NCBI GenBank assembly: GCA_029860345.1
Contig: JAOUBJ010000018.1
Span: forward strand, 1-64,000
DNA length: 64,000 nucleotides
Direction of reading: 5' to 3'
Origin: Candidatus Zixiibacteriota bacterium
Lineage (GTDB): Bacteria; Zixibacteria; MSB-5A5; GN15; FEB-12
Positions 1 through 64,000 of the stretch are shown one piece after another. The notes under the pieces were generated by a model. That model was not told the origin of the DNA. It searched no databases and saw nothing but the letters and a program-made list of their open reading frames with translations. The position numbers and the translations under genes are program-made. The number at the start of each line of letters is the position of its first letter. Within the stretch, counting starts at the first letter, position 1.

Positions 1-305
1 GTGACATACTCGACGCGCGAAGCGGGAGGAAGTGGTTCACCACCTTCGACTGCGCTCAGGGTGACATACTCGACGCGCGAAGCGGGAGGAAGTGGTTCAC
101 CACCTTCGACTGCGCTCAGGGTGACATACTCGACGCGCGAAGCGGGAGGAAGTGGTTCACCACCTTCGACTGCGCTCAGGGTGACATGCTCGACGCGCGA
201 AGCGGGAGGAAGTGGTTCACCACCTTCGACTGCGCTCAGGGTGACATGCTCGACGAGCGAAGCGGGAGGAAGTGGTTCACCACCTTCGACTGCGCTCAGG
301 GTGAC
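1..305. repeat. 60-bp tandem repeat, five copies at window edge
   Basis: Five head-to-tail 60-bp units start at 1, 61, 121, 181 and 241, followed by five bases of a sixth. Units 1-3 are identical, unit 4 has one change and unit 5 has two. Each unit contains an imperfect hairpin (GAAGTGG, loop TTCA, then CCA-C-CTTC) and the core TCGACTGCGCTCA. Because 60 is divisible by three the frame stays open and would give a repetitive peptide, but it has no ribosome site or protein character, so I do not call it coding. The array may continue to the left of the window. It lies just beyond the 3' end of folE. Confidence 0.95.
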
Positions 306-312
306 TGTGCCT

Positions 313-882
313 TTACAAGCCGACTCGCCCTAACATAGTCAGAGCTTCGATGCGCGTGGCGGTTTTGCGCATCATGCCGCGGATAGCTGAAGTCACAATC
401 CGGCTGCCCGGCTTTTTGATACCGCGCATGGTCAAACAGAGATGCTCCGCCTCAACCACGATCAACACACCCTTGCAATCGATAGCTTCCACCAACGAGT
501 CGGCAATCTGTGTGGTCATCCGCTCCTGCACCTGCAAACGGTGCGACAAAATCTCCACCACTCGCACCATGTTCGAAAAACCGGCCACTTTGTCGTGCTG
601 CGGAATGTAAGCCATGTGCACCTGGCCGAAGAACGGTAGCATGTGATGCTCACAAAGAGAATAGAACGAAATATCTTTGAGCGTGATCATTTCGTCTTTG
701 TTGGAAGTAGTATACTTGCGAAGCTCGGCGGTCGGGTCGGCTGTGTAGCCGTCGAGCACTTCGTCGAAATACTCAAAGACCCGTTCGGGCGTGCGCTCAA
801 GACCCTCGCGAAGAGGGTCCTCGCCGATTCCTTCGAGAATCAGCTTGACCCCCTGGGTGATCTTATCGCGATCTATGGCCAC
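313..882 (-). CDS. folE: GTP cyclohydrolase I
   Basis: Converts GTP to 7,8-dihydroneopterin triphosphate, the first step of folate (and possibly queuosine or pterin) synthesis in the cytoplasm. The 189 residues match the family's usual length. The zinc site is visible as C77 and H80 in SLCEHHMLPF and C149 in EHLCLTMRG; the substrate-binding part of the C-terminus follows. The start is GTG at 882, only three bases after the ftsH stop, and a GGAGAG ribosome site lies inside the last codons of ftsH, so translation is probably coupled. It is the last gene of the tilS-hpt-ftsH-folE cluster. Nothing odd in the active site. Confidence 0.97.
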   Translation of the reverse strand: MAIDRDKITQGVKLILEGIGEDPLREGLERTPERVFEYFDEVLDGYTADPTAELRKYTTSNKDEMITLKDISFYSLCEHHMLPFFGQVHMAYIPQHDKVAGFSNMVRVVEILSHRLQVQERMTTQIADSLVEAIDCKGVLIVVEAEHLCLTMRGIKKPGSRIVTSAIRGMMRKTATRIEALTMLGRVGL

Positions 883-885
883 CGG

Positions 886-2853
886 TTAGCTCTCCGGTGT
901 CGGGACGGGCGGCTCGACCGGTTCGGCATCGCCGGTCGACTCGCCAATTATGACATCCACTTCGGAGCCGTCGATGATCTCCTTCACCAGTAGCGCCTTG
1001 GCCAGCTTGTGCAGGTTGTCGATATTGCCGCGCAGCAATTCCCGGGCGGTATCTTCGGCGCTCTCTATAAAGGCGCGCACTTCCTGATCGATCACTTCGG
1101 CGGAGGAGTCTGAATAATCTTTCGGTTGGGCCATCTCGCGCCCCAGAAAAACGTGCTCTTCGGTTTTGCCGAACGTGACCGGTCCCACTTTGTCGGACAT
1201 ACCCCAGTTGCAAACCATCTTGCGAGCCAGTTTGGTTGATCGTTCCAGATCGTTGGCCGCGCCGGTAGCGATTTGTTCGAACACGAGCATCTCGGCCACC
1301 CGACCACCCATCAGAACGGCCAGGGTGGTTTCAAGGTATTCGCGCGAAAGGGTGTGTCGTTCATCCACCGGTAACGACTGGGTCAAACCAAGAGCGAGAC
1401 CGCGCGGGATGATCGTGACTTTATGAATCGGGTCCGCCTTGGGCAGAAGTTTGGCCACCAAAGTGTGTCCGGCCTCGTGGTAGGCGATGATTTTCTTTTC
1501 TTCGTCAGCAATCACCAAAGACTTGCGCGCCGAACCCATCATTACCTTGTCCTTGGCCTCCTCGAATTCCACCATGCTCACTTCGGTCTTGTTGTGGCGT
1601 GCGGCCAAAAGCGCGGCCTCGTTGACCAGATTGGCCAGATCGGCGCCGGACATCCCGGGTGTACCGCGAGCAACCACCGACATATCGATTCCTTCAGCCA
1701 GCTTGATCTTGCGGACATGCACATCGAGAATCCCCTGGCGTCCCTTGACGTCCGGTGTCGGTACCACTATCTGACGGTCGAATCGACCGGGCCGCAACAG
1801 CGCCGGGTCGAGCACATCGGGCCGGTTGGTGGCCGCCACCAGGATAACACCTTCGTTGGATTCAAAACCGTCCATCTCGACCAGGAGCTGGTTCAATGTC
1901 TGCTCACGTTCGTCATGGCCGCCACCCAAACCGGCGCCGCGATGACGACCGACGGCATCTATCTCATCGATAAAGACAATACACGGTGCGTTTTTCTTGC
2001 CTTGTTCAAACAGGTCTCGCACACGGCTGGCGCCGACACCGACAAACATCTCCACAAAGTCAGAGCCGGACATCGAGAAAAACGGCACACCGGCCTCACC
2101 GGCCACGGCGCGGGCCAACAGCGTTTTACCGGTACCTGGGGGACCTAACAAAAGGGCACCCTTGGGAATCTTACCGCCGAGTTTTTGAAACTTGGATGGT
2201 TCTTTGAGAAACTCGATAATTTCCTGCAGTTCTTCCTTGGCTTCATCGGCACCGGCCACATCTGAGAAGGTAACTCTGGGGCGCTCATCGGTAAGCAGCT
2301 TCGCCTTGCTTTTGCCAAAAGAGAACAGCCCTTTGGGTCCACCGGAACCCTGCATCTGCCTGATGAAGAACAGCCAGATCAAAACCAAAATCACCCACGG
2401 CGCCGCCGCCACCAAAATCGAGAAAACGTCCGGCCCCTGAACCTTGGCCACTATCTTGGCCCCGGCTTCTTCCAAACGTGTGATCACCGCGTAGTTGATA
2501 TCGGGAAACGGAATCCTCGTCTTGAACTTGGAGAACGATTGAGTATCGTTCGATGAAGCGAAAACTCTCGGCTCGACCAATCGTCCTTCCACGTCGCGGT
2601 CGGTAAAGGAGGCCTCCGAGACGTTCTTGTTGTTGATTTCATCGACAAACTCGGTGTAAGTAATCTCCACCGTGTCCCGGTTGAAACTGGTGTAGTAGCT
2701 ATAAGCTGCAATTACAATCAAAGAGAATGCGGCCCAGAAGATCAGAGATCTTCCTGCGCCCCGCCAGCCGGTGGGCGGTGTGGGTTTATCGGAGGAGTCT
2801 TTCCCTTTTCCGGGAAGACTAAAACGGCCTTTGCCTTGTTTATCGTCGGTCAC
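886..2853 (-). CDS. ftsH: ATP-dependent zinc metalloprotease FtsH
   Basis: Membrane-bound AAA+ protease that degrades misfolded membrane proteins and selected regulators. The 655 residues contain a basic N-terminus, a first membrane helix at about 36-54, a periplasmic loop, a second helix at about 144-164, Walker A GPPGTGKT at 237-244, Walker B VFIDEID at 293-299, the second region of homology with LLRPGRF near 352-358, the zinc motif HEAGH at 459-463 and the third metal ligand in AAND at 535. The C-terminal tail is acidic and proline-rich. The start is GTG at 2853; the upstream ATG at 2857 is out of frame. The neighbours tilS and hpt upstream and folE downstream are a classic bacterial arrangement. 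Confidence 0.98.
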
Positions 2854-2871
2854 ACATACACCGTAGTTAAA

Positions 2872-2900
2872 ATGTTATCAGCTACCCGTTATACTCTCAA
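2872..2900 (-). promoter_or_regulatory. Possible ftsH promoter
   Basis: On the minus strand TTGAGA (2900-2895) is followed after 17 bases by TAACAT (2877-2872). The match to a housekeeping sigma promoter is five of six and four of six. It would leave a leader of only about 12 nt before the GTG of ftsH, so it may instead be chance. It lies in the only sizeable gap (88 nt) of the tilS-hpt-ftsH-folE cluster. Confidence 0.3.
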
Positions 2901-2941
2901 AAAGACTATCTATTCTATTCCTGTCGGCCTTTTCTGATTTC

Positions 2942-3493
2942 TTAGTGATCAATCACTTTGCCAATAAACGGCAGGTTGCGGTACAATTGCGTGTTGTCCA
3001 GACCGAATCCGATCACAAATTCGTTGCCTATCGAGAACCCTTTGTATTTTATATCCAGCCCCACCCGATGGCTGGCTGGTTTGTCCAATAGAGCAACAAC
3101 TTGCACCGAGGCCGGTTCCTGGGCGGCCAGTTGTTTGATTATCATCGAAACAGTACGTCCGGTATCAACCACACCTTCGATTATCAAAACATGTCGACCC
3201 TTCAAGGGCATCGGCACGGCACCGCCGAATTGTACGTTCTCGTCCTGATCGCGACCGTTGCGGTAGGAAGCAGCCGAGACAAACTCTACTTCCATCGGTA
3301 AAGAAATCGAGCGCATCAGATCGGCCAGGAAAACGACACACCCCTTGAGCACTCCCAAAAGCACCGGCGTCTGACCTGCGTAGTCGTTATTGATCTCTTC
3401 ACCCAGTTCGGTTATGCGCTGGGCTATCCTCTTTTGATCCAGCATGAGCTCAAACGGCTGCAACGGCTTTTTTTCTGGGGCGGACGATTTCAA
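2942..3493 (-). CDS. hpt: Hypoxanthine phosphoribosyltransferase
   Basis: Purine salvage enzyme that joins hypoxanthine or guanine to PRPP to make IMP or GMP. The 183 residues include the PRPP loop VLIIEGVVDTGRT at 102-114 with catalytic base D110, and the base-binding C-terminus ending YRNLPFIGKVI. In the loop the usual Glu-Asp pair reads Glu-Gly (G107), a substitution worth noting. I take TTG at 3493 as the start because AGAGGT lies eight to nine bases before it. That start lies inside tilS, giving a 44-nt overlap. The alternative is ATG at 3445, four bases after the tilS stop, which has a poorer ribosome site and would give 167 residues. Confidence 0.95.
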   Translation of the reverse strand: MKSSAPEKKPLQPFELMLDQKRIAQRITELGEEINNDYAGQTPVLLGVLKGCVVFLADLMRSISLPMEVEFVSAASYRNGRDQDENVQFGGAVPMPLKGRHVLIIEGVVDTGRTVSMIIKQLAAQEPASVQVVALLDKPASHRVGLDIKYKGFSIGNEFVIGFGLDNTQLYRNLPFIGKVIDH

Positions 3494-4844
3494 TTTTCAA
3501 TACCTCTTTTGTTGAGCTATCTACCTTCACGCGGTCGGCAATCTCAAAACCGACCAGCCAAACAATTCCATCTGAGTCGCACACTACCGGAATCTCGTCG
3601 CGATAAACCGGTGGCACTTTGCGGTCGGTCAAGTAATCACCAACCTTACGAGAGCCTTTCAGACCCAGCGGGCGGAACCGGTCGCCCGACCGAATACTGC
3701 GCACGGTCAGCGGCATCTCCAGCTTGGCCAGGTCCAAAACGACCGTCCGTGATCTTCGTTTGCGATCGAGCTGTCCGGTGTACCGTTGCCTGAGACAACG
3801 CACGGTCAGCAGCAATCGATCAAGCAGACAATCGACACCTGGTTTCAGCCGAACCGAGAACCTGATCCTCTCGCGTCTATAAAGAACCAGTTTACGGGCG
3901 ACAATCTCCGCCTGTAGCCTGCCTCGCAGCGAGATCGCTTTGCCTTTGTCGACGGCCAATGTGTCCAGCCGGTCGACCTGCGTCTTGTCCGGTTGCGTGT
4001 TGGTGCGCAAACATTCTGCGATACAATGCCTTAGCACACGTCGCCGTAACCATACATCATAAGTACGGAGTTTGACCAAATCAAGTTCAATTTTACCGCC
4101 AACAGTTTTGCGCCTGACATTTTTGAGCCGACTACTCGCCTGGGCGGCAAGATAACGTTCCTCCTCCAAACTGGTCTCGGCCAGGTTCAAGAGCGCGCGG
4201 TCGACCGAAGGATTCAGCCGCTCTCGAACTTGCGGCAGTAACTGATTGCGAATAAAGTTTCGTGAGTAGTCAAGGGCTGCATTAGATTGATCGATGCAGA
4301 AGGCGACCCGCTGTTTTTTGAGATAAGCCAGAATATCGGCTTTGCTGACAGTCAACAGTGGCCGGATAACCATGCCCCTCTTGATAGGGATACCAGTCAA
4401 GCCCCGCTTACCGGTACCGCGTAAAACTCGAAACAGAATCGTCTCCACGTTGTCGTCGGCATGATGGCCCAGGGCGATCCTTTTGCAATTGTGTTGATCG
4501 GCCAGCTGGGCAAAAACTCGATATCTCAGATCACGCCCAGCTTCTTCCACAGATTTCTTGACCCGCTTGGCCAACGAAGGTACATCCTCGCGCACCATGG
4601 TCAACTCGACTTTCAGTTTGTCGCAAAGATGCCGGCAAAACTTCTCCTCCTGGGCAGCCGCCTTTACTCTGATGCCATGATTGACATAGGCGGCGTGAAG
4701 GGAGAGCTTCATTGAACGTTTCAGCCGGGACAAAAGATGCAACAGCGCCACCGAGTCGGGACCGCCTGAGAGAGCGACGAGCACCGAATCGCCGGGCTCA
4801 AGTAATTCGTGCTCGGCAATAGTCGTTTTGACTTTGTTCAGCAT
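3450..4844 (-). CDS. tilS: tRNA(Ile)-lysidine synthetase
   Basis: Adds lysine to C34 of the CAU-anticodon tRNA-Ile so that it reads AUA codons, an essential cytoplasmic function. The 464 residues begin with the ATP-pyrophosphatase PP-loop SGGPDS at 26-31, continue with the conserved ALGHHADDNVETILFR stretch and end in a TilS C-terminal domain (RPLGLKGSRKVGDYLTDRKV). Length is normal for a three-domain TilS. The start is ATG at 4844. The gene heads a minus-strand cluster with hpt (overlapping), ftsH and folE, the same order found in many bacteria. Confidence 0.96.
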   Translation of the reverse strand: MLNKVKTTIAEHELLEPGDSVLVALSGGPDSVALLHLLSRLKRSMKLSLHAAYVNHGIRVKAAAQEEKFCRHLCDKLKVELTMVREDVPSLAKRVKKSVEEAGRDLRYRVFAQLADQHNCKRIALGHHADDNVETILFRVLRGTGKRGLTGIPIKRGMVIRPLLTVSKADILAYLKKQRVAFCIDQSNAALDYSRNFIRNQLLPQVRERLNPSVDRALLNLAETSLEEERYLAAQASSRLKNVRRKTVGGKIELDLVKLRTYDVWLRRRVLRHCIAECLRTNTQPDKTQVDRLDTLAVDKGKAISLRGRLQAEIVARKLVLYRRERIRFSVRLKPGVDCLLDRLLLTVRCLRQRYTGQLDRKRRSRTVVLDLAKLEMPLTVRSIRSGDRFRPLGLKGSRKVGDYLTDRKVPPVYRDEIPVVCDSDGIVWLVGFEIADRVKVDSSTKEVLKIEIVRPRKKAVAAV

Positions 4845-4931
4845 CTTACCGGCAAAGATACCTTCTTTGGTGGAAATTGCGAACTAAAACGGTGGCGCCC
4901 ATGAATGGGTCTCTTGCGCTCCGCGCCCTGC

Positions 4932-5025
4932 TCATTTCATGTTGAGCGGAGTCGAGGCATAAGATTGCCGCGCGAATCACGCCGATAGGAGCCACTGGTG
5001 GCCGCGGGATTCGCTCGCAATGACT
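4932..5025. repeat. Dispersed intergenic repeat, copy 1
   Basis: The gap between tilS and the Msr gene contains the block TTGAGCGGAGTCGAGGCAT (about 4942-4960), followed by GATTGCCGCG (4963-4972) and closed by TTCGCTCGCAATGAC (5010-5024). The same order of blocks recurs at 6217-6312. The TGAGCG-AGTCGA core also matches, in reverse complement, the unit of the tandem repeat at 1-305. Short elements of this kind (CATTGCGAG ... GCGGCAATC) are common in intergenic DNA of several uncultured phyla. No coding potential is seen. Confidence 0.75.
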
Positions 5026-5077
5026 CAGAAGGATGGGCTTTCAACAAACCCACTGTTGTGAGTGCGGGCCGCTATCC

Positions 5078-6088
5078 TCAAAACCGTTTCTGATAGACAT
5101 GGCAGTAAGGCTCTTTGCCGGATCGTTCGTAGTAATCCTGATGGTAGTCTTCGGCCGCCCAAAACTTGTCGGCTTGCACCACCTCAGTAACGACCGCGTA
5201 GCCGTTGGCCTTCAATAGGCCTATCAGCTTCTCGGTGATCTCTCGCTGATGGTCGTCGACATAGAAGACCGCCGAACGATACTGATCACCCACGTCCGGT
5301 CCCTGTCGGTTGACCTGAGTGGGGTCGTGGATTTCGAAAAACAGTTTGGCCAGACTCTCAAAATCGATCTTGGAAGGATCGAACAAAACTTCGACCGTCT
5401 CGGCATGACCGGTGCTTCCTGAGCAAATGTCCCGGTAACTGGGATTGTCAATTCGTCCGCCCATATAGCCCGAGCGCACGCCGAGAACACCTTCGGCAGA
5501 CTGCAGAAGATGCTCAGTCCCCCAGAAACAGCCACCGGCGAAGTACGCTTTGGCGCTTTCAAGCTGAGCCGTCTCGGAAGTGAAATTCATTGAGATCGAG
5601 TTGACACAGTGTCGGGTGTTCTTCTCGGTTAATCCTTCGCCGACAAAAACGTGTCCCAAATGAGCCCGGCAAAAGTTGCACACGATTTCGGTGCGGCGGC
5701 CGTCGGCATCGGGCACCTGGCTCACCGCCCCTTTGATGGCATCATCAAAACTGGGCCAGCCACAGCCGGAGTCAAACTTGTCGGTCGACTTGAACAAGGG
5801 CGCATCGCACCGCTTGCACGTATACACGCCGGCTTCTTTGTGATTGTAGTACTTTCCGGTGAATGGCGCTTCGGTACCTTTATCCACGATGACTCTTTTT
5901 TCATCTGATGTGAGCGTGTTCTGTTTCATGGTATTACCGTGCTCTTTTTCACCCTTGACTTTCACACTAAACGGCAGTGCAACCAACAATCCAACCAGAG
6001 CTACTCTGTAGAGTATCAATATCGAATGTTGGCTCCAGCGCACCTTTGTGTCAGTCCGGGGGGAGCGTTTTTGATTGAATGTGTGCAT
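5078..6088 (-). CDS. msrAB: MsrB-MsrA methionine sulfoxide reductase fusion, membrane-anchored
   Basis: Repairs oxidised methionine: the N-terminal MsrB half reduces the R form and the C-terminal MsrA half the S form. I place the start at ATG 6088 (336 residues), preceded by AAGGA at seven to eight bases; a further in-frame TTG at 6166 has no support. MsrB shows zinc cysteines C91, C94, C137 and C140 and catalytic C161 in RHCVNS; MsrA shows catalytic C187 in GGCFWGTE. A hydrophobic segment at about 22-42 suggests a membrane anchor or export signal, which would put the enzyme in the periplasm where it could protect the exported proteins. A shorter cytosolic form could start at ATG 5929. Confidence 0.93.
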   Translation of the reverse strand: MHTFNQKRSPRTDTKVRWSQHSILILYRVALVGLLVALPFSVKVKGEKEHGNTMKQNTLTSDEKRVIVDKGTEAPFTGKYYNHKEAGVYTCKRCDAPLFKSTDKFDSGCGWPSFDDAIKGAVSQVPDADGRRTEIVCNFCRAHLGHVFVGEGLTEKNTRHCVNSISMNFTSETAQLESAKAYFAGGCFWGTEHLLQSAEGVLGVRSGYMGGRIDNPSYRDICSGSTGHAETVEVLFDPSKIDFESLAKLFFEIHDPTQVNRQGPDVGDQYRSAVFYVDDHQREITEKLIGLLKANGYAVVTEVVQADKFWAAEDYHQDYYERSGKEPYCHVYQKRF

Positions 6089-6216
6089 GGCTTTATCCTT
6101 TGTATCATAGACACACGGAGTCGCCATTTTGTTCCAGCGAAATCGGCGCCGGTGTTCTTGTGGCAAGGTCGATCGAGACCCCTGACCCGAAGGCGAGAGC
6201 CACGGCTTGTCCGTGT

Positions 6217-6312
6217 CGTCTTGAGCGCAGTCGATGCATGAACGAAGTCAGCAGCCCAGAGGATGAGATTGCCGCGTCGTCCCGCGCAGCGCGGCACTCC
6301 TCGCAATGACGC
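6217..6312. repeat. Dispersed intergenic repeat, copy 2
   Basis: Contains CTTGAGCGCAGTCGATGCAT (about 6220-6239), then GATTGCCGCG (6267-6276), a GC-rich inverted stretch (CCCGCGCAGCGCGG) and TCCTCGCAATGAC (6298-6310). Block order matches copy 1 at 4932-5025. The rest of the 285-nt gap between the Msr gene and the gene ending at 6374 shows no other signal. Confidence 0.75.
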
Positions 6313-6373
6313 GAAACAAGGTTCTTTCGACAACTGTCCACCAACGTGTGCGTCCCCGACTTTCAAAGTGAAT

Positions 6374-7483
6374 TCAGTCGGTGAACGGTACGGTGCGGAT
6401 TCCGGTGGAAGCGGACAGTTGCTCCGCCTCCGCACTCGTGCGACAGAAACAGGCAAGCCTGTCTTTGGGTATCGCAGAGAAATCGATATCCCCACTGTGT
6501 CTGTATTCTTTCTCCTGCCGCCAGTCGGATTTGCTCCCGGCCGATTGTGTCAGCCAGGGTTCGATGACCGAAGGAGGTCCCTCGGCACTTTGGTAGTAGC
6601 ACACCGGTTTGATTCCGAGGGCGTTTGCCGTCTTGCGTTCAATGCCAATACCGTAAGGTTCGAAGGACATCTGGCTATAGCGAGCGCGCCATCTAATAAG
6701 CGGAACCAATTCGCTCGGCCGAAGCGCAGAGAAGCAGACACACCGTGTATTACCCGGCATGTTGTTGCTGGAGGCTACTATCTTTCGGCTGTTCATAATC
6801 GACTCGAGCGTGTCAAAACCGCTTCTGGGACACTTCTGTGAGTGCACGACGTCCCGATAGTAATCAACTGCCCGCTCGGTGGGCCAACATGTGTTTGCGG
6901 CTCGTGTCCAATGAACGAGATACCTGTCCTTACACGAAAGAATCTCCTCGGTCAAATCTTCCGGCGCAATGGTGTAGCCCAGTTTTCCAACCCGCGTTTC
7001 GTGATTGATCCGCCAGCTATTAATAATCGGCTTGCCGTCGGTCTCGGCGGCTGCGACAAGCTCACTCATGACACCGCCCTTTCGGATCGATATAGGGACA
7101 ACCACATCTGAGTCGAGCGCGATCAATTGATCGCGCTCCTGCATGAGTTTGTGCTTGTCGAACGATCGTTCATCAATGGCCAACAACGCGCGAAAGGTTA
7201 CAAGAGTCTCATCGAGTGCAAACTGCTCCAAGGTCTGTTTCTTGATCTTGAAGAAGTCAGCTTTTGATGCTGCCGGAATCATCAGAATGAGCGGAAGTTT
7301 TTCAACCGAAGCCAACGCCGTGATTAGCTCCCAGGTTTGCACACCGACGGAACTGTGTAACACCAACGAGTTGGCTTTCACCCACCGGACGGCGCTCAAG
7401 GTCTGACGCACCCAGGCATCCTGGCCGCACGGTCGCAACGGTTGCCTGGACAGCAAAATGGCCGCTGAGCGTTGTATCTTCAT
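6374..7483 (-). CDS. Unrecognised two-part protein, possible Rossmann-like N-terminus
   Basis: A 369-residue soluble protein without signal peptide or membrane helix. Residues about 35-170 alternate hydrophobic strands and helices, with GVQTWELITALAS and a later GGVMSELVAAAETDGKPII stretch, which reminds me of DprA/SLOG-type Rossmann folds. Residues about 240-350 (NTRCVCFSALRPSEL, FEPYGIGIERK, DWRQEKEYRHSGDIDF) resemble a domain I associate with AbiGi-like and other phage-resistance proteins. Both assignments are from memory of motifs and are weak. The start ATG 7483 has GAGGAA six bases upstream and a near-consensus promoter 30 bases further up. It stands alone between the Msr gene and a divergent exported protein. 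Confidence 0.85.
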   Translation of the reverse strand: MKIQRSAAILLSRQPLRPCGQDAWVRQTLSAVRWVKANSLVLHSSVGVQTWELITALASVEKLPLILMIPAASKADFFKIKKQTLEQFALDETLVTFRALLAIDERSFDKHKLMQERDQLIALDSDVVVPISIRKGGVMSELVAAAETDGKPIINSWRINHETRVGKLGYTIAPEDLTEEILSCKDRYLVHWTRAANTCWPTERAVDYYRDVVHSQKCPRSGFDTLESIMNSRKIVASSNNMPGNTRCVCFSALRPSELVPLIRWRARYSQMSFEPYGIGIERKTANALGIKPVCYYQSAEGPPSVIEPWLTQSAGSKSDWRQEKEYRHSGDIDFSAIPKDRLACFCRTSAEAEQLSASTGIRTVPFTD

Positions 7484-7513
7484 CTGTTTCCTCGATAAGG
7501 TTAGTACCGATGG

Positions 7514-7542
7514 ATTATAGAGCCTGCCTGCCCACTTGGCAA
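7514..7542 (-). promoter_or_regulatory. Strong promoter for the gene at 6374-7483
   Basis: On the minus strand TTGCCA (7542-7537) is followed after exactly 17 bases by a perfect TATAAT (7519-7514). The start codon at 7483 is about 30 nt downstream, giving a short leader with a GAGGAA ribosome site. This is the best housekeeping-type promoter in the window. Confidence 0.65.
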
Positions 7543-7595
7543 GGTGGATTGTTTTTGTTGCGCCGACCTGGGATCTTCGGGATCATTGACAGATC

Positions 7596-8801
7596 ATGCT
7601 TTCACGTCGACTCATACCCGGGATACTCGCTTGCACGATCCTTGCCGTTTCCACCCAGGCTGCCACGCTTACCGTCGAGCGCGGCTCGAACCTGCAGTCG
7701 GTGATTAATTATGCGGTCGATGGCGACACCCTGCTTCTGGGAATCAAGACCTTCGAAGCGACTCCCTCAGAGTTTGTCGACTCCCTGTGCGGAAACTGTC
7801 TCGATCCAAAAACGCTGGTGACTGCCTCCACCGGATTCGTGATCAGAGGTAAGTCGCTGGTTATAATCGGCCGCGACCGCTACCAGACACGCCTGATGAC
7901 CAAAGCCGGCTATGGTGTCTATATCGAAGACTCCCCCTCGACCAAACTGATCAACCTGACTATCACCGGTGGCCGACGCGATGCCGACGGCAACGCTACC
8001 GACGCCGCCGTGGTCGTGCGGCGCTCCAACGTACAACTGGAGAACCTCGAGATCATCGACAACGATCACCGGCTCGACAGTGTGGTTGTCGGCATAGGTG
8101 GTGCTTTCGGTCGCGAAGGATCGACCATGATGGTGGCGAACTGCAACATCGTCAACAACGGCTGGGACGGAATCGCGCTCTACCGCGGGGCCTGCGCAAC
8201 CGTGACCGACTGCTTGATCAAGGGTGGACGCGGCGCCGGCATCGGCGTTACCTGGGATGCATCGTGCGTGGCCTATCGTAACGAAGTAACCGGCTACTGG
8301 AAGGGTATCGGCGCCTTTGGAACTTCCTGGGTAATCGCCCGCAATAATCTGGTGCATGACAATCTCGGCTGGGGCATCATCGCCACCGGCCAGTCGTTTA
8401 TGGATATCGCCAACAACGTCGTGCATCACAACGGCAACTGCGGCGTGGCGCCCTGGTCGACCGAAAGCCGCGGACGGATGGTCAACAACATCATCACCGA
8501 AAACGGTTGGCGCGAACAATGGGTGTGCCCGTGTGTCGGTGTCTGGAACTACGGCGACTGGGCCAAATGGCAGTTTTCAAACAACATTGTCTTCAATAAT
8601 AAAGAGGATGAATACCGGGATATCTGGGACCAAAAAGACATAAACGGCAACCTGGGCGTTGATCCACTGTTTGTGGGCCCCTCAGATTTTCATTTGCAAC
8701 CGGAATCCCCGGCGCTGAATATGGGCGACTCCACTATATACAATACCGACGGCAGCCGCTCCCATATCGGCCTCCACGGCGGACCCCAGGCAGGCCCGTG
8801 A
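7596..8801 (+). CDS. Exported right-handed parallel beta-helix protein
   Basis: A 401-residue secreted protein. Residues 1-22 form a signal peptide ending in STQA. A short N-terminal part (SNLQSVINYAVDGDTLLLG) resembles the cap of pectate-lyase-like and DUF1565 proteins, and residues about 95-350 consist of successive rungs with Asn ladders (NIVNNGWDGIALY, NLVHDNLGWGIIATG, NNVVHHNGNCGV). The family includes polysaccharide lyases, epimerases and structural proteins; no catalytic set is evident. The C-terminus ends in DPLFVGPSDFHLQPESPALN, a common end piece of such helices. It has no dockerin or sorting domain. The ATG has no clear ribosome site. Confidence 0.92.
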   Translation: MLSRRLIPGILACTILAVSTQAATLTVERGSNLQSVINYAVDGDTLLLGIKTFEATPSEFVDSLCGNCLDPKTLVTASTGFVIRGKSLVIIGRDRYQTRLMTKAGYGVYIEDSPSTKLINLTITGGRRDADGNATDAAVVVRRSNVQLENLEIIDNDHRLDSVVVGIGGAFGREGSTMMVANCNIVNNGWDGIALYRGACATVTDCLIKGGRGAGIGVTWDASCVAYRNEVTGYWKGIGAFGTSWVIARNNLVHDNLGWGIIATGQSFMDIANNVVHHNGNCGVAPWSTESRGRMVNNIITENGWREQWVCPCVGVWNYGDWAKWQFSNNIVFNNKEDEYRDIWDQKDINGNLGVDPLFVGPSDFHLQPESPALNMGDSTIYNTDGSRSHIGLHGGPQAGP

Positions 8802-8927
8802 ACCGGGCATAAATGACTCTCATCTACACCCGCAATGTCTCCTTTTTTTCCGCCTAAACTCAATCTCGATTTGGGCCGATTCATAAACAAAACCATTTTA
8901 ATAAACTCTTTACCAAAAGGTTGAATT

Positions 8928-9884
8928 ATGAAGAGGCTGATGTTCTTGCTGCTAACCGGACTGTTGGCAATCTGTACCGCTTTCATGCTCGGATGTGAAG
9001 AGGATGCCGCTATTACCGACGATGGCGGCAACCATACCATTCTGACGCCGGAAGACTCCTCAATGGTTGAGGACATGCTGACTGAAGACATGCTCAGCAC
9101 ACCGCTGGACGCCCTCGGCGTCTCCTGGGAACTGGTCGACCATATTCCCGGCGCCCAGGGCGCCAAGTTCTCCGGTACGTCTCTGGCCCTTGGTACCGAT
9201 GAAGAAGAGATGATCATAACCGATGCCGGCTATGAAGGCTACAGTGACGGCTGGCATATCTTCCACTTCGCCGCGGTGGCTGTCGATCAATACAGCTATG
9301 GCGGAGTCGATTACTATGACACCGTATTCATCGGCGGATGGGATTCCATCCAGGTAATTGCCGATGGTGTCCCGATTCAATATCCGAATGACCAAACCGT
9401 TGTCGAGGGTCTCAATGAACGTGCCCACGTAAACTGGGAGGACAACGACGATGAGCATACCGGATCGCTCAATCATATCATAGAAGCCGATATGAGCTAT
9501 GTCGAGGGAGATACTATTCTCACTCTCAACGGCAGTACCGATGACCAGATTTACAGTGGTGAAAACCGTGAATGGGGCGTCTGTGACATAACCATGACCC
9601 TGGATCAGACAATCACCAACCTCGTGTTCAACGTCAATGTCGAAGGGGACTGCCCGGAGTCGGGAACCATTTCGTCCATCAGTTCCATTGACGCTTTCTG
9701 TACCGGTTTGGATGCAAACGCCGGTGATACCCTTGATGTCAACAGTAGCTGGACAGTTACAGCCACTATAAACGAAGGCGAAGGTACGGTGACCGTCACC
9801 TTCACCAGCGGAGCTATCTCCTGGACAGTTACTGAACCCTGCGACGAAGGCGGCGCCCAGGCTACTTCGGGCTGGAACAAGTAG
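8928..9884 (+). CDS. Predicted lipoprotein of unknown function
   Basis: A 318-residue protein with a lipoprotein signal: basic N-terminus, hydrophobic core and lipobox MLGC with Cys23. The mature part is acidic and rich in beta-type sequence, with two stretches that look like paired sandwich strands (about 60-150 and 170-300) and a disulfide-capable pair in GDCPESG and DAFCTG. I do not recognise a family. The ATG follows AAAAGG at a good distance. The gene converges on the membrane protein gene ending at 9942, with a shared terminator between them. Confidence 0.9.
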   Translation: MKRLMFLLLTGLLAICTAFMLGCEEDAAITDDGGNHTILTPEDSSMVEDMLTEDMLSTPLDALGVSWELVDHIPGAQGAKFSGTSLALGTDEEEMIITDAGYEGYSDGWHIFHFAAVAVDQYSYGGVDYYDTVFIGGWDSIQVIADGVPIQYPNDQTVVEGLNERAHVNWEDNDDEHTGSLNHIIEADMSYVEGDTILTLNGSTDDQIYSGENREWGVCDITMTLDQTITNLVFNVNVEGDCPESGTISSISSIDAFCTGLDANAGDTLDVNSSWTVTATINEGEGTVTVTFTSGAISWTVTEPCDEGGAQATSGWNK

Positions 9885-9903
9885 ATACTAATTGTTCAGA
9901 CTC

Positions 9904-9941
9904 AACCGGTCGTTTGCTTAATGCTCACGACCGGTTTCTTT
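9904..9941 (+). terminator. Intrinsic terminator after the lipoprotein gene
   Basis: A 10-bp perfect stem AACCGGTCGT (9904-9913) with ACGACCGGTT (9927-9936), a 13-nt loop and the T-rich tail TCTTTTTACTTTTTT. It lies between two convergent genes. Seen from the minus strand there is no T run after the stem, so it serves the plus-strand gene. Confidence 0.75.
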
Positions 9942-12047
9942 TTACTTTTTTCGATTCTGAATCGTCTTGGTCAAAGTCCGCCAGGTGGCCTCGACCTTTC
10001 GGCGTCGCGATTGACCGACCGCCAGCTCTCTGGCTTTCGATAGGTGTTCAACAGCCAAATCTAACTGACCACTATCGTTAAGGGCCACGGCCAGACTATA
10101 GTGCGCCTGAAAACTATTTGGATTCAACTCAACAGCACGGTCTAGCAGGATGATTGTCTGTTGCAGATTGTCAGCCTGGTATTGGAACCCAGCGTAAGCT
10201 GTGAGCACTTCGACATCATTACTGTCAAGCTGATACGCCGCTTCGAAGTTCCTCAGACATTCGTCCAGACGGTTGGTTTTCATGAAAAGTATGCCGGCAT
10301 AGAGACGTGCCTTGACATCCTCATCGAATCGTTGCTCCAAGTGGTCGGCGGTCTGTAGAAGATCGATATCTCCTCCAAAGCGGAGATAGTAAACGGCCAA
10401 CAACAACGACCGGTCTCGACTGGCGCTCTCACTTTTTAGAAAACCCGGGACATCAACCGGAACATGGCCATCCTGACTACTGTAACCGGTCATCCAGTTC
10501 AGATAGTTCAGAATGAAGCTGGAATCGACCCGCTTGTAAGGTGGTTGGTCCCATGCTTGCAGCGCATACTGAAGCCTGCGGTCGGTCAACTCCGGATACT
10601 TGCGGGCGTGATCCATGAGGGCGGTGTATTCGTGAATCTGGTTTTTGAACTTAGTCGTCTGTAAGACCTGCGCGAAACGATCCGCCGATAACACAGGCGA
10701 ACTGTTGACATAGGCGAATGCGAAAGTCGATACCGCTCCAACCAACAACACCGGCAAAACCTGAGGCGGAATCGAACGTTGGGGACGAGCGATGTATCCT
10801 ATCAGTACGGCCGACGAAATCAGAAACATCGGCAATGAGAACAGATCCCAGTCTCGTGGCCCACCCAATTGGGGTGCAAAGAAAACCACAAACAACCCCG
10901 CTGGTACGGCCAGCCAAATGGCCAGCAGTAGTCTTCGATTGAGTTCAGCACCGCTGTGCTTTCGCACCGCCAAGATTGGAAGAAAGAAAAGGATCGGCAA
11001 CCCCGAAAGAAGCACCCAGTTGACCAGATTCCAGCCGTGATCGGCCGTGAACAGAGCCAGTTCAAATCCTTCCCGTCCGACCAAACCAAGAAGCTGACGC
11101 TCCAGACCAAACCAACCCATCGAACGACCCAGATAGCCAAGGCACAGAATCGAAATGAAGAGAAATGACAAACTACGATTGACCCTCGCCACCTTCAGGT
11201 CATCAGATCCGTGCGACAAAAGGAAAACCAGGACCACTGGGCCCAAGAAGAGAAAAAAGGCCACCGCATGAACCAGACCCGCTACCAGATATAGGGCCAG
11301 GAACTTCCACGCCGATCCATGGCCGTCCACAACTTTAAGCGCCTGCAAAAGCACAAAGGGTAACATCGCCGCAAGAATGGAGTAGCTTTCAATGTACCCA
11401 AAGAACAGGACCGTCATCCCCGAACTGATCAAGATCAAAAACAGCTGGATCGACTGCCGGGCAGTCATATAGGCAGCCAGTCGCCAGGCACCAACCACAA
11501 AAAACAGGCCACAGGCAACACTGACTACATTATAACAAGTTTCCGCGCTGAACTGGTTTGGGATGAAAAAGACTCGGCACAAAATCGCGTGCACAAAGAA
11601 ATCACCCATCTCTGTCGGCAGTAGAAGGCGACCATCGTCGATCTGGCTGAGCCTGAGGACAGCATCGCCCAACAAGGTAGCCGAAGACTCATAGTATTTG
11701 AACAACGCCCCAATCGCCAACACCAACAGCAGAGGCACAACCAACCGCAAGCGCCTGTTGTCAGCTATTATAGTGGAGACGCCATCGAGCCGACCTTGAA
11801 TCCCCAAACTCAGGCTCGACCACATTAATAGTACACCGAGAGTCAACCCAACTCCAACCGCGCCGCTGGGAAGGAATGCCCCGAAATTGAATCCCCACAA
11901 TAGTCTGATCTCTATTAATGTAGCGGCTGCAAACAGAGCCAGAATCAGCCCGCTTGAAATATAAGCTGCCCGATGTTCGGGTTGATTCTTCATTATCCTG
12001 AATGAATAACTCAAGCCGTCGAAAAACAAGCGGCCTTTTTCCCACAA
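9942..12047 (-). CDS. Multi-spanning membrane protein with C-terminal TPRs (GT-C-like)
   Basis: Up to 701 residues. About twelve hydrophobic segments fill residues 30-450, and the last ~160 residues form two to three TPR repeats (DVEVLTAYAGFQYQADNLQQ, NSFQAHYSLAVALNDSGQLD). A large first outer loop with acidic residues (GDAVLRLSQIDDGRLL) and the later FFGYIESYSIL recall GT-C glycosyltransferases of the PMT type, which use lipid-linked sugars; this is inference. It could glycosylate exported proteins such as those encoded nearby. The start is unsure: TTG 12047 has no ribosome site, an in-frame TTG slightly downstream follows AAAAAGG, and ATG 11993 has AGGA only two bases away. Confidence 0.85.
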   Translation of the reverse strand: MWEKGRLFFDGLSYSFRIMKNQPEHRAAYISSGLILALFAAATLIEIRLLWGFNFGAFLPSGAVGVGLTLGVLLMWSSLSLGIQGRLDGVSTIIADNRRLRLVVPLLLVLAIGALFKYYESSATLLGDAVLRLSQIDDGRLLLPTEMGDFFVHAILCRVFFIPNQFSAETCYNVVSVACGLFFVVGAWRLAAYMTARQSIQLFLILISSGMTVLFFGYIESYSILAAMLPFVLLQALKVVDGHGSAWKFLALYLVAGLVHAVAFFLFLGPVVLVFLLSHGSDDLKVARVNRSLSFLFISILCLGYLGRSMGWFGLERQLLGLVGREGFELALFTADHGWNLVNWVLLSGLPILFFLPILAVRKHSGAELNRRLLLAIWLAVPAGLFVVFFAPQLGGPRDWDLFSLPMFLISSAVLIGYIARPQRSIPPQVLPVLLVGAVSTFAFAYVNSSPVLSADRFAQVLQTTKFKNQIHEYTALMDHARKYPELTDRRLQYALQAWDQPPYKRVDSSFILNYLNWMTGYSSQDGHVPVDVPGFLKSESASRDRSLLLAVYYLRFGGDIDLLQTADHLEQRFDEDVKARLYAGILFMKTNRLDECLRNFEAAYQLDSNDVEVLTAYAGFQYQADNLQQTIILLDRAVELNPNSFQAHYSLAVALNDSGQLDLAVEHLSKARELAVGQSRRRKVEATWRTLTKTIQNRKK

Positions 12048-12280
12048 TCGAGTTCTTGGCGTTGCCTGACTTGCGATCTCATCCTGAGTCCAGAGGGAGC
12101 AGGGGCAAGGATTATCAGAAAGTTCCGATACAAGAGATTAGGACGGCCGGTCTCTTTGTACCCGTGAATTCATTGGGACCGCGAGCCGCGATAAGGATGA
12201 TAGATAAGGATGTGAATCTACTACTTGAGGAGGAGTACGCCCGCGACATAAACGCTACCAAAAAACTTGGCTTTTTGCGC

Positions 12281-12309
12281 TTGACAACTAGCCCATCTAT
12301 ACCTATATT
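12281..12309 (+). promoter_or_regulatory. Promoter for the dockerin protein gene at 12619
   Basis: Perfect TTGACA (12281-12286), 17-base spacer and TATATT (12304-12309). It predicts a leader of about 300 nt before the ATG at 12619. The leader contains a tiny open frame at about 12520-12573 and ends with AGGAGG. The last 60 nt weakly resemble the leaders at 45706-45765 and 49433-49490. The remainder of the 571-nt gap between 12048 and 12618 shows nothing else I can support. Confidence 0.6.
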
Positions 12310-12618
12310 GGCTCTCGGACGATGGACGACAAACACAGATCGACTCCTTAGGGGTCCAAAACTTCTTTCCGGGTATAGCTGTTCTAGTACTTCGAGTTCG
12401 TACTGATTAGGTGTCGGTGCGGATGTTACAAGCAGACTTACTTATACTATACGGAATTAACTGCTTCGAAGAAATGTCATAAGAAGAAGGCGAGTCTCGC
12501 TGAGCGCGTGCGTTCGGTCATGGCGGCCACTAACACTCTGTTTGCGGGAGTGCTCCTATTGAGCCTTGGCTAAGGGTTAGCAGAAGTAGGACGATCGAAT
12601 CTCGATTAGGAGGATTGA

Positions 12619-13950
12619 ATGGCTCTCGGAATGAAGTTTACTGGACTCGTTAGAACGACCTTGATGGTCGGAGTTCTGGCCCTGTTGGTGTTGGCCTGCC
12701 CCACGGCCTACGGTCAATTACCTGACCTGATTGTACAAGTCGGCGATACCACCGCTGTGTCTGAAGCCCAAAACACGGTTGTTTCAGTGTATCTGTCCAA
12801 CTACCATGACACCGTCGCCGGATTTAACATCTGGCTGCAATTGGATCGGCCCGATATCCTGATATTCCAAACCAATGTAGATAGTACTATCGACACCACC
12901 AGGTGGCTTTGTCTGGATTATGATCCTGTCGTCACCGACTCATGTGTCGACTCCATTCACGTTACGGGTGACTCGATTTTTTGGCGGTGTGATGTTTGGG
13001 AAGGCCCGATTTGTACAGACTCCACAATGGTACCGGCTGATTCTACTCACGACTGGTCACATCCGGCCGAGTGGGACTGGTTTAATGTCGATACCAACGA
13101 GGTGCTGGTCGGCAGCATTGATCCTGTCGGCACATTGGTCGAGGATTGGGAATGGGTAGACGCCCGCTCGCTCTCCGGCTATGGAACCGATCTGAATATT
13201 GCCGGTATCGCCGATCTTCCCGAGCCACCCTCCACTCCCGGAATCGCTCCTCAGCAGGGCGGGCTTTTGATAAAGCTGCTGGCCGATGTGTTGAGCATAC
13301 CGGATACTTTGGTGGACCGCGAAGTTAACATGCTGATCCAATCGAATTTCCTGGCTCACTTCAACTTCTCCCGGCCCGATGGCACCTCGATCGGTATTCT
13401 CCAGGCCGAGGTTCCCGACACCAACTACTGGTTCTGCGAAATGTGGGCCGGCAACACCTGCCTGACCTGGAAAAGGGTCTCATCGCCGCCGGCCGACTCT
13501 ATGGAGATCGGTGTCGACACAGTGTCGTATATAGACACTGTCAATGTCTGGTTGGCCGATGGCTCCCTGACTATCGACCCGCCGCCCGACGGCAAGTGCT
13601 GCTGGGATGATAACCCTGAGGATTCGGTCAGACTTTGTTCCAATAATATAGAATGGGCCTGCGATACCCTGCCGGACAGCAAGTGGTCAAATGGCGCCGA
13701 CTGCGCCGTGGCCGATCCATGTCCGCTGGGAATCTGCGGTGATGTCGATGCCTCTGGCTTATGGCCACCCGATATTTCCGATCTGGTATATTTGGTAGAC
13801 TATATGTTTGTCGGCGGCCCGGTACCCGAGCCCATCTGGACAGCCGACATGGCTGACTGTAATGGAGCCGTTGATATCTCGGACCTGGTGTATCTGGTCG
13901 ACTTCATGTTCTTAGCCGGTCCCCAACCATGCGATAACTGTGTGAAATGA
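12619..13950 (+). CDS. Exported cohesin-like protein with C-terminal dockerin
   Basis: 443 residues. A signal peptide of about 32 residues ends in TAYGQ. Residues about 37-240 form a beta-sandwich resembling cohesin-type domains (valued opening PDLIVQVGDTTAV, then VVSVYLSNYHDTVAGFNIWL). Residues about 325-372 are a cysteine-rich linker starting KCCWDDNPED and ending CPLGICG. Residues 374-437 are a dockerin pair built on DISDLVYLVDYMF and DISDLVYLVDFMF, each preceded by an Asp/Asn calcium loop. Family knowledge: dockerins bind cohesins through calcium-stabilised helices. The ATG follows AGGAGG. It is the first gene of the exported-protein locus and likely a scaffold component. The binding partner cannot be told from sequence. 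Confidence 0.93.
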   Translation: MALGMKFTGLVRTTLMVGVLALLVLACPTAYGQLPDLIVQVGDTTAVSEAQNTVVSVYLSNYHDTVAGFNIWLQLDRPDILIFQTNVDSTIDTTRWLCLDYDPVVTDSCVDSIHVTGDSIFWRCDVWEGPICTDSTMVPADSTHDWSHPAEWDWFNVDTNEVLVGSIDPVGTLVEDWEWVDARSLSGYGTDLNIAGIADLPEPPSTPGIAPQQGGLLIKLLADVLSIPDTLVDREVNMLIQSNFLAHFNFSRPDGTSIGILQAEVPDTNYWFCEMWAGNTCLTWKRVSSPPADSMEIGVDTVSYIDTVNVWLADGSLTIDPPPDGKCCWDDNPEDSVRLCSNNIEWACDTLPDSKWSNGADCAVADPCPLGICGDVDASGLWPPDISDLVYLVDYMFVGGPVPEPIWTADMADCNGAVDISDLVYLVDFMFLAGPQPCDNCVK

Positions 13951-13978
13951 GAATAACAAGGTAGACATATTTGTAAGC

Positions 13979-14007
13979 GGCTGTCCTCACCTTCGGGTGG
14001 GGCGGCC
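13979..14007 (+). other. Stable UUCG hairpin after the gene at 12619
   Basis: GGCTGTCCTCACC (13979-13991), loop TTCG and GGTGGGGCGGCC (13996-14007) form a long stem with one bulged base and a G-U pair. There is no T run after it, so it is not a normal intrinsic terminator. It may stabilise a processed end or belong to the leader of the next gene, which starts 240 nt downstream. Confidence 0.6.
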
Positions 14008-14067
14008 AGAACCCTTAACTCTAAAAGTAAAGATGGAAAGGAGGACTCTTAAAAGAGGTACTAACTT

Positions 14068-14223
14068 ATGACACACGCTCAAATGAAAGGACGTTGTCTG
14101 GTTCTATCCCAAGTCGCAAAAAGCTGCTCTGAGACTAGGTGGCTCTCGTCTGGAGTTCGGTTAGAATGTGACGCGAGGGGGGAGTTTGAATTGGATAAAC
14201 GTACAACTCATGTTTTTTGCTAA
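14068..14223 (+). CDS. Possible 51-residue leader ORF
   Basis: An open frame of 52 codons begins at ATG 14068, which has AGAGGT nine bases upstream, and ends in TAA at 14221-14223, 21 bases before the ATG of the 855-residue protein. The peptide starts MTHAQMKGRCLVLSQ, contains four cysteines and has no membrane segment. The ribosome site and the position suggest a translated leader, but codon use is unlike the neighbours and no homology can be judged by eye. It may just be 5' leader sequence. Confidence 0.3.
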   Translation: MTHAQMKGRCLVLSQVAKSCSETRWLSSGVRLECDARGEFELDKRTTHVFC

Positions 14224-14244
14224 CGAAGTAATTAGGAGAACAAA

Positions 14245-16812
14245 ATGAAACGCATTTCCTTGATGCTTGCATTGTTCTTGACCCTTTCATTTGGCATGGC
14301 CTTTGCACAAGGTAACGGTAGCTCGGTTAACCTGGACGCTGTTGACGGTCTCCAGGGCGGTGAAATCCCCACTAACCTAGGTGCTGACGTTACTTTCCAC
14401 TTTGGCTATACTAACGGCGACGGCGCCAACAAGGCCAAAGGTATCACCAACGGTTACTCCCTCAGTGCTACTGGTGGAGCGACCTGGACTAACGGCGCAA
14501 ATGGCGACGAGTTCAGCTTCGGCCCGGCCCCGGGCAACTTTGACCTCGTTTGGTCAGTCAACACCTTCAGTTGGGATGGCGCCATGTCTGATACCATCGG
14601 TTTCGGTGGTTCGGTCATGCTCGGCCCCGGTCTGCCTCCAGGCTATTCCGGCCCGGCTGTATACTTCACCGTGAACTTCGGTACCGGTGGTGGTTTCGAT
14701 AACGAAACCTTCTGTGTTGACTCCGCCTACTACCCGCCGTCGGGTACCTGGATGTGGGCCTACGGTTCGACCGTTGGTTCCTTCCCGCCTAGCTGGCAGG
14801 GTCCGCACTGCTTTGGACTCATTGATGTTCCGAACCTGTGTCCGGACTTCACTGCTGCTCCGACCTCCGGTGGTGGCGATCACTGCGACCTCGTTGTCCT
14901 GCAGTACGCTGCTACGGATTTCGAAGGCGATCCGATCACCTTCTCCGTGACCGCCGGTGTTGGTTCTATTGACGCCAACAGTGGTCAGTATACCTATGCT
15001 CCCACTCTGGCTGACGTAGGTGCTTCTCTGGGTGCTACCATTCTCGCCGACGACGGCCTGCATGGTGGAGCCTGTAACACTGTCGATCTGGTCCTGAACT
15101 TCACCAATGTGGCTCCCACCATCGTTTGTTGCGCTGGTGTGGTTCCGATTGGTCAGGGTAACACCGGTTCACAGTGTTTCTCGACTAACGACGAAGACTG
15201 CGACCCGTCCACCGTTTCTCTGGGCAACATCAGCCCGACCCCGGCCGGTAATATCTACATCAGCGGCAACAATGTTGTCTTTGAAACTGATCCGACCGAC
15301 GGTGGCGCCGCAGGCACTATCTACACAGTCGAAGTTTGCGTCACCGATGGCGTGGACGAAAACTGCTGTGTGGTAGAGTTCAACGTTTTGACCGTTGAGC
15401 CGTTTGAAGTCCAGATCGAGAAGACCCACAATACCCTACAGGGTATGCATGTAATCGTCGACGTCACTCTGAACAAGGGTTCAGAGGAAATGGGCGGTTA
15501 CGACATCCTGATCGCTTATGACGCTTCGGCTCTACACTTCCAGGCCGCCATCCCCGGCGACTTCCACACCCAGTGTGGTTGGGAGTATTTCAACTACCGC
15601 TTTGGCCCCAACGGCAACTGCGGTAACCAGTGCCCGAGCGGACTGCTCCGCGTGGTTGCGATTGCTGAGACCAACAATGGTCCCAACCATCCGCTCTGCC
15701 TCAAGATCGATCCGCTACCGGCCGTCCTGTTCTCACTCGACTTTGTGGTCAGCAATGACCGTACTCTCGAGTGCATGTACGTGCCGATCCGCTTCTACTG
15801 GGCGGACTGCGGTGACAACAGTATCGCCTACCATCCGGCAGACGATCCGCTGTCTTCGGTCCAGGGTGTTTCCCGTTATGTCATCGACTTTGACCTCATC
15901 GGTCATATCGAAGACATGTTCACTGGCTTCCCGACCTACACCGGTGTCCAGAGCGAATGTCTGGAAGGTGGCGGTCCCGACAAGCCGGTTCCGATTCAGT
16001 TCGTTGACTTCCTGAACGGTGGTGTGGACATTGTATGTGCCGACTCCATCGATGACCGTGGCGACATTAACCTCAACGGTAACTCCAACGAAATTGCTGA
16101 CGCTGTGCTGTTCAGCAACTACTTCGTTCATGGTATCGGCGTGTTTAATGTCAACTACCAGGGTCAGGTCGCTGCGACTGACGTGAACGCTGATGGTCTG
16201 ACTCTCAGTGTTGCCGACCTCGTCTACCTTATTCGTATCATCGTCGGTGATGCCAATCCGTACCCGAAACTGGGTGCCGAGGCTGCCTCATACGCTTACG
16301 AGAATGGTGTAATGTCTGTCGACTCAAAGATGGGCGCCGCCTTTGTCGTGATCGAAGGCAATGTGAATCCGACCCTCCTGGCTACCGAAATGGAAATGAA
16401 CTATGCCTTTGACGGCCGTAACACTCGCGTCTTGGTTTCCAAGATCGACCGTGTCGGCTTTGAAGGAAGTTTCCTCCAGTTCGACGGCCGCGTGGTCAGC
16501 GTCGAGTTTGCCACTTATGATGGCACTCCCGTTGCCAAGACGGTAATTCCGCGCAGCTACAGCCTGCATCAGAACTACCCGAACCCGTTCAACGGAATGA
16601 CCAAGATCGCCTTCGGTATGCCGTTTGGTGGTGACTACTCCCTTACCATTTACAACGTAACTGGTCAGAAAGTCGCCAACTTCTCAGGCTCCGCCGATGC
16701 CGGTCAGATCACAGTTGACTGGGATGCCTCCAACCAGGCCTCAGGTGTCTACTTCTACAAGCTGGATACCGATGACTTCACCGATACCAAGAAAATGGTA
16801 TACTTGAAGTAA
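14245..16812 (+). CDS. Exported protein: GITNG-type domain, cadherin-like, cohesin-like, dockerin-like and sorting domain
   Basis: 855 residues in a clear order. Signal peptide 1-22 (ends MAFAQ). Residues about 23-190 are a domain also found at the N-termini of the proteins at 55959 and 57071 (KGITNGYSL, CVDSAYYPPSGTWMWA, GPHCF). About 200-385 holds two cadherin-like sandwiches with FEGDPITFSVTAG. About 390-600 resembles a cohesin. About 604-670 is a divergent dockerin pair (GDINLNGNSNEIADAVLF, DVNADGLTLSVADLVYL). Residues 771-855 are a sorting domain with QNYPNPFNGMTKIAFGMP and the end TKKMVYLK. Carrying both a possible receptor and a dockerin, it could link scaffold proteins together at the surface. 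The ATG follows AGGAG. Confidence 0.93.
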   Translation: MKRISLMLALFLTLSFGMAFAQGNGSSVNLDAVDGLQGGEIPTNLGADVTFHFGYTNGDGANKAKGITNGYSLSATGGATWTNGANGDEFSFGPAPGNFDLVWSVNTFSWDGAMSDTIGFGGSVMLGPGLPPGYSGPAVYFTVNFGTGGGFDNETFCVDSAYYPPSGTWMWAYGSTVGSFPPSWQGPHCFGLIDVPNLCPDFTAAPTSGGGDHCDLVVLQYAATDFEGDPITFSVTAGVGSIDANSGQYTYAPTLADVGASLGATILADDGLHGGACNTVDLVLNFTNVAPTIVCCAGVVPIGQGNTGSQCFSTNDEDCDPSTVSLGNISPTPAGNIYISGNNVVFETDPTDGGAAGTIYTVEVCVTDGVDENCCVVEFNVLTVEPFEVQIEKTHNTLQGMHVIVDVTLNKGSEEMGGYDILIAYDASALHFQAAIPGDFHTQCGWEYFNYRFGPNGNCGNQCPSGLLRVVAIAETNNGPNHPLCLKIDPLPAVLFSLDFVVSNDRTLECMYVPIRFYWADCGDNSIAYHPADDPLSSVQGVSRYVIDFDLIGHIEDMFTGFPTYTGVQSECLEGGGPDKPVPIQFVDFLNGGVDIVCADSIDDRGDINLNGNSNEIADAVLFSNYFVHGIGVFNVNYQGQVAATDVNADGLTLSVADLVYLIRIIVGDANPYPKLGAEAASYAYENGVMSVDSKMGAAFVVIEGNVNPTLLATEMEMNYAFDGRNTRVLVSKIDRVGFEGSFLQFDGRVVSVEFATYDGTPVAKTVIPRSYSLHQNYPNPFNGMTKIAFGMPFGGDYSLTIYNVTGQKVANFSGSADAGQITVDWDASNQASGVYFYKLDTDDFTDTKKMVYLK

Positions 16813-17377
16813 GCCTGTTTGTGCTTAAATACTCCCCCGGAAAGGTTAATCCCTTTCCGGGGAGTAAAAAACGAAAGGAGAGAAAAAAGGAACCATCTGA
16901 TATCGATTGAATAGCGAAAAACCAAGCCTGAAATAGACAGGAAAACTACTGTGACCAGATGCCGGGAAAGCTCCGAAACCCCTTGCCAAATGGTCATTTT
17001 TTTTTATCTTACAAGCGAGGTGATTTGCGCAATAGCCCTGTTGTGCATAATGTTGCGCGATTGCATAAAGACTGTGACTTTCACGGGAATACAACTCTCC
17101 TCGTTGCCCTTGGTCACGCCCGTTACTACAAGGGGACTTTTATAGTCCGAGTGTTCAAAAGTTGACATTGCATCGACAGTAGGCCTTTAAGCCTATACCG
17201 CCCATGATGCTGTAAGTCGCCGAAAAAAGGCGTTCGGCGCCCTGCCGCTTGGCCTGTCATGACTGACGGAATATGCGGCCACTGTTGATGAAATGCAGAA
17301 TCGGTCCGGTAATTGCTGAATAAGGAATCGGCATCATCCGTTTGGCCGGATATGCTGCAAATAGCTTGAGGTAGTTT
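16813..17377 (+). other. 565-nt gap with hairpin and weak promoter
   Basis: Right after the stop a long hairpin stands at 16831-16865: ACTCCCCCGGAAAGG against CCTTTCCGGGGAGT with one bulged C. It is followed by A residues, not T, so it is a doubtful terminator. A run of nine T lies near 16999. A weak promoter candidate TTGACA (17162-17167) with 17 bases to CTTTAA (17185-17190) precedes the gene at 17378 by about 190 nt. Open frames here on either strand lack ribosome sites and protein character. Confidence 0.5.
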
Positions 17378-18820
17378 GTGAGAGTTTTGAGGATCATAGT
17401 CACGTTTTTGATGCTTGGGTCGGTTGTGACCTGTATGGTGGTGGCCGAAACCACCGACCGACAGGCAAGCGCCGACCTGGCATACACTCTGTGGCTTGAT
17501 ACGGTACATGTTTATCCGGGCGAGAGTGTCGGATTCGATATCAACCTGACCAACTCAGGACCGGTCGGGTCCTTCAATCTTCTGATTAAATACGATCCCT
17601 CTGCCGTCTGGCCGGTTAACCTGACCTTGGAAAACACGCGAGCAGCCGATTTTGAGTACTTCGAGTACACGTACAACGAAGCCGGCCGACCGGGCGAGGT
17701 CAGACTGATCGGTATATCCGAACTGGGTGCCGGACCGCCATTGGCCGCCACAGCTTTGCCGCCGGGTGATGGTTCGCTGGCTCGGATTACCTTCACCGTG
17801 GCCAATACTCTTGATCTGGCTGGTTTGTACATCCCGGTCAGGTTTGTCTTTCACGACACACCGATCAACGACGACAATACTCTCACCGACGACTCAGGTG
17901 TCAAAATCGGCCAGACCGAGATCGAGTACTATGATGGATTCATTGCCGTCCGCGAGATGGGCGAAGTGAATCTCGGGGATGTCAATATCAACGGCTTCGC
18001 CTACGAAGTCTCAGACTACGTTTATTTCTCAAACTATTTTGAGAATCCCAACGCCTACCCCATGAACGCTCTGCAACTGGCCAACTCCGATATGAACCTC
18101 GACCACATTCCGGCCACCATATCCGACTTGATTACGCTCATAAACAAGATCATGTCCGGCGCAAAAGCTTCACAAGCCGCCGGCGGATCATACGACCTGA
18201 CCGCAACCATCGAGTCCCGATCCACTCAGACCGCAACCATAGTTGGCTACCAAACCGACTTTGAGGTTGGAGGCATCTTTCTGGCGCTTCGAACCTCACA
18301 GCCGGTGGACTTGCAGAGTATCGAGAACCTGAACCAGAATATGAGTATCCGTCTCCTCACCGAAGGAGCTCAGACCCGGCTGTTTATTTATAGCCCGGAT
18401 GGACACAGTATGCCCGCGGGGTCCAACGACTTTCTGAAAATCAACGGACTGACAGGTGTGGAGATAACATCGATGGATCTTGCCGGCGCCGATGGGCGCA
18501 CGGCCATGGTATCGTTTGCTCCGACGGCTGCGCCACGGCCGGAGGACTTCACCTTGTTTCAGAACTATCCCAATCCGTTCAATCCGGCCACTCAGATCGA
18601 CTTTGGTCTGAAGGTGGCATCGGATGTCCGGCTAACCGTCTATGATTTGTTGGGACGCCAGGTAATGACTCTCCTCGACAGCCGCTTGGATGCCGGTCGA
18701 CACAGCACAACCTGGAACGGACGCGACCAAAACGGACAGGTCGTCTCTTCAGGCGTTTATTTTTATCGCCTCAAGACTCCCAACTCAGAAGAAACCCGCA
18801 AGATGATACTTTTGAAATAA
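17378..18820 (+). CDS. Exported cohesin-like protein with dockerin-like pair and sorting domain
   Basis: 480 residues. The start is GTG with GAGGT six bases upstream. Signal peptide about 1-24 (ends VVA). Residues 34-190 form a cohesin-like sandwich (VYPGESVGFDINLTNSGPVG, SFNLLIKYDPSAV). Residues 195-262 resemble a dockerin pair of a divergent kind (LGDVNINGFAYEVSDYVYF, SDMNLDHIPATISDLITL). A second sandwich covers about 275-385. Residues 391-480 are a sorting domain (LFQNYPNPFNPATQIDFGL to TRKMILLK). Architecture is a shorter version of the protein at 14245 without its N-terminal domain. The sorting domain is removed on secretion in known type IX systems; that it works the same way here is inference. 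Confidence 0.92.
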   Translation: MRVLRIIVTFLMLGSVVTCMVVAETTDRQASADLAYTLWLDTVHVYPGESVGFDINLTNSGPVGSFNLLIKYDPSAVWPVNLTLENTRAADFEYFEYTYNEAGRPGEVRLIGISELGAGPPLAATALPPGDGSLARITFTVANTLDLAGLYIPVRFVFHDTPINDDNTLTDDSGVKIGQTEIEYYDGFIAVREMGEVNLGDVNINGFAYEVSDYVYFSNYFENPNAYPMNALQLANSDMNLDHIPATISDLITLINKIMSGAKASQAAGGSYDLTATIESRSTQTATIVGYQTDFEVGGIFLALRTSQPVDLQSIENLNQNMSIRLLTEGAQTRLFIYSPDGHSMPAGSNDFLKINGLTGVEITSMDLAGADGRTAMVSFAPTAAPRPEDFTLFQNYPNPFNPATQIDFGLKVASDVRLTVYDLLGRQVMTLLDSRLDAGRHSTTWNGRDQNGQVVSSGVYFYRLKTPNSEETRKMILLK

Positions 18821-18822
18821 CC

Positions 18823-18842
18823 AGTCGCGTACCGCGACTTTT
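18823..18842 (+). terminator. Short terminator between 17378 and 18879 genes
   Basis: Perfect 7-bp stem AGTCGCG (18823-18829), loop TAC, CGCGACT (18833-18839), followed by TTT. The T run is short, so it is probably partial. The next start codon lies 37 nt downstream behind GGAGGT. Confidence 0.45.
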
Positions 18843-18878
18843 GATGAGATAATAATTGGTCCTTTTGGAGGTCATAAG

Positions 18879-21614
18879 ATGAGATTTAAGAAAATTCCCG
18901 CCATCGTACTTTTGTTGTTTCTGGCTTTTGCCGGGTCTGCTTCGGCTCAGGTGGGAGTGTATACCTGTATCAACTCGTACATCGACTGTGGACAGATTAG
19001 TAACTCTTCAGTCGACCAGGTTGCAATTCAGGATTTCGCCGGTCGCCCCGGCGACACTGTCTGGATGCCGGTTCACTTGAACACCAACGATACGGTCTCC
19101 GGCTTTCTGATTCTGGTTGAGTTCGATTCGGCCCAACTCACCCCGGTCCATTACCCTTTGGATCCGCAATATCCCGATGATACTCTCTTCGTGCAGTATC
19201 AGTTGGCCGGTGCTCTTCAGCTGGCTCAGGATCAACAGGATATTATTGATCCGAACAAGGAAGTCTTCTTTGCTCAAATCTCAACTCAGAGCGCCGACAG
19301 TGGTTTTCCTACTATTATTTGTGCTTTCAATCTCGGCTTCGGTGGCGGTATAGACTCCACCCAGACCCCGCCAAGGATGAATCCAACGACCGATTTTATA
19401 TTCCGCCTGCCCTTCCTGGCCAACCCCTCCATGCCCGATGGCGACTCGGCCAACTTCTCATACAGGGAGGTTAACGAGTTTGTGGTCACCAGCGAAGCCT
19501 TGCTCGAGGCCTTCTGTGCCGACTGCCGCCGCACCAATATGAGCGTCGACCGAGACTGCGAGGTGGAGGTCTATGACACTCTGGCCACTGTGCCGCAGTT
19601 GATAGTCGATACTTTGCTGGATACGGTCACGTGTACTTCGGTGCTCTACCCAACCACCCTTCCCGGCCAGTTCTTCGCCGATGCCACGCCGCCCCCGGAA
19701 ATCCAGAGCTTTGCATCCACCGCGCCGGGTGACTCGGTCGGTACCGGCGATGGTTTCGTACTGACCTGGACGGTAGTCAATGCCGATTCAATATTCATCA
19801 CCGGACCCAGTGTCGACTATGCTACCACCATTCTCTCTGATTTCCTGTCGGTGAATGCGCCCGCCACCCAAGGCAGCTTTACCTACACACTGACGGCGAT
19901 AAATGCAACCGATACGTCTACTGCTGTTCGCACCATGTTAGTCAAAAACCCGGATGACGACCCGCCGGATGATCCGCATCAACCGGTGATCAACGTTAAT
20001 ACTTCGCACTTCATTGATGTCGGAAACACGCTGGTCTTTACAGTATCGGCCACCGACCCGGATGGTGATTTCGTTACCCTTGAGGCCACCGACTTACCGA
20101 CCAACGCTACTTTTCCAACAGTCACCGGCACCGGCTTAGCCTCGGGGACGTTTACCTTCACCCCGACTTTGAACCAGGCGGGTACAGAAACAGCAACTTT
20201 CCGCGCCTCCGATGGAAACACTTCCCCAACTACGGTCACTGTGCAGATTAACATTGCCGAGCCGGCTTTTGACAAACTGTTCACCTCGTCGACCGACAAG
20301 AGTGCTTCCGGTGGTATCCCCGGAGTGCCGAGCTTCCTCTTCCCGGTCAACCTTGTGACTTCGCAGACCGTATACGGCGTGCAGTTTGACTTCCTTTTCG
20401 ATGAAGCCAATTTTAACGTTAGAAACGTGCTGACCAACCATAACACGGCCGAGTACGTTATTTACAGCAACGAAGACGACTCGCCCACACCCGGAGAAGT
20501 GCGAGTGATTACCTTCGGTATGGCCAACGAACCGATCGGCACCGACGGTACAGAGGTTCTATTGATCGAGATGGAGGTAGAGTCAGGAGCCCTGCCGGGA
20601 CAGTATCCTGTCTACTTCAACTATGCCTGGGAATCAGTCAATCCCGATCCGAATTTCCCCTCGTTACCGTTGATTGCCGACACAGGTGTCGTTCAGGTCG
20701 ACATGTTTGGCGATGTAAACCTCAACCTTAATGTCGACGTTGCCGATTTGGTGAGTATAGTGGGACATATTATTGCAGCCTACACCTTGAACCAGAGACA
20801 GATCGACGCCGGTGATGTGAACTTCGACGCCTCGGTCAACGTTTTTGACTTGGTTGCAATCGTCAATTCGATACTTTCCGGTGTCCCATTGGAGGGTTCG
20901 CCGAGTTTGCTCTATGAAGATCAGTACGCCAAGGTCCAGCTTGACTTTGACGACCTACAGCAGGGGGAATCCGATCTGATAGTGGTGCGCTCCGACCTGC
21001 CGACCGACATTGCCGGTGTTGAGTTGGAAATCCTCTATGACCCGGCCACGGTCTACCTCGGTCGACCGGAGCAGGGGGAGGATGCTACCACCATGTCGAT
21101 AAACTCATCCAACAACGGCGGTGGGAAACTCAAAGTACTGCTGCACTCAGGCAACCCGTTCGCCGCCGGCGGCAGTATCAATTCAGGCGAGGTGGAGTTG
21201 GTAACGATACCGATCACCACCAACGAAGCCGTCGCCAGAGGTGATACCACCCAGATCAAGCTCAGCCAGGCGCTGTTGTCCACCTCGTCGGCTACCGCCG
21301 TTCGGGTCGAAGGGCTGGATGCACCGTTGCCGACCTCGTTCAGAGTCGCCCAGAACTATCCCAATCCGTTCAACCCGTCGACCACCATTGAATTCTCGTT
21401 CGGACCCATTGGAAAGAAAGTCAGGCTGGAAATCTTCAACATTATTGGACAAAAGGTAACCACTTTGGTCGATGACTTCCTCTCACCAAGGGACTATAGC
21501 GTGGAATGGAATTCCACCGACGACAACGGACAAAAAGTTGCCTCCGGGGTCTATCTGTACAAACTACAGGTTGGCACGGAAAGCCAGACCAAAAAAATGC
21601 TGCTCTTGAAGTAA
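18879..21614 (+). CDS. Large exported protein: cohesin-like domains, cadherin-like domain, dockerin-like pair, sorting domain
   Basis: 911 residues. Signal peptide 1-24 (ends ASAQ). Residues about 40-230 form a first cohesin-like sandwich (GRPGDTVWMPVHLNTNDTV). About 268-360 is an Ig-like domain; about 368-465 is a cadherin-like repeat (GNTLVFTVSATDPDGDFVTL); about 466-606 is a second cohesin-like domain; 608-668 is a dockerin-like pair (GDVNLNLNVDVADLVSIV and GDVNFDASVNVFDLVAIV). Another sandwich (690-800) precedes the sorting domain at 821-911 (QNYPNPFNPSTTIEFSF to TKKMLLLK). GGAGGT lies seven bases before the ATG. Only 22 nt separate it from the giant gene downstream, so they are likely co-transcribed and this may be its surface partner. 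Confidence 0.93.
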   Translation: MRFKKIPAIVLLLFLAFAGSASAQVGVYTCINSYIDCGQISNSSVDQVAIQDFAGRPGDTVWMPVHLNTNDTVSGFLILVEFDSAQLTPVHYPLDPQYPDDTLFVQYQLAGALQLAQDQQDIIDPNKEVFFAQISTQSADSGFPTIICAFNLGFGGGIDSTQTPPRMNPTTDFIFRLPFLANPSMPDGDSANFSYREVNEFVVTSEALLEAFCADCRRTNMSVDRDCEVEVYDTLATVPQLIVDTLLDTVTCTSVLYPTTLPGQFFADATPPPEIQSFASTAPGDSVGTGDGFVLTWTVVNADSIFITGPSVDYATTILSDFLSVNAPATQGSFTYTLTAINATDTSTAVRTMLVKNPDDDPPDDPHQPVINVNTSHFIDVGNTLVFTVSATDPDGDFVTLEATDLPTNATFPTVTGTGLASGTFTFTPTLNQAGTETATFRASDGNTSPTTVTVQINIAEPAFDKLFTSSTDKSASGGIPGVPSFLFPVNLVTSQTVYGVQFDFLFDEANFNVRNVLTNHNTAEYVIYSNEDDSPTPGEVRVITFGMANEPIGTDGTEVLLIEMEVESGALPGQYPVYFNYAWESVNPDPNFPSLPLIADTGVVQVDMFGDVNLNLNVDVADLVSIVGHIIAAYTLNQRQIDAGDVNFDASVNVFDLVAIVNSILSGVPLEGSPSLLYEDQYAKVQLDFDDLQQGESDLIVVRSDLPTDIAGVELEILYDPATVYLGRPEQGEDATTMSINSSNNGGGKLKVLLHSGNPFAAGGSINSGEVELVTIPITTNEAVARGDTTQIKLSQALLSTSSATAVRVEGLDAPLPTSFRVAQNYPNPFNPSTTIEFSFGPIGKKVRLEIFNIIGQKVTTLVDDFLSPRDYSVEWNSTDDNGQKVASGVYLYKLQVGTESQTKKMLLLK

Positions 21615-21636
21615 GGACCCAGGAGGTACTTCACTG

Positions 21637-24600
21637 ATGTATTTTAGACACCTGTCGATTGCATTTGCCTTGGTAATACTGATGGCGCTCGGAGCCGCGG
21701 CTCAAACGGCTCCGCCGGTCTTGAATCCGATAGGCGCTCAGTCATCCGACGAGGGTGTGAATCTGAACTTCGGGGTCACTACCAGCGATGCCGATGCCAC
21801 CATCCCGACTCTAACTACGTCGACGCTGCCCGGCACGGCCACCTTCAATGACAATCTCAACGGCACCGGTACCTTTGACTGGACACCCACTTTTGCCGAT
21901 TCAGGCACATATCAAGTGACTTTCTATGCCAACGATGCTGTGACAGCCGATATCGACTCGGAACTGGTCACGATCACGGTCACCAACGTCCTCCAGTCGC
22001 CGGTAGTATCAGGTATACCCGATCAATCGGTCGCTGAGGGTTCAACGACTTTCGCTCCGATCAACCTCGATGATTACGTAACCGACGCCGACAATCTGGA
22101 CTCAGAGATCAGTTGGAGTTATTCGGGCAATAGTGCACTGACGGTGAGTATCGTCAGTCGCGTCGCTACTATCAGTATTCCATCAGCCGACTGGAACGGG
22201 GCAGAGACGATAACCCTTACGGCCACAGATCCCGATCTGCAGGCCGATTCCGACCCGGCTTTGTTCACGGTCACTGCTGTCAACGACTTGCCGGTACTGG
22301 CGCCGATAGGTCCCCAATCAATCTTCGAAAACGCCGGCTTCATTCTTGGCACGTCAGCCTCAGACGCCGATGGCGATACGCCGGTAATGTCATCATCGAC
22401 TCTTCCCGGCGCGGCTACTTACACAGACAACGGCAACGGCACGGGCACCTTTGACTGGACTCCGACCTTCAGTGATAGTGGTACATATCTGGTGACCTTC
22501 TACGCGGCTGATTCAGCTTTCCCGCTGGTGATAGATTCAGAGCAAGTCACGATCACCGTCACCAATGTCAACCAGGACCCGATACTGGCCGCTATCGGAG
22601 CCCAGGCAACATCTGAAAACGTTAACCTCAACTTCGGAACATCAGCCAGCGATCCCGACGGCAACACACCGGTGTTGACAAGTTCAGCCTTACCCGGCAC
22701 TGCTACTTACATTGACAACGGCAACGGCACAGGCAGTTTCGACTGGACACCGGCCTTTGCCGACAGTGGAACCTACAACGTTACATTCTATGCCGCCGAC
22801 TCAGCTTTCCCGCTGGTGATAGATTCAGAGCAAGTCACGATTACGGTCAATAACGTCCTCCAGCCGCCGGTGGTCGCAGACATACCCGATCAATCGGTCG
22901 CTGAGGGTTCAACGACTTTCGCTCCGATCAACCTCGATGACTACGTAACCGACGCCGACAATCTGGACTCAGAGATCAGTTGGAGTTATTCGGGCAATAG
23001 TGCACTGACGGTGAGTATCGTCAGTCGCGTCGCTACTATCAGTATTCCTTCAGCCGACTGGAACGGGGCCGAGACGATAACCCTTACGGCCACAGATCCC
23101 GATCTGCAGGCCGATTCCGACCCGGCTTTGTTCACCGTCACAGCGGTAAATGATAATCCGATTCTGGCGCCGATTGGTGCTCAGTCGACTGACGAGAACG
23201 TCAACCTGAACTTCGGGACCAGTGCAAGTGACGCCGACGGTAACACGCCGGTGCTGTCATCATCGGCCTTACCCGGCACGGCGACATACATAGACAACGG
23301 CAACGGCACAGGCAGTTTCGACTGGACACCGGCCTTCGCCGACAGTGGAACCTACAACGTTACTTTCTACGCGGCTGACTCGGCCTTCCCGCTGGTGATA
23401 GATTCAGAGCAAGTCACGATTACGGTCAATAACGTCAACCAGGACCCGATACTGGCCGCTATCGGAGCGCAGGCAACATCTGAAAACGTTAACCTCAACT
23501 TCGGGACCAGTGCAAGTGACGCTGATGGTAACACGCCGGTGCTGTCATCATCGACTCTTCCCGGCACGGCGACATACATAGACAACGGCAACGGCACAGG
23601 CAGTTTCGACTGGACACCTGCCTTCGCCGACAGCGGAACTTACAACGTTACTTTCTACGCGGCTGATTCAGCTTTCCCGCTGGTGATAGATTCGGAACAA
23701 GTCACGATCACCGTCACCAATGTCAACCAGGACCCGATACTTGCCGCTATCGGAGCCCAGGCAACGTCTGAAAACGTTAACCTGAACTTCGGGACATCGG
23801 CCTCCGACGCTGATGGTAACACGCCGGTGCTGTCATCATCGACTCTTCCCGGTACAGCTACATACATAGACAACGGCAACGGCACGGGAACCTTCGACTG
23901 GACACCGGCCTTTGCCGACAGTGGAACCTACAACGTCACTTTCTACGCGGCTGATTCAGCCTTCCCGCTGGTGATAGATTCAGAGCAAGTCACCATCACG
24001 GTAACCAATGTCAACCAGGACCCGATACTTGCCGCTATCGGAGCGCAGGCAACATCTGAAAACGTCAACCTGAACTTCGGGACCAGTGCAAGTGACGCTG
24101 ATGGTAACACGCCGGTGCTGTCATCATCGGCCTTACCCGGCACGGCGACATACACAGACAACGGCAACGGCACAGGCAGTTTCGACTGGACACCGGCCTT
24201 CGCCGACAGTGGAACCTACAACGTTACTTTCTACGCGGCTGACTCGGCCTTCCCGCTGGTGATAGATTCGGAACAAGTCACGATTACGGTCAATAACGTC
24301 AACCAGGACCCGATACTGGCCGCTATCGGAGCGCAGGCAACATCTGAAAACGTCAACCTCAACTTCGGGACCAGTGCAAGTGACGCTGATGGTAACACGC
24401 CGGTGCTGTCATCATCGGCCTTACCCGGCACGGCTACTTACACAGACAACGGCAACGGCACAGGCAGTTTCGACTGGACACCTGCCTTCGCCGACAGCGG
24501 AACTTACAACGTTACTTTCTACGCGGCTGACTCGGCCTTCCCGCTGGTGATAGATTCGGAACAAGTCACCATCACGGTAACCAATGTCAACCAGGACCCG

Positions 24601-27600
24601 ATACTTGCCGCTATCGGAGCGCAGGCAACGTCTGAAAACGTTAACCTGAACTTCGGGACATCGGCCTCCGACGCTGATGGTAACACGCCGGTGCTGTCAT
24701 CATCGACTCTTCCCGGCGCGGCTACTTACACAGACAACGGCAACGGCACAGGCAGTTTCGACTGGACACCTGCCTTCGCCGACAGCGGAACTTACAACGT
24801 TACTTTCTACGCGGCTGACTCGGCCTTCCCGCTGGTGATAGATTCAGAGCAAGTCACGATTACGGTCAATAACGTCAACCAGGACCCGATACTGGCCGCT
24901 ATCGGAGCGCAGGCAACATCTGAAAACGTCAACCTGAACTTTGGGACCAGTGCAAGTGACGCTGATGGTAACACGCCGGTGCTGTCATCATCGGCCTTAC
25001 CCGGCACGGCGACTTACATAGACAACGGCAACGGCACAGGCAGTTTCGACTGGACACCGACGTCAAATGACAGTGGAACATACAACGTCACTTTCTACGC
25101 CGCCGACTCGGCCTTCCCGCTGGTGATCGACTCAGAGCAAGTCACGATTACGGTCAATAACGTCAACCAGGACCCGATACTTGCCGCTATCGGAGCCCAG
25201 GCAACGTCTGAAAACGTCAACCTGAACTTCGGGACCAGTGCAAGTGACGCCGACGGTAACACGCCGGTGCTGTCATCATCGACTCTTCCCGGCACGGCGA
25301 CTTACATAGACAACGGCAACGGCACAGGAACCTTCGACTGGACACCGACGTCAAATGACAGTGGAACATACAACGTCACTTTCTACGCCGCCGACTCAGC
25401 CTTCCCGCTGGTGATAGATTCAGAGCAAGTCACGATCACCGTCACCAACGTCAATCAGGACCCGGTGCTGGCCGCTATCGGAGCGCAGGCAACATCTGAA
25501 AACGTTAACCTGAACTTCGGGACATCGGCCTCAGACGCTGATGGTAACACACCTGTCTTAACTGCTTCGACGCTTCCCGGTACAGCGACTTACATAGACA
25601 ACGGCAACGGCACAGGAACCTTCGACTGGACACCGACGTCAAATGACAGCGGAACTTACAACGTTACATTCTATGCTGCCGATTCAGCCTTCCCGCTGGT
25701 GATAGATTCAGAGCAAGTCACGATCACCGTCACCAATGTCAATCAGGACCCGGTGCTGGCCGCTATCGGAGCGCAGGCAACATCTGAAAACGTCAACCTG
25801 AACTTTGGGACCAGTGCAAGTGACGCTGATGGTAACACGCCGGTGCTGTCATCATCGGCCTTACCCGGCACGGCGACTTACATAGACAACGGCAACGGCA
25901 CAGGCAGTTTCGACTGGACACCGACGTCAAATGACAGTGGAACCTACAACGTTACTTTCTACGCGGCTGATTCAGCTTTCCCGCTGGTGATAGATTCAGA
26001 GCAAGTCACGATTACGGTCAATAACGTCAACCAGGACCCGATACTTGCCGCTATCGGAGCACAGGCAACATCTGAAAACGTTAACCTGAACTTCGGGACA
26101 TCGGCCTCAGACGCTGATGGTAACACGCCGGTGCTGTCATCATCGGCCTTACCCGGCACGGCGACATACATAGACAACGGCAACGGCACAGGAACCTTCG
26201 ATTGGACACCTACCTACATCGAAAGTGGTGTCTTCAATGTTACGTTCTATGCCGCCGACTCAGCTTTCCCCTTGGTGATCGACTCAGAACAGGTCGTCAT
26301 CACGGTAACCGACGCCGGCAACCAGGCACCAGTGCTGGCGACTATTGGAGCCCGGGCTGTTACCGAGGGCAACACACTCGCCTTCGTGATCTCTGCAGCA
26401 GATGCTGAAGGCATCCCCACAATTTCGGCGAACAATCTCCCTTCGGGCGCCACGCTGGTTGACAACTTAGACGGTACGGCCGACTTCAGTTGGACCCCCG
26501 GATTCCTTGAGAGTGGCAGCTACAACGTCACTTTCTTCGCAACCGATGATTCCGGCTCCATTGATGGAGAGTTGGTAACGATTACTGTGAATGACGCAGG
26601 TAATCAGCTCCCCGTGCTGGCCGCGATCGGCGCCCAGGTTACACTTGAGAATGTGAATCTCAGCTTTGGCCTTAGCTCGACGGATGCAGAGAGCACACCT
26701 GGTCTGTCCACCTCGACCTTGCCGACCGGTGCTTCCTTTGTTGACAATGGTGACGGCAGTGGCAGTTTCAATTGGACACCCACGTTCACCCAGTCGGGCA
26801 TCTACAATATCAGTTTCTATGCCACCGACGATTCGGCTGCGGTTGACTCAGAACAAGTTACGATTACCGTCAACGAACCCGGTAACCAGGCGCCCGTACT
26901 GACTTCGATAGGTGCGCAATCGACAACCGAGAACATCCAGTTGACCTTCGGTGTAACGTCATCGGACGCCGAAGGCACATCACCGGTGCTGGCGACATCG
27001 ACTCTGCCCAGCGGTGCTGTCTTTACCGATAACGGCGACGGCACCGGCGATTTCGACTGGACGCCAGACTTCCTTCAGTCAGGCATTTACAATATCAGTT
27101 TCTATGCCACCGACGACTCGGCGGCTGTTGACAGTGAGCAGGTGACCATCACGGTCAACGAAGCAGGCAACCAGCTACCGGTCTTGACCGCTATCGGCGC
27201 GCAATTGACAACTGAGAATGTCCTGCTCAGTTTCTCGGTGATAGCATCCGATATTGAAAGCACACCGGTTTTAACGACGTCGACCCTGCCGACCGGTGCA
27301 ACGTTCATAGACAACGGCGACGGCAGTGGCGATTTTGACTGGACGCCTGATTTTCTTCAGTCGGGAATCTACAACGTTACATTCTACGCCACCGATGACT
27401 CGGCTGCCGTTGATTCAGAGCAAGTTACTATTACCGTTAACGAAGCGGGCAACCAACAGCCAACGCTGGTCGCCATTGGCGCCCAGGGCACTACCGAAAA
27501 TGTCCTGCTGAATTTCTCAGTGAGTGCTTCTGATATCGAAAGTACGCCGGTTCTGACTACGTCGGCTTTGCCTTCCGGCGCATCATTTGTCGACAACACT

Positions 27601-30600
27601 GACGGCACCGGATCGTTCGACTGGACGCCGGGATTCCTGCAGTCCGGAATTTATAATGTCACTTTCTATGCCACCGACGATTCGGCCGCGGTCGACTCAG
27701 AACAAGTTACCATTACCATCAATGAAGCCGGCAATCAACTTCCGGTGCTGGCGGCCATCGGCTCACAATTGGGCACCGAGAATGTGAATCTTGCTTTCGG
27801 CGTCTCAGCCTCCGATGATGAAAGCACAGCCGCCCTGACCAGCTCGGCTTTGCCGACCGGGGCGACTTTTGTCGACAACCTGGACGGCACCGGGACGTTC
27901 GACTGGACACCGGGCTTCACCGACGCCGGATTGTACAACGTCACTTTCTACGCCACCGACGATTCGGCGGCTGTCGACTCAGAGCAGGTGGCCATAACCA
28001 TAGCCGAGGCCGGTAACCAGACTCCGGTGCTGGCTGCTATCGGGGCGCAAGCAACGACAGAAAACGTAAATCTGAATTTCGGCGTGTCCGCTTCGGATGC
28101 CGATGCCACCATCCCGACACTGACAACATCGACCCTGCCGACCGGTGCTACTTTTGTCGACAACGGTGACGGCACCGGCGATTTCGACTGGACGCCGACT
28201 TTCTTACAGTCCGGCAGCTATCAGGTCATGTTCTACGCCACCGATGCTTCAGCAGCGGCCGACAGCGAGCAAGTCATTATCACTGTCAACGAAGCCGGCA
28301 ACCAACTTCCGATACTTACTGCCATTGGAGCGCAGAACGTCACCGAAGGTGTCAATCTGAACTTCGGTTTGTCCGCTTCGGACATCGAGAGCACTCCCTC
28401 CTTCAGCAGCACGGCCCTGCCGACCGGGGCCACGCTGACCGACAACGGCGACGGGAGCGCGACCTTCGATTGGACGCCGGTCTTTGTGCAGAGCGGTGTA
28501 CATAATGTTACGTTCTACGCAACCGACGACTCAGCCGCCGTCGATAGTGAGCAAGTAACAATCACGGTCAACGAAGCAGGCAACCAGACTCCTGTGCTCA
28601 CGACAATCGGATCGCAAGTTGTTCTCGAAGGCATCAGTTTGAACTTGCCGTTAACGGCCAGTGATGCCGACAGCACGATTCCCGCCCTGTTCTCATCCAC
28701 CTTGCCGTCCGGTGCGACCTTCCTGGACAACGGAGACGGCACGGCCGACTTTGACTGGCTGCCCGACTACACTCAGAGTGGCGTCTATGTGGTGCTGTTC
28801 TATACTTCTGATGGTACCGTGGACGACAGTGAGTTCGTGACCATCACCGTCACCGACGCCGGGAACCAGAATCCGGTACTGGCCGCGATCGGCGCCCAGG
28901 CTGGAACAGAAAACAGCCTCCTGACATTCTCAGTGTCGGCAACCGACGGCGAATCTGTTCCGTCGCTGTCGACATCAACTCTTCCGACCGGTGCAGCTTT
29001 CGTTGACAACGGAGACGGCTCCGGCGACTTCAACTGGACACCTGGTTTCACCGACGCCGGTGTCTACCCCGTCACTTTCTATGCGACTGATGACTCGGCT
29101 GCCGTCGACTCCGAACAGGTTGCAATAACGATCAACGAAGTCGGCAACCAGTCGCCTTCGCTTGCCGCTATCGGCGCGCAGAGCACCACCGAAGATGTTA
29201 ACTTGAATTTCTCGGTGACGGCCACCGATCCGGACGCCACCATTCCGGCCATGACTACGTCCACTCTACCCACCGGTGCAACGTTCGTCGACAACGGTGA
29301 CGGTTCCGGTACGTTTGACTGGACACCCGGCTTTACCGATGCCGGGGCGTATAACGTCACTTTCTACGCAGACGACGGCGCCTTGATCGACAGTGAACAA
29401 GTGGTGATAACGGTCAACGAAGCCGGCAATCAATCGCCTCTGCTGGCCGCAATCGGCGCCCAGAGCACAACCGAGACAGTAAACCTGAATTTCGGCATAA
29501 ATGCCTCTGATCCTGACGCAACGATTCCAAGTCTGACCACTTCCACCCTGCCGACCGGGGCGACGTTTGTGGACAACGGCGACGGCTCCGGAACGTTCGA
29601 TTGGACGCCGACCTTCACCGATGCCGGGATCTACAACGTCACATTTTATGCGGACGATGGGGCCTTGATTGATAGTGAACAGGTGGTCATCACAGTCAAC
29701 GAAGTGGGCAATCAGCTGCCGGTGTTAGCTGCTATTGGAGCACAAAACACCAGTGAAGGTGTCAACCTGAACTTCGGGACATCGGCCTCAGACGCCGACG
29801 GCGATACACCGGTCTTAACTGCTTCGACGCTTCCCGGCACCGCGACATACATAGACAACGGCAACGGCACAGGAACCTTCGACTGGACACCGACGTCAAA
29901 TGACAGCGGAACCTACAACGTTACATTCTACGCGGCTGATTCAGCTTTCCCGCTGGTGATAGATTCAGAGCAAGTCACGATTACGGTGACCAATGTCAAC
30001 CAGGACCCGGTACTGGCCGCAATCGGAGCGCAGGCAACGTCTGAAAACGTGAACCTGAACTTCGGGACCAGTGCAAGTGACGCTGATGGTAACACGCCGG
30101 TGCTGTCATCATCGACCTTACCCGGCACCGCTACATACATCGACAACGGTAACGGCACAGGAACATTCGACTGGACACCGACGTCAAATGACAGTGGAAC
30201 CTACAACGTTACATTCTACGCGGCCGACTCGGCTTTCCCCTTGGTGATCGACTCGGAACAAGTCACGATTACGGTCAATAACGTCAATCAGGACCCGGTG
30301 TTAGCCGCTATCGGAGCGCAGGCAACAAGTGAGAACGTTAACCTGAACTTCGGGACCAGTGCAAGTGACGCTGATGGCGATACGCCGGTGCTGTCATCTT
30401 CGGCCTTACCCGGCACGGCGACATATATAGACAACGGCAACGGCACAGGAACCTTCGACTGGACACCGACGTCAAATGACAGCGGAACCTACAACGTTAC
30501 ATTCTACGCGGCTGATTCAGCTTTCCCGCTGGTGATAGATTCAGAGCAAGTCACGATTACGGTGACCAATGTCAACCAGGACCCGGTACTGGCCGCAATC

Positions 30601-33600
30601 GGAGCGCAGGCAACGTCTGAAAACGTGAACCTGAACTTCGGGACCAGTGCAAGTGACGCTGATGGTAACACGCCGGTGCTGTCATCTTCGGCCTTACCCG
30701 GCACAGCTACATATATCGACAACGGTAACGGAACCGGCACCTTCGACTGGACACCGGCCTACAGTGATAGTGGTACATATCTGGTGACCTTCTATGCGGC
30801 TGATTCGGCCTTCCCGCTGGTGATCGATTCTGAACAAGTAACTATCACAGTAACCAATGTCAACCAGGACCCGATACTTGCCGGTATCGGAGCGCAGGCA
30901 ACATCTGAAAACGTGAATCTCAACTTTGGGACCAGTGCAAGTGACGCTGATGGTAACACGCCGGTGCTGTCATCTTCGGCCTTACCCGGCACGGCGACAT
31001 ATATAGACAACGGCAACGGCACAGGAACCTTCGACTGGACACCGACCTACGCAGACAGTGGAACCTACAACGTTACATTCTATGCTGCCGACTCAGCCTT
31101 CCCGCTGGTGATAGATTCGGAACAAGTCACGATTACGGTCACAAACGTCAACCAGGATCCGGTACTGGCCGCCATCGGAGCGCAAAACGTTGCCGAAGGC
31201 GGTACGCTTTTATTCTCACCATCTTCGTCCGACGCCGATGGTGACATTCCGGTTATGACCAGTTCCGCCCTGCCCGGCACAGCCACCTATATTGACAACG
31301 GCGACGGCACCGGTTCGTTCGCCTGGTCGCCGTCATTCCTGGAGGGTGGGACATATCCTGTAACTTTTTATGCAACCGACGGTGTCTTCCCAAGCAGTAT
31401 AGATTCAGAGCAGGTTGTTATCACCGTCACCGAAGCCGGCAACCAATCACCGGTGTTGGCCGCTATCGGTCCTCGGTCAACAACCGAGGATGTTAATCTG
31501 AACTTCGGTGTCACGGCCAGCGACCCGGATGCAACTATCCCCGCCTTGTCCACATCCACTCTGCCGACCGGTGCGACCTTCGCGGATAACGGTGACGGCT
31601 CCGGTACTTTCGACTGGACGCCCGGTTTCACCGATGCCGGGACACATAATGTCACTTTTTATGCCGATGATGGTGCTCTGATAGACTCCGAACAGGTGGT
31701 CATCACGGTCAACGAAGCCGGTAACCAATCTCCGGTGCTGGCTGCAATTGGTGCCCAGAGCATTACCGAAACGGTCAACCTGAATTTCGGCATAAATGCC
31801 TCTGATCCTGACGCAACGATTCCAGGTCTGACCACTTCGACTCTGCCGACCGGTGCAACGTTCGCAGACAACGGCGACGGTTCCGGTACTTTCGACTGGA
31901 CACCCGGCTTCACCGATGCCGGGGCGTATAACGTCACTTTCTACGCCGACGACGGCGCTCTTATAGACTCCGAACAGGTGGTCATCACCGTCAACGAAGT
32001 CGGCAATCAGTCGCCGGTGCTGGCGGCTATCGGACCGAGATCGACCACCGAGACGGTCAACCTGAACTTTGGCGTGAGCGCCACCGATCCGGATGCGACC
32101 ATCCCTGCGCTGTCGACTTCGACTCTACCTACCGGCGCAACCTTTGTCGACAACGGCGATGGTTCCGGCACCTTTGACTGGACGCCGGGCTTCACCGACG
32201 CCGGAACGCACAACGTGACATTCTATGCCGACGACGGCGCTCTGATAGATTCCGAACAAGTTGTCATCACGGTCAACGAGATCGGCAACCAGCCGCCACA
32301 GCTCGATCCGATTGGACCGCAGGTCACCACAGAGAATATCAACCTGAACTTTACCGTGACCGCTTCGGACCCTGATGCTACTATTCCGAACCTGACCACC
32401 TCGGCTCTGCCTAGCGGCGCATCGTTCGTCGACAACGGCGACGGTTCCGGTACCTTCGATTGGACGCCCGATTTCACTCAGGCGAGTGTCTATAATATCA
32501 CTTTCTTTGCCGACGATGGTTCCTTCATACACAGCGAGGTTGTCGCAATAACTGTTAACGAAGCCGGCAACCAATCACCTCTATTGACGGCGATAGGAGC
32601 GCAAAGCACAACCGAAGATGTAAACCTCAGTTTCGGCGTCACCGCCACCGATCCCGATGCAACGATTCCGACCCTGACAACCTCCACGCTGCCCACCGGC
32701 GCAAGTTTTGTTGACAACGGCGACGGCTCAGGAAGCTTTGACTGGACACCCGGTTTCCTTGATGCCGGCGTTTACAACGTCACCTTCTACGCTGACGACG
32801 GCGCCCTCATAGACTCAGAACAGGTTGCAATCACCGTTAACGAAGCCGGCAACCAGTCGCCACTGCTGGCCGCGATCGGCGCCCAAAGTACGACCGAAAC
32901 GGTCAATCTGAATTTCGGCATAAATGCCTCTGATCCTGACGCAACGATTCCAAGTCTGACCACATCGACCCTGCCGACCGGTGCAACGTTCGTAGACAAT
33001 GGCGACGGCTCCGGAACCTTTGACTGGACACCCGGTTTCACCGATGCCGGGACGTATAACGTTACTTTTTATGCCGATGACGGCGCTCTCATAGACTCCG
33101 AACAGGTTGTCATCACCGTCAACGAAGTCGGCAACCAATCACCGGTTCTCGCTGCAATCGGTGCTCAGTCAACAACCGAAGCTGTTAATCTGAATTTCGG
33201 CATAAGTGCCTCTGATCCTGACGCAACGATTCCAAGTCTGACCACTTCGACCCTGCCGACCGGTGCGACCTTCGTAGACAACGGCGACGGCTCGGGGACG
33301 TTCGACTGGACGCCGCACTTTGCTAACGCCGGGATATATAACGTCACTTTTTATGCCGACGACGGCGCCCTCATAGATTCCGAACAGGTCGTCATCACAG
33401 TCAACGAAGCCGGCAACCAACCGCCGACTTTGGATCCGATAGGACCACAGGTGACAACCGAGAACGTGAATCTCAACTTCATCGTGACCGCAACCGACCC
33501 GGATTCGACTATCCCGGCCTTGTCCACTTCGGCCCTGCCCGCAGGCGCGAGCTTTGTTGACAACGGCGACGGATCAGGAACGTTCGACTGGACACCCGGG

Positions 33601-36600
33601 TTCACCCAAGCCGGCCCCCACAATGTCACCTTCTTTGCCGATGATGGTTCTTTTATCCACAGCGAGGTGGTCACCATCACCGTCAACGAAGCGGGCAACC
33701 AGTCACCTCTACTGGCCGCGATAGGTGCCCAAAGTACCTTCGAAGATGTCAATCTGAACTTCGGCGTGACCGCCACCGATCCTGATGCCACGATACCAGC
33801 GCTGTCAACATCCACGCTGCCGACCGGTGCCGGCTTTGTTGACAACGGCGACGGATCAGGAACCTTCGACTGGACGCCCGGCTTCACCGACGCCGGGACG
33901 TATAACATTACTTTCTATGCCGACGATGGTGCCCTGATAGACTCCGAACAGGTTGTGATTACGGTAATTGAGTCCGGCAATCAGTCGCCGGTTCTCGCTG
34001 CTATCGGTGCCCAGAGCACTACAGAAACGGTTAACCTGAACTTCGCAGTCACGGCCACCGATCCGGACGCTACCATCCCTGCCTTGTCGAGTTCGACGGT
34101 ACCGACCGGTGCAACGTTCGTCGACAACGGCGACGGTTCCGGTACCTTCGACTGGACACCGGGCTTCACCGACGCCGGGACGTATAACGTCACTTTCTAC
34201 GCCGACGATGGTGCCCTGATAGACTCCGAACAAGTTGTAATCACCGTCAACGAAGTGGGCAACCAGTCGCCTTTGCTTGCTGCCATAGGTGCCCAGAGTA
34301 CGACTGAGGACGTGAACCTGAACTTCGGCGTAAATGCCTCTGATCCTGACGCAACGATTCCTGGTCTGACCACTTCGACCCTACCGACCGGCGCGACCTT
34401 TGTAGACAACGGCGACGGATCAGGAACCTTCGACTGGACGCCGGGCTTCACCGATGCCGGTACATACAACGTTACGTTTTATGCCGACGACGGCGCTCTC
34501 ATAGACTCCGAGCAGGTCGTCATCACCGTCAACGAAGCAGGCAACCAAGCGCCTCTGCTGGCCACAATCGGTGCCCAGTCTACGACCGAAGATATTAACC
34601 TGAACTTCGTCATAAATGCCTCTGATCCTGACGCAACGATTCCAAGTCTGACCACTTCGACCCTGCCGACCGGCGCAACTTTCGTCGACAACGGTGACGG
34701 CTCGGGCAGTTTCGACTGGACGCCCGGCTTTACCGACGCCGCTGTCTATAACGTGACTTTCTACGCCGATGACGGCGCCCTTATAGACTCCGAGCAGGTG
34801 GTGATTACTGTCAACGAAGCAGGTAACCAATCGCCGGTCCTGGCCGCAATCGGTGCCCAGTCTACGACCGAAGATATCAACCTGAACTTCGGCATAACTG
34901 CTTCTGATCCTGACGCAACGATTCCAAGTCTGACCACTTCGACCCTGCCGACCGGGGCAAGTTTCGTGGACAACGGCGACGGTTCCGGAACCTTTGACTG
35001 GACACCGATCTTTACCGATGCCGGGACGTATAACGTCACTTTCTACGCCGATGACGGCGCTCTGATAGACTCCGAGCAGGTGGTGATTACTGTCAACGAA
35101 GCAGGTAACCAATCGCCGGTTCTGGCAACTATCGGCCCTCGCTCGACTACCGAAAACGTCCTCCTGAACTTCGGTGTCTCGGCGTCCGACGTCGATGCCA
35201 CTATTCCGGCTTTGTCGACATCCACTCTGCCCACCGGCGCAACTTTTGTAGACAACGGTGACGGCTCCGGCGCCTTTGACTGGATACCGACATTCACCGA
35301 CGCCGGGACGTACAATGTCACCTTCTATGCCGACGACGGCGCTCTTATAGACTCCGAACAGGTTGTGATAACGATCAACGAAGCAGGCAACCAGCCGCCC
35401 ACACTGGACCCGATCGGACCGCAGGCGACAACTGAAAACGTCAACCTGAACTTTACAGTAACGGCTTCGGACCCCGATGCTACCATTCCGAATCTGACAA
35501 CATCGGCGCTGCCGAGTGGCGCCACGTTCGTCGACAACGGCGATGGTTCCGGCACTTTCGACTGGACGCCCGACTTCACCCAGGCGGGTCCCTACAACGT
35601 CACCTTCTTTGCTGATGACGGTTCATTTATTCACAGTGAAGTGGTTGCGATAACGGTCAACGAAGCAGGCAACCAGTCTCCGGTCCTGGCCGCTATCGGA
35701 CCACACTTCACCACCGAAGGGATTCCTCTGAACATACCGGTCGGTGCAACCGATCCTGACGGGACGATCCCCGCCTTGTCCGCATCGACGCTTCCAATCG
35801 GCGCGAGTTTTGTCGACAACGGTGACGGCACCGGCGACTTTGACTGGACACCGGGCTTTACCGACGCCAGTATCTACAACGTCACGTTCTACGCCGACGA
35901 CGGCGGCCTCACAGATTCTGAACAAGTTGTCATCACGGTCAACGAAGCCGGCAACCAATCACCGATATTAGCCGCTATCGGTGCACAAAGCACAACTGAA
36001 ACAGTCAACCTGAACTTCGGCATAAATGCCTCTGATCCTGACGCAACGATTCCAAGTCTGACCACTTCGACGCTGCCGACAGGCGCGACTTTTGTGGACA
36101 ACGGTGATGGCTCCGGAACATTTGACTGGACACCCGGCTTCACCGACGCCGGGACATATAACGTCACCTTCTACGCCGATGACGGTGCCCTGATCGACAG
36201 CGAACAAGTAGTCATTACCGTCAACGACGTCGGCAACCAGTCACCGGTACTCGCCGCCATCGGACCACAAGCTACCGACGAGAACGTTAACCTGAGCTTC
36301 GGTGTCAGCGCTACCGATCCGGATGCTACTATCCCCGCTCTGTCGACCTCAACGCTACCGTTCGGTGCAGGATTCATCGACAACGGTGATGGCTCCGGAT
36401 CATTCGACTGGACTCCGGACTTCGATCAGGCCGGGGTGTACGTGATTACATTTTATGCCACCGACGGCGTTCTGATCGACAGTGAGCAGGTACAGATAGT
36501 CGTTACCGATATCAACCGCGGACCGACCGCCGATGCCGGGAGCGATCAGTTCAATGTCCCGGTCGGTAGTCTGGTGACTCTTGACGGCACTTTCTCATCC

Positions 36601-37656
36601 GATCCCGACGGCGACTTGCTCAATTATAACTGGCTGCAAATCGGCGGCACGGCAGTGGTTCTTTCCAACAATGCTGATTCTATGCCGACATTCACGCCGC
36701 CGGTTACGGATACCTATCTTTTCGAGCTTACTGTCAACGACGGTCTGCTGCCTTCGACGCCTGATACCGTTTCAATCGACGTCGTTAACGTCGCGCCACC
36801 CGTCGCGGTGAGTGATCTGGCCATTCAAATAAACGCAGACGCCGTCGACCTTACCTGGAGCCTGAGTGTTTTGGATACGGCCGGCTTTGCCACCAGCGTG
36901 GATCGTTACGTTATCTCCCGCGGCACGGCGGCCTACTTTACGCCACTGCCGGGCGATTCAATCGGCTTCACCGACAACCTGACCTCAGCTTTCACCGACG
37001 CTGATCTGGCCGGCGCCAACGTCGTTGGCGACACACTCACGCAGTACTTCTATGTGGTCGAGGTGGTCGACATATACGGCAATCGTTCCACGCTCTCCAA
37101 CCGGGTTGGCGAGTACGACTACCAACTGGTGACCACGGCTACCACCAACTACAACCTGGTTGGTATCCCGTTCTCCAACACAGGAATTGTCGATGCCGAC
37201 GCCTTGATCGCTGCTATCGGCAGTGGTAATGTATTGACAGTCAACAACTTCATCGCCGCCTCGCAGAGCTACGAGGCCCGCTTCGCAGCCGGTTTCGGTA
37301 CCAACTTTGCCATCACCATCGGCGGTGTCTATCAGGTCAACTCAGCTACCGACACAATTTTCAGTGTGGCCGGATCGATCCCCGATTCGGGCACTGTTTC
37401 CTATAGCATACAAACATCCCCAACGACCGACTTCAACTTCCTGATGATTCCTTTCGAACTCGAAGGAAACTTCACGGTCGCGCAGGATTTGCTTGATTCG
37501 ATACCGGGAGTCTTGAACACTCTCAATAATTTCGTGGCCGGTTCACAGAGTTATCAGTCTCGTTTCGCAGCAGGCTTCGGGACCAATTTCCCAGTGAAAG
37601 CCGGTAAACCATATCAGGGTAACGCCGCCACGGACGGTGTCTTCCCGGGACCATAG
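21637..37656 (+). CDS. Giant exported cadherin-like repeat protein, 5,339 residues
   Basis: Signal peptide 1-22 (ends GAAAQ), then 52 successive repeats of about 94-97 residues. I count 50 cadherin-like or Ig-like units with the skeleton PVLAAIG-Q-E-NLNFG-DPD-P-LPTGATFVDNGDGSGTFDWTP and two of a different type. They fall into type A (288 bp, A-D-S-AFPLVIDSEQ) and type B (about 282 bp, ADDGALIDSEQ). After residue ~4960 come a PKD-type domain, an FN3-like domain and two copies of a ~90-residue domain (TTATTNYNLVGIPF and TSPTTDFNFLMIPF). There is no dockerin or sorting domain. Repeats are very acidic and almost free of Lys, Arg, His, Cys and Met. AGGAGGT precedes the ATG by nine bases. Likely a calcium-stiffened fibre for adhesion or matrix. 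Confidence 0.95.
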   Translation: MYFRHLSIAFALVILMALGAAAQTAPPVLNPIGAQSSDEGVNLNFGVTTSDADATIPTLTTSTLPGTATFNDNLNGTGTFDWTPTFADSGTYQVTFYANDAVTADIDSELVTITVTNVLQSPVVSGIPDQSVAEGSTTFAPINLDDYVTDADNLDSEISWSYSGNSALTVSIVSRVATISIPSADWNGAETITLTATDPDLQADSDPALFTVTAVNDLPVLAPIGPQSIFENAGFILGTSASDADGDTPVMSSSTLPGAATYTDNGNGTGTFDWTPTFSDSGTYLVTFYAADSAFPLVIDSEQVTITVTNVNQDPILAAIGAQATSENVNLNFGTSASDPDGNTPVLTSSALPGTATYIDNGNGTGSFDWTPAFADSGTYNVTFYAADSAFPLVIDSEQVTITVNNVLQPPVVADIPDQSVAEGSTTFAPINLDDYVTDADNLDSEISWSYSGNSALTVSIVSRVATISIPSADWNGAETITLTATDPDLQADSDPALFTVTAVNDNPILAPIGAQSTDENVNLNFGTSASDADGNTPVLSSSALPGTATYIDNGNGTGSFDWTPAFADSGTYNVTFYAADSAFPLVIDSEQVTITVNNVNQDPILAAIGAQATSENVNLNFGTSASDADGNTPVLSSSTLPGTATYIDNGNGTGSFDWTPAFADSGTYNVTFYAADSAFPLVIDSEQVTITVTNVNQDPILAAIGAQATSENVNLNFGTSASDADGNTPVLSSSTLPGTATYIDNGNGTGTFDWTPAFADSGTYNVTFYAADSAFPLVIDSEQVTITVTNVNQDPILAAIGAQATSENVNLNFGTSASDADGNTPVLSSSALPGTATYTDNGNGTGSFDWTPAFADSGTYNVTFYAADSAFPLVIDSEQVTITVNNVNQDPILAAIGAQATSENVNLNFGTSASDADGNTPVLSSSALPGTATYTDNGNGTGSFDWTPAFADSGTYNVTFYAADSAFPLVIDSEQVTITVTNVNQDPILAAIGAQATSENVNLNFGTSASDADGNTPVLSSSTLPGAATYTDNGNGTGSFDWTPAFADSGTYNVTFYAADSAFPLVIDSEQVTITVNNVNQDPILAAIGAQATSENVNLNFGTSASDADGNTPVLSSSALPGTATYIDNGNGTGSFDWTPTSNDSGTYNVTFYAADSAFPLVIDSEQVTITVNNVNQDPILAAIGAQATSENVNLNFGTSASDADGNTPVLSSSTLPGTATYIDNGNGTGTFDWTPTSNDSGTYNVTFYAADSAFPLVIDSEQVTITVTNVNQDPVLAAIGAQATSENVNLNFGTSASDADGNTPVLTASTLPGTATYIDNGNGTGTFDWTPTSNDSGTYNVTFYAADSAFPLVIDSEQVTITVTNVNQDPVLAAIGAQATSENVNLNFGTSASDADGNTPVLSSSALPGTATYIDNGNGTGSFDWTPTSNDSGTYNVTFYAADSAFPLVIDSEQVTITVNNVNQDPILAAIGAQATSENVNLNFGTSASDADGNTPVLSSSALPGTATYIDNGNGTGTFDWTPTYIESGVFNVTFYAADSAFPLVIDSEQVVITVTDAGNQAPVLATIGARAVTEGNTLAFVISAADAEGIPTISANNLPSGATLVDNLDGTADFSWTPGFLESGSYNVTFFATDDSGSIDGELVTITVNDAGNQLPVLAAIGAQVTLENVNLSFGLSSTDAESTPGLSTSTLPTGASFVDNGDGSGSFNWTPTFTQSGIYNISFYATDDSAAVDSEQVTITVNEPGNQAPVLTSIGAQSTTENIQLTFGVTSSDAEGTSPVLATSTLPSGAVFTDNGDGTGDFDWTPDFLQSGIYNISFYATDDSAAVDSEQVTITVNEAGNQLPVLTAIGAQLTTENVLLSFSVIASDIESTPVLTTSTLPTGATFIDNGDGSGDFDWTPDFLQSGIYNVTFYATDDSAAVDSEQVTITVNEAGNQQPTLVAIGAQGTTENVLLNFSVSASDIESTPVLTTSALPSGASFVDNTDGTGSFDWTPGFLQSGIYNVTFYATDDSAAVDSEQVTITINEAGNQLPVLAAIGSQLGTENVNLAFGVSASDDESTAALTSSALPTGATFVDNLDGTGTFDWTPGFTDAGLYNVTFYATDDSAAVDSEQVAITIAEAGNQTPVLAAIGAQATTENVNLNFGVSASDADATIPTLTTSTLPTGATFVDNGDGTGDFDWTPTFLQSGSYQVMFYATDASAAADSEQVIITVNEAGNQLPILTAIGAQNVTEGVNLNFGLSASDIESTPSFSSTALPTGATLTDNGDGSATFDWTPVFVQSGVHNVTFYATDDSAAVDSEQVTITVNEAGNQTPVLTTIGSQVVLEGISLNLPLTASDADSTIPALFSSTLPSGATFLDNGDGTADFDWLPDYTQSGVYVVLFYTSDGTVDDSEFVTITVTDAGNQNPVLAAIGAQAGTENSLLTFSVSATDGESVPSLSTSTLPTGAAFVDNGDGSGDFNWTPGFTDAGVYPVTFYATDDSAAVDSEQVAITINEVGNQSPSLAAIGAQSTTEDVNLNFSVTATDPDATIPAMTTSTLPTGATFVDNGDGSGTFDWTPGFTDAGAYNVTFYADDGALIDSEQVVITVNEAGNQSPLLAAIGAQSTTETVNLNFGINASDPDATIPSLTTSTLPTGATFVDNGDGSGTFDWTPTFTDAGIYNVTFYADDGALIDSEQVVITVNEVGNQLPVLAAIGAQNTSEGVNLNFGTSASDADGDTPVLTASTLPGTATYIDNGNGTGTFDWTPTSNDSGTYNVTFYAADSAFPLVIDSEQVTITVTNVNQDPVLAAIGAQATSENVNLNFGTSASDADGNTPVLSSSTLPGTATYIDNGNGTGTFDWTPTSNDSGTYNVTFYAADSAFPLVIDSEQVTITVNNVNQDPVLAAIGAQATSENVNLNFGTSASDADGDTPVLSSSALPGTATYIDNGNGTGTFDWTPTSNDSGTYNVTFYAADSAFPLVIDSEQVTITVTNVNQDPVLAAIGAQATSENVNLNFGTSASDADGNTPVLSSSALPGTATYIDNGNGTGTFDWTPAYSDSGTYLVTFYAADSAFPLVIDSEQVTITVTNVNQDPILAGIGAQATSENVNLNFGTSASDADGNTPVLSSSALPGTATYIDNGNGTGTFDWTPTYADSGTYNVTFYAADSAFPLVIDSEQVTITVTNVNQDPVLAAIGAQNVAEGGTLLFSPSSSDADGDIPVMTSSALPGTATYIDNGDGTGSFAWSPSFLEGGTYPVTFYATDGVFPSSIDSEQVVITVTEAGNQSPVLAAIGPRSTTEDVNLNFGVTASDPDATIPALSTSTLPTGATFADNGDGSGTFDWTPGFTDAGTHNVTFYADDGALIDSEQVVITVNEAGNQSPVLAAIGAQSITETVNLNFGINASDPDATIPGLTTSTLPTGATFADNGDGSGTFDWTPGFTDAGAYNVTFYADDGALIDSEQVVITVNEVGNQSPVLAAIGPRSTTETVNLNFGVSATDPDATIPALSTSTLPTGATFVDNGDGSGTFDWTPGFTDAGTHNVTFYADDGALIDSEQVVITVNEIGNQPPQLDPIGPQVTTENINLNFTVTASDPDATIPNLTTSALPSGASFVDNGDGSGTFDWTPDFTQASVYNITFFADDGSFIHSEVVAITVNEAGNQSPLLTAIGAQSTTEDVNLSFGVTATDPDATIPTLTTSTLPTGASFVDNGDGSGSFDWTPGFLDAGVYNVTFYADDGALIDSEQVAITVNEAGNQSPLLAAIGAQSTTETVNLNFGINASDPDATIPSLTTSTLPTGATFVDNGDGSGTFDWTPGFTDAGTYNVTFYADDGALIDSEQVVITVNEVGNQSPVLAAIGAQSTTEAVNLNFGISASDPDATIPSLTTSTLPTGATFVDNGDGSGTFDWTPHFANAGIYNVTFYADDGALIDSEQVVITVNEAGNQPPTLDPIGPQVTTENVNLNFIVTATDPDSTIPALSTSALPAGASFVDNGDGSGTFDWTPGFTQAGPHNVTFFADDGSFIHSEVVTITVNEAGNQSPLLAAIGAQSTFEDVNLNFGVTATDPDATIPALSTSTLPTGAGFVDNGDGSGTFDWTPGFTDAGTYNITFYADDGALIDSEQVVITVIESGNQSPVLAAIGAQSTTETVNLNFAVTATDPDATIPALSSSTVPTGATFVDNGDGSGTFDWTPGFTDAGTYNVTFYADDGALIDSEQVVITVNEVGNQSPLLAAIGAQSTTEDVNLNFGVNASDPDATIPGLTTSTLPTGATFVDNGDGSGTFDWTPGFTDAGTYNVTFYADDGALIDSEQVVITVNEAGNQAPLLATIGAQSTTEDINLNFVINASDPDATIPSLTTSTLPTGATFVDNGDGSGSFDWTPGFTDAAVYNVTFYADDGALIDSEQVVITVNEAGNQSPVLAAIGAQSTTEDINLNFGITASDPDATIPSLTTSTLPTGASFVDNGDGSGTFDWTPIFTDAGTYNVTFYADDGALIDSEQVVITVNEAGNQSPVLATIGPRSTTENVLLNFGVSASDVDATIPALSTSTLPTGATFVDNGDGSGAFDWIPTFTDAGTYNVTFYADDGALIDSEQVVITINEAGNQPPTLDPIGPQATTENVNLNFTVTASDPDATIPNLTTSALPSGATFVDNGDGSGTFDWTPDFTQAGPYNVTFFADDGSFIHSEVVAITVNEAGNQSPVLAAIGPHFTTEGIPLNIPVGATDPDGTIPALSASTLPIGASFVDNGDGTGDFDWTPGFTDASIYNVTFYADDGGLTDSEQVVITVNEAGNQSPILAAIGAQSTTETVNLNFGINASDPDATIPSLTTSTLPTGATFVDNGDGSGTFDWTPGFTDAGTYNVTFYADDGALIDSEQVVITVNDVGNQSPVLAAIGPQATDENVNLSFGVSATDPDATIPALSTSTLPFGAGFIDNGDGSGSFDWTPDFDQAGVYVITFYATDGVLIDSEQVQIVVTDINRGPTADAGSDQFNVPVGSLVTLDGTFSSDPDGDLLNYNWLQIGGTAVVLSNNADSMPTFTPPVTDTYLFELTVNDGLLPSTPDTVSIDVVNVAPPVAVSDLAIQINADAVDLTWSLSVLDTAGFATSVDRYVISRGTAAYFTPLPGDSIGFTDNLTSAFTDADLAGANVVGDTLTQYFYVVEVVDIYGNRSTLSNRVGEYDYQLVTTATTNYNLVGIPFSNTGIVDADALIAAIGSGNVLTVNNFIAASQSYEARFAAGFGTNFAITIGGVYQVNSATDTIFSVAGSIPDSGTVSYSIQTSPTTDFNFLMIPFELEGNFTVAQDLLDSIPGVLNTLNNFVAGSQSYQSRFAAGFGTNFPVKAGKPYQGNAATDGVFPGP
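21997..22287 (+). repeat. Type C unit, copy 1 (291 bp)
   Basis: Encodes PDQSVAEGSTTFAPINLDDY and following residues, a sandwich unlike the cadherin-like units around it. It is nearly identical in DNA to 22864-23154, which points to a recent duplication that also carried neighbouring type A units. Confidence 0.9.
22864..23154 (+). repeat. Type C unit, copy 2 (291 bp)
   Basis: Second copy of the unit at 21997-22287, with only scattered base differences. The two copies are separated by exactly two 288-bp type A units (22288-22863). Confidence 0.9.
23155..26325 (+). repeat. Type A array 1, eleven 288-bp units
   Basis: Eleven units in tandem, each 96 codons, near identical in protein and DNA (NQDPILAAIGAQATSENVNL and so on). 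Unit boundaries fall every 288 bp; the last unit is a codon longer where it joins type B. Variation is mosaic: some units have GGGACCAGTGCAAGTGAC, others GGGACATCGGCCTCAGAC for the same residues, and the TPAFADSG and TPTSNDSG versions alternate in blocks. Confidence 0.95.
26326..29715 (+). repeat. Type B array 1, twelve more divergent units
   Basis: Twelve units of about 94-95 codons with the link [NED]-[APV]-GNQ between them. Their DNA is much more divergent than that of the type A arrays on both sides, although the protein skeleton is conserved. The last two units (from about 29151) are closest to the units of 31156-36515. Confidence 0.9.
29716..31155 (+). repeat. Type A array 2, five units of exactly 288 bp
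   Basis: Exactly 1,440 bp. The units match array 1 very closely in DNA and sit as a block between type B units. The simplest explanation is a copy of part of array 1 moved 3.4 kb downstream by recombination. Confidence 0.93.
31156..36515 (+). repeat. Type B array 2, nineteen units
   Basis: Nineteen units, mostly about 282 bp, linked by NEAGNQ or NEVGNQ. A subset with the opening PPTLDPIGPQ and SFIHSEVV recurs three times (near 32290, 33418 and 35393), giving a higher-order periodicity. Eight units in this gene share an almost invariant DNA tract (see findings), seven of them in this array. Confidence 0.9.
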
Positions 37657-37666
37657 GGAGGTGGTT

Positions 37667-40600
37667 ATGGATTTGAAAAAAAGTGACGTTATAATAGATG
37701 GAGGTTTGGTGGTGAAGAAAAAGAAAACAGATCGCAGGTCAAAATACCTGTATGCGCTGGTGCTGGCAGTGGTGGCGGCAATGCCGTTGTCTGCCTTCGC
37801 CCAGGGTTCCATATTCGGGACCGTGCAAAACACCGATCTGTCTACACCGGCCAATGGCGATATTAGCTTTGTAGGTTTCCTGGATGATACGGACGAAGAG
37901 ATCAGGATCGAATCCTCAACCGGTGCCGGCTACGATGCCGGCAACTGGTTTGACGATTTCCAGAACTATCTTACCGAAGCACCCGGAAATCCATACGATT
38001 ATTACTTCTACAATCTGGCCAACGACGAAGGGTTCCATTTGGGCAAGGCTATTCCCAACAACTCGTTCCAGCAGGAGAATATCCAGTTGGCGGCGGTGGC
38101 CTGGCCGTTCAAACCGACCGGCCTTACGGGCATGGCCGTATCAACCAGCTCGGTAGTGATCGGATGGAACTCATCCCCCGGCATGACCTACCATGTTTAC
38201 CGACGGGTGGCTACCTCCAGCGGTTCTTTCTTCCGCGTTGATGATCCCACTGGTTCGCTGGCCAATGCAGGCGTTTCGGACAGCTTCTTTGTCGACGTCA
38301 CTGTTGACGGTGTCAGTTCGTACAATTATCTGATCGTCGCCGAAGATGGCTCCGGCAACTATTCGCAGCACTCCGATGTAGCCACCGTTAATTCCTCTGT
38401 GGTGGCGGCGCCGGTTGTGGTTGCTATCAACCCCGACAGCGGCCTGACCCTGGGTGGAACGGTGGTGACTATCACTGGTTCCGGTTTTGATATGGCCGGC
38501 GCCGGTGCGCTGGTGGGCGCCGCCTCTCTGACCGGTGTCACGGTCGTCTCACCGTATGAGATCACCGGTACCACGCAGGCGGGAACTGCCGGACTGGCCG
38601 ACGTATCCGTGACCAACCTGGCCTCGGGGCAGTTGTCCAACATACTGGTTGGTGGATACAACTACATCTCGAACTCGCTACCCATCCTGGCCGCAATTGG
38701 ACCTCAAAACGTCACCGAGGGACAACTACTGGCCTTCACCGCGACCGCGACCGATGCCGACGGCGGCTTCCCGGTAATGACCAGTTCCGCCCTACCCGCC
38801 GGTGCGACATACGTCGACAACGGCGACGGCAGTGGTAGTTTCGACTGGACGCCTGGTTTCTTCGACGATGGTGTGTATAACGTCACATTCTACGCCACCG
38901 ACGACCTGCAACCGAGTCTGATTGATTCAGAACAAGTGGTAATCACAGTTATCGAAGCCGGTAACCAGCTTCCGGTATTAGCCGCGATCGGTCCGCAAGT
39001 GGGAACAGAAAACAGTCTGCTCACATTCGCCGTCTCAGCTACTGACATTGAAAGCACGCCGGTGATGACCACCTCCACGCTACCGAGCGGCGCTTCTTAT
39101 GTAGACAACGGCGATGGCTCAGGCGATTTCAACTGGACTCCCGGCTTCACCGATGCCGGTACCTACAATGTCACGTTTTATGCGACCGACGACTCGGCGG
39201 CGGTTGACTCCGAGCAAGTCGTGATAACTATTAACGAAGTGGGCAATCAGTCACCCGTGCTGGCCGCTATCGGTGCGCAAAGTACGACTGAAAACGTGAA
39301 CCTGAACTTTGGCATAAATGCCTCTGATCCTGACGCAACGATTCCAAGTCTGACCACTTCGACCCTGCCGACCGGTGCGACCTTTGTTGACAACGGTGAT
39401 GGTTCCGGCACGTTCGACTGGACGCCGGGCTTCACCGATGCCGGGGCATATAACGTCACTTTCTACGCCTCCGATGGACCGGCTGTTGACAGCGAAGCCG
39501 TTGTCATCACCGTCAACGAAGCAGGCAACCAATCACCTGTGCTGGCCGCCATTGGCGCCCAAAGCACAACTGAAGACGTCAACCTGAACTTCGGTATAAC
39601 TGCCACTGATCCTGACGCAACGATTCCAAGTCTGACCACTTCGACTCTGCCGACCGGTGCGACGTTTGTAGACAACGGTGACGGCTCCGGCACGTTCGAC
39701 TGGACACCGAGCTTTACCGATGCCGGGACGTATAACGTCACATTCTATGCCGGCGACGGCAGTGCAGCTGACAGCGAGGCTGTTGTCATTACTGTCAACG
39801 AATCCGGTAACCAGTCCCCGATACTGGCTGCGATCGGTGCCCAGAGCACTACCGAAAACGTCAACCTGAACTTCGGGATAAGTGCCTCTGATCCTGACGC
39901 AACGATTCCAAGTCTGACCACGTCGACCCTGCCGACCGGTGCGACCTTTGTAGACAACGGTGACGGCTCCGGAACCTTCGACTGGACACCGAGCTTTACC
40001 GATGCCGGGACGTATGACGTCACCTTCTATGCCGACGACGGCACGGCCTCTGACAGCGAAGGCGTTGTCATCACGGTTAACGAGGCCGGAAACCAGTCAC
40101 CTGTATTAGCCGCGATTGGTGCTCAGAGCACGACCGAAGACGTCAATCTAAACTTCGGCATAAATGCCTCTGATCCTGATGCAACGATTCCAAGTCTGAC
40201 CACTTCGACCCTGCCGACCGGCGCGACCTTTGTCGACAACGGTGACGGTTCCGGGACCTTCGACTGGACACCCGGCTTTACCGATGCCGGTGCGTACAAC
40301 GTTACCTTCTACGCCGACGACGGCACGGCCAGCGACAGTGAAGCTGTTGTCATCACGGTCAACGAGGCCGGTAACCAGTCACCAATCCTGGCCGCCATTG
40401 GTGCCCAGAGCACTACCGAAGACGTCAACCTGAATTTCGGCATAAATGCCTCTGATCCTGACGCAACGATTCCAAGTCTGACCACTTCGACTCTTCCGAC
40501 CGGTGCGACCTTCGTTGATAATGGCGACGGCTCGGGAACGTTCGACTGGACACCCGGCTTCACCGATGCCGGCGCCTACAACGTGACGTTCTACGCCGAC

Positions 40601-43600
40601 GACGGCACGGCCGCCGACAGTGAAGCGGTTGTGATTACCGTCAACGAGGCCGGAAACCAGGATCCGGTGTTGGCCGCTATAGGTCCCCAGGGAACCAACG
40701 AAGATGTCAACCTGAACTTCGTGGTAACCGCTACCGATCCGGATGCGACCACCCCCGCCTTGTCGACCTCGGCCCTGCCGACCGGCGCGACCTTTGTCGA
40801 CAACTTGGACGGTACGGGCACGTTCGACTGGACGCCCGGATTTACCGATGCGGGCATCTACAACGTCACCTTCTACGCCTCCGACGGACCGGCTGCCGAC
40901 AGCGAGGCGGTGGTCATAACCATTGCCGAATCCGGCAACCAGTCACCTGTCCTGGCCGCTATCGGCGCTCAAAGCACGACTGAAAATGTAAACCTGAATT
41001 TCGGTGTTACGGCCACTGATCCGGATGCTACTATCCCGACGCTGTCGACCTCGACTCTGCCCACCGGTGCGACGTTTGTTGACAACCTGGACGGCAGCGG
41101 TACCTTCGACTGGACACCCAGCTTCATCGATGCGGGCAGCTACAACGTGACTTTTTACGCCGACGACGGCGCCCTGATTGACTCAGAACAGGTCGTGATC
41201 ACGGTCAACGAGGCTGGTAACCAGTCCCCGGTTCTGGCCGCAATCGGACCGCAATTAACAGTTGAGGATGTTTTGCTCAACTTCATTGTGACTGCGACTG
41301 ATCCTGACGCCGACATACCGACCCTTACAACCTCAACGCTGCCTACCGGTGCATCTTTCGTCGACAACGGCGACGGTTCAGGCTCATTTGACTGGCTGCC
41401 CGGCTTCACCGACGCTGGAACGTACAACGTCACTTTCTATGCCGATGACGGTGCTCTGATCGATAGTGAACAGGTTGTCATTGATGTGCTTGACGCTGAA
41501 AACCAAATTCCGGTTTTGGCTCTGATCGGTCCGCAAACCATTGACGAAAACGTCAATCTGAACTTCACCGTTTCGGCAACCGACCCGGATGCTACCATCC
41601 CGGCACTCTCGATATCCACACCCCCGACCGGTGCGACATTTGTCGACAACGGCGACGGCAGCGGTGTTTTCGATTGGACACCCGACTTCACTCAGGCCGG
41701 GATACACAACATCACATTCTATGCCAACGACGGTTTGCTGGTCGACAGCGAAATCGTTGTGATAACCGTCAACGAAGTCGGCAACCAGCCGCCCGTACTT
41801 GCGCCTATCGGACCCCAGACGATCACCGAAGGGGCCAACTTGAACTTCGTTGTCACTTCCAGCGATCCCGATGGCACTATCCCGCTCATGACCAACTCAA
41901 TCCTGCCGGCGGGAGCCACCTATACTGATAATGCCGACGGCACCGGCACTTTCGACTGGACGCCTGATTTCACTCAAGCCGGAGCCTACAACGTTACTTT
42001 CTATGCCGATGATGGCCTGGTAGCCGACAGTGAAGCTGTTACCATAACGGTCAACGATGCCGGAAACCAGATCCCGACCTTGAACGCTATCGGCCCGCAA
42101 ACGGTTGTTGAAGGACTCAACCTCAACTTCATCGTGTCAGCCACCGATCCGGATACGGATATCCCGTTGCTGTCTACCTCCACGCTGCCGACCGGCGCCA
42201 CGTTTGTCGATAACGGCGACGGCACCGCTGTCTTCGACTGGACGCCCGACTTCACCCAGGCTAATGCCTACAATGTCACTTTCTACGCCGATGATGGTGC
42301 TCTGATCGACAGCGAACAGGTAGTCATCACGGTGACCGAATCCGGTAACCACGACCCGGTACTCGACTCGATCAGAGCCAGGGTTGCCTTTGAAGGTATC
42401 AACCTGAACTTCCTGGTTACGGCCAGCGATTCAGACGGCACCATACCGGCCCTGTCGGCTGTCTCATTGCCGACCGGCGCCACCTTTGTGGACAACCTGG
42501 ACGGCACAGGTAACTTCGACTGGACGCCCGACTTCTTATCGGCCGGTGTTTACAACGTGATGTTCTACGCAGACGACGGTGTAGCCTTGCCGGACAGTGA
42601 ACTGGTACAGATCACCGTGAGCGAGTCCGGCGACCAACCACCGGTCATCACAGCTATTCCCGACACTTCGGTGGCCGAGGGAGACATCCTTGAATTGGTC
42701 ATAACGGCATCAGATCCCGAAGGTGGATTTGTCTCCATCGCCGCGAGTACACTCATGAACCACGTCACCTTTGTCGACAGCGGAAACGGAGTGGCCGTGC
42801 TGACCTATGCGCCGGACTACTTCGACGCCGGTGAGGACTCGGTACTCATTTTCGCATCCGAAGTGGCGCCGCCATACCAGGCCAGTTCGCAAACATTCGT
42901 TGTCACCACGCTGGAAGCCAACCAGCCGCCTTTGTTTGACTCAATCGGGCCGTTCACTGTGGCTGTCGAAGACTCCTTGACTTTCCTGGTCACAGTCACC
43001 GACACCACCGACGCCGACACGGCCGGAATCGTCCTCATGACCATGCTGGTTTCGCCGCCCAACGCTACTTTTGTGGACAACGGCGACAACACCGGACGCT
43101 TTATCTTCCATCCCGACCACGGCATGGAAGGTCTCGACACCGCCACCTTCCTGGCCGTCGACCAGGGCACGCCCCAGTTGAGCACGACCATGGATGTTGA
43201 AATCACGGTGGTGGGCACTAACATCCCGCCGGTTCTTGACTCTATCGGTCCCCAAGCGGTCACCGAGGGTAATACTCTGGTAATCAATGTTTCCGCCAGC
43301 GATCCGGACGGTGGCCTGCCGATTTTCCTGTCGGTCGACTCCCTGATTGACAACGCCGCGTTTATCGACAACCTCGACAACACCGGCCTGTTCACCTTCA
43401 GCCCCACTTTCCTCCAGGCAGGGCTGTACTCGGTCACATTCATGGCTGATGACGGTGTGGACGTCACCGAAGAACTGGTGCTGATACAGGTTGTTGAAGC
43501 CGGCAACCAGGCGCCGGTCTTTGATCCCCTGCCGTCACCGTCTGTTACCGAGGGCACCACCCTGGTCGACAGCATCACGGCCCAGGACCCCGAGCTTGAA

Positions 43601-45196
43601 CTGATAACATACAGCATAGATTCATTGACCATGCCGTCGAACTTCACCTTCACAGACTCAGGCAACGGTGTGGCCTGGTTCGGGTTCGCTCCCGATTTCG
43701 TGCAGGCCGGCATTTATGATATTACACTGTTCGCTCACGACGGCGCAGACTCGACAGCCGCGGTTCTTACAGTCGATGTGGTCGAGGCCGGAAATCAGTT
43801 CCCATCGTTGTCGCCGCTTTCAAACGTGACCGTTGATGAATTAAACACTGTTTCCTTCCTGGTCGGAGCTGCTGATATCGACGGCCCGCCGCCGATCATG
43901 ACTACTTCGGCCCTGCCGGGCACGGCTACCTTCGAAGATCCGGATGCCGACAACATCTATGTCTTCGAATGGACCACCACCCAGGAGGACTCAGGCAGTT
44001 ACAGTGTCTGGTTCTACGCCACTGACGCTGACTTCCCGAGTGATATCGACTCGGCCGAGGTGATCATCACGGTGGTCGATGTCAATCGTACACCATGGTT
44101 CCTGATTCCGTTCAACCAGCCGGACTCGGTCATGGAGCTCGACACGCTTCTGTTCACCTTTATGGCCTGGGACGATGACGGCTCGATCCCGAATATCGAG
44201 ATCGATGTTAACGGTACCGGTGGGCTCCTGCCCAATATGACGGTGGATTTGACCTGGGACGGCGCCATCAATAACGGCGTGCTGACCTTTGTCCCCGATT
44301 ACTCCCAGGGAGACGATAATCCGACTTTTGTCTTTATGAAAGTCCACGTGATTGATGAGTTCGATCCGCTCCTGAGAGATTCCTCGGGCACCCAGACGAT
44401 CAAGGTATATGATCGCAATCAGGCGCCGACCATGCAGTTCTCAGACGGCATCGGACCGTTCAACCTGACCGAAGGTCAAAACCTGAACTTCAATGTTCAG
44501 GCCGCCGATGACCGCGATGTCCCGCTCTTGAGAGTGGAAGGCCTGCCCGACAGTAACTATACCATCACGCAACCTTCCAGTGACATCGTTCTGTTCGATT
44601 TCACGCCGGACTTCACTCAGGCCGGGCAATACTCCCTGTCGTTCATAGCCGATGACCTGGAAGGTTTGTCGGACACGCAGTTGGTTGACATCATTGTTGT
44701 CGAAGCCGGCAACCAGCCGCCTGTCTGGTCGGTTGTCCTGCCCGATACCATTGATGTGTTCATCGGCTTCCCGTACACTCAGGCGCTGGCCGCCAGCGAC
44801 CCCGAAGCCACGCCGGTAACACTGGATGCGGCGCCATTTGTGACCAACGCCACTTGGTCGGTGGTCGGTGATACCGGGACCTATTACTTCAACCCCGAAC
44901 TCTCCCAGGTGGGTCAGGTATTCCAGATAACATTCACGGCTACCGATTCGACCGGTCTGGCAACCCCGATGGTCACCAATTTCGCCGTACTCAGCGCTCT
45001 TAGAGGCGACATTGACGGCAACGACAAGTACACCTTGAATGACGTTGTCATGCTGGCCGGGTATATTTTCCGGGGCGGTGTCGCACCCAATCCCATGGAG
45101 GTTGGCGACGCCGACATGAGCGGCACGGTCGATGTGGCCGATATCGTTTATATGATCAACTTCCTGTACCATGCTGGTCCACGACCGCCGCAATAA
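37667..45196 (+). CDS. Second giant cadherin-like repeat protein with C-terminal dockerin, 2,509 residues
   Basis: The ATG at 37667 has GGGAGG six bases upstream and lies 10 nt after the stop of the 5,339-residue protein. A long basic signal peptide ends at about residue 46 (SAFAQ). About 47-145 is an unrecognised domain, 146-245 is FN3-like, 246-335 is an IPT/TIG domain (NPDSGLTLGGTVVTITGSGF), 338-2440 holds 22 cadherin-like units, and 2446-2509 is a dockerin pair (GDIDGNDKYTLNDVVML, DADMSGTVDVADIVYMI). Units 3-10 are near copies of type B units of the upstream gene; the last eight are much older and more varied. Alternative GTG starts at 37709 and 37712 follow GGAGG and would give a normal-length signal peptide. 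The dockerin probably tethers it to a cohesin-like partner. Confidence 0.95.
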   Translation: MDLKKSDVIIDGGLVVKKKKTDRRSKYLYALVLAVVAAMPLSAFAQGSIFGTVQNTDLSTPANGDISFVGFLDDTDEEIRIESSTGAGYDAGNWFDDFQNYLTEAPGNPYDYYFYNLANDEGFHLGKAIPNNSFQQENIQLAAVAWPFKPTGLTGMAVSTSSVVIGWNSSPGMTYHVYRRVATSSGSFFRVDDPTGSLANAGVSDSFFVDVTVDGVSSYNYLIVAEDGSGNYSQHSDVATVNSSVVAAPVVVAINPDSGLTLGGTVVTITGSGFDMAGAGALVGAASLTGVTVVSPYEITGTTQAGTAGLADVSVTNLASGQLSNILVGGYNYISNSLPILAAIGPQNVTEGQLLAFTATATDADGGFPVMTSSALPAGATYVDNGDGSGSFDWTPGFFDDGVYNVTFYATDDLQPSLIDSEQVVITVIEAGNQLPVLAAIGPQVGTENSLLTFAVSATDIESTPVMTTSTLPSGASYVDNGDGSGDFNWTPGFTDAGTYNVTFYATDDSAAVDSEQVVITINEVGNQSPVLAAIGAQSTTENVNLNFGINASDPDATIPSLTTSTLPTGATFVDNGDGSGTFDWTPGFTDAGAYNVTFYASDGPAVDSEAVVITVNEAGNQSPVLAAIGAQSTTEDVNLNFGITATDPDATIPSLTTSTLPTGATFVDNGDGSGTFDWTPSFTDAGTYNVTFYAGDGSAADSEAVVITVNESGNQSPILAAIGAQSTTENVNLNFGISASDPDATIPSLTTSTLPTGATFVDNGDGSGTFDWTPSFTDAGTYDVTFYADDGTASDSEGVVITVNEAGNQSPVLAAIGAQSTTEDVNLNFGINASDPDATIPSLTTSTLPTGATFVDNGDGSGTFDWTPGFTDAGAYNVTFYADDGTASDSEAVVITVNEAGNQSPILAAIGAQSTTEDVNLNFGINASDPDATIPSLTTSTLPTGATFVDNGDGSGTFDWTPGFTDAGAYNVTFYADDGTAADSEAVVITVNEAGNQDPVLAAIGPQGTNEDVNLNFVVTATDPDATTPALSTSALPTGATFVDNLDGTGTFDWTPGFTDAGIYNVTFYASDGPAADSEAVVITIAESGNQSPVLAAIGAQSTTENVNLNFGVTATDPDATIPTLSTSTLPTGATFVDNLDGSGTFDWTPSFIDAGSYNVTFYADDGALIDSEQVVITVNEAGNQSPVLAAIGPQLTVEDVLLNFIVTATDPDADIPTLTTSTLPTGASFVDNGDGSGSFDWLPGFTDAGTYNVTFYADDGALIDSEQVVIDVLDAENQIPVLALIGPQTIDENVNLNFTVSATDPDATIPALSISTPPTGATFVDNGDGSGVFDWTPDFTQAGIHNITFYANDGLLVDSEIVVITVNEVGNQPPVLAPIGPQTITEGANLNFVVTSSDPDGTIPLMTNSILPAGATYTDNADGTGTFDWTPDFTQAGAYNVTFYADDGLVADSEAVTITVNDAGNQIPTLNAIGPQTVVEGLNLNFIVSATDPDTDIPLLSTSTLPTGATFVDNGDGTAVFDWTPDFTQANAYNVTFYADDGALIDSEQVVITVTESGNHDPVLDSIRARVAFEGINLNFLVTASDSDGTIPALSAVSLPTGATFVDNLDGTGNFDWTPDFLSAGVYNVMFYADDGVALPDSELVQITVSESGDQPPVITAIPDTSVAEGDILELVITASDPEGGFVSIAASTLMNHVTFVDSGNGVAVLTYAPDYFDAGEDSVLIFASEVAPPYQASSQTFVVTTLEANQPPLFDSIGPFTVAVEDSLTFLVTVTDTTDADTAGIVLMTMLVSPPNATFVDNGDNTGRFIFHPDHGMEGLDTATFLAVDQGTPQLSTTMDVEITVVGTNIPPVLDSIGPQAVTEGNTLVINVSASDPDGGLPIFLSVDSLIDNAAFIDNLDNTGLFTFSPTFLQAGLYSVTFMADDGVDVTEELVLIQVVEAGNQAPVFDPLPSPSVTEGTTLVDSITAQDPELELITYSIDSLTMPSNFTFTDSGNGVAWFGFAPDFVQAGIYDITLFAHDGADSTAAVLTVDVVEAGNQFPSLSPLSNVTVDELNTVSFLVGAADIDGPPPIMTTSALPGTATFEDPDADNIYVFEWTTTQEDSGSYSVWFYATDADFPSDIDSAEVIITVVDVNRTPWFLIPFNQPDSVMELDTLLFTFMAWDDDGSIPNIEIDVNGTGGLLPNMTVDLTWDGAINNGVLTFVPDYSQGDDNPTFVFMKVHVIDEFDPLLRDSSGTQTIKVYDRNQAPTMQFSDGIGPFNLTEGQNLNFNVQAADDRDVPLLRVEGLPDSNYTITQPSSDIVLFDFTPDFTQAGQYSLSFIADDLEGLSDTQLVDIIVVEAGNQPPVWSVVLPDTIDVFIGFPYTQALAASDPEATPVTLDAAPFVTNATWSVVGDTGTYYFNPELSQVGQVFQITFTATDSTGLATPMVTNFAVLSALRGDIDGNDKYTLNDVVMLAGYIFRGGVAPNPMEVGDADMSGTVDVADIVYMINFLYHAGPRPPQ
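38678..45003 (+). repeat. Cadherin-like array in second giant gene, 22 units
   Basis: Units of about 282-300 bp. Units 3-7 (from 39251 in exact 282-bp steps at first) are almost identical in DNA to each other and to type B units of the gene at 21637. From about 42640 to the end the units differ widely, so only the first half has been homogenised. Confidence 0.9.
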
Positions 45197-45221
45197 TTGC
45201 GCCGACCGAATCCGATAATCA

Positions 45222-45252
45222 CCGAATAGCCGCTCTCGCAGCGGCTATTCGG
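45222..45252 (+). terminator. Hairpin after the second giant gene
   Basis: Perfect 13-bp stem CCGAATAGCCGCT (45222-45234), loop CTCGC, AGCGGCTATTCGG (45240-45252). The stem is very strong but is followed by CTGATATT and no real T run. It is probably the end of the 18879-21637-37667 operon. Confidence 0.6.
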
Positions 45253-45306
45253 CTGATATTAACCAGCCCCAAAAAGCCGTTTCAGACCCAGTTTTGTCCA
45301 TATATC

Positions 45307-45347
45307 ATGCGAAAATACTTGACAACTTTCGCATCAGAAGTTATCTA
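45307..45347 (+). promoter_or_regulatory. Promoter of the gene at 45766 with inverted repeat over the -35 box
   Basis: TTGACA (45319-45324), 17 bases, TATCTA (45342-45347). An inverted repeat ATGCGAAA (45307-45314) and TTTCGCAT (45327-45334) with a 12-base centre brackets the -35 box and looks like an operator. The promoter leaves a leader of about 410 nt, which includes a hairpin (AAAACCT 45551-45557 with AGGTTTT 45587-45593) and the folded element at 45656-45706. This covers the 569-nt gap before 45766. Confidence 0.5.
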
Positions 45348-45655
45348 TAGTGTGACCTTCGTAGGTGAAAAACGACCAGTGACTTTTAGGTCTTACGTTT
45401 TTGTCGCTTGGTACTAGCGATTTTCACGAAGCTTACATCTGAGATGGCCGTGGTCGGCTGTCTCTGCATGCATTGCCTTGAGGTATGATAAGCTGTTATA
45501 GCTTGTTGAGAATTTACTTCAACATCTTGAGTGCAAGGACGATCAAACCGAAAACCTCCCCGAAGTTCCGCCTGGGGTGTTAAGGAAGGTTTTAGGAAAG
45601 GAGGTGTCTCGCAGAAATAGTAAACGTAGTGATTGCATGGCATTCGGAACTGATT

Positions 45656-45706
45656 CTTTGAGCAATCTGCCTATCGGTTTCGAAACCGATGCCGCTTCGC
45701 TCAAAG
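45656..45706 (+). promoter_or_regulatory. Folded leader element, copy 1
   Basis: Outer stem CTTTGAGC (45656-45663) with GCTCAAAG (45699-45706); inner perfect palindrome ATCGGTTTCGAAACCGAT (45673-45690); between them the conserved GATGCCGCTTCGC. The following 60 nt up to the ATG are shared with the leader of the paralogue at 49491. Function unknown; it could be a protein or metabolite binding site in the mRNA. Confidence 0.5.
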
Positions 45707-45765
45707 ATTAGTCTTGAAGGCAGAAATAAGTTGGGAACTATTCATCTCTCGAAAGGAGCACTTGA

Positions 45766-48700
45766 ATGACAAGGAGAATTTCGACGATTCTGATCCTCTC
45801 CTTACTAGTGGTTGCTTTTGTGGCGATGTCGGCTCAGGCCGTCAAATCGCCGGAAGAGTCGCCGCGAGTGATCAACCCGCTGGTGTATAGGTCGCTCCAG
45901 TACGCATTCCCGGACGCGACCAACTCCGGTACGCTCAACGCCAATCCGGCCACCGAGCTGGGCGATGGCGTCTCACTAGGTAACGCCGTAAGTGCCGCTC
46001 CGCCATGGCCCGGTGTTAAGCTTGGTGATACCTACTACGACTACCAGCATAACGGTCGTATGACCCGTATGGTAGACTGGGGCAATGATGTAGCTGGCGG
46101 TGAAGGCTTCATGGTCCACTTTGAGTGGATGCGTTTGGCCACCGAAGTGACGGAAAACCGCCACTATACCTACAACGCGTATTATGCCGGCGGTGGCCAG
46201 GCCGGCACATTCCTCGGTCAGGTTAAGATTCAGCCCGACGGTGAATACGCCGGTTATGTTTCTCTGGATGTCACTCAGGACGGCCGCGCCGTTCTCGGTG
46301 GTCACAACAACCAGGGTTCAGGCTACCAGGCTCATACCTACTGGGACTTCGGACCCGGTTTTGCATTCTTTGGTATGAACCGTCGTGTACCGGACACCAC
46401 CTTGGCCGCCGGTACCGGTCAGGATCCCAACGACTCCCTGAAGTCGGCTATCTGGCCGTCAATTCGCTATCATGAGACGCCGGGCAAGGCCGATCCGGTC
46501 ACCCACGTCTTCACTCAGGTTTCCGAACCGGGCGCTGGTGATGCACAGGCTGTCATCTACTTCCGTAAGGTCGGTGCCGATGATACCGGCGAATGGGATT
46601 TCCCGCCATACGTTCCTGACACGGTGTTCGACATCGCGCAGGATGTGGCTTGCTCCGAGACTTCGGGCAAGGTCGCTCTGACCTGGATTGCCAACCGTCC
46701 CGACGACGGTGACTGCGACACCTGTTCCAGCCAAAACGGCCAGAACTTTGTCCAGTGGGACAACGACATTTACTATCAGATCTCAATGAACTACGGCGCC
46801 CCGGGCTCCTGGCTGCCGCGTGTCAACCTGACTCAAAAGCAGGATGGCGTCGATGGCTACCGCCCGTACACCGACATGCAGGCCCTGATCACTTCCGATG
46901 ATGATCTGCATATCGTTTGGGGTTCACGTTTCTGGCCGGCCGACGCCAACAGTGGCGGGCAGGCTGGTCTCTTGCGTGGCCGTATCTTCCATTGGGGTGA
47001 GAATCTGGGCTTTGTGAAAGCTACCGGTAACATCCGCACCGCGGCTAATCTCGAATGGGATCAGACCACGTGTAACGGTGGTGCCTGGCAGCTTAACGGC
47101 TCCAAGATGAACGTCGGCGAATGCGACGGCAAGCTGTACGTGATCTGGACCCAGTTCAACGACGTTGCCAACGGTATCGAAGAAGACTGTCACAACCGCG
47201 CCTTCGGCGCCGGTGGTGATGCCTTCGGTTCGGCCAACGGCGACCTCTATATGGCTGTTTCCGACGACGGTGGTCTCACCTGGGACGCCGCTCGTGACTT
47301 GACCAACACCCGCACACCGCACTGCGACTCTGCGACCGGCGCGGTTGGCGAGTGCCGTAGTGAGCACTGGTCCTCCATGAACCGCATTGGTACCAACCTG
47401 GGCGGTGACATGTCCGGTGCTGTGGTTGTCGATCCTACCGGCAGCTACACCGGCGCTTACTTCCTCGATGTACAGTACATCGGCGATCCCGATCCCGGTG
47501 GTATTGTACAGGACGAAGGTACCTGGCAGCAGGCCGACGTGCGTTGGTTCCGTCTGCCTTGTGTCGAGCCGGTTCCGACTCCGGGCTGGGCTCCCTCCTG
47601 GACCGAAATCGACTATCCTGAGTACACCAAACATGGTACTCAGTATGACAAGCCGCTGACTATCGAGAATCCCGGCAACACGGCCACCAACTTTACGATG
47701 GCCTTGAACGAAGATGTCGGTCCGCATAGTGGCTGGTTGTCCGTTTCAGCTTCACTTTCGGCTGGAACCATCAACTCAGGCGCGGCCAATACCGTTAGCG
47801 GTACTGTTACCATCAACGCCGGTGGCACAATCAACCTTCCCGGTACGGTTGTGAACCTGACGGGTAACATGACTGCGACCGGTAACCTGATCGGTTCACC
47901 TTATGTGTTCCCGATCAACTTCTTCATCGTTGACACAATCGTGCCGCCGATCTTTGATACCATTACCACCGGTTGCTTCTCGTTGGTCGTATCCAACATG
48001 GGTAACTGGGGTAACCAGGGCGCCGGTCATGTCAACCTTGACTTCTTCGACTTTGGTGACTGCGACGACCTGGAAGATGCTGAGGATACCATCCCCGGCG
48101 ACGCCACGGTCTATGCCTACGACGCCTCCCCGGTCATCTGCTGGCCGGACGGTGACTCGGTCATCTGTAACTGGTCGATCTTCGGTACCACTTACATCTC
48201 CGACGAAGGCTTCGTGCCGGTCGGTCACACTCCGGTAACGCCGTTCCTCTACGGTCAGGACTGTGAAGACCCGCCGAACGACCTGTATTACAACGAAGCC
48301 TACTTGTCTCAGTTTACCACTCATGACACCGGTATCCTGATTGAGAAGTGGTGGATCGCTCCGGATCAGAGTGCTCAACAGGGTTCCAACTGGATCATTC
48401 AGATTCTGAAGATCACCGTGATCGATGGTCAGACACACACTGACCTGAACATCGGTGAAGCCATCGACTGGGATATCCCGGCTGACTCCGCTTCGCGTAA
48501 CCGTTCAGGCTTCAGTCCGGCTGAAAGGCTGGTCTACCAGCAGGGTTCTGAATACGATGAAGACCCTGAAGAGTGTCAGGAAAACTCAGACCGCTACGGT
48601 GGTATTGAGCTTCTTGAGATCAGAGAAGACGATGGTGGAACTGTCACCGAGAGTTCCGATCCTTACGGCGCCTGGTCCGGTAGTAACGCCCTTTGGGTGT

Positions 48701-49182
48701 ACCCGGCTGGTGGCTATATCCCTGAAGAGCTGGACAGCTTGATGACCGCTCGCGAGGGATACGTCCTTTCGGATTCACTTGATGCCGATCTGCACTCGGT
48801 TATGACCTTCAGGTCCGGCTACACGCTTACCCCGACCAAGACGCTCTGGATCTTCAAATGTTTGATCACCAGTCGTTTGGGCTTTGCGGCGTTTATCGCC
48901 TCGGCTCAGGAGTGTCATACCTGGTATGCGGATAATCTGAAATCGCCGTCCTGCGGATGCTGCATCCCGCCGATCCGCGGTAACGTCGATTACGACGGTG
49001 CCGATGCCATTGACATCTCCGACCTCGTTTACCTGGTTGACTTCATGTTCACCGGTGGCCCGGCGCCGCCTTGCTTCGACGAAGCAGACATGAACGGCGA
49101 CCTGGCGATCGACATTTCCGATCTCGTCTGGCTGGTCGACTTCATGTTCACTGGTGGTCCGCCGCCGGTTGCATGTCCATAA
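45766..49182 (+). CDS. Exported propeller-like protein with C-terminal dockerin, paralogue 1
   Basis: 1,138 residues. Signal peptide 1-25 (ends AMSAQA). Residues about 60-600 are rich in repeated sheet motifs with Asp-box-like turns (SDDGGLTWDAARDL, SDDDLHIVWGSRFWPADANS), suggesting a sialidase-type beta-propeller; no catalytic set is evident. About 620-725 is an Ig or BACON-like sandwich (DKPLTIENPGNTATNFTM). About 730-1065 is a further unrecognised part with conserved cysteines. Residues 1071-1137 are a dockerin pair (DISDLVYLVDFMFTGGP, DISDLVWLVDFMFTGGP) after a CGCC motif. GAAAGGAG precedes the ATG. The protein at 49491 is a close paralogue along its whole length. Confidence 0.94.
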   Translation: MTRRISTILILSLLVVAFVAMSAQAVKSPEESPRVINPLVYRSLQYAFPDATNSGTLNANPATELGDGVSLGNAVSAAPPWPGVKLGDTYYDYQHNGRMTRMVDWGNDVAGGEGFMVHFEWMRLATEVTENRHYTYNAYYAGGGQAGTFLGQVKIQPDGEYAGYVSLDVTQDGRAVLGGHNNQGSGYQAHTYWDFGPGFAFFGMNRRVPDTTLAAGTGQDPNDSLKSAIWPSIRYHETPGKADPVTHVFTQVSEPGAGDAQAVIYFRKVGADDTGEWDFPPYVPDTVFDIAQDVACSETSGKVALTWIANRPDDGDCDTCSSQNGQNFVQWDNDIYYQISMNYGAPGSWLPRVNLTQKQDGVDGYRPYTDMQALITSDDDLHIVWGSRFWPADANSGGQAGLLRGRIFHWGENLGFVKATGNIRTAANLEWDQTTCNGGAWQLNGSKMNVGECDGKLYVIWTQFNDVANGIEEDCHNRAFGAGGDAFGSANGDLYMAVSDDGGLTWDAARDLTNTRTPHCDSATGAVGECRSEHWSSMNRIGTNLGGDMSGAVVVDPTGSYTGAYFLDVQYIGDPDPGGIVQDEGTWQQADVRWFRLPCVEPVPTPGWAPSWTEIDYPEYTKHGTQYDKPLTIENPGNTATNFTMALNEDVGPHSGWLSVSASLSAGTINSGAANTVSGTVTINAGGTINLPGTVVNLTGNMTATGNLIGSPYVFPINFFIVDTIVPPIFDTITTGCFSLVVSNMGNWGNQGAGHVNLDFFDFGDCDDLEDAEDTIPGDATVYAYDASPVICWPDGDSVICNWSIFGTTYISDEGFVPVGHTPVTPFLYGQDCEDPPNDLYYNEAYLSQFTTHDTGILIEKWWIAPDQSAQQGSNWIIQILKITVIDGQTHTDLNIGEAIDWDIPADSASRNRSGFSPAERLVYQQGSEYDEDPEECQENSDRYGGIELLEIREDDGGTVTESSDPYGAWSGSNALWVYPAGGYIPEELDSLMTAREGYVLSDSLDADLHSVMTFRSGYTLTPTKTLWIFKCLITSRLGFAAFIASAQECHTWYADNLKSPSCGCCIPPIRGNVDYDGADAIDISDLVYLVDFMFTGGPAPPCFDEADMNGDLAIDISDLVWLVDFMFTGGPPPVACP

Positions 49183-49183
49183 A

Positions 49184-49226
49184 AGGTTAGATCACACAGG
49201 ACCTATAAGGTCCTTCAGATAAACCT
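49184..49226 (+). other. Structured RNA element in the 3' UTR, copy 1
   Basis: Two bases after the stop codon: AGGTT (49184-49188) and ATC (49191-49193) pair with AACCT (49222-49226) and GAT (49218-49220), enclosing the hairpin GGACCT-ATA-AGGTCC (49199-49213). Copy 2 after the paralogue has the same outer stem and a hairpin of different sequence but identical shape. It is followed directly by an intrinsic terminator. Confidence 0.65.
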
Positions 49227-49229
49227 GAA

Positions 49230-49266
49230 GCCGCCCCCGTCATCTACGGGGGCGGCTTTCTTTTTT
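49230..49266 (+). terminator. Intrinsic terminator after paralogue 1
   Basis: Stem GCCGCCCCCGT (49230-49240) with ACGGGGGCGGC (49246-49256), loop CATCT, then TTTCTTTTTT. It is the best terminator in the window and recurs almost unchanged at 52949-52986. Confidence 0.92.
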
Positions 49267-49268
49267 GC

Positions 49269-49296
49269 TTGGAAAAACGCCAAACTTGACTATATT
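49269..49296 (+). promoter_or_regulatory. Promoter of the gene at 49491
   Basis: TTGGAA (49269-49274), 16 bases, TATATT (49291-49296). In the duplicated copy at 52989-53016 both boxes are retained while the spacer between them has changed at several positions, which supports a real promoter. It gives a leader of about 185 nt with hairpins GTGAG/CTCAC and CGGCAC/GTGCCG near its start. Confidence 0.55.
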
Positions 49297-49375
49297 TAAT
49301 AGTGAGTTCTCACGGATAGACCGCCGGCACGAACAATGGTGCCGAAATCACGGTTGAGAACATCCTCACTACGCA

Positions 49376-49433
49376 TTTGGGATTTCCATGCGTCTGCCGG
49401 TCGGTGCCCCACCCGATGCCGCTTCGCCCCAAG
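49376..49433 (+). promoter_or_regulatory. Folded leader element, copy 2
   Basis: Outer stem TTTGGG (49376-49381) with CCCAAG (49428-49433); inner hairpin TCGGTG with CACCCGA; conserved GATGCCGCTTCGC in between. Compared with copy 1 an A-T pair of the outer stem has become G-C and the inner hairpin sequence differs. A 16-residue reading frame also crosses it in phase with one in copy 1, but without a ribosome site in either. Confidence 0.45.
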
Positions 49434-49490
49434 GTTAGTCTTAGAAGCAGGAATAGATCGGGAATCATCTGTCTCGAAAGGAGTAATCGA

Positions 49491-52400
49491 ATGACAAAGA
49501 GAATTTCGACGATTCTGATCCTCTCCTTACTAGTGGTCGCTTTTGTGGCCCTGTCGGCTCAGGCCGTTAAATCGCCCGAAGAGTCGCCGCGGGTAATCAA
49601 CCCGCTGGTGTACAAGTCACTCCAGTACGCATTCCCGGACGCGACCAACTCAGGTACGCTCAACGCCAACCCGGCCACCGAGCTGGGCGATGGCGTCTCG
49701 CTGGGTAACTCAGTAAGTACCTCTCCGCCGTGGCCCGGTGTCAAGATTGGTGATACTTACTACGACTACCAGCATAACGGTCGTATGACCCGCATGGTAG
49801 ACTGGGGCAATGACGTAGCCGGCGGTGAAGGCTTCATGGTCCACTTTCTGTGGACGCGTTTGGCCACCGAAGTGACGGAAAACCGCCATTATGCCTACAA
49901 CGTCTACTACGCCGGCGGTGGCCAGGCCGGCACATTCCTCGGTCAGGTTAAGATTCAGCCCGACGGTGAATACGCCGGATATGTTTCTCTGGATGTCACT
50001 CAGGACGGCCGCGCCGTTCTCGGTGGTCACAACAACCAGGGTTCAGGTTACCAGCCTCATATTTACTGGGACTTCGGCCCCGGTTTCGGCTTCTTTGGTA
50101 TGAATCGTCGTGTACCGGACACTACTTTGGCCGCCGGTACCGCTCAGGATCCCAACGACTCCCTGAAGTCGGCTATCTGGCCGTCAATTCGCTATCATGA
50201 GACGCCGGGCAAGGCCGATCCGGTCACCCACGTCTTCACACAGGTTTCCGAACCGGGCGCCGGTGATGCACAGGCTATCATCTACTTCCGTAAGGTCGGT
50301 GAGAATGACACCGGCGAATGGGATTTCCCGCCATACGTTCCTGACACGGTGTTCGACATCGCGCAGGATGTGGCTTGCTCCGAGGTCACCGGCAAGGTCG
50401 CTCTGACCTGGATTGCCAACCGTCCCGACGACGGTGACTGCGACACCTGTTCCAGCCAGTCCGGCCAGAACTTTGTCCAGTGGGACAACGACATCTACTA
50501 TCAGATATCAAACAACTACGGCGCCCCGGGCTCCTGGCTGCCGCGTGTCAACCTGACTCAGAATCAGGATGGCGTCGATGGCCACCGCCCTTACACCGAC
50601 TTGCAGTCCCTGATCACTTCAGACGAAGACCTGCACATCGTGTGGGGTGCACGTTTCTGGCCGGCCGACGCCAACAGTGGCGGCCAGGCCGGTCTCTTGC
50701 GTGGCCGTGTTTTCCATTGGGGTGAGAATCTGGGCTTTGTGAAAGCTACCGGTAATATCCGTACCGCGGCCAATCTCGAATGGGACCAAACCACGTGTAA
50801 CGGTGGCGCCTGGCAGCTTAACGGCTCCAAGATGAACGTCTCAGAATGCGACGGCAAGTTGTATGTTCTTTGGACCCAGTTCAATGATGTCGTCAACGGT
50901 ATCGAAGAAGACTGTCACAACCGCGCCTTCGGTGCCGGTGGTGATGCCTTCGGTTCGGCCAACGGCGACCTCTATATGGCCGTCTCCGACGACGGTGGTC
51001 TCACCTGGGATATCCCTCGCAATCTGACCAACACCCGCACACCGCACTGCGACTCTGCGACCGGCGCGGTTGGCGAGTGCCGTAGTGAGCACTGGTCCTC
51101 CATGAATCGTCATGGTACCAATCTGGGCGGTGACATGAGCAGTGCTGAAGTTGTCGATCCTACCGGCAGCTACACCGGCGCTTACTTCCTCGATGTACAG
51201 TACATCGGCGATCCCGATCCCGGTGGTATCGTGCAGGACGAAGGCACCTGGCAACAAGCCGACGTGCGTTGGTTCCGTCTGCCTTGTGTCGAGCCGGTTC
51301 CGACCTCTTGCTGGTGTCCCAGCGGCTGGACCGGCATCGACTATCCTGAGTACACCAAACATGGTACTCAGTACGACAAGCCGCTGACTGTCGAGAACTT
51401 CGGTAACGTGCCTGCCAACTTTGAAACACAGTTGAACGAAGATCCTGGCCCTTACTCCGGTTGGCTGTCCGTTTCTCCTTCACTTGAGTCTGGAACCATC
51501 AACTCAGGCGCCAATAACACCATTAGCGGTACTGTTACCATCAACGAAGGTGGTACAATCAACGCTCCCGGTACGATTGTGAACCTGACGGGTAACATGA
51601 CTGTCACCGGTAACATGAACGGCTCGCCCTATGTGTTCCCGATCAACTTCTTCATCGTTGACACAATCGTGCCGCCGGTATTCGACACAATTACCACCGG
51701 TTGTTTCTCGCTGGTCGTATCCAACATGGGTAACTGGGGTAACCAGGGCGCCGGTCATGTCAATCTTGACTTCTTTGACTTTGGTGACTGCGACGACCTG
51801 GAAGCTGCTGAGGATACTATCCCCGGCGACGCCACGGTCTATGCCTACGACGCCTCCCCGGTCATCTGCTGGCCGGACGGTGACTCGGTCATCTGCAACT
51901 GGTCGATCTTCGGTACCACTTATATTTCCGACGAAGGCTTCGTGCCGGTCGGTCACCTTGCGTCGGTGCCGTTCTTCCGCGGCATGTCCTGCGACTCCAT
52001 ACCAGAGTCTCTTTTCATCGACGATACCTACTTTTCTGAGTTCACAACTCATGACACCGGTATCCTGATCGAGAAGTGGTGGGTACATCCGGATCAAAGC
52101 GCTTCCCAGGGCTCCAATTTCATAATTCAGATCCTGCGGATCACCGTGCTTGACAGTACGACGCATACCGATCTGAACATCGGTGAAGCCATCGACTGGG
52201 ATATCCCGGCCGACACTGCATCGCGCAACCGTTCCGGCTTTGAGGCCGGCGAGCGGCTGGTCTACCTACAGGGTTCTGAGTACAATGAAGACCCCGAAGA
52301 GTGTCAGGAGAACTCAGACCGCTACGGTGGTATTGAGCTTCTCAGGACAATGGAGATCGATGGAGTTGATACTACCGAGAGCTCCGATCCTTACGGCGCC

Positions 52401-52901
52401 TGGTCCGGTAGTAACGCCCTTTGGGTCTACCCGGCCGGTGGCTTTATCCCGGAACAGTTAGACAGCTTGATGACCGCTCGCGAGGGATATGTCCTTTCGG
52501 ATTCACTCGATGCCGATCTGCACTCGGTTATGACCTTCAAATCCGGCTACACGCTTACCCCGACCACAACGCTCTGGGTTTTCAAATGTTTGATCACCAG
52601 TCGTTTGGGCTTTGCGGCCTTTATCGCCTCGGCGCAGGAGTGTCATGATTATTTTGATGAATACGTGCCCAAGCCGACTTGTAGTTGCTGCGTAGGCATT
52701 CGCGGTGACCTTAACGGTGACGGTAGGATCGACATCTCCGATCTCGTCTGGTTAGTGGACTGGATGTTCACTGGTGGACCGCCGCCGCCCTGCCTCGAAC
52801 AAGCCGATGTAAACGCCGACGGCGTGATCGATATTTCCGATCTCGTCTGGCTGGTCGACTTCATGTTCACTGGTGGTCCGCCGCCGATCCCATGTCCGTA
52901 G
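49491..52901 (+). CDS. Exported propeller-like protein with C-terminal dockerin, paralogue 2
   Basis: 1,136 residues. Same layout as the protein at 45766: signal peptide 1-25 (ALSAQA), propeller-like part, sandwich, cysteine-bearing part and dockerin pair at about 1070-1135 (DISDLVWLVDWMFTGGP, DISDLVWLVDFMFTGGP). I choose ATG 49491, which has GAAAGGAG upstream and gives the same N-terminus as the paralogue; a longer open frame back to 49377 runs through the leader. The two proteins differ most where the propeller meets the sandwich (a CWCPSGW motif here) and in about 60 residues after GFVPVGH, which may mark a binding surface. It arose by a tandem duplication including flanking control DNA. 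Confidence 0.94.
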   Translation: MTKRISTILILSLLVVAFVALSAQAVKSPEESPRVINPLVYKSLQYAFPDATNSGTLNANPATELGDGVSLGNSVSTSPPWPGVKIGDTYYDYQHNGRMTRMVDWGNDVAGGEGFMVHFLWTRLATEVTENRHYAYNVYYAGGGQAGTFLGQVKIQPDGEYAGYVSLDVTQDGRAVLGGHNNQGSGYQPHIYWDFGPGFGFFGMNRRVPDTTLAAGTAQDPNDSLKSAIWPSIRYHETPGKADPVTHVFTQVSEPGAGDAQAIIYFRKVGENDTGEWDFPPYVPDTVFDIAQDVACSEVTGKVALTWIANRPDDGDCDTCSSQSGQNFVQWDNDIYYQISNNYGAPGSWLPRVNLTQNQDGVDGHRPYTDLQSLITSDEDLHIVWGARFWPADANSGGQAGLLRGRVFHWGENLGFVKATGNIRTAANLEWDQTTCNGGAWQLNGSKMNVSECDGKLYVLWTQFNDVVNGIEEDCHNRAFGAGGDAFGSANGDLYMAVSDDGGLTWDIPRNLTNTRTPHCDSATGAVGECRSEHWSSMNRHGTNLGGDMSSAEVVDPTGSYTGAYFLDVQYIGDPDPGGIVQDEGTWQQADVRWFRLPCVEPVPTSCWCPSGWTGIDYPEYTKHGTQYDKPLTVENFGNVPANFETQLNEDPGPYSGWLSVSPSLESGTINSGANNTISGTVTINEGGTINAPGTIVNLTGNMTVTGNMNGSPYVFPINFFIVDTIVPPVFDTITTGCFSLVVSNMGNWGNQGAGHVNLDFFDFGDCDDLEAAEDTIPGDATVYAYDASPVICWPDGDSVICNWSIFGTTYISDEGFVPVGHLASVPFFRGMSCDSIPESLFIDDTYFSEFTTHDTGILIEKWWVHPDQSASQGSNFIIQILRITVLDSTTHTDLNIGEAIDWDIPADTASRNRSGFEAGERLVYLQGSEYNEDPEECQENSDRYGGIELLRTMEIDGVDTTESSDPYGAWSGSNALWVYPAGGFIPEQLDSLMTAREGYVLSDSLDADLHSVMTFKSGYTLTPTTTLWVFKCLITSRLGFAAFIASAQECHDYFDEYVPKPTCSCCVGIRGDLNGDGRIDISDLVWLVDWMFTGGPPPPCLEQADVNADGVIDISDLVWLVDFMFTGGPPPIPCP

Positions 52902-52902
52902 C

Positions 52903-52945
52903 AGGTTAGATCATCCAGAGTCTAAAAGACTCATTAGATAAACCT
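52903..52945 (+). other. Structured RNA element in the 3' UTR, copy 2
   Basis: AGGTT (52903-52907) and ATC (52910-52912) pair with AACCT (52941-52945) and GAT (52937-52939); inside is GAGTCT-AAA-AGACTC (52918-52932). Against copy 1, three successive pairs of the inner stem changed on both sides (G-C to A-T, A-T to G-C, C-G to T-A), so pairing rather than sequence is kept. Confidence 0.65.
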
Positions 52946-52948
52946 GAA

Positions 52949-52986
52949 GCCGCCCCCGTCATCTACGGGGGTGGCTTTCCTTTTTT
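52949..52986 (+). terminator. Intrinsic terminator after paralogue 2
   Basis: Stem GCCGCCCCCGT (52949-52959) with ACGGGGGTGGC (52965-52975), loop CATCT, T-rich tail. One C-G pair has become a G-U pair compared with the copy at 49230. Confidence 0.9.
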
Positions 52987-52988
52987 GC

Positions 52989-53016
52989 TTGGAAAAACGC
53001 CAGATTTAGCTATATT
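52989..53016 (+). promoter_or_regulatory. Promoter of the protease gene at 53302
   Basis: TTGGAA (52989-52994), 16 bases, TATATT (53011-53016), a duplicate of the promoter at 49269-49296. It leaves a leader of about 280 nt. Similarity to the other leader stops near 53085; the rest, to 53301, shows no further signal. This accounts for the 400-nt gap. Confidence 0.55.
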
Positions 53017-53301
53017 CAACAGTGTGTTCTCACTGATAGACCGCCAGCACGGATAATGGTGCCGAGCAAACAGTTAGTAACGTCTTTTTTCTGTAAAACG
53101 GCACTGAACACGGAATTAGAAAGTTCGTTGGACCTGTCCGGGCGGTCAGAGAATCGGAAGACAAGCCCCAAATGATACTTGCGTTTGAAGACACGCCTGT
53201 ATAATCAACGTTAACTTTTCGATCCAATTGGACGTTATTCTAAATGGACGATCGAGTGAATGAACAAGAGAATCATAGGTGAAATAGGAGTAGGTAGCAA
53301 G

Positions 53302-55692
53302 ATGACAAACAGATGGACAAAGGTGCTCTTTGGTCCGCTTCTTCTGACAGCGGCGCTGTGGGCTATGCCGACTGATGGACATAGCGTGATAAGCCAGAGC
53401 GGGAATACCCCCAAACCCTACATAATCGAGGGTAAGGTGACGGTTGTCTTCGAAGAAGGCGTCGACCTCTCTCGGCTCAACAAGGGTTTCGGTCGAGTGA
53501 GTTTTGCTCTGGGCAGTCTCGATCCGATTCTGGATCAGTTTTCGGTCACCGAAGCCCATGAGATTTTCCCCGGCTCCAAGCCGCGAGAGATAAACTCAGG
53601 CTTGCCGGATTACACCCGGTTTTATGAGTTATCCTTTCCGGAGGAGACACCTGTCCGCGAAGTTGTGGATGCCTTGCTGCAAAACCCGAATGTTAGAACG
53701 GCCGAGCCGGTCTGGGCCATGCCGTTGGCAGTCACACCCGACGATCCGCAATTCAACAGTCAATGGCACATGACCTCGCTGAACGTCAATGTCCGGGCCG
53801 CCTGGGACCGGGAGGCCGGCTCTGATTCTATTATCGTGGCCGATGTCGATTCCGGCGTTAACTATAACCACTCGGACCTCAGAGACAACATCTGGGTCAA
53901 CCCGGGTGAGGATATCGACGGCGACGGCGTACCTTACGATATCGATGATCTCAACGGTATCGACGACGACGGCAATGGTACCGTCGACGATCTGATCGGC
54001 TACGACTTTCTCACCGGTATCGGCAGTGCCGCAGCCTACGAAGATAATCACACGCCGGACCCCGACCCACAAGATCGTAATGGTCACGGCACCCATGTCG
54101 GCGGCATCATGGCCGAAGTCACCAACAACGGCGTTAACGGCTCAGGCATGGCCGGTGGCTGGTTGGGCGGTAACCGCGCCTATCGCGGCGTGCGCATTAT
54201 GTGCCTCCGGGTCGGCGCCACCGGCTCCGACGGTAACGGTTACGTTAACTCCAACAACTGCGGCACCGCCCTCCAGTATGCTGCGCGCAACGGCGCCAAG
54301 ATTGCAAACGCCAGTTGGGGTTCCTCCGGTACCACTACTATGAACGCAGCCATGCAGCTCTGCGATTCGGCCGGTATGACGGTGACTCACGCCGCCGGCA
54401 ACGACAACATCGATCAGCCCGACTATATGGATTACGATCCTTTCGGTTTCGAGGTGTTGTCGGTAGCTTCAGTCGAAAGCAACGACTGCAAAACCGGCTT
54501 CTCCAACTTTGGTTACTGGGTTGATATCTCAGGTTACGGCTCAGCCATCCTTTCCACTGCGTCCAACAGCAATGCCGCACCCATTATGGCCACTTACTGG
54601 GGTACGTCGATGGCTTCACCTCATGTTGCGGGTCTGGCTGCCTTGATACGCTCCCAGATGCCCAGCCTGACCAAGTACCAGGTGGACTCGATAATTATCA
54701 ACACCGCCCACGACGTATATGCCGGATCATGCAACTCAAGCTACATAGCCAAGCTCGGCTCCGGACGAATCGACGCCGAAGCAGCCATGGCCGGACTGGC
54801 CTGCGCCCTGTTTACCTCCGATGTGGATCAAGGCGAAGCGCCGCTGACCGTCAATTTCAGCGATCAGTCGCCGTACTCACCTACCTCATGGGATTGGAGC
54901 TTCGGCACCGGTGATATATCTTCGGATCAAAACCCCACATACGTTTACAACGACCCGGGTGTTTACGATGTCTCTCTGATCGTCGACGACACCAGCTCCC
55001 TTGGACCGGGTGAGGAACACTTGACCAATTACATCTGGGTCACGGCCGATACCGTCGACATTGCCGATGTGGTGGCCCCAGCCGGCTTCCAGGCGGTTCT
55101 ACCGGTCTACATGCACAATACCGCCCAGATCAAGGAAATCCAGTTCAGTTTCTACATGGAAAACACGCTGGGTGTTACTTTCGACAGTATTTCGACGGAA
55201 GGTCTTCGCACCGCATATTTTGAGAGCATCACCAACAACTCGCTGGTGACAAACAAAAAATACGGTTTCCTTTTGAAGACAGATGATCCGGCCAGCGGTG
55301 GCTCCAACTACCTACAGCCCGATACCGGAGCCATCCTTAACATCTTTTTCAACGTGCCTCCCAGCGCTACGGGCGGCGAGGTAATGGCTGTGGACTCGAT
55401 AACCGCCTCCGGCAAGCGGCCGCGCTATGAAGCCCTCTGGGGCGAGTTGGTTCCGGTTTTCAGCGCCGGTTCTATCGAAATCCAAGGCTGCATTCGCGGA
55501 GATGTAGACTGCTCCGGCGGCGACATCAACATCGCCGATCTGGTTTACCTGGTGGATTTCATGTTTAACGCCGGCCCAGCCCCCGATCCGTATTTTGTGG
55601 GGAACATCGACGGCCTGCTGTTGATCGACATCGCCGATTTGGTCTATATGGTCGACTTTATGTTCAACAGTGGCCCCCCGCCACCTCCGTGA
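53302..55692 (+). CDS. Subtilisin-like serine protease with PKD, cohesin-like domain and dockerin
   Basis: 796 residues from ATG 53302, which gives a compact signal peptide (about 1-27); ATG 53260 would add 14 residues with a poorer ribosome site. A fervidolysin-like prodomain spans about 40-145. The S8 catalytic domain (about 150-505) has the full triad: D183 in VADVDSGV, H262 in NGHGTHVGG, S436 in GTSMASPHVAG, and an Asp-rich calcium loop (DIDGDGVPYDIDDLNGIDDD). A PKD domain follows at about 510-590, a cohesin-like sandwich at 600-720 and a dockerin pair at 730-796 (NIADLVYLVDFMF, DIADLVYMVDFMF). It is likely secreted, tethered by its dockerin, and could process neighbouring exported proteins or feed on protein. 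Confidence 0.95.
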   Translation: MTNRWTKVLFGPLLLTAALWAMPTDGHSVISQSGNTPKPYIIEGKVTVVFEEGVDLSRLNKGFGRVSFALGSLDPILDQFSVTEAHEIFPGSKPREINSGLPDYTRFYELSFPEETPVREVVDALLQNPNVRTAEPVWAMPLAVTPDDPQFNSQWHMTSLNVNVRAAWDREAGSDSIIVADVDSGVNYNHSDLRDNIWVNPGEDIDGDGVPYDIDDLNGIDDDGNGTVDDLIGYDFLTGIGSAAAYEDNHTPDPDPQDRNGHGTHVGGIMAEVTNNGVNGSGMAGGWLGGNRAYRGVRIMCLRVGATGSDGNGYVNSNNCGTALQYAARNGAKIANASWGSSGTTTMNAAMQLCDSAGMTVTHAAGNDNIDQPDYMDYDPFGFEVLSVASVESNDCKTGFSNFGYWVDISGYGSAILSTASNSNAAPIMATYWGTSMASPHVAGLAALIRSQMPSLTKYQVDSIIINTAHDVYAGSCNSSYIAKLGSGRIDAEAAMAGLACALFTSDVDQGEAPLTVNFSDQSPYSPTSWDWSFGTGDISSDQNPTYVYNDPGVYDVSLIVDDTSSLGPGEEHLTNYIWVTADTVDIADVVAPAGFQAVLPVYMHNTAQIKEIQFSFYMENTLGVTFDSISTEGLRTAYFESITNNSLVTNKKYGFLLKTDDPASGGSNYLQPDTGAILNIFFNVPPSATGGEVMAVDSITASGKRPRYEALWGELVPVFSAGSIEIQGCIRGDVDCSGGDINIADLVYLVDFMFNAGPAPDPYFVGNIDGLLLIDIADLVYMVDFMFNSGPPPPP

Positions 55693-55714
55693 TCGACTAT
55701 CTGAGATAACTCCA

Positions 55715-55741
55715 GGGCGGGCCTAAGGCCCGCCCTTTTTT
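55715..55741 (+). terminator. Intrinsic terminator after the protease gene
   Basis: Stem GGGCGGGCC (55715-55723), loop TAA, GGCCCGCCC (55727-55735), followed by six T. Confidence 0.92.
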
Positions 55742-55777
55742 CATGCTTAGTTTTTTGCTCGCAGCTACCAATTTTTA

Positions 55778-55806
55778 TTGACTCCGATCAGCCAAATTCC
55801 TATCAT
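55778..55806 (+). promoter_or_regulatory. Promoter of the gene at 55959
   Basis: TTGACT (55778-55783), 17 bases, TATCAT (55801-55806), five of six matches in both boxes. The leader would be about 145 nt. Confidence 0.6.
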
Positions 55807-55958
55807 GCGACCAGTTATGGTTCGTATTTTAGGGTGGAATGCGAGATTGTACCTGGTGAACGAGGAGGTGATTGGACAAATAGAGCGGTAAATTCGTCAT
55901 GTACTGTGTTGAGACTTTAGGACTTGAAAAACATATATATCTGTTCGGAGGATAGTAA

Positions 55959-56867
55959 ATGATATCGAAAGTACTCTTGCTGGTCGGAGCGTCACTGTTG
56001 TGCACAGGAATAGCGATGGGACAATCCGGCAACATCACCGTTGATCTTGTAACCGGACTGCAGGGGTCGTCAGCCGACACCCTGGCTCTCGGCGGTGAGG
56101 CGACGTTCTACATCAGAGTGAACAACAATACCGGCTTCGCTTTAGATGGAATCACCAACGGCTACAGAGTTTATTCAGACGACGGCGCCAATTGGGACAC
56201 GGTGAAGACGGCTTCGCTGGGAACGATTACAGCGGCCATGTTCGACGGCAGTTCTGGATTGCAGATGTATCCAAATGACCAGGCCGGTCAGGTGAACGGA
56301 AGCATTTCCGACACCGTCGGCTTTGGTGGATTCAGGTTCTTCTCAGCTGGCTTGCCCGCGGGCTTCGATGACACCGCCTACACAATTACGATCGGTCCTA
56401 TCGGGGGGGGATCTATTGTGAACACGACAACTATCTGTGTCGATTCCGCCTATTATGGATCGGCAGGCACATGGAAATGGGCGGCCGCCGGTGGCAATGA
56501 CTTCTTCCCGGCCTGGGGCGGTCCTTATTGCTACTTTGTCGAGCCTGACCCGGCCGATGTTAAGGTGACCGACGATAACAGCCTCCCCACCACCTTTTCA
56601 CTCGGACAAAATTATCCCAACCCGTTCAACCCGAGCAGCAGTATTGCATTCGATCTCCCAATCGTTACTCATGTGCGGCTGACCGTATACAATGTGTTGG
56701 GGCAAGAAGTCACCACGTTGGTCGACGAGAAACTCGGACAAGGAAGTTATGAGGCAGAGTGGAACGGTCGTTCATCCTCCGGCAACCATGTCTCCTCGGG
56801 CATCTACTTCTATCGCCTACATACCGAACAGTTCACACAGACCAAGAAAATGGTTTTGCTGAAGTAG
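55959..56867 (+). CDS. Small exported protein: GITNG-type domain plus sorting domain
   Basis: 302 residues. Signal peptide 1-21 (ends GIAMGQ). Residues about 22-190 are the domain shared with the proteins at 14245 and 57071: LVTGLQG, LDGITNGYRVYSDDGANW, DTVGFGGFRFF, AGFDDTAYTITIGPIGGG, CVDSAYYGSAGTWKWA. Residues 212-302 are the sorting domain (LGQNYPNPFNPSSSIAFDLP to TKKMVLLK). It is the minimal form of this family in the window, so the shared domain can stand alone as cargo. Strong promoter, CGGAGG ribosome site and its own terminator indicate an independent, well-expressed unit. Function unknown. Confidence 0.92.
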   Translation: MISKVLLLVGASLLCTGIAMGQSGNITVDLVTGLQGSSADTLALGGEATFYIRVNNNTGFALDGITNGYRVYSDDGANWDTVKTASLGTITAAMFDGSSGLQMYPNDQAGQVNGSISDTVGFGGFRFFSAGLPAGFDDTAYTITIGPIGGGSIVNTTTICVDSAYYGSAGTWKWAAAGGNDFFPAWGGPYCYFVEPDPADVKVTDDNSLPTTFSLGQNYPNPFNPSSSIAFDLPIVTHVRLTVYNVLGQEVTTLVDEKLGQGSYEAEWNGRSSSGNHVSSGIYFYRLHTEQFTQTKKMVLLK

Positions 56868-56891
56868 ACAGGCTCTTTTACGGCGAATCAC

Positions 56892-56918
56892 AACCCCCGG
56901 CCAACCGGGGGTTTTTTT
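56892..56918 (+). terminator. Intrinsic terminator after the gene at 55959
   Basis: AACCCCCGG (56892-56900), loop CCAA, CCGGGGGTT (56905-56913), then further T residues to 56918. Confidence 0.92.
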
Positions 56919-56966
56919 ATCGAGATTTGTGCCTGCTCGCTACTACGTTACCGTCCCGGTTTCACG

Positions 56967-56994
56967 TTGACATAGTGCCTGGAACCGGTATCTT
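56967..56994 (+). promoter_or_regulatory. Promoter of the gene at 57071
   Basis: TTGACA (56967-56972), 16 bases, TATCTT (56989-56994). The leader would be about 70 nt. The -10 resembles those at 45342 and 55801 in starting with TATC. Confidence 0.5.
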
Positions 56995-57070
56995 ACAACC
57001 CTTGATCCGGTTGGATTGTGTATGAACCTGCGGCCTGTCTGAGGTCACTTCGATTTGGAGCCATGATTAG

Positions 57071-58588
57071 ATGAAATCTGTTTCTTTGCCTCTTTTGCTA
57101 CTGCTTCTGATGCTCTGTTCGTCCGGTGCGGCCGCCGACTTCGCTATCTCACTTGACAGCGTGGTGGGCTTGTATGACCCCAATACTCTTAATACCGATC
57201 AGCAGATAACCTTCTATATTCGCTTGACCAATGACGGTGCGTATGCCATGAAAGGTATCACCAACGGTCTTCACGTCTATTCTCCAAACGGCGCCACCTG
57301 GGATACGACGGTAGGTGACAATGATCTCGGAACTATCGGCTCAAACGAATTCGATCTGCTTTGGACGATTAATAGGTTCGGGCTTACCGGCTCCGGAGCA
57401 GACACCCTGGGTTTTGGTGGGATTCGTGGTGCCTCAGGTACCGGCCTGCCGGCAGGATTCGATGATACCGCCTACACCATCACCATAGGGCCGATACTTG
57501 CTCAGGACCACGGTAAGACTGTCTGCCTGGACTCAGCGTTCTACCCACCCTCCGGACCATGGCTGTGGGCGGGGGGAACTGTCGACAGCGTTTTGGTGGG
57601 TGATCGTCTGCCCGCCTGGGATGGACCTCATTGTTTTACAGTTTTGGATTCCAACGGGACACAGCGTTTGGTCCCAACTCCGGGCGTGGTGAAGTTTACA
57701 ACGCAAGAAGGGGTCCAACCGGTCAACCAGTCGCTCGAAATTGATGCCTTCGATACCGGCAACCCGCTTAGCATCTCGGTGGCCAATAACCAGGCCTGGC
57801 TTCAGGTTGATCCGCAGGCTGGCGGTACGACACCGATCTCACTAACCATCTCAGCCGATATCACCGGGCTGTCGGCCGGTCACTATTTCGACACGATAAC
57901 AGTAACGGCCGCGGGGGTGGCCAATTCGCCCCTGGAGGTTCCGTGTATTGTGACGGTGCAGCCGTTGATTTCATCAACTCCGTTTTGGGGGTTTCTCTCC
58001 TACGCCAAAGACGGCAACCAGGCCCCACCGGAGACATTGATCGTAACCGCGACCGATGGTGTGAGCGCCATACCCTTCGCGGTCACCACCGATTCGGCTT
58101 GGCTGATGGTCACGCCGACTTCGGGGACTACTCCGGAGACACTGATTGTACAATCCGACGGTCGTAACCTTGCGGTCGGTATGGCGCACGCCGACAGTGT
58201 CGTTTTGACGCCCACCGGTGGAAGTTACTCGCCGTTAAGACAGCAGTACATGGTCCATATCATTGACCTGGTCACAGCCGTCAAGGATGTTTCAGGTGAC
58301 AACCGCCCCACCACCTTCGCCCTCGGTCAGAACTATCCCAATCCATTCAACCCGAACACTCAGATAGCTTTCGAGTTGCCCTCAAGATCGCAGGTTAGTC
58401 TGGTTGTTTACAATGTTCTCGGTCGGCAAGTGGCCACCTTGGTCAACGAACAGTTATCGCAGGGCAGCTATGTGGCCGAGTGGAACGGCCTCACTTCAAG
58501 CGGTGCCCCGGTGTCCTCCGGAGTCTACTTTTATCGCCTCCACACCGACAGCTTCACTCAGACCAAGAAGATGGTGCTGCTGAAATAA
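57071..58588 (+). CDS. Exported protein: GITNG-type domain, two BACON-like domains, sorting domain
   Basis: 505 residues. Signal peptide about 1-22 (ends GAAA). Residues 23-195 repeat the domain of 14245 and 55959 (MKGITNGLHVYSPNGATW, LPAGFDDTAYTITIGPI, CLDSAFYPPSGPWLWA, GPHCF). Two BACON-like sandwiches follow at about 205-298 (NNQAWLQVDPQAGGT) and 300-395 (DSAWLMVTPTSGTTPETL); in known proteins this domain sits in polysaccharide-binding or surface proteins. Residues 412-505 are the sorting domain (LGQNYPNPFNPNTQIAFELP to TKKMVLLK), very close to that of 55959. GGAG lies eleven bases before the ATG. No terminator is evident after it. It closes the exported-protein locus. Confidence 0.92.
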   Translation: MKSVSLPLLLLLLMLCSSGAAADFAISLDSVVGLYDPNTLNTDQQITFYIRLTNDGAYAMKGITNGLHVYSPNGATWDTTVGDNDLGTIGSNEFDLLWTINRFGLTGSGADTLGFGGIRGASGTGLPAGFDDTAYTITIGPILAQDHGKTVCLDSAFYPPSGPWLWAGGTVDSVLVGDRLPAWDGPHCFTVLDSNGTQRLVPTPGVVKFTTQEGVQPVNQSLEIDAFDTGNPLSISVANNQAWLQVDPQAGGTTPISLTISADITGLSAGHYFDTITVTAAGVANSPLEVPCIVTVQPLISSTPFWGFLSYAKDGNQAPPETLIVTATDGVSAIPFAVTTDSAWLMVTPTSGTTPETLIVQSDGRNLAVGMAHADSVVLTPTGGSYSPLRQQYMVHIIDLVTAVKDVSGDNRPTTFALGQNYPNPFNPNTQIAFELPSRSQVSLVVYNVLGRQVATLVNEQLSQGSYVAEWNGLTSSGAPVSSGVYFYRLHTDSFTQTKKMVLLK

Positions 58589-58811
58589 GACCGGTGAGGG
58601 GCATACGTCCACAGGTTTGGTGATCGGCCCATGTCCAGATGTGCCGATTACAAAGCCGCAAGGAAATGTGGACAACTGCCAACCACTTACAAAAATGGCA
58701 AATACGCCGAACTTTGCACTCCGGTCAGTACACCTTGACAGTCCAAAACTACCCGAAACAGGCGGTTGGCCAATACAACCCATTGTCCCACAACAGCATA
58801 CACGAATTAAG

Positions 58812-58840
58812 TTGACTTTATAGCCCGATTTTCGTAGTTT
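58812..58840 (+). promoter_or_regulatory. Possible promoter of the glycosidase gene
   Basis: TTGACT (58812-58817), 17 bases, TAGTTT (58835-58840). The -10 match is poor. It is the only candidate in the 308-nt gap 58589-58896, which otherwise holds no recognisable feature. Confidence 0.35.
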
Positions 58841-58896
58841 AGTACCTTATGTAGCGGATTATGAAAACGTTAACTTATTGAAAGATAAAGGGTTAT

Positions 58897-61077
58897 ATGT
58901 TAGGGGTCATCGGAAACAAATTCTCAATCGGAAAAGAAACCTACCATCCGTTCTCCGTGGAGATGCACTACTTCCGGATCGACAAGCGTTACTGGTCGAT
59001 CTGCTTTGAGCGGATTAAGCGCGCCGGCTTTCGTATCATTTCCACTGCCGTGCCGTGGAATGTTCATCAGGATGAAAGCAAGCATTTCGATTTTTCCGGT
59101 GTCACTGATCCCTCAAAAGACTTGATCGTCTTTCTTGAGTTGGCTCGGGAGTTTGGCTTCAAAGTCATTTTGCGGCCCGGTCCAATTGTCAAAGGTCAGT
59201 TGGAAAACGGGGGGCTGCCGAAGTTTGTTTTCAGTGATCTGAGCACTTTTGCTCGGGATGCCGCCGGTCAGGAATGCAAGCTGCCCAATGACTGCGGTGT
59301 CGACGGCGGCTATCTTCCCAGCTATCTGCACAAGACCTATCAGTTCCACATCAAGAATTTTTTCAAGAACTTCATTGAAATCACCAAGAACTATGTGCAT
59401 CCACGAGGACCTATCTTCATGGTCGAATTGGATTATGAGACCTCGTTTGGACAGTTATTGGAACCGGACTCGGCAGATTTCAATCCGGATGTGATAGCCG
59501 AGCACTATCCCGCCTTTTTGGAAGAGCTCTATGGTGATATCAAAAAGCTGAACGCTGCTTACAAAGAGAAACACTCCAATTTCGACCAGATAGAGCCACC
59601 ACGAAAGTTCAAGGATTTGGACCCCAAACGGTTTGTCAAAGCGATTGACTGGATGAAGTTTCGGCAGCAAGTATTGGTGACCTATCTGGAGGGGTTAGAG
59701 GATGTATTCTCCTCCTACACAGTGGAACCGCTTATCTTTCGCTCGCTCTACTTCAAACCAGGCAGCCTGCTGCCCGCTTTCGATCTGGTGCCTGACGACC
59801 GCTCGCCGTTTCTTGGGGCCAATGTCTTTCCGGGCGGCAGCTACTTTGACCTGGCTGTCAAGGCGCGCTTCCTAAAGTCCGAATACGGATTCGCTTTTGC
59901 GACTTCGTTTACTTCCGGAGCGGCCGCTGAAGACCCGGACCGGGAGGAGACGATCGCACCAATACCGGCCAATCAGCGTCGCTTTTATCTGGCCGCCAGT
60001 TTGGCTTCCGGGTTCAGCGGGCTTAACCATTACATGTTTGTGGATCGTGATCATTGGCACGGGGCGCCGCTTCACAACGACGGTACTATCTCCGAGGGAT
60101 ACAGCGTGGCCCGGGAATTCAACACAGCCATCATGGAGGTTGGCCTTGAGGAGATGGAGTCCAATGAGCAGGTTGCGGTGGTGGGGAATCGGCTATATGA
60201 ATGGATGAAGACAATCACCTTCAAGAAAATGTTCCCCTATGTCGGCCGATTGCTGGATGATTCGGCCTCCGGATTCTGTCGTGATCTCATGCGGTTGAAA
60301 GTGAACTTCGGTGTTCGCGAAAACCGTGACTGGGAATCGTTAAAGAGCTATAAAATGGTCTTCATACCCTCGACTGAAGTAATGTCCCGAACCGATCAGG
60401 AGGCTGTTGTAGACTTGGTGAAATCAGGCGTGAATGTTATCATTTGTGGTCTGATGCCCCGATACGACGAGACGCTCCGTGATTGTCAGATTCTGGCCAA
60501 TCACTTCCGAATCAAGACCAGTGTCGACTATGGGATCGGCTCCGCCGAACACAAAGGCGGATCATTCCCGACCCATGTCTACGGTTCCATTCGTTCCACC
60601 GATGACGCCAAAGTTCGCAAGCTTTGCAAGAACGGCACCAAGCTGGTGGGTGTGTCATCATCGCGGTTCAAAGGCACTCTCTTCCTGTTCACTTTCGACT
60701 TCGCGTCGGGTGGAAACCATGCCAAGCTGGCTTATCTTGAATCGGTCCTTATCGGCGAGTCGATCACACCTCAGGTGTATTGCAGTGATCCGTCGGTTGA
60801 TATCGCATTCAAACTGGGTGAGAAGAAGGGGCTTCTGTTCGTAGTCGCTCCGCCGGCCGGTGAGCTGTCCGATGGCATCGAACGAAGCGGTAAGGAAGTC
60901 ATAATAAAAGCAGACCTAAAAGCGGCCGGATACAAATCCCCTCGACTGAAACTGACCAATCTGTTCGATCGCGAAGAAAGCAAACCGATCAGGATTACGA
61001 CCAAAGAACTCAAAGATGGTATCCAACTTCCGGTCAGTTTTCCGGACGGGTACGTCTTCCTGATAGAAAGGCGGTAA
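58897..61077 (+). CDS. GH35/GH42-like glycoside hydrolase, cytoplasmic
   Basis: 726 residues without a signal peptide. The first ~340 residues form a clan GH-A barrel of the beta-galactosidase type: SVEMHYFRIDKRYWSICFER at 20-40, AGFRIISTAVPWNVHQ, FDFSG, LRPGPIVKGQLENGGLPKF. The acid/base region reads GPIFMVELDYETS at about 171-183; ungapped against the GH35 motif GGP-Q-ENEY, the catalytic Glu is E181, but the Asn before it is Tyr and the first Glu is Asp, so the enzyme may be altered. About 450-570 resembles the glutamine-amidotransferase-like domain of GH42 (EAVVDLVKSGVNVIICGLMP). The C-terminus is a small sandwich. AAAGGG precedes the ATG. The GGT gene follows after 11 nt. Confidence 0.85.
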   Translation: MLGVIGNKFSIGKETYHPFSVEMHYFRIDKRYWSICFERIKRAGFRIISTAVPWNVHQDESKHFDFSGVTDPSKDLIVFLELAREFGFKVILRPGPIVKGQLENGGLPKFVFSDLSTFARDAAGQECKLPNDCGVDGGYLPSYLHKTYQFHIKNFFKNFIEITKNYVHPRGPIFMVELDYETSFGQLLEPDSADFNPDVIAEHYPAFLEELYGDIKKLNAAYKEKHSNFDQIEPPRKFKDLDPKRFVKAIDWMKFRQQVLVTYLEGLEDVFSSYTVEPLIFRSLYFKPGSLLPAFDLVPDDRSPFLGANVFPGGSYFDLAVKARFLKSEYGFAFATSFTSGAAAEDPDREETIAPIPANQRRFYLAASLASGFSGLNHYMFVDRDHWHGAPLHNDGTISEGYSVAREFNTAIMEVGLEEMESNEQVAVVGNRLYEWMKTITFKKMFPYVGRLLDDSASGFCRDLMRLKVNFGVRENRDWESLKSYKMVFIPSTEVMSRTDQEAVVDLVKSGVNVIICGLMPRYDETLRDCQILANHFRIKTSVDYGIGSAEHKGGSFPTHVYGSIRSTDDAKVRKLCKNGTKLVGVSSSRFKGTLFLFTFDFASGGNHAKLAYLESVLIGESITPQVYCSDPSVDIAFKLGEKKGLLFVVAPPAGELSDGIERSGKEVIIKADLKAAGYKSPRLKLTNLFDREESKPIRITTKELKDGIQLPVSFPDGYVFLIERR

Positions 61078-61088
61078 CCATCGGCGCT

Positions 61089-62801
61089 ATGATCGAGGCA
61101 CCACTTGCCTGGGCCAAGCGTCATAGAGGTTCCGCCGGCTCAATTGCAGCCGCCCTACTCTACTTGCAGTTGTGTGGATGTGCGGGCGTTGGACTAACAC
61201 GCCACTTCGAGCAGGGGATTGTCGTCACTGCGGCGCCCATAGCCACTGAAATCGGTCTGGACCAGTTGAAGGCGGGGGGGAACGCATTCGATGCGGCCGT
61301 GGCGGTTGGTTTCGCCCTGGCCGTGGTACATCCCGAAGCAGGCAATATTGGCGGGGGCGGATTCGCCTTGATTCGAAGTGGCTCAGACAGCACAATAAAA
61401 GCGCTGGACTTTCGCGAAAAAGCTCCTCTGGCTGCAACCGATACGATGTATCTCGACGCAAACAATGCGGTACGGCCTGATGCATCTACGCTCGGGGCTT
61501 TGGCCGCGGGCGTGCCCGGCACGGTGGCCGGGCTGTACGAACTCTGGAAAGAGCATGGATCGCTGCCGTGGGAGCAGTTGGTTACGCCGGCAGCCAAACT
61601 GGCCGACACCGGTTTCGTAGTAGACGACTACCTGGCCGGTTCATTGGCTGAGTACTCGGCCGCGCTGGCCGGTTTTGATTCCACGGCCAGGCAATTCCTG
61701 CCGGGCGGACGTACCCCGACGGCGGGACAACGGCTAAGCCAACCTAATCTGGCCGCTACTTTGTACACCATTGCAGCCGAGGGTCCGGATGGGTTCTATA
61801 AAGGCCAGGTCGCCGACCGGATCGTCGCAACCATGCAGGAACATGGCGGCCTGATCGACCATTCTGATTTGGAAAACTACTTGGTCCGATGGCGCCCTCC
61901 GGTCAAGTTCCGCTTTGACTCGCTGGAGGTTTATTCCATGCCGCCGCCCAGTTCCGGCGGAATCTGCATGGGGCAGATTCTGTCAAATCTGGAGTCCTAT
62001 AGTTTTGCGTCCTGGTCGCCGGCCTCACCCGAGTACATCCACCTCTTCACCGAAGCATCCAGGCTGGCCTTTGCCGACCGCAGCGAACATCTTGGCGACC
62101 CTGACTTCTGGGAGGTGCCATCAAAACTGTTGAGCCAGCAATACCTCAGTCATCGTGCCTCGCTCATTGATGCCGATCAAGCCACACCGTCAAAGCAAGT
62201 AACACCCGGCGCCTCCGAGTCGGACCAGACCACGCATTTCAACGTTTGTGACAGCTCGGGCAACATGGTGGCCATCACTTACACGCTCAACGCCCCCTAC
62301 GGCTGCAAGCTGGTTGTAGAGGGAGCCGGGTTCCTGCTAAACAACGAGATGGACGACTTCTCCATCAAGCCGGGTCATCCAAACATCTATGGCCTGGTCG
62401 GCGGCGAGGCCAACAAAATCGAGCCCGGCAAACGGATGTTGTCGTCAATGACGCCTACCCTGGTCATGCTCAATGAACGACCGTTCATGGCCCTGGGGTC
62501 TCCGGGCGGATCGAAAATAATCACCGTGGTTGCTCAGGCTATCGTGAACTTCACCCGGTTTCACCTGACACTAAACGAAACTGTCGCTCAACCACGTTTC
62601 CATCACCAGTGGTTACCGGACGTACTCTACCTCGAACAAGGTTCCTTCGATATCAATGTCATCCAGGGCTTGATCGTGCGTGGGCACAATGTCAAGGAGC
62701 GAAAGCCGTATAGCGATTTACAGATCGTGCATATTACCCAGGATGGCGTGATGGCCGGGGCCTCAGATCCCAGGGGTGGCGGAAGCGTCTCAGGTTTCTA
62801 A
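61089..62801 (+). CDS. ggt: Gamma-glutamyltranspeptidase, probable lipoprotein
   Basis: 570 residues. Hydrolyses glutathione and other gamma-glutamyl compounds or transfers the glutamyl group, outside the cytoplasm. Family hallmarks: AGGNAFDAAVAVGFALAVVHP near 60-80, GNIGGGGFALIR, the self-cleavage site with nucleophile T381 in DQTTHFNV, and LSSMTPTLV and GSPGGSKI in the small subunit. The N-terminus is basic, then hydrophobic, with Cys28 and Cys30 (LCGC), a slightly unusual lipobox that suggests a lipid anchor. Normal length for the family. It lies 11 nt after the glycosidase gene, probably in one operon, and overlaps the convergent downstream gene by four bases. Confidence 0.95.
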   Translation: MIEAPLAWAKRHRGSAGSIAAALLYLQLCGCAGVGLTRHFEQGIVVTAAPIATEIGLDQLKAGGNAFDAAVAVGFALAVVHPEAGNIGGGGFALIRSGSDSTIKALDFREKAPLAATDTMYLDANNAVRPDASTLGALAAGVPGTVAGLYELWKEHGSLPWEQLVTPAAKLADTGFVVDDYLAGSLAEYSAALAGFDSTARQFLPGGRTPTAGQRLSQPNLAATLYTIAAEGPDGFYKGQVADRIVATMQEHGGLIDHSDLENYLVRWRPPVKFRFDSLEVYSMPPPSSGGICMGQILSNLESYSFASWSPASPEYIHLFTEASRLAFADRSEHLGDPDFWEVPSKLLSQQYLSHRASLIDADQATPSKQVTPGASESDQTTHFNVCDSSGNMVAITYTLNAPYGCKLVVEGAGFLLNNEMDDFSIKPGHPNIYGLVGGEANKIEPGKRMLSSMTPTLVMLNERPFMALGSPGGSKIITVVAQAIVNFTRFHLTLNETVAQPRFHHQWLPDVLYLEQGSFDINVIQGLIVRGHNVKERKPYSDLQIVHITQDGVMAGASDPRGGGSVSGF

Positions 62802-64000
62802 TCGGGCGGTGGTTCTACCGGAGGCTCTACAACCGCAGGCTCGTTAGTTGTATCCGGTTTCAAAAGATGAGAACGCCGCCGTGTCTCTCTGTATGACAGG
62901 ACAATTGCGCCGGACCCGACGATACCGGCAGCCAGGTAAAACAAAATACCGCCGCCGGGTGCCGCGTAGAAACCGGTGAGAATAGTCAGACCGATCAGCA
63001 GTTGCCATTTACCCAATAGCTTTGGTGTTTTCCTGAATATCCGAATTATGCCATAACCGAGCAGCCAGGCCGGCAGGAGCTTACCGGCATAAAACAGTAA
63101 TCCAGCGGAGACACAGGCAAAACTGGTGATCGGGAGCATCAACGTCGAAAAAATCAGCAGAAGCATCCCCGCGGCAACCTCGTCATTGGCAGCCAGTAGC
63201 AGACCTACCAGACACAAGGCCACGGCCAGAGCCAGGATCACCAAACATATAATAGCCGCCGCAGCGGCCAAAAGACCGGCCCCGACGCTTTTCATGAAAC
63301 GATGATGTAACTGCTCGAAAGCCTGGCTAAGGTAGGTGGGAGACAAACGAACCAGTATCAGACCAAACAGGAAAGCAGCGAACAACAGTGAAAACCGCAC
63401 GGCGGTGGCCGTTGTCTCCTCGGTTTCTTCATCGTCGGGATCCACCGGCTCAAACCGCACAATCTCTCCCAGAACAGTAATCCCGGATTTCTCACTGAAA
63501 TCGAGTTCCTTTGAACAAGTGTAGGTCAAATCCCCGTGGATAACCGCCGGTGGACTGATTTCTATAGATTCGCCCACTTCCAGGTCGACATCGCCTTCGA
63601 TCTGCCCGCTAATGTCTATGTCGGTTGCTGCAATGGTGACATCGCCCATCACGGTTCCGGCCAGTACCACGCTCTGTCCATAAGCGTTGACATCGCTGCG
63701 AACTACAGCACCCCGCCGAATCTCCAATGTACTCCCGCAGAACAGGATCGAGCGTCCGATATAGCCATCAATTACGGCCCGATCTCCCAACATGCGGATA
63801 GAGCCCTCGGTCCGACCGGTATGGGTTAGTTTGAAACTCAGGATCATCGCCGACCCTGAGACTTCGCCGGTGACGGTGATGTTTTCGCCGGTAGCTATAA
63901 GATCGCCACCAATGGATCCATCGATGGTAATGTCGTTCCCGCCTGCATATACGTCGCCGTCGATACGGTGTAGATTTGTCAGGTGGACATTCTTGCCTTT
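62798..64000 (-). CDS. Bactofilin-like membrane protein, 5' end outside the window
   Basis: A start at ATG 63847 would give 349 residues, but the frame stays open to the window edge and continues the same repeat pattern upstream (IDGDVYAGGNDITIDGSIGG, then TVTGEVSGSA), so the gene is partial. The N-terminal part is a beta-solenoid of bactofilin or polymer-forming type (INGDV-like turns). About 150 residues into the 349-residue part begin five to six membrane helices (FSLLFAAFLFGLILV, AAAAIICLVILALAVALCLVG, and others), followed by a proline-rich tail. The mixture of solenoid and membrane helices suggests a cell-envelope scaffolding role; function is inferred only. Its stop overlaps the ggt stop by four bases. 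Confidence 0.85.
   Translation of the reverse strand, partial: KGKNVHLTNLHRIDGDVYAGGNDITIDGSIGGDLIATGENITVTGEVSGSAMILSFKLTHTGRTEGSIRMLGDRAVIDGYIGRSILFCGSTLEIRRGAVVRSDVNAYGQSVVLAGTVMGDVTIAATDIDISGQIEGDVDLEVGESIEISPPAVIHGDLTYTCSKELDFSEKSGITVLGEIVRFEPVDPDDEETEETTATAVRFSLLFAAFLFGLILVRLSPTYLSQAFEQLHHRFMKSVGAGLLAAAAAIICLVILALAVALCLVGLLLAANDEVAAGMLLLIFSTLMLPITSFACVSAGLLFYAGKLLPAWLLGYGIIRIFRKTPKLLGKWQLLIGLTILTGFYAAPGGGILFYLAAGIVGSGAIVLSYRETRRRSHLLKPDTTNEPAVVEPPVEPPPD

Follow-up and report, generated by a model that had tools for sequence, protein, structure and literature searches.

On balance, the locus described here probably encodes a non-cellulosomal cohesin–dockerin assembly at the cell surface that is held there by type IX secretion (T9SS). 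The window (the whole stretch of DNA analysed, 64,000 nucleotides) carries 11 plus-strand ORFs at positions 12619-58588, named below by their start positions and all encoding exported proteins; a signal-peptide-like N-terminus was read from the sequence of 11 of the 11, and the run of eleven consecutive exported-protein genes reported in the initial annotation is thus seen in full. C-terminal dockerin pairs are present on 12619, 37667, 45766, 49491, and 53302 (5/11), Por_Secre_tail domains above the Pfam cut-off on 14245, 17378, 18879, 55959, and 57071 (5/11), and internal dockerins in three of the tailed proteins (14245, 17378, and 18879), all as first proposed and all recovered by domain search (Table 1).

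Table 1. Genes and domains of the locus in window coordinates.
Feature	Position	Strand	Description
12619	12619-13950	+	exported, 443 aa; possible adaptor; divergent cohesin-like N-domain with long insertions
12619 C-terminal dockerin pair	13735-13929	+	symmetric
14245	14245-16812	+	putative anchored scaffold protein; N-domain of no recognised family, then cohesin, dockerin, middle domain, tail
14245 cohesin	about 15397-16056	+	
14245 internal dockerin	16057-16260	+	middle domain next
14245 T9SS sorting tail	about 16558-16809	+	
17378	17378-18820	+	putative anchored scaffold protein; cohesin-dockerin-cohesin-CTD
17378 cohesin 1	17471-17908	+	
17378 internal dockerin	17972-18169	+	
17378 cohesin 2	18194-18520	+	
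17378 T9SS CTD	18539-18817	+	
18879	18879-21614	+	putative anchored scaffold protein; weak N-terminal cohesin-like region, then Big_9/cadherin-like domain
18879 cohesin	20262-20702	+	
18879 internal dockerin	20706-20891	+	
18879 last cohesin	20916-21302	+	
18879 T9SS tail	21336-21611	+	
21637	21637-37656	+	giant exported protein, 5339 aa; Big_9/He_PIG/cadherin-like repeats
37667	37667-45196	+	2509 aa; He_PIG/Big_9 repeats; C-terminal dockerin 45002-45187
45766	45766-49182	+	exported, 1138 aa; C-terminal dockerin 48976-49167
49491	49491-52901	+	tandem paralog of 45766; C-terminal dockerin 52701-52886
53302	53302-55692	+	exported subtilase
53302 S8 domain	about 53827-54717	+	
53302 PKD	54817-54999	+	
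53302 cohesin-like domain	55057-55494	+	
53302 C-terminal dockerin	55495-55683	+	
55959	55959-56867	+	exported, 302 aa; T9SS tail; domain common to 14245 and 57071; neither cohesin nor dockerin found
57071	57071-58588	+	exported, 505 aa; N-domain common to 14245 and 55959, two BACON domains, T9SS tail

Conserved Cluster and Sorting Tails

The locus dockerins have the two calcium-loop-plus-helix repeats of the dockerin type I family (PF00404); several in the window fall below the Pfam cut-off and match, at 1e-13 or better, a custom dockerin profile that was seeded with them. The tailed proteins carry the C-terminal sorting domain that characterises type IX secretion cargo, and the CTD of the 17378 model matches those of PorU and PorZ. 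At least 64 Por sorting tails are found in the genome together with a SprA homolog (SprA_N, E 8e-14), SprA_N being the machinery component covered by the search.

The gene set is conserved in relatives, with the order 12619-14245-17378-18879-giant(-45766-protease) kept in about ten families, so the objection that these genes might be scattered fails. Orthologs across many families have the same domains in the same order at the same positions, a recurrence that is more than chance. An ortholog of 17378 is present in 89 of 132 genomes and adjoins that of 18879 in nearly all relatives examined, while the ortholog of 12619 is the first gene of the cluster in most neighbourhoods examined. Giant 21637 is fused to the downstream gene in relatives including G034, G045, G022, and G094; 45766 has an ortholog at the matching position in G034, G045, and G056, the three genomes in which orthologs of 53302 are also found. 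Throughout an entire class of uncultured bacteria, the cluster has remained together.

Cohesins of the Locus

Pfam Cohesin (PF00963) is matched above the curated cut-off in 17378 and 18879 (best 18879 stretch, 702-805) and by 32 of 34 orthologs of 17378. The cohesin fold anticipated for 17378 is borne out by its predicted structure, which matches solved cohesins with Z 10-11.6 over 102-127 residues in a model of low overall confidence (pLDDT 52.7, pTM 0.31); the predicted fold is type II-like, and cohesin 2 is best matched by the Archaeoglobus fulgidus cohesin 2xdh. A second cohesin-like domain follows the internal dockerin in both 17378 and 18879. The 14245 cohesin is weak in Pfam (E 0.019) and scores 99.5% in profile–profile comparison with the 17378 cohesin, and the 53302 cohesin-like domain scores 97.1% by profile–profile comparison. 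For the N-domain of 12619, which has no Pfam match of its own, hhalign gives 53% and the model, built from two sequences, has a pLDDT of 29.5; L063, a genomic paralog, gives a weak Cohesin (PF00963) match (E 1e-4) over 42 residues, and the 12619 cohesin is a divergent one at best. Thus, four of the five cohesin-containing proteins initially proposed (17378, 18879, 14245, and 53302) stand and the fifth is weak. When the profile of the last 18879 cohesin was compared with that of the cohesin in L062, a protein encoded elsewhere in the genome, there was no match, and the cohesins of this genome are therefore mutually very divergent. As judged from sequence and modelling, the cohesins in the locus are real.

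Dockerins and Receptors Beyond the Locus

At least 68 dockerin proteins were counted in the genome, in a census of 40 genome stretches and the window; 51 C-terminal dockerins were found in this partial census. The docking system sketched in the initial annotation for the locus has its gene set there, but it is genome-wide, and L062 (signal peptide-cohesin-CTD), its simplest receptor candidate, lies elsewhere. The L062 type is conserved in 69 of 98 relatives, with a cohesin and then a CTD in every single-copy ortholog read. The division first drawn between sorting-tailed receptors and dockerin clients is right in that cohesins do sit on sorting-tailed proteins, but it is not clean: three putatively anchored proteins have internal dockerins, and 53302 has both a cohesin and a dockerin.

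Dockerin clients include peptidases, a phosphatase, and adhesin- or propeller-like proteins. Dockerins are indeed present on a giant repeat protein and the subtilase, two of the client types named for the locus; as for the propellers, neither a Pfam nor a PDB sequence match supports this for 45766 and 49491, and the body of 45766 has no match in either. The family listings for 49 dockerin proteins (25 of 42 families; 36 proteins rescanned with full lists at 1e-6) contain neither a glycoside hydrolase nor a carbohydrate-binding module.

Proposed Mechanism

14245, 17378, 18879, and L062 would be exported, anchored through their C-terminal domains, and display cohesins, and these surface cohesins would hold proteins with a two-repeat dockerin at the C-terminus, namely 12619, 45766, 49491, the giant cadherin/Ig-repeat protein, the subtilase, and dozens encoded elsewhere in the genome. 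Where a dockerin lies inside an anchored protein, it may make a fixed structural or within-complex contact. Such an assembly may serve adhesion or proteolysis. A point against the scheme is that it offers dockerin proteins lacking a sorting tail no route across the outer membrane.

Recognition Signature and Alternative Explanations

Identity between the C-terminal dockerins of non-homologous proteins is 0.505 when they come from one genome and 0.38 when they come from different genomes, a difference reached in 0 of 3000 permutations, whereas sorting tails have no such genome signature (0.494 within versus 0.486 between genomes). In orthologs of 12619, 45766, and 53302, the dockerins are closer to other dockerins of their own genome (0.54-0.61) than to those of orthologs elsewhere (0.38-0.48); the 37667 dockerin deviates from the common signature of its genome. 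The helix motif D-I-[SA]-D-L-V-Y-L-V-D-[YF]-M-F is found in both repeats, as in dual-mode dockerins, where both repeats likewise share a helix motif. Dockerin codon identity (0.432) is near the usage expectation (0.388), which argues against recent copying; synonymous positions are near saturation and helix residues are fixed. The signature therefore supports one common partner per genome for the C-terminal dockerins, most likely the surface cohesins. In the mirror-tree test of cohesin against signature, the 14245 cohesin stood out (13 of 1000), but the 14245 sorting tail did as well (28 of 1000). Those lying inside the anchored proteins behave differently, each being conserved between orthologs from different families (0.69, 0.58, and 0.53). 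Dockerins fall into two regimes, C-terminal and internal, that probably have different partners.

This cross-family conservation is also what would be predicted if calcium-bound dockerin pairs merely clasped neighbouring cohesin-like domains in a fixed in-chain contact, stiffening exported proteins without joining one to another, and cohesin and dockerin do adjoin within one chain in 14245, 17378, 18879, and 53302. We consider this explanation unlikely, as in many chains no cohesin can be detected alongside the C-terminal dockerin (37667, 45766, and 49491) and a genome signature across unrelated proteins is unexpected for private contacts.

Alternatively, the C-terminal dockerin may itself signal export or retention and be recognised by a secretion or anchoring machine instead of a cohesin. 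L064:5707-7833 has a dockerin in the C-terminal slot occupied by the CTD in its paralogs, tail sets are largest in genomes that lack dockerins (130-236 candidates where the genome is near-complete), and genus g30 retains 20-42 dockerins although recognisable cohesins are few or lacking (G046 has none, G050 and G053 only weak ones, and G035 one SP-cohesin-CTD protein), a finding that also counts against the proposed cohesin–dockerin assembly. However, dockerin-family domains are known cohesin ligands, and the genomes without dockerins are exactly those without cohesins: five relatives lack both, as well as a 17378 ortholog, and since these belong to two families only, one or two events may be involved. 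A signal of this kind is, in our judgement, rather improbable. It is conceivable, though we hold it only tentatively, that within the cohesin–dockerin assembly the C-terminal dockerin acts, next to the T9SS tail, as another surface address, one specific to each genome. Dozens of tail-less exported proteins would then arrive at the surface, or remain there, by docking onto a small number of cohesin-CTD carriers, and might travel through the T9SS together with them; lineages that have neither cohesins nor dockerins would instead attach the T9SS tail directly to 130-236 proteins.

Neutral spread of a popular module, without functional assembly, would explain dockerins in scattered, unrelated proteins, but is very unlikely given fixed helix residues at near-saturated synonymous positions, sorting tails that are not homogenised in the same genomes, and a cluster conserved across families. 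A cellulosome-type polysaccharide-degrading complex, with which the domain types, the multi-cohesin scaffold-like proteins, and the dozens of dockerin proteins agree, is largely refuted by the client families given above and is hardly credible.

Comparison with Known Systems

The statement in the initial annotation that no described system has this content was too strong. A putative cellulosome-like complex was proposed in 2021 for Ca. Stygibacter (Cloacimonadota), in which a T9SS-anchored cohesin scaffold would bind dockerin-bearing peptidases (PMC8542988), and non-cellulosomal cohesin and dockerin sets have been reported in ANME archaea, the function of these domains outside cellulosomes being called unknown (PMC5244752). 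In the literature searched, neither dockerin nor type IX secretion is linked to Zixibacteria in any paper. The present cluster supplies a conserved, defined parts list, a recognition code specific to each genome, and a minimal candidate for the receptor, so that a few purified domains would suffice for a direct test of non-cellulosomal function. If the proposed assembly is correct, type IX surface display in uncultured bacteria includes a modular docking layer, and the socket-and-plug domains, with plugs on an adhesin-like giant, a protease, and other non-cellulases, gain a testable role outside cellulose digestion.

In Ca. Stygibacter (PMC8542988), as here, the cohesin scaffold has a T9SS-type C-terminal domain, dockerins are found on peptidases (S8 and C25 there), and binding is inferred. 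Its scaffoldin is a single protein of 3755 aa that carries CBM2/CBM3 as well as tandem cohesins, and its clients include GH18 and GH57, whereas here a cluster conserved class-wide encodes several short cohesin-dockerin-cohesin-CTD proteins beside a giant protein of cadherin-like repeats, and the clients listed include no GH. The archaeal non-cellulosomal sets (ANME, PMC5244752; Archaeoglobus fulgidus 2xdh) are similar in having many cohesins and dockerins without cellulases, but they have archaeal surface and sorting signals, and the present gene cluster is not described there. Compared with a cellulosome, cohesin scaffold proteins and numerous dockerin partners are present, while the families listed for these partners are not mainly those of plant cell wall degrading enzymes. 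Unlike the clostridial cellulosome, the present system has putative T9SS CTD anchoring, outer-membrane-type secretion machinery (the SprA homolog), and no cellulases found; it resembles that cellulosome in the type II-like cohesin fold predicted for 17378, the symmetric two-repeat dockerins, the putatively anchored cohesins, and the adaptor-like proteins that combine cohesin and dockerin.

Domain composition of the cluster

Eleven plus-strand genes, named here by their start positions, lie in a row between 12619 and 58588 of the window, and their products carry signal-peptide-like N-termini. Por_Secre_tail, the C-terminal sorting domain (CTD) of type IX secretion (T9SS) cargo, exceeds the Pfam cut-off in 14245, 17378, 18879, 55959 and 57071, Cohesin does so in 17378 and 18879, Dockerin_1 matches 49491, and 53302 is assigned to Peptidase_S8 and PKD. 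With a profile seeded with the window's own dockerins and then used to find pairs, C-terminal pairs were found in 12619, 37667, 45766, 49491 and 53302 and internal pairs in 14245, 17378 and 18879; the initial annotation had likewise read eleven consecutive exported genes, five terminal dockerin pairs and five sorting domains, three with an internal dockerin. Big_9, He_PIG and cadherin-like repeats build up the giant 21637 protein and 37667. An N-terminal domain of ~165 aa with a TNGYxxYSxxGATW-like motif, which matches no Pfam family, is common to 14245, 55959, 57071 and the fetched stretch L060. The upstream gene pair in the table is also kept beside the cluster in one relative (G001, stretch L022); G045 has homologs of all three downstream genes after its cluster, and G022 has those of the GH35/GH42-like and bactofilin genes.

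Coordinates of the features discussed and their matches
Feature	Location	Content or match	Fit
17378 N-region	residues 32-177	type II cohesins	Z 10.5, 127 aligned, 2.7 Å
17378 second region	residues 273-381	cohesins, best 2xdh	Z 11.6, 102 aligned, 2.4 Å
17378 third region	residues 388-480	C-terminal domain of PorU	Z 11.1
L062 protein	L062:813-1661; source genome (G000) contig 2, 102.3-103.2 kb	282 aa: signal peptide, cohesin, sorting tail, nothing else	
Dockerin tandem	L100:302-3214; G000 contig 10	four small dockerin proteins, 211-284 aa	
14245 paralog	L064:5707-7833	C-terminal dockerin in place of other paralogs' sorting tail	
Genes sharing the N-domain	14245-16812, 55959-56867, 57071-58588	~165-aa domain	
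Upstream genes	7596-9884	right-handed beta-helix protein, second exported protein	
Downstream genes	58897-63847	GH35/GH42-like protein, gamma-glutamyltranspeptidase, bactofilin	

The cohesin assignment had been the weakest link of that annotation. Pfam Cohesin matches the N-domain of 17378 in 32 of 34 orthologs, and a profile of this domain retrieves solved type II and anchoring cohesins. The model of mature 17378 has low overall confidence (pLDDT 52.7), and three separate regions of it resemble solved structures, the first bearing out the proposed cohesin fold; together with the internal dockerin, these matches make the chain cohesin–dockerin–cohesin–CTD. The 17378 cohesin has homologs in a domain of 14245 and in the domain preceding the dockerin of 53302 (hhalign 99.5% and 97%, respectively); the best Pfam cohesin stretch of 18879 is the domain after its dockerin, and the post-dockerin domains of 17378 and 18879 align (95.6%). 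Cohesins are assigned to 17378, 18879, 14245 and 53302; the N-domain of 12619 is a doubtful one.

Genome-wide distribution and client proteins

The 4.76-Mb genome holds at least 49 dockerin, 10 cohesin (E 0.01) and 64 sorting-tail matches by Pfam, and a homolog of SprA, the sole T9SS component searched for. In a census of the window and 40 fetched stretches, 68 proteins carry 74 dockerin pairs between them. Of these pairs, 51 are no more than 50 residues away from the C-terminus; the other 23 are internal, most of them 183–240 residues ahead of it, and those examined are followed by another domain and then a sorting tail. Pfam families in 49 C-terminal dockerin proteins include subtilases, M28 and M6 peptidases, PhoD phosphatase, arylsulfotransferase-like, PQQ and FG-GAP propeller, PKD, beta-helix, nidogen-like and Ig-repeat proteins, and neither a glycoside hydrolase nor a carbohydrate-binding module is among the families listed for them, in agreement with the proposal of clients other than cellulases. 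The L062 protein has relatives in 69 of 98 related genomes, with identical layout in all best matches read; its gene adjoins a serine/threonine kinase-like gene in the source genome. L057, L058 and L064 hold 14245 paralogs with the same asymmetric internal dockerin.

Conservation across relatives

Dockerins are present in 93 of the 98 relatives; the other five (G081, G082, G090, G091 and G097, two families) are also without Pfam cohesins, a 17378 ortholog or an L062 homolog. Four of these carry 130–236 sorting-tail candidates, and the fifth, G090, is 52% complete. Such counts in the dockerin-less, cohesin-less families f6 and f7 are far above those of most dockerin-bearing relatives. Genus g30 is the opposite exception, with 20–42 dockerins and very few cohesins. 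This co-occurrence contrast may represent one or two evolutionary events.

The requested conservation of the gene set was found: 12619, 14245, 17378, 18879 and the giant keep their order, followed, where contigs extend, by 45766, the subtilase, 55959, a glycoside hydrolase 35-like gene and gamma-glutamyltranspeptidase, some later genes being absent from some genomes. The same arrangement recurs in further families within the order and class (f1–f4, f8, f9, f11, f14, f15; f19 in part), across which dockerin and tail keep their relative positions; in f13, f16, f17 and f18, with partly short contigs, 17378-like proteins or the 17378–18879 pair alone were seen. Orthologs of 17378 are present in 89 of the 132 genomes sampled from the phylum.

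Genome-specific dockerin signature

C-terminal dockerins of the source genome share D-I-[SA]-D-L-V-Y-L-V-D-[YF]-M-F-x-G-G-P in both repeats. Each of the other genomes has a variant of this motif, for example D-L-S-D-L-I-Y-L-V-N in G034 and G045 and N-I-L-D-V-S-Y-L-I-N in G056. Among proteins with non-homologous bodies, dockerin identity is 0.505 within genomes vs 0.38 between, a difference larger than in all 3000 label permutations, which count proteins as independent draws within genomes; sorting tails show no such difference in the same test (0.494 vs 0.486). Recent copying is ruled out as the source, since codons at same-residue positions agree barely more (0.432) than codon usage predicts (0.388). 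The dockerins of 12619, 45766 and 53302 are 0.38–0.48 identical between genomes vs 0.54–0.61 to other cluster dockerins of their own genome; internal dockerins reach 0.69 (14245), 0.58 (17378) and 0.53 (18879) between genomes, and the giant's dockerin, at the end of 37667, a gene fused with 21637 in some relatives, is intermediate, with a pattern of its own. The simplest reading of these sequences is that C-terminal dockerins would share one co-evolving partner and that internal dockerins would have a fixed, probably structural, one.

Comparison with known systems

A T9SS-anchored cohesin scaffold, with dockerins on glycoside hydrolases and on peptidases of families S8 and C25, has already been inferred in Cloacimonadota (PMC8542988), so the earlier statement that no system with this content was known goes too far; anchored cohesins and dockerin peptidases are common to both, and glycoside hydrolase clients are reported there. 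Many cohesins and dockerins are also found in ANME archaea, and their role outside the cellulosome is stated as not known (PMC5244752). On this evidence, the present system would act like an anchored cohesin–dockerin assembly, departing from the cellulosome in its defining client type; its distinguishing features are several short cohesin–dockerin–cohesin–CTD proteins, the class-wide conserved cluster including a giant repeat protein, and the genome-specific dockerin signature.
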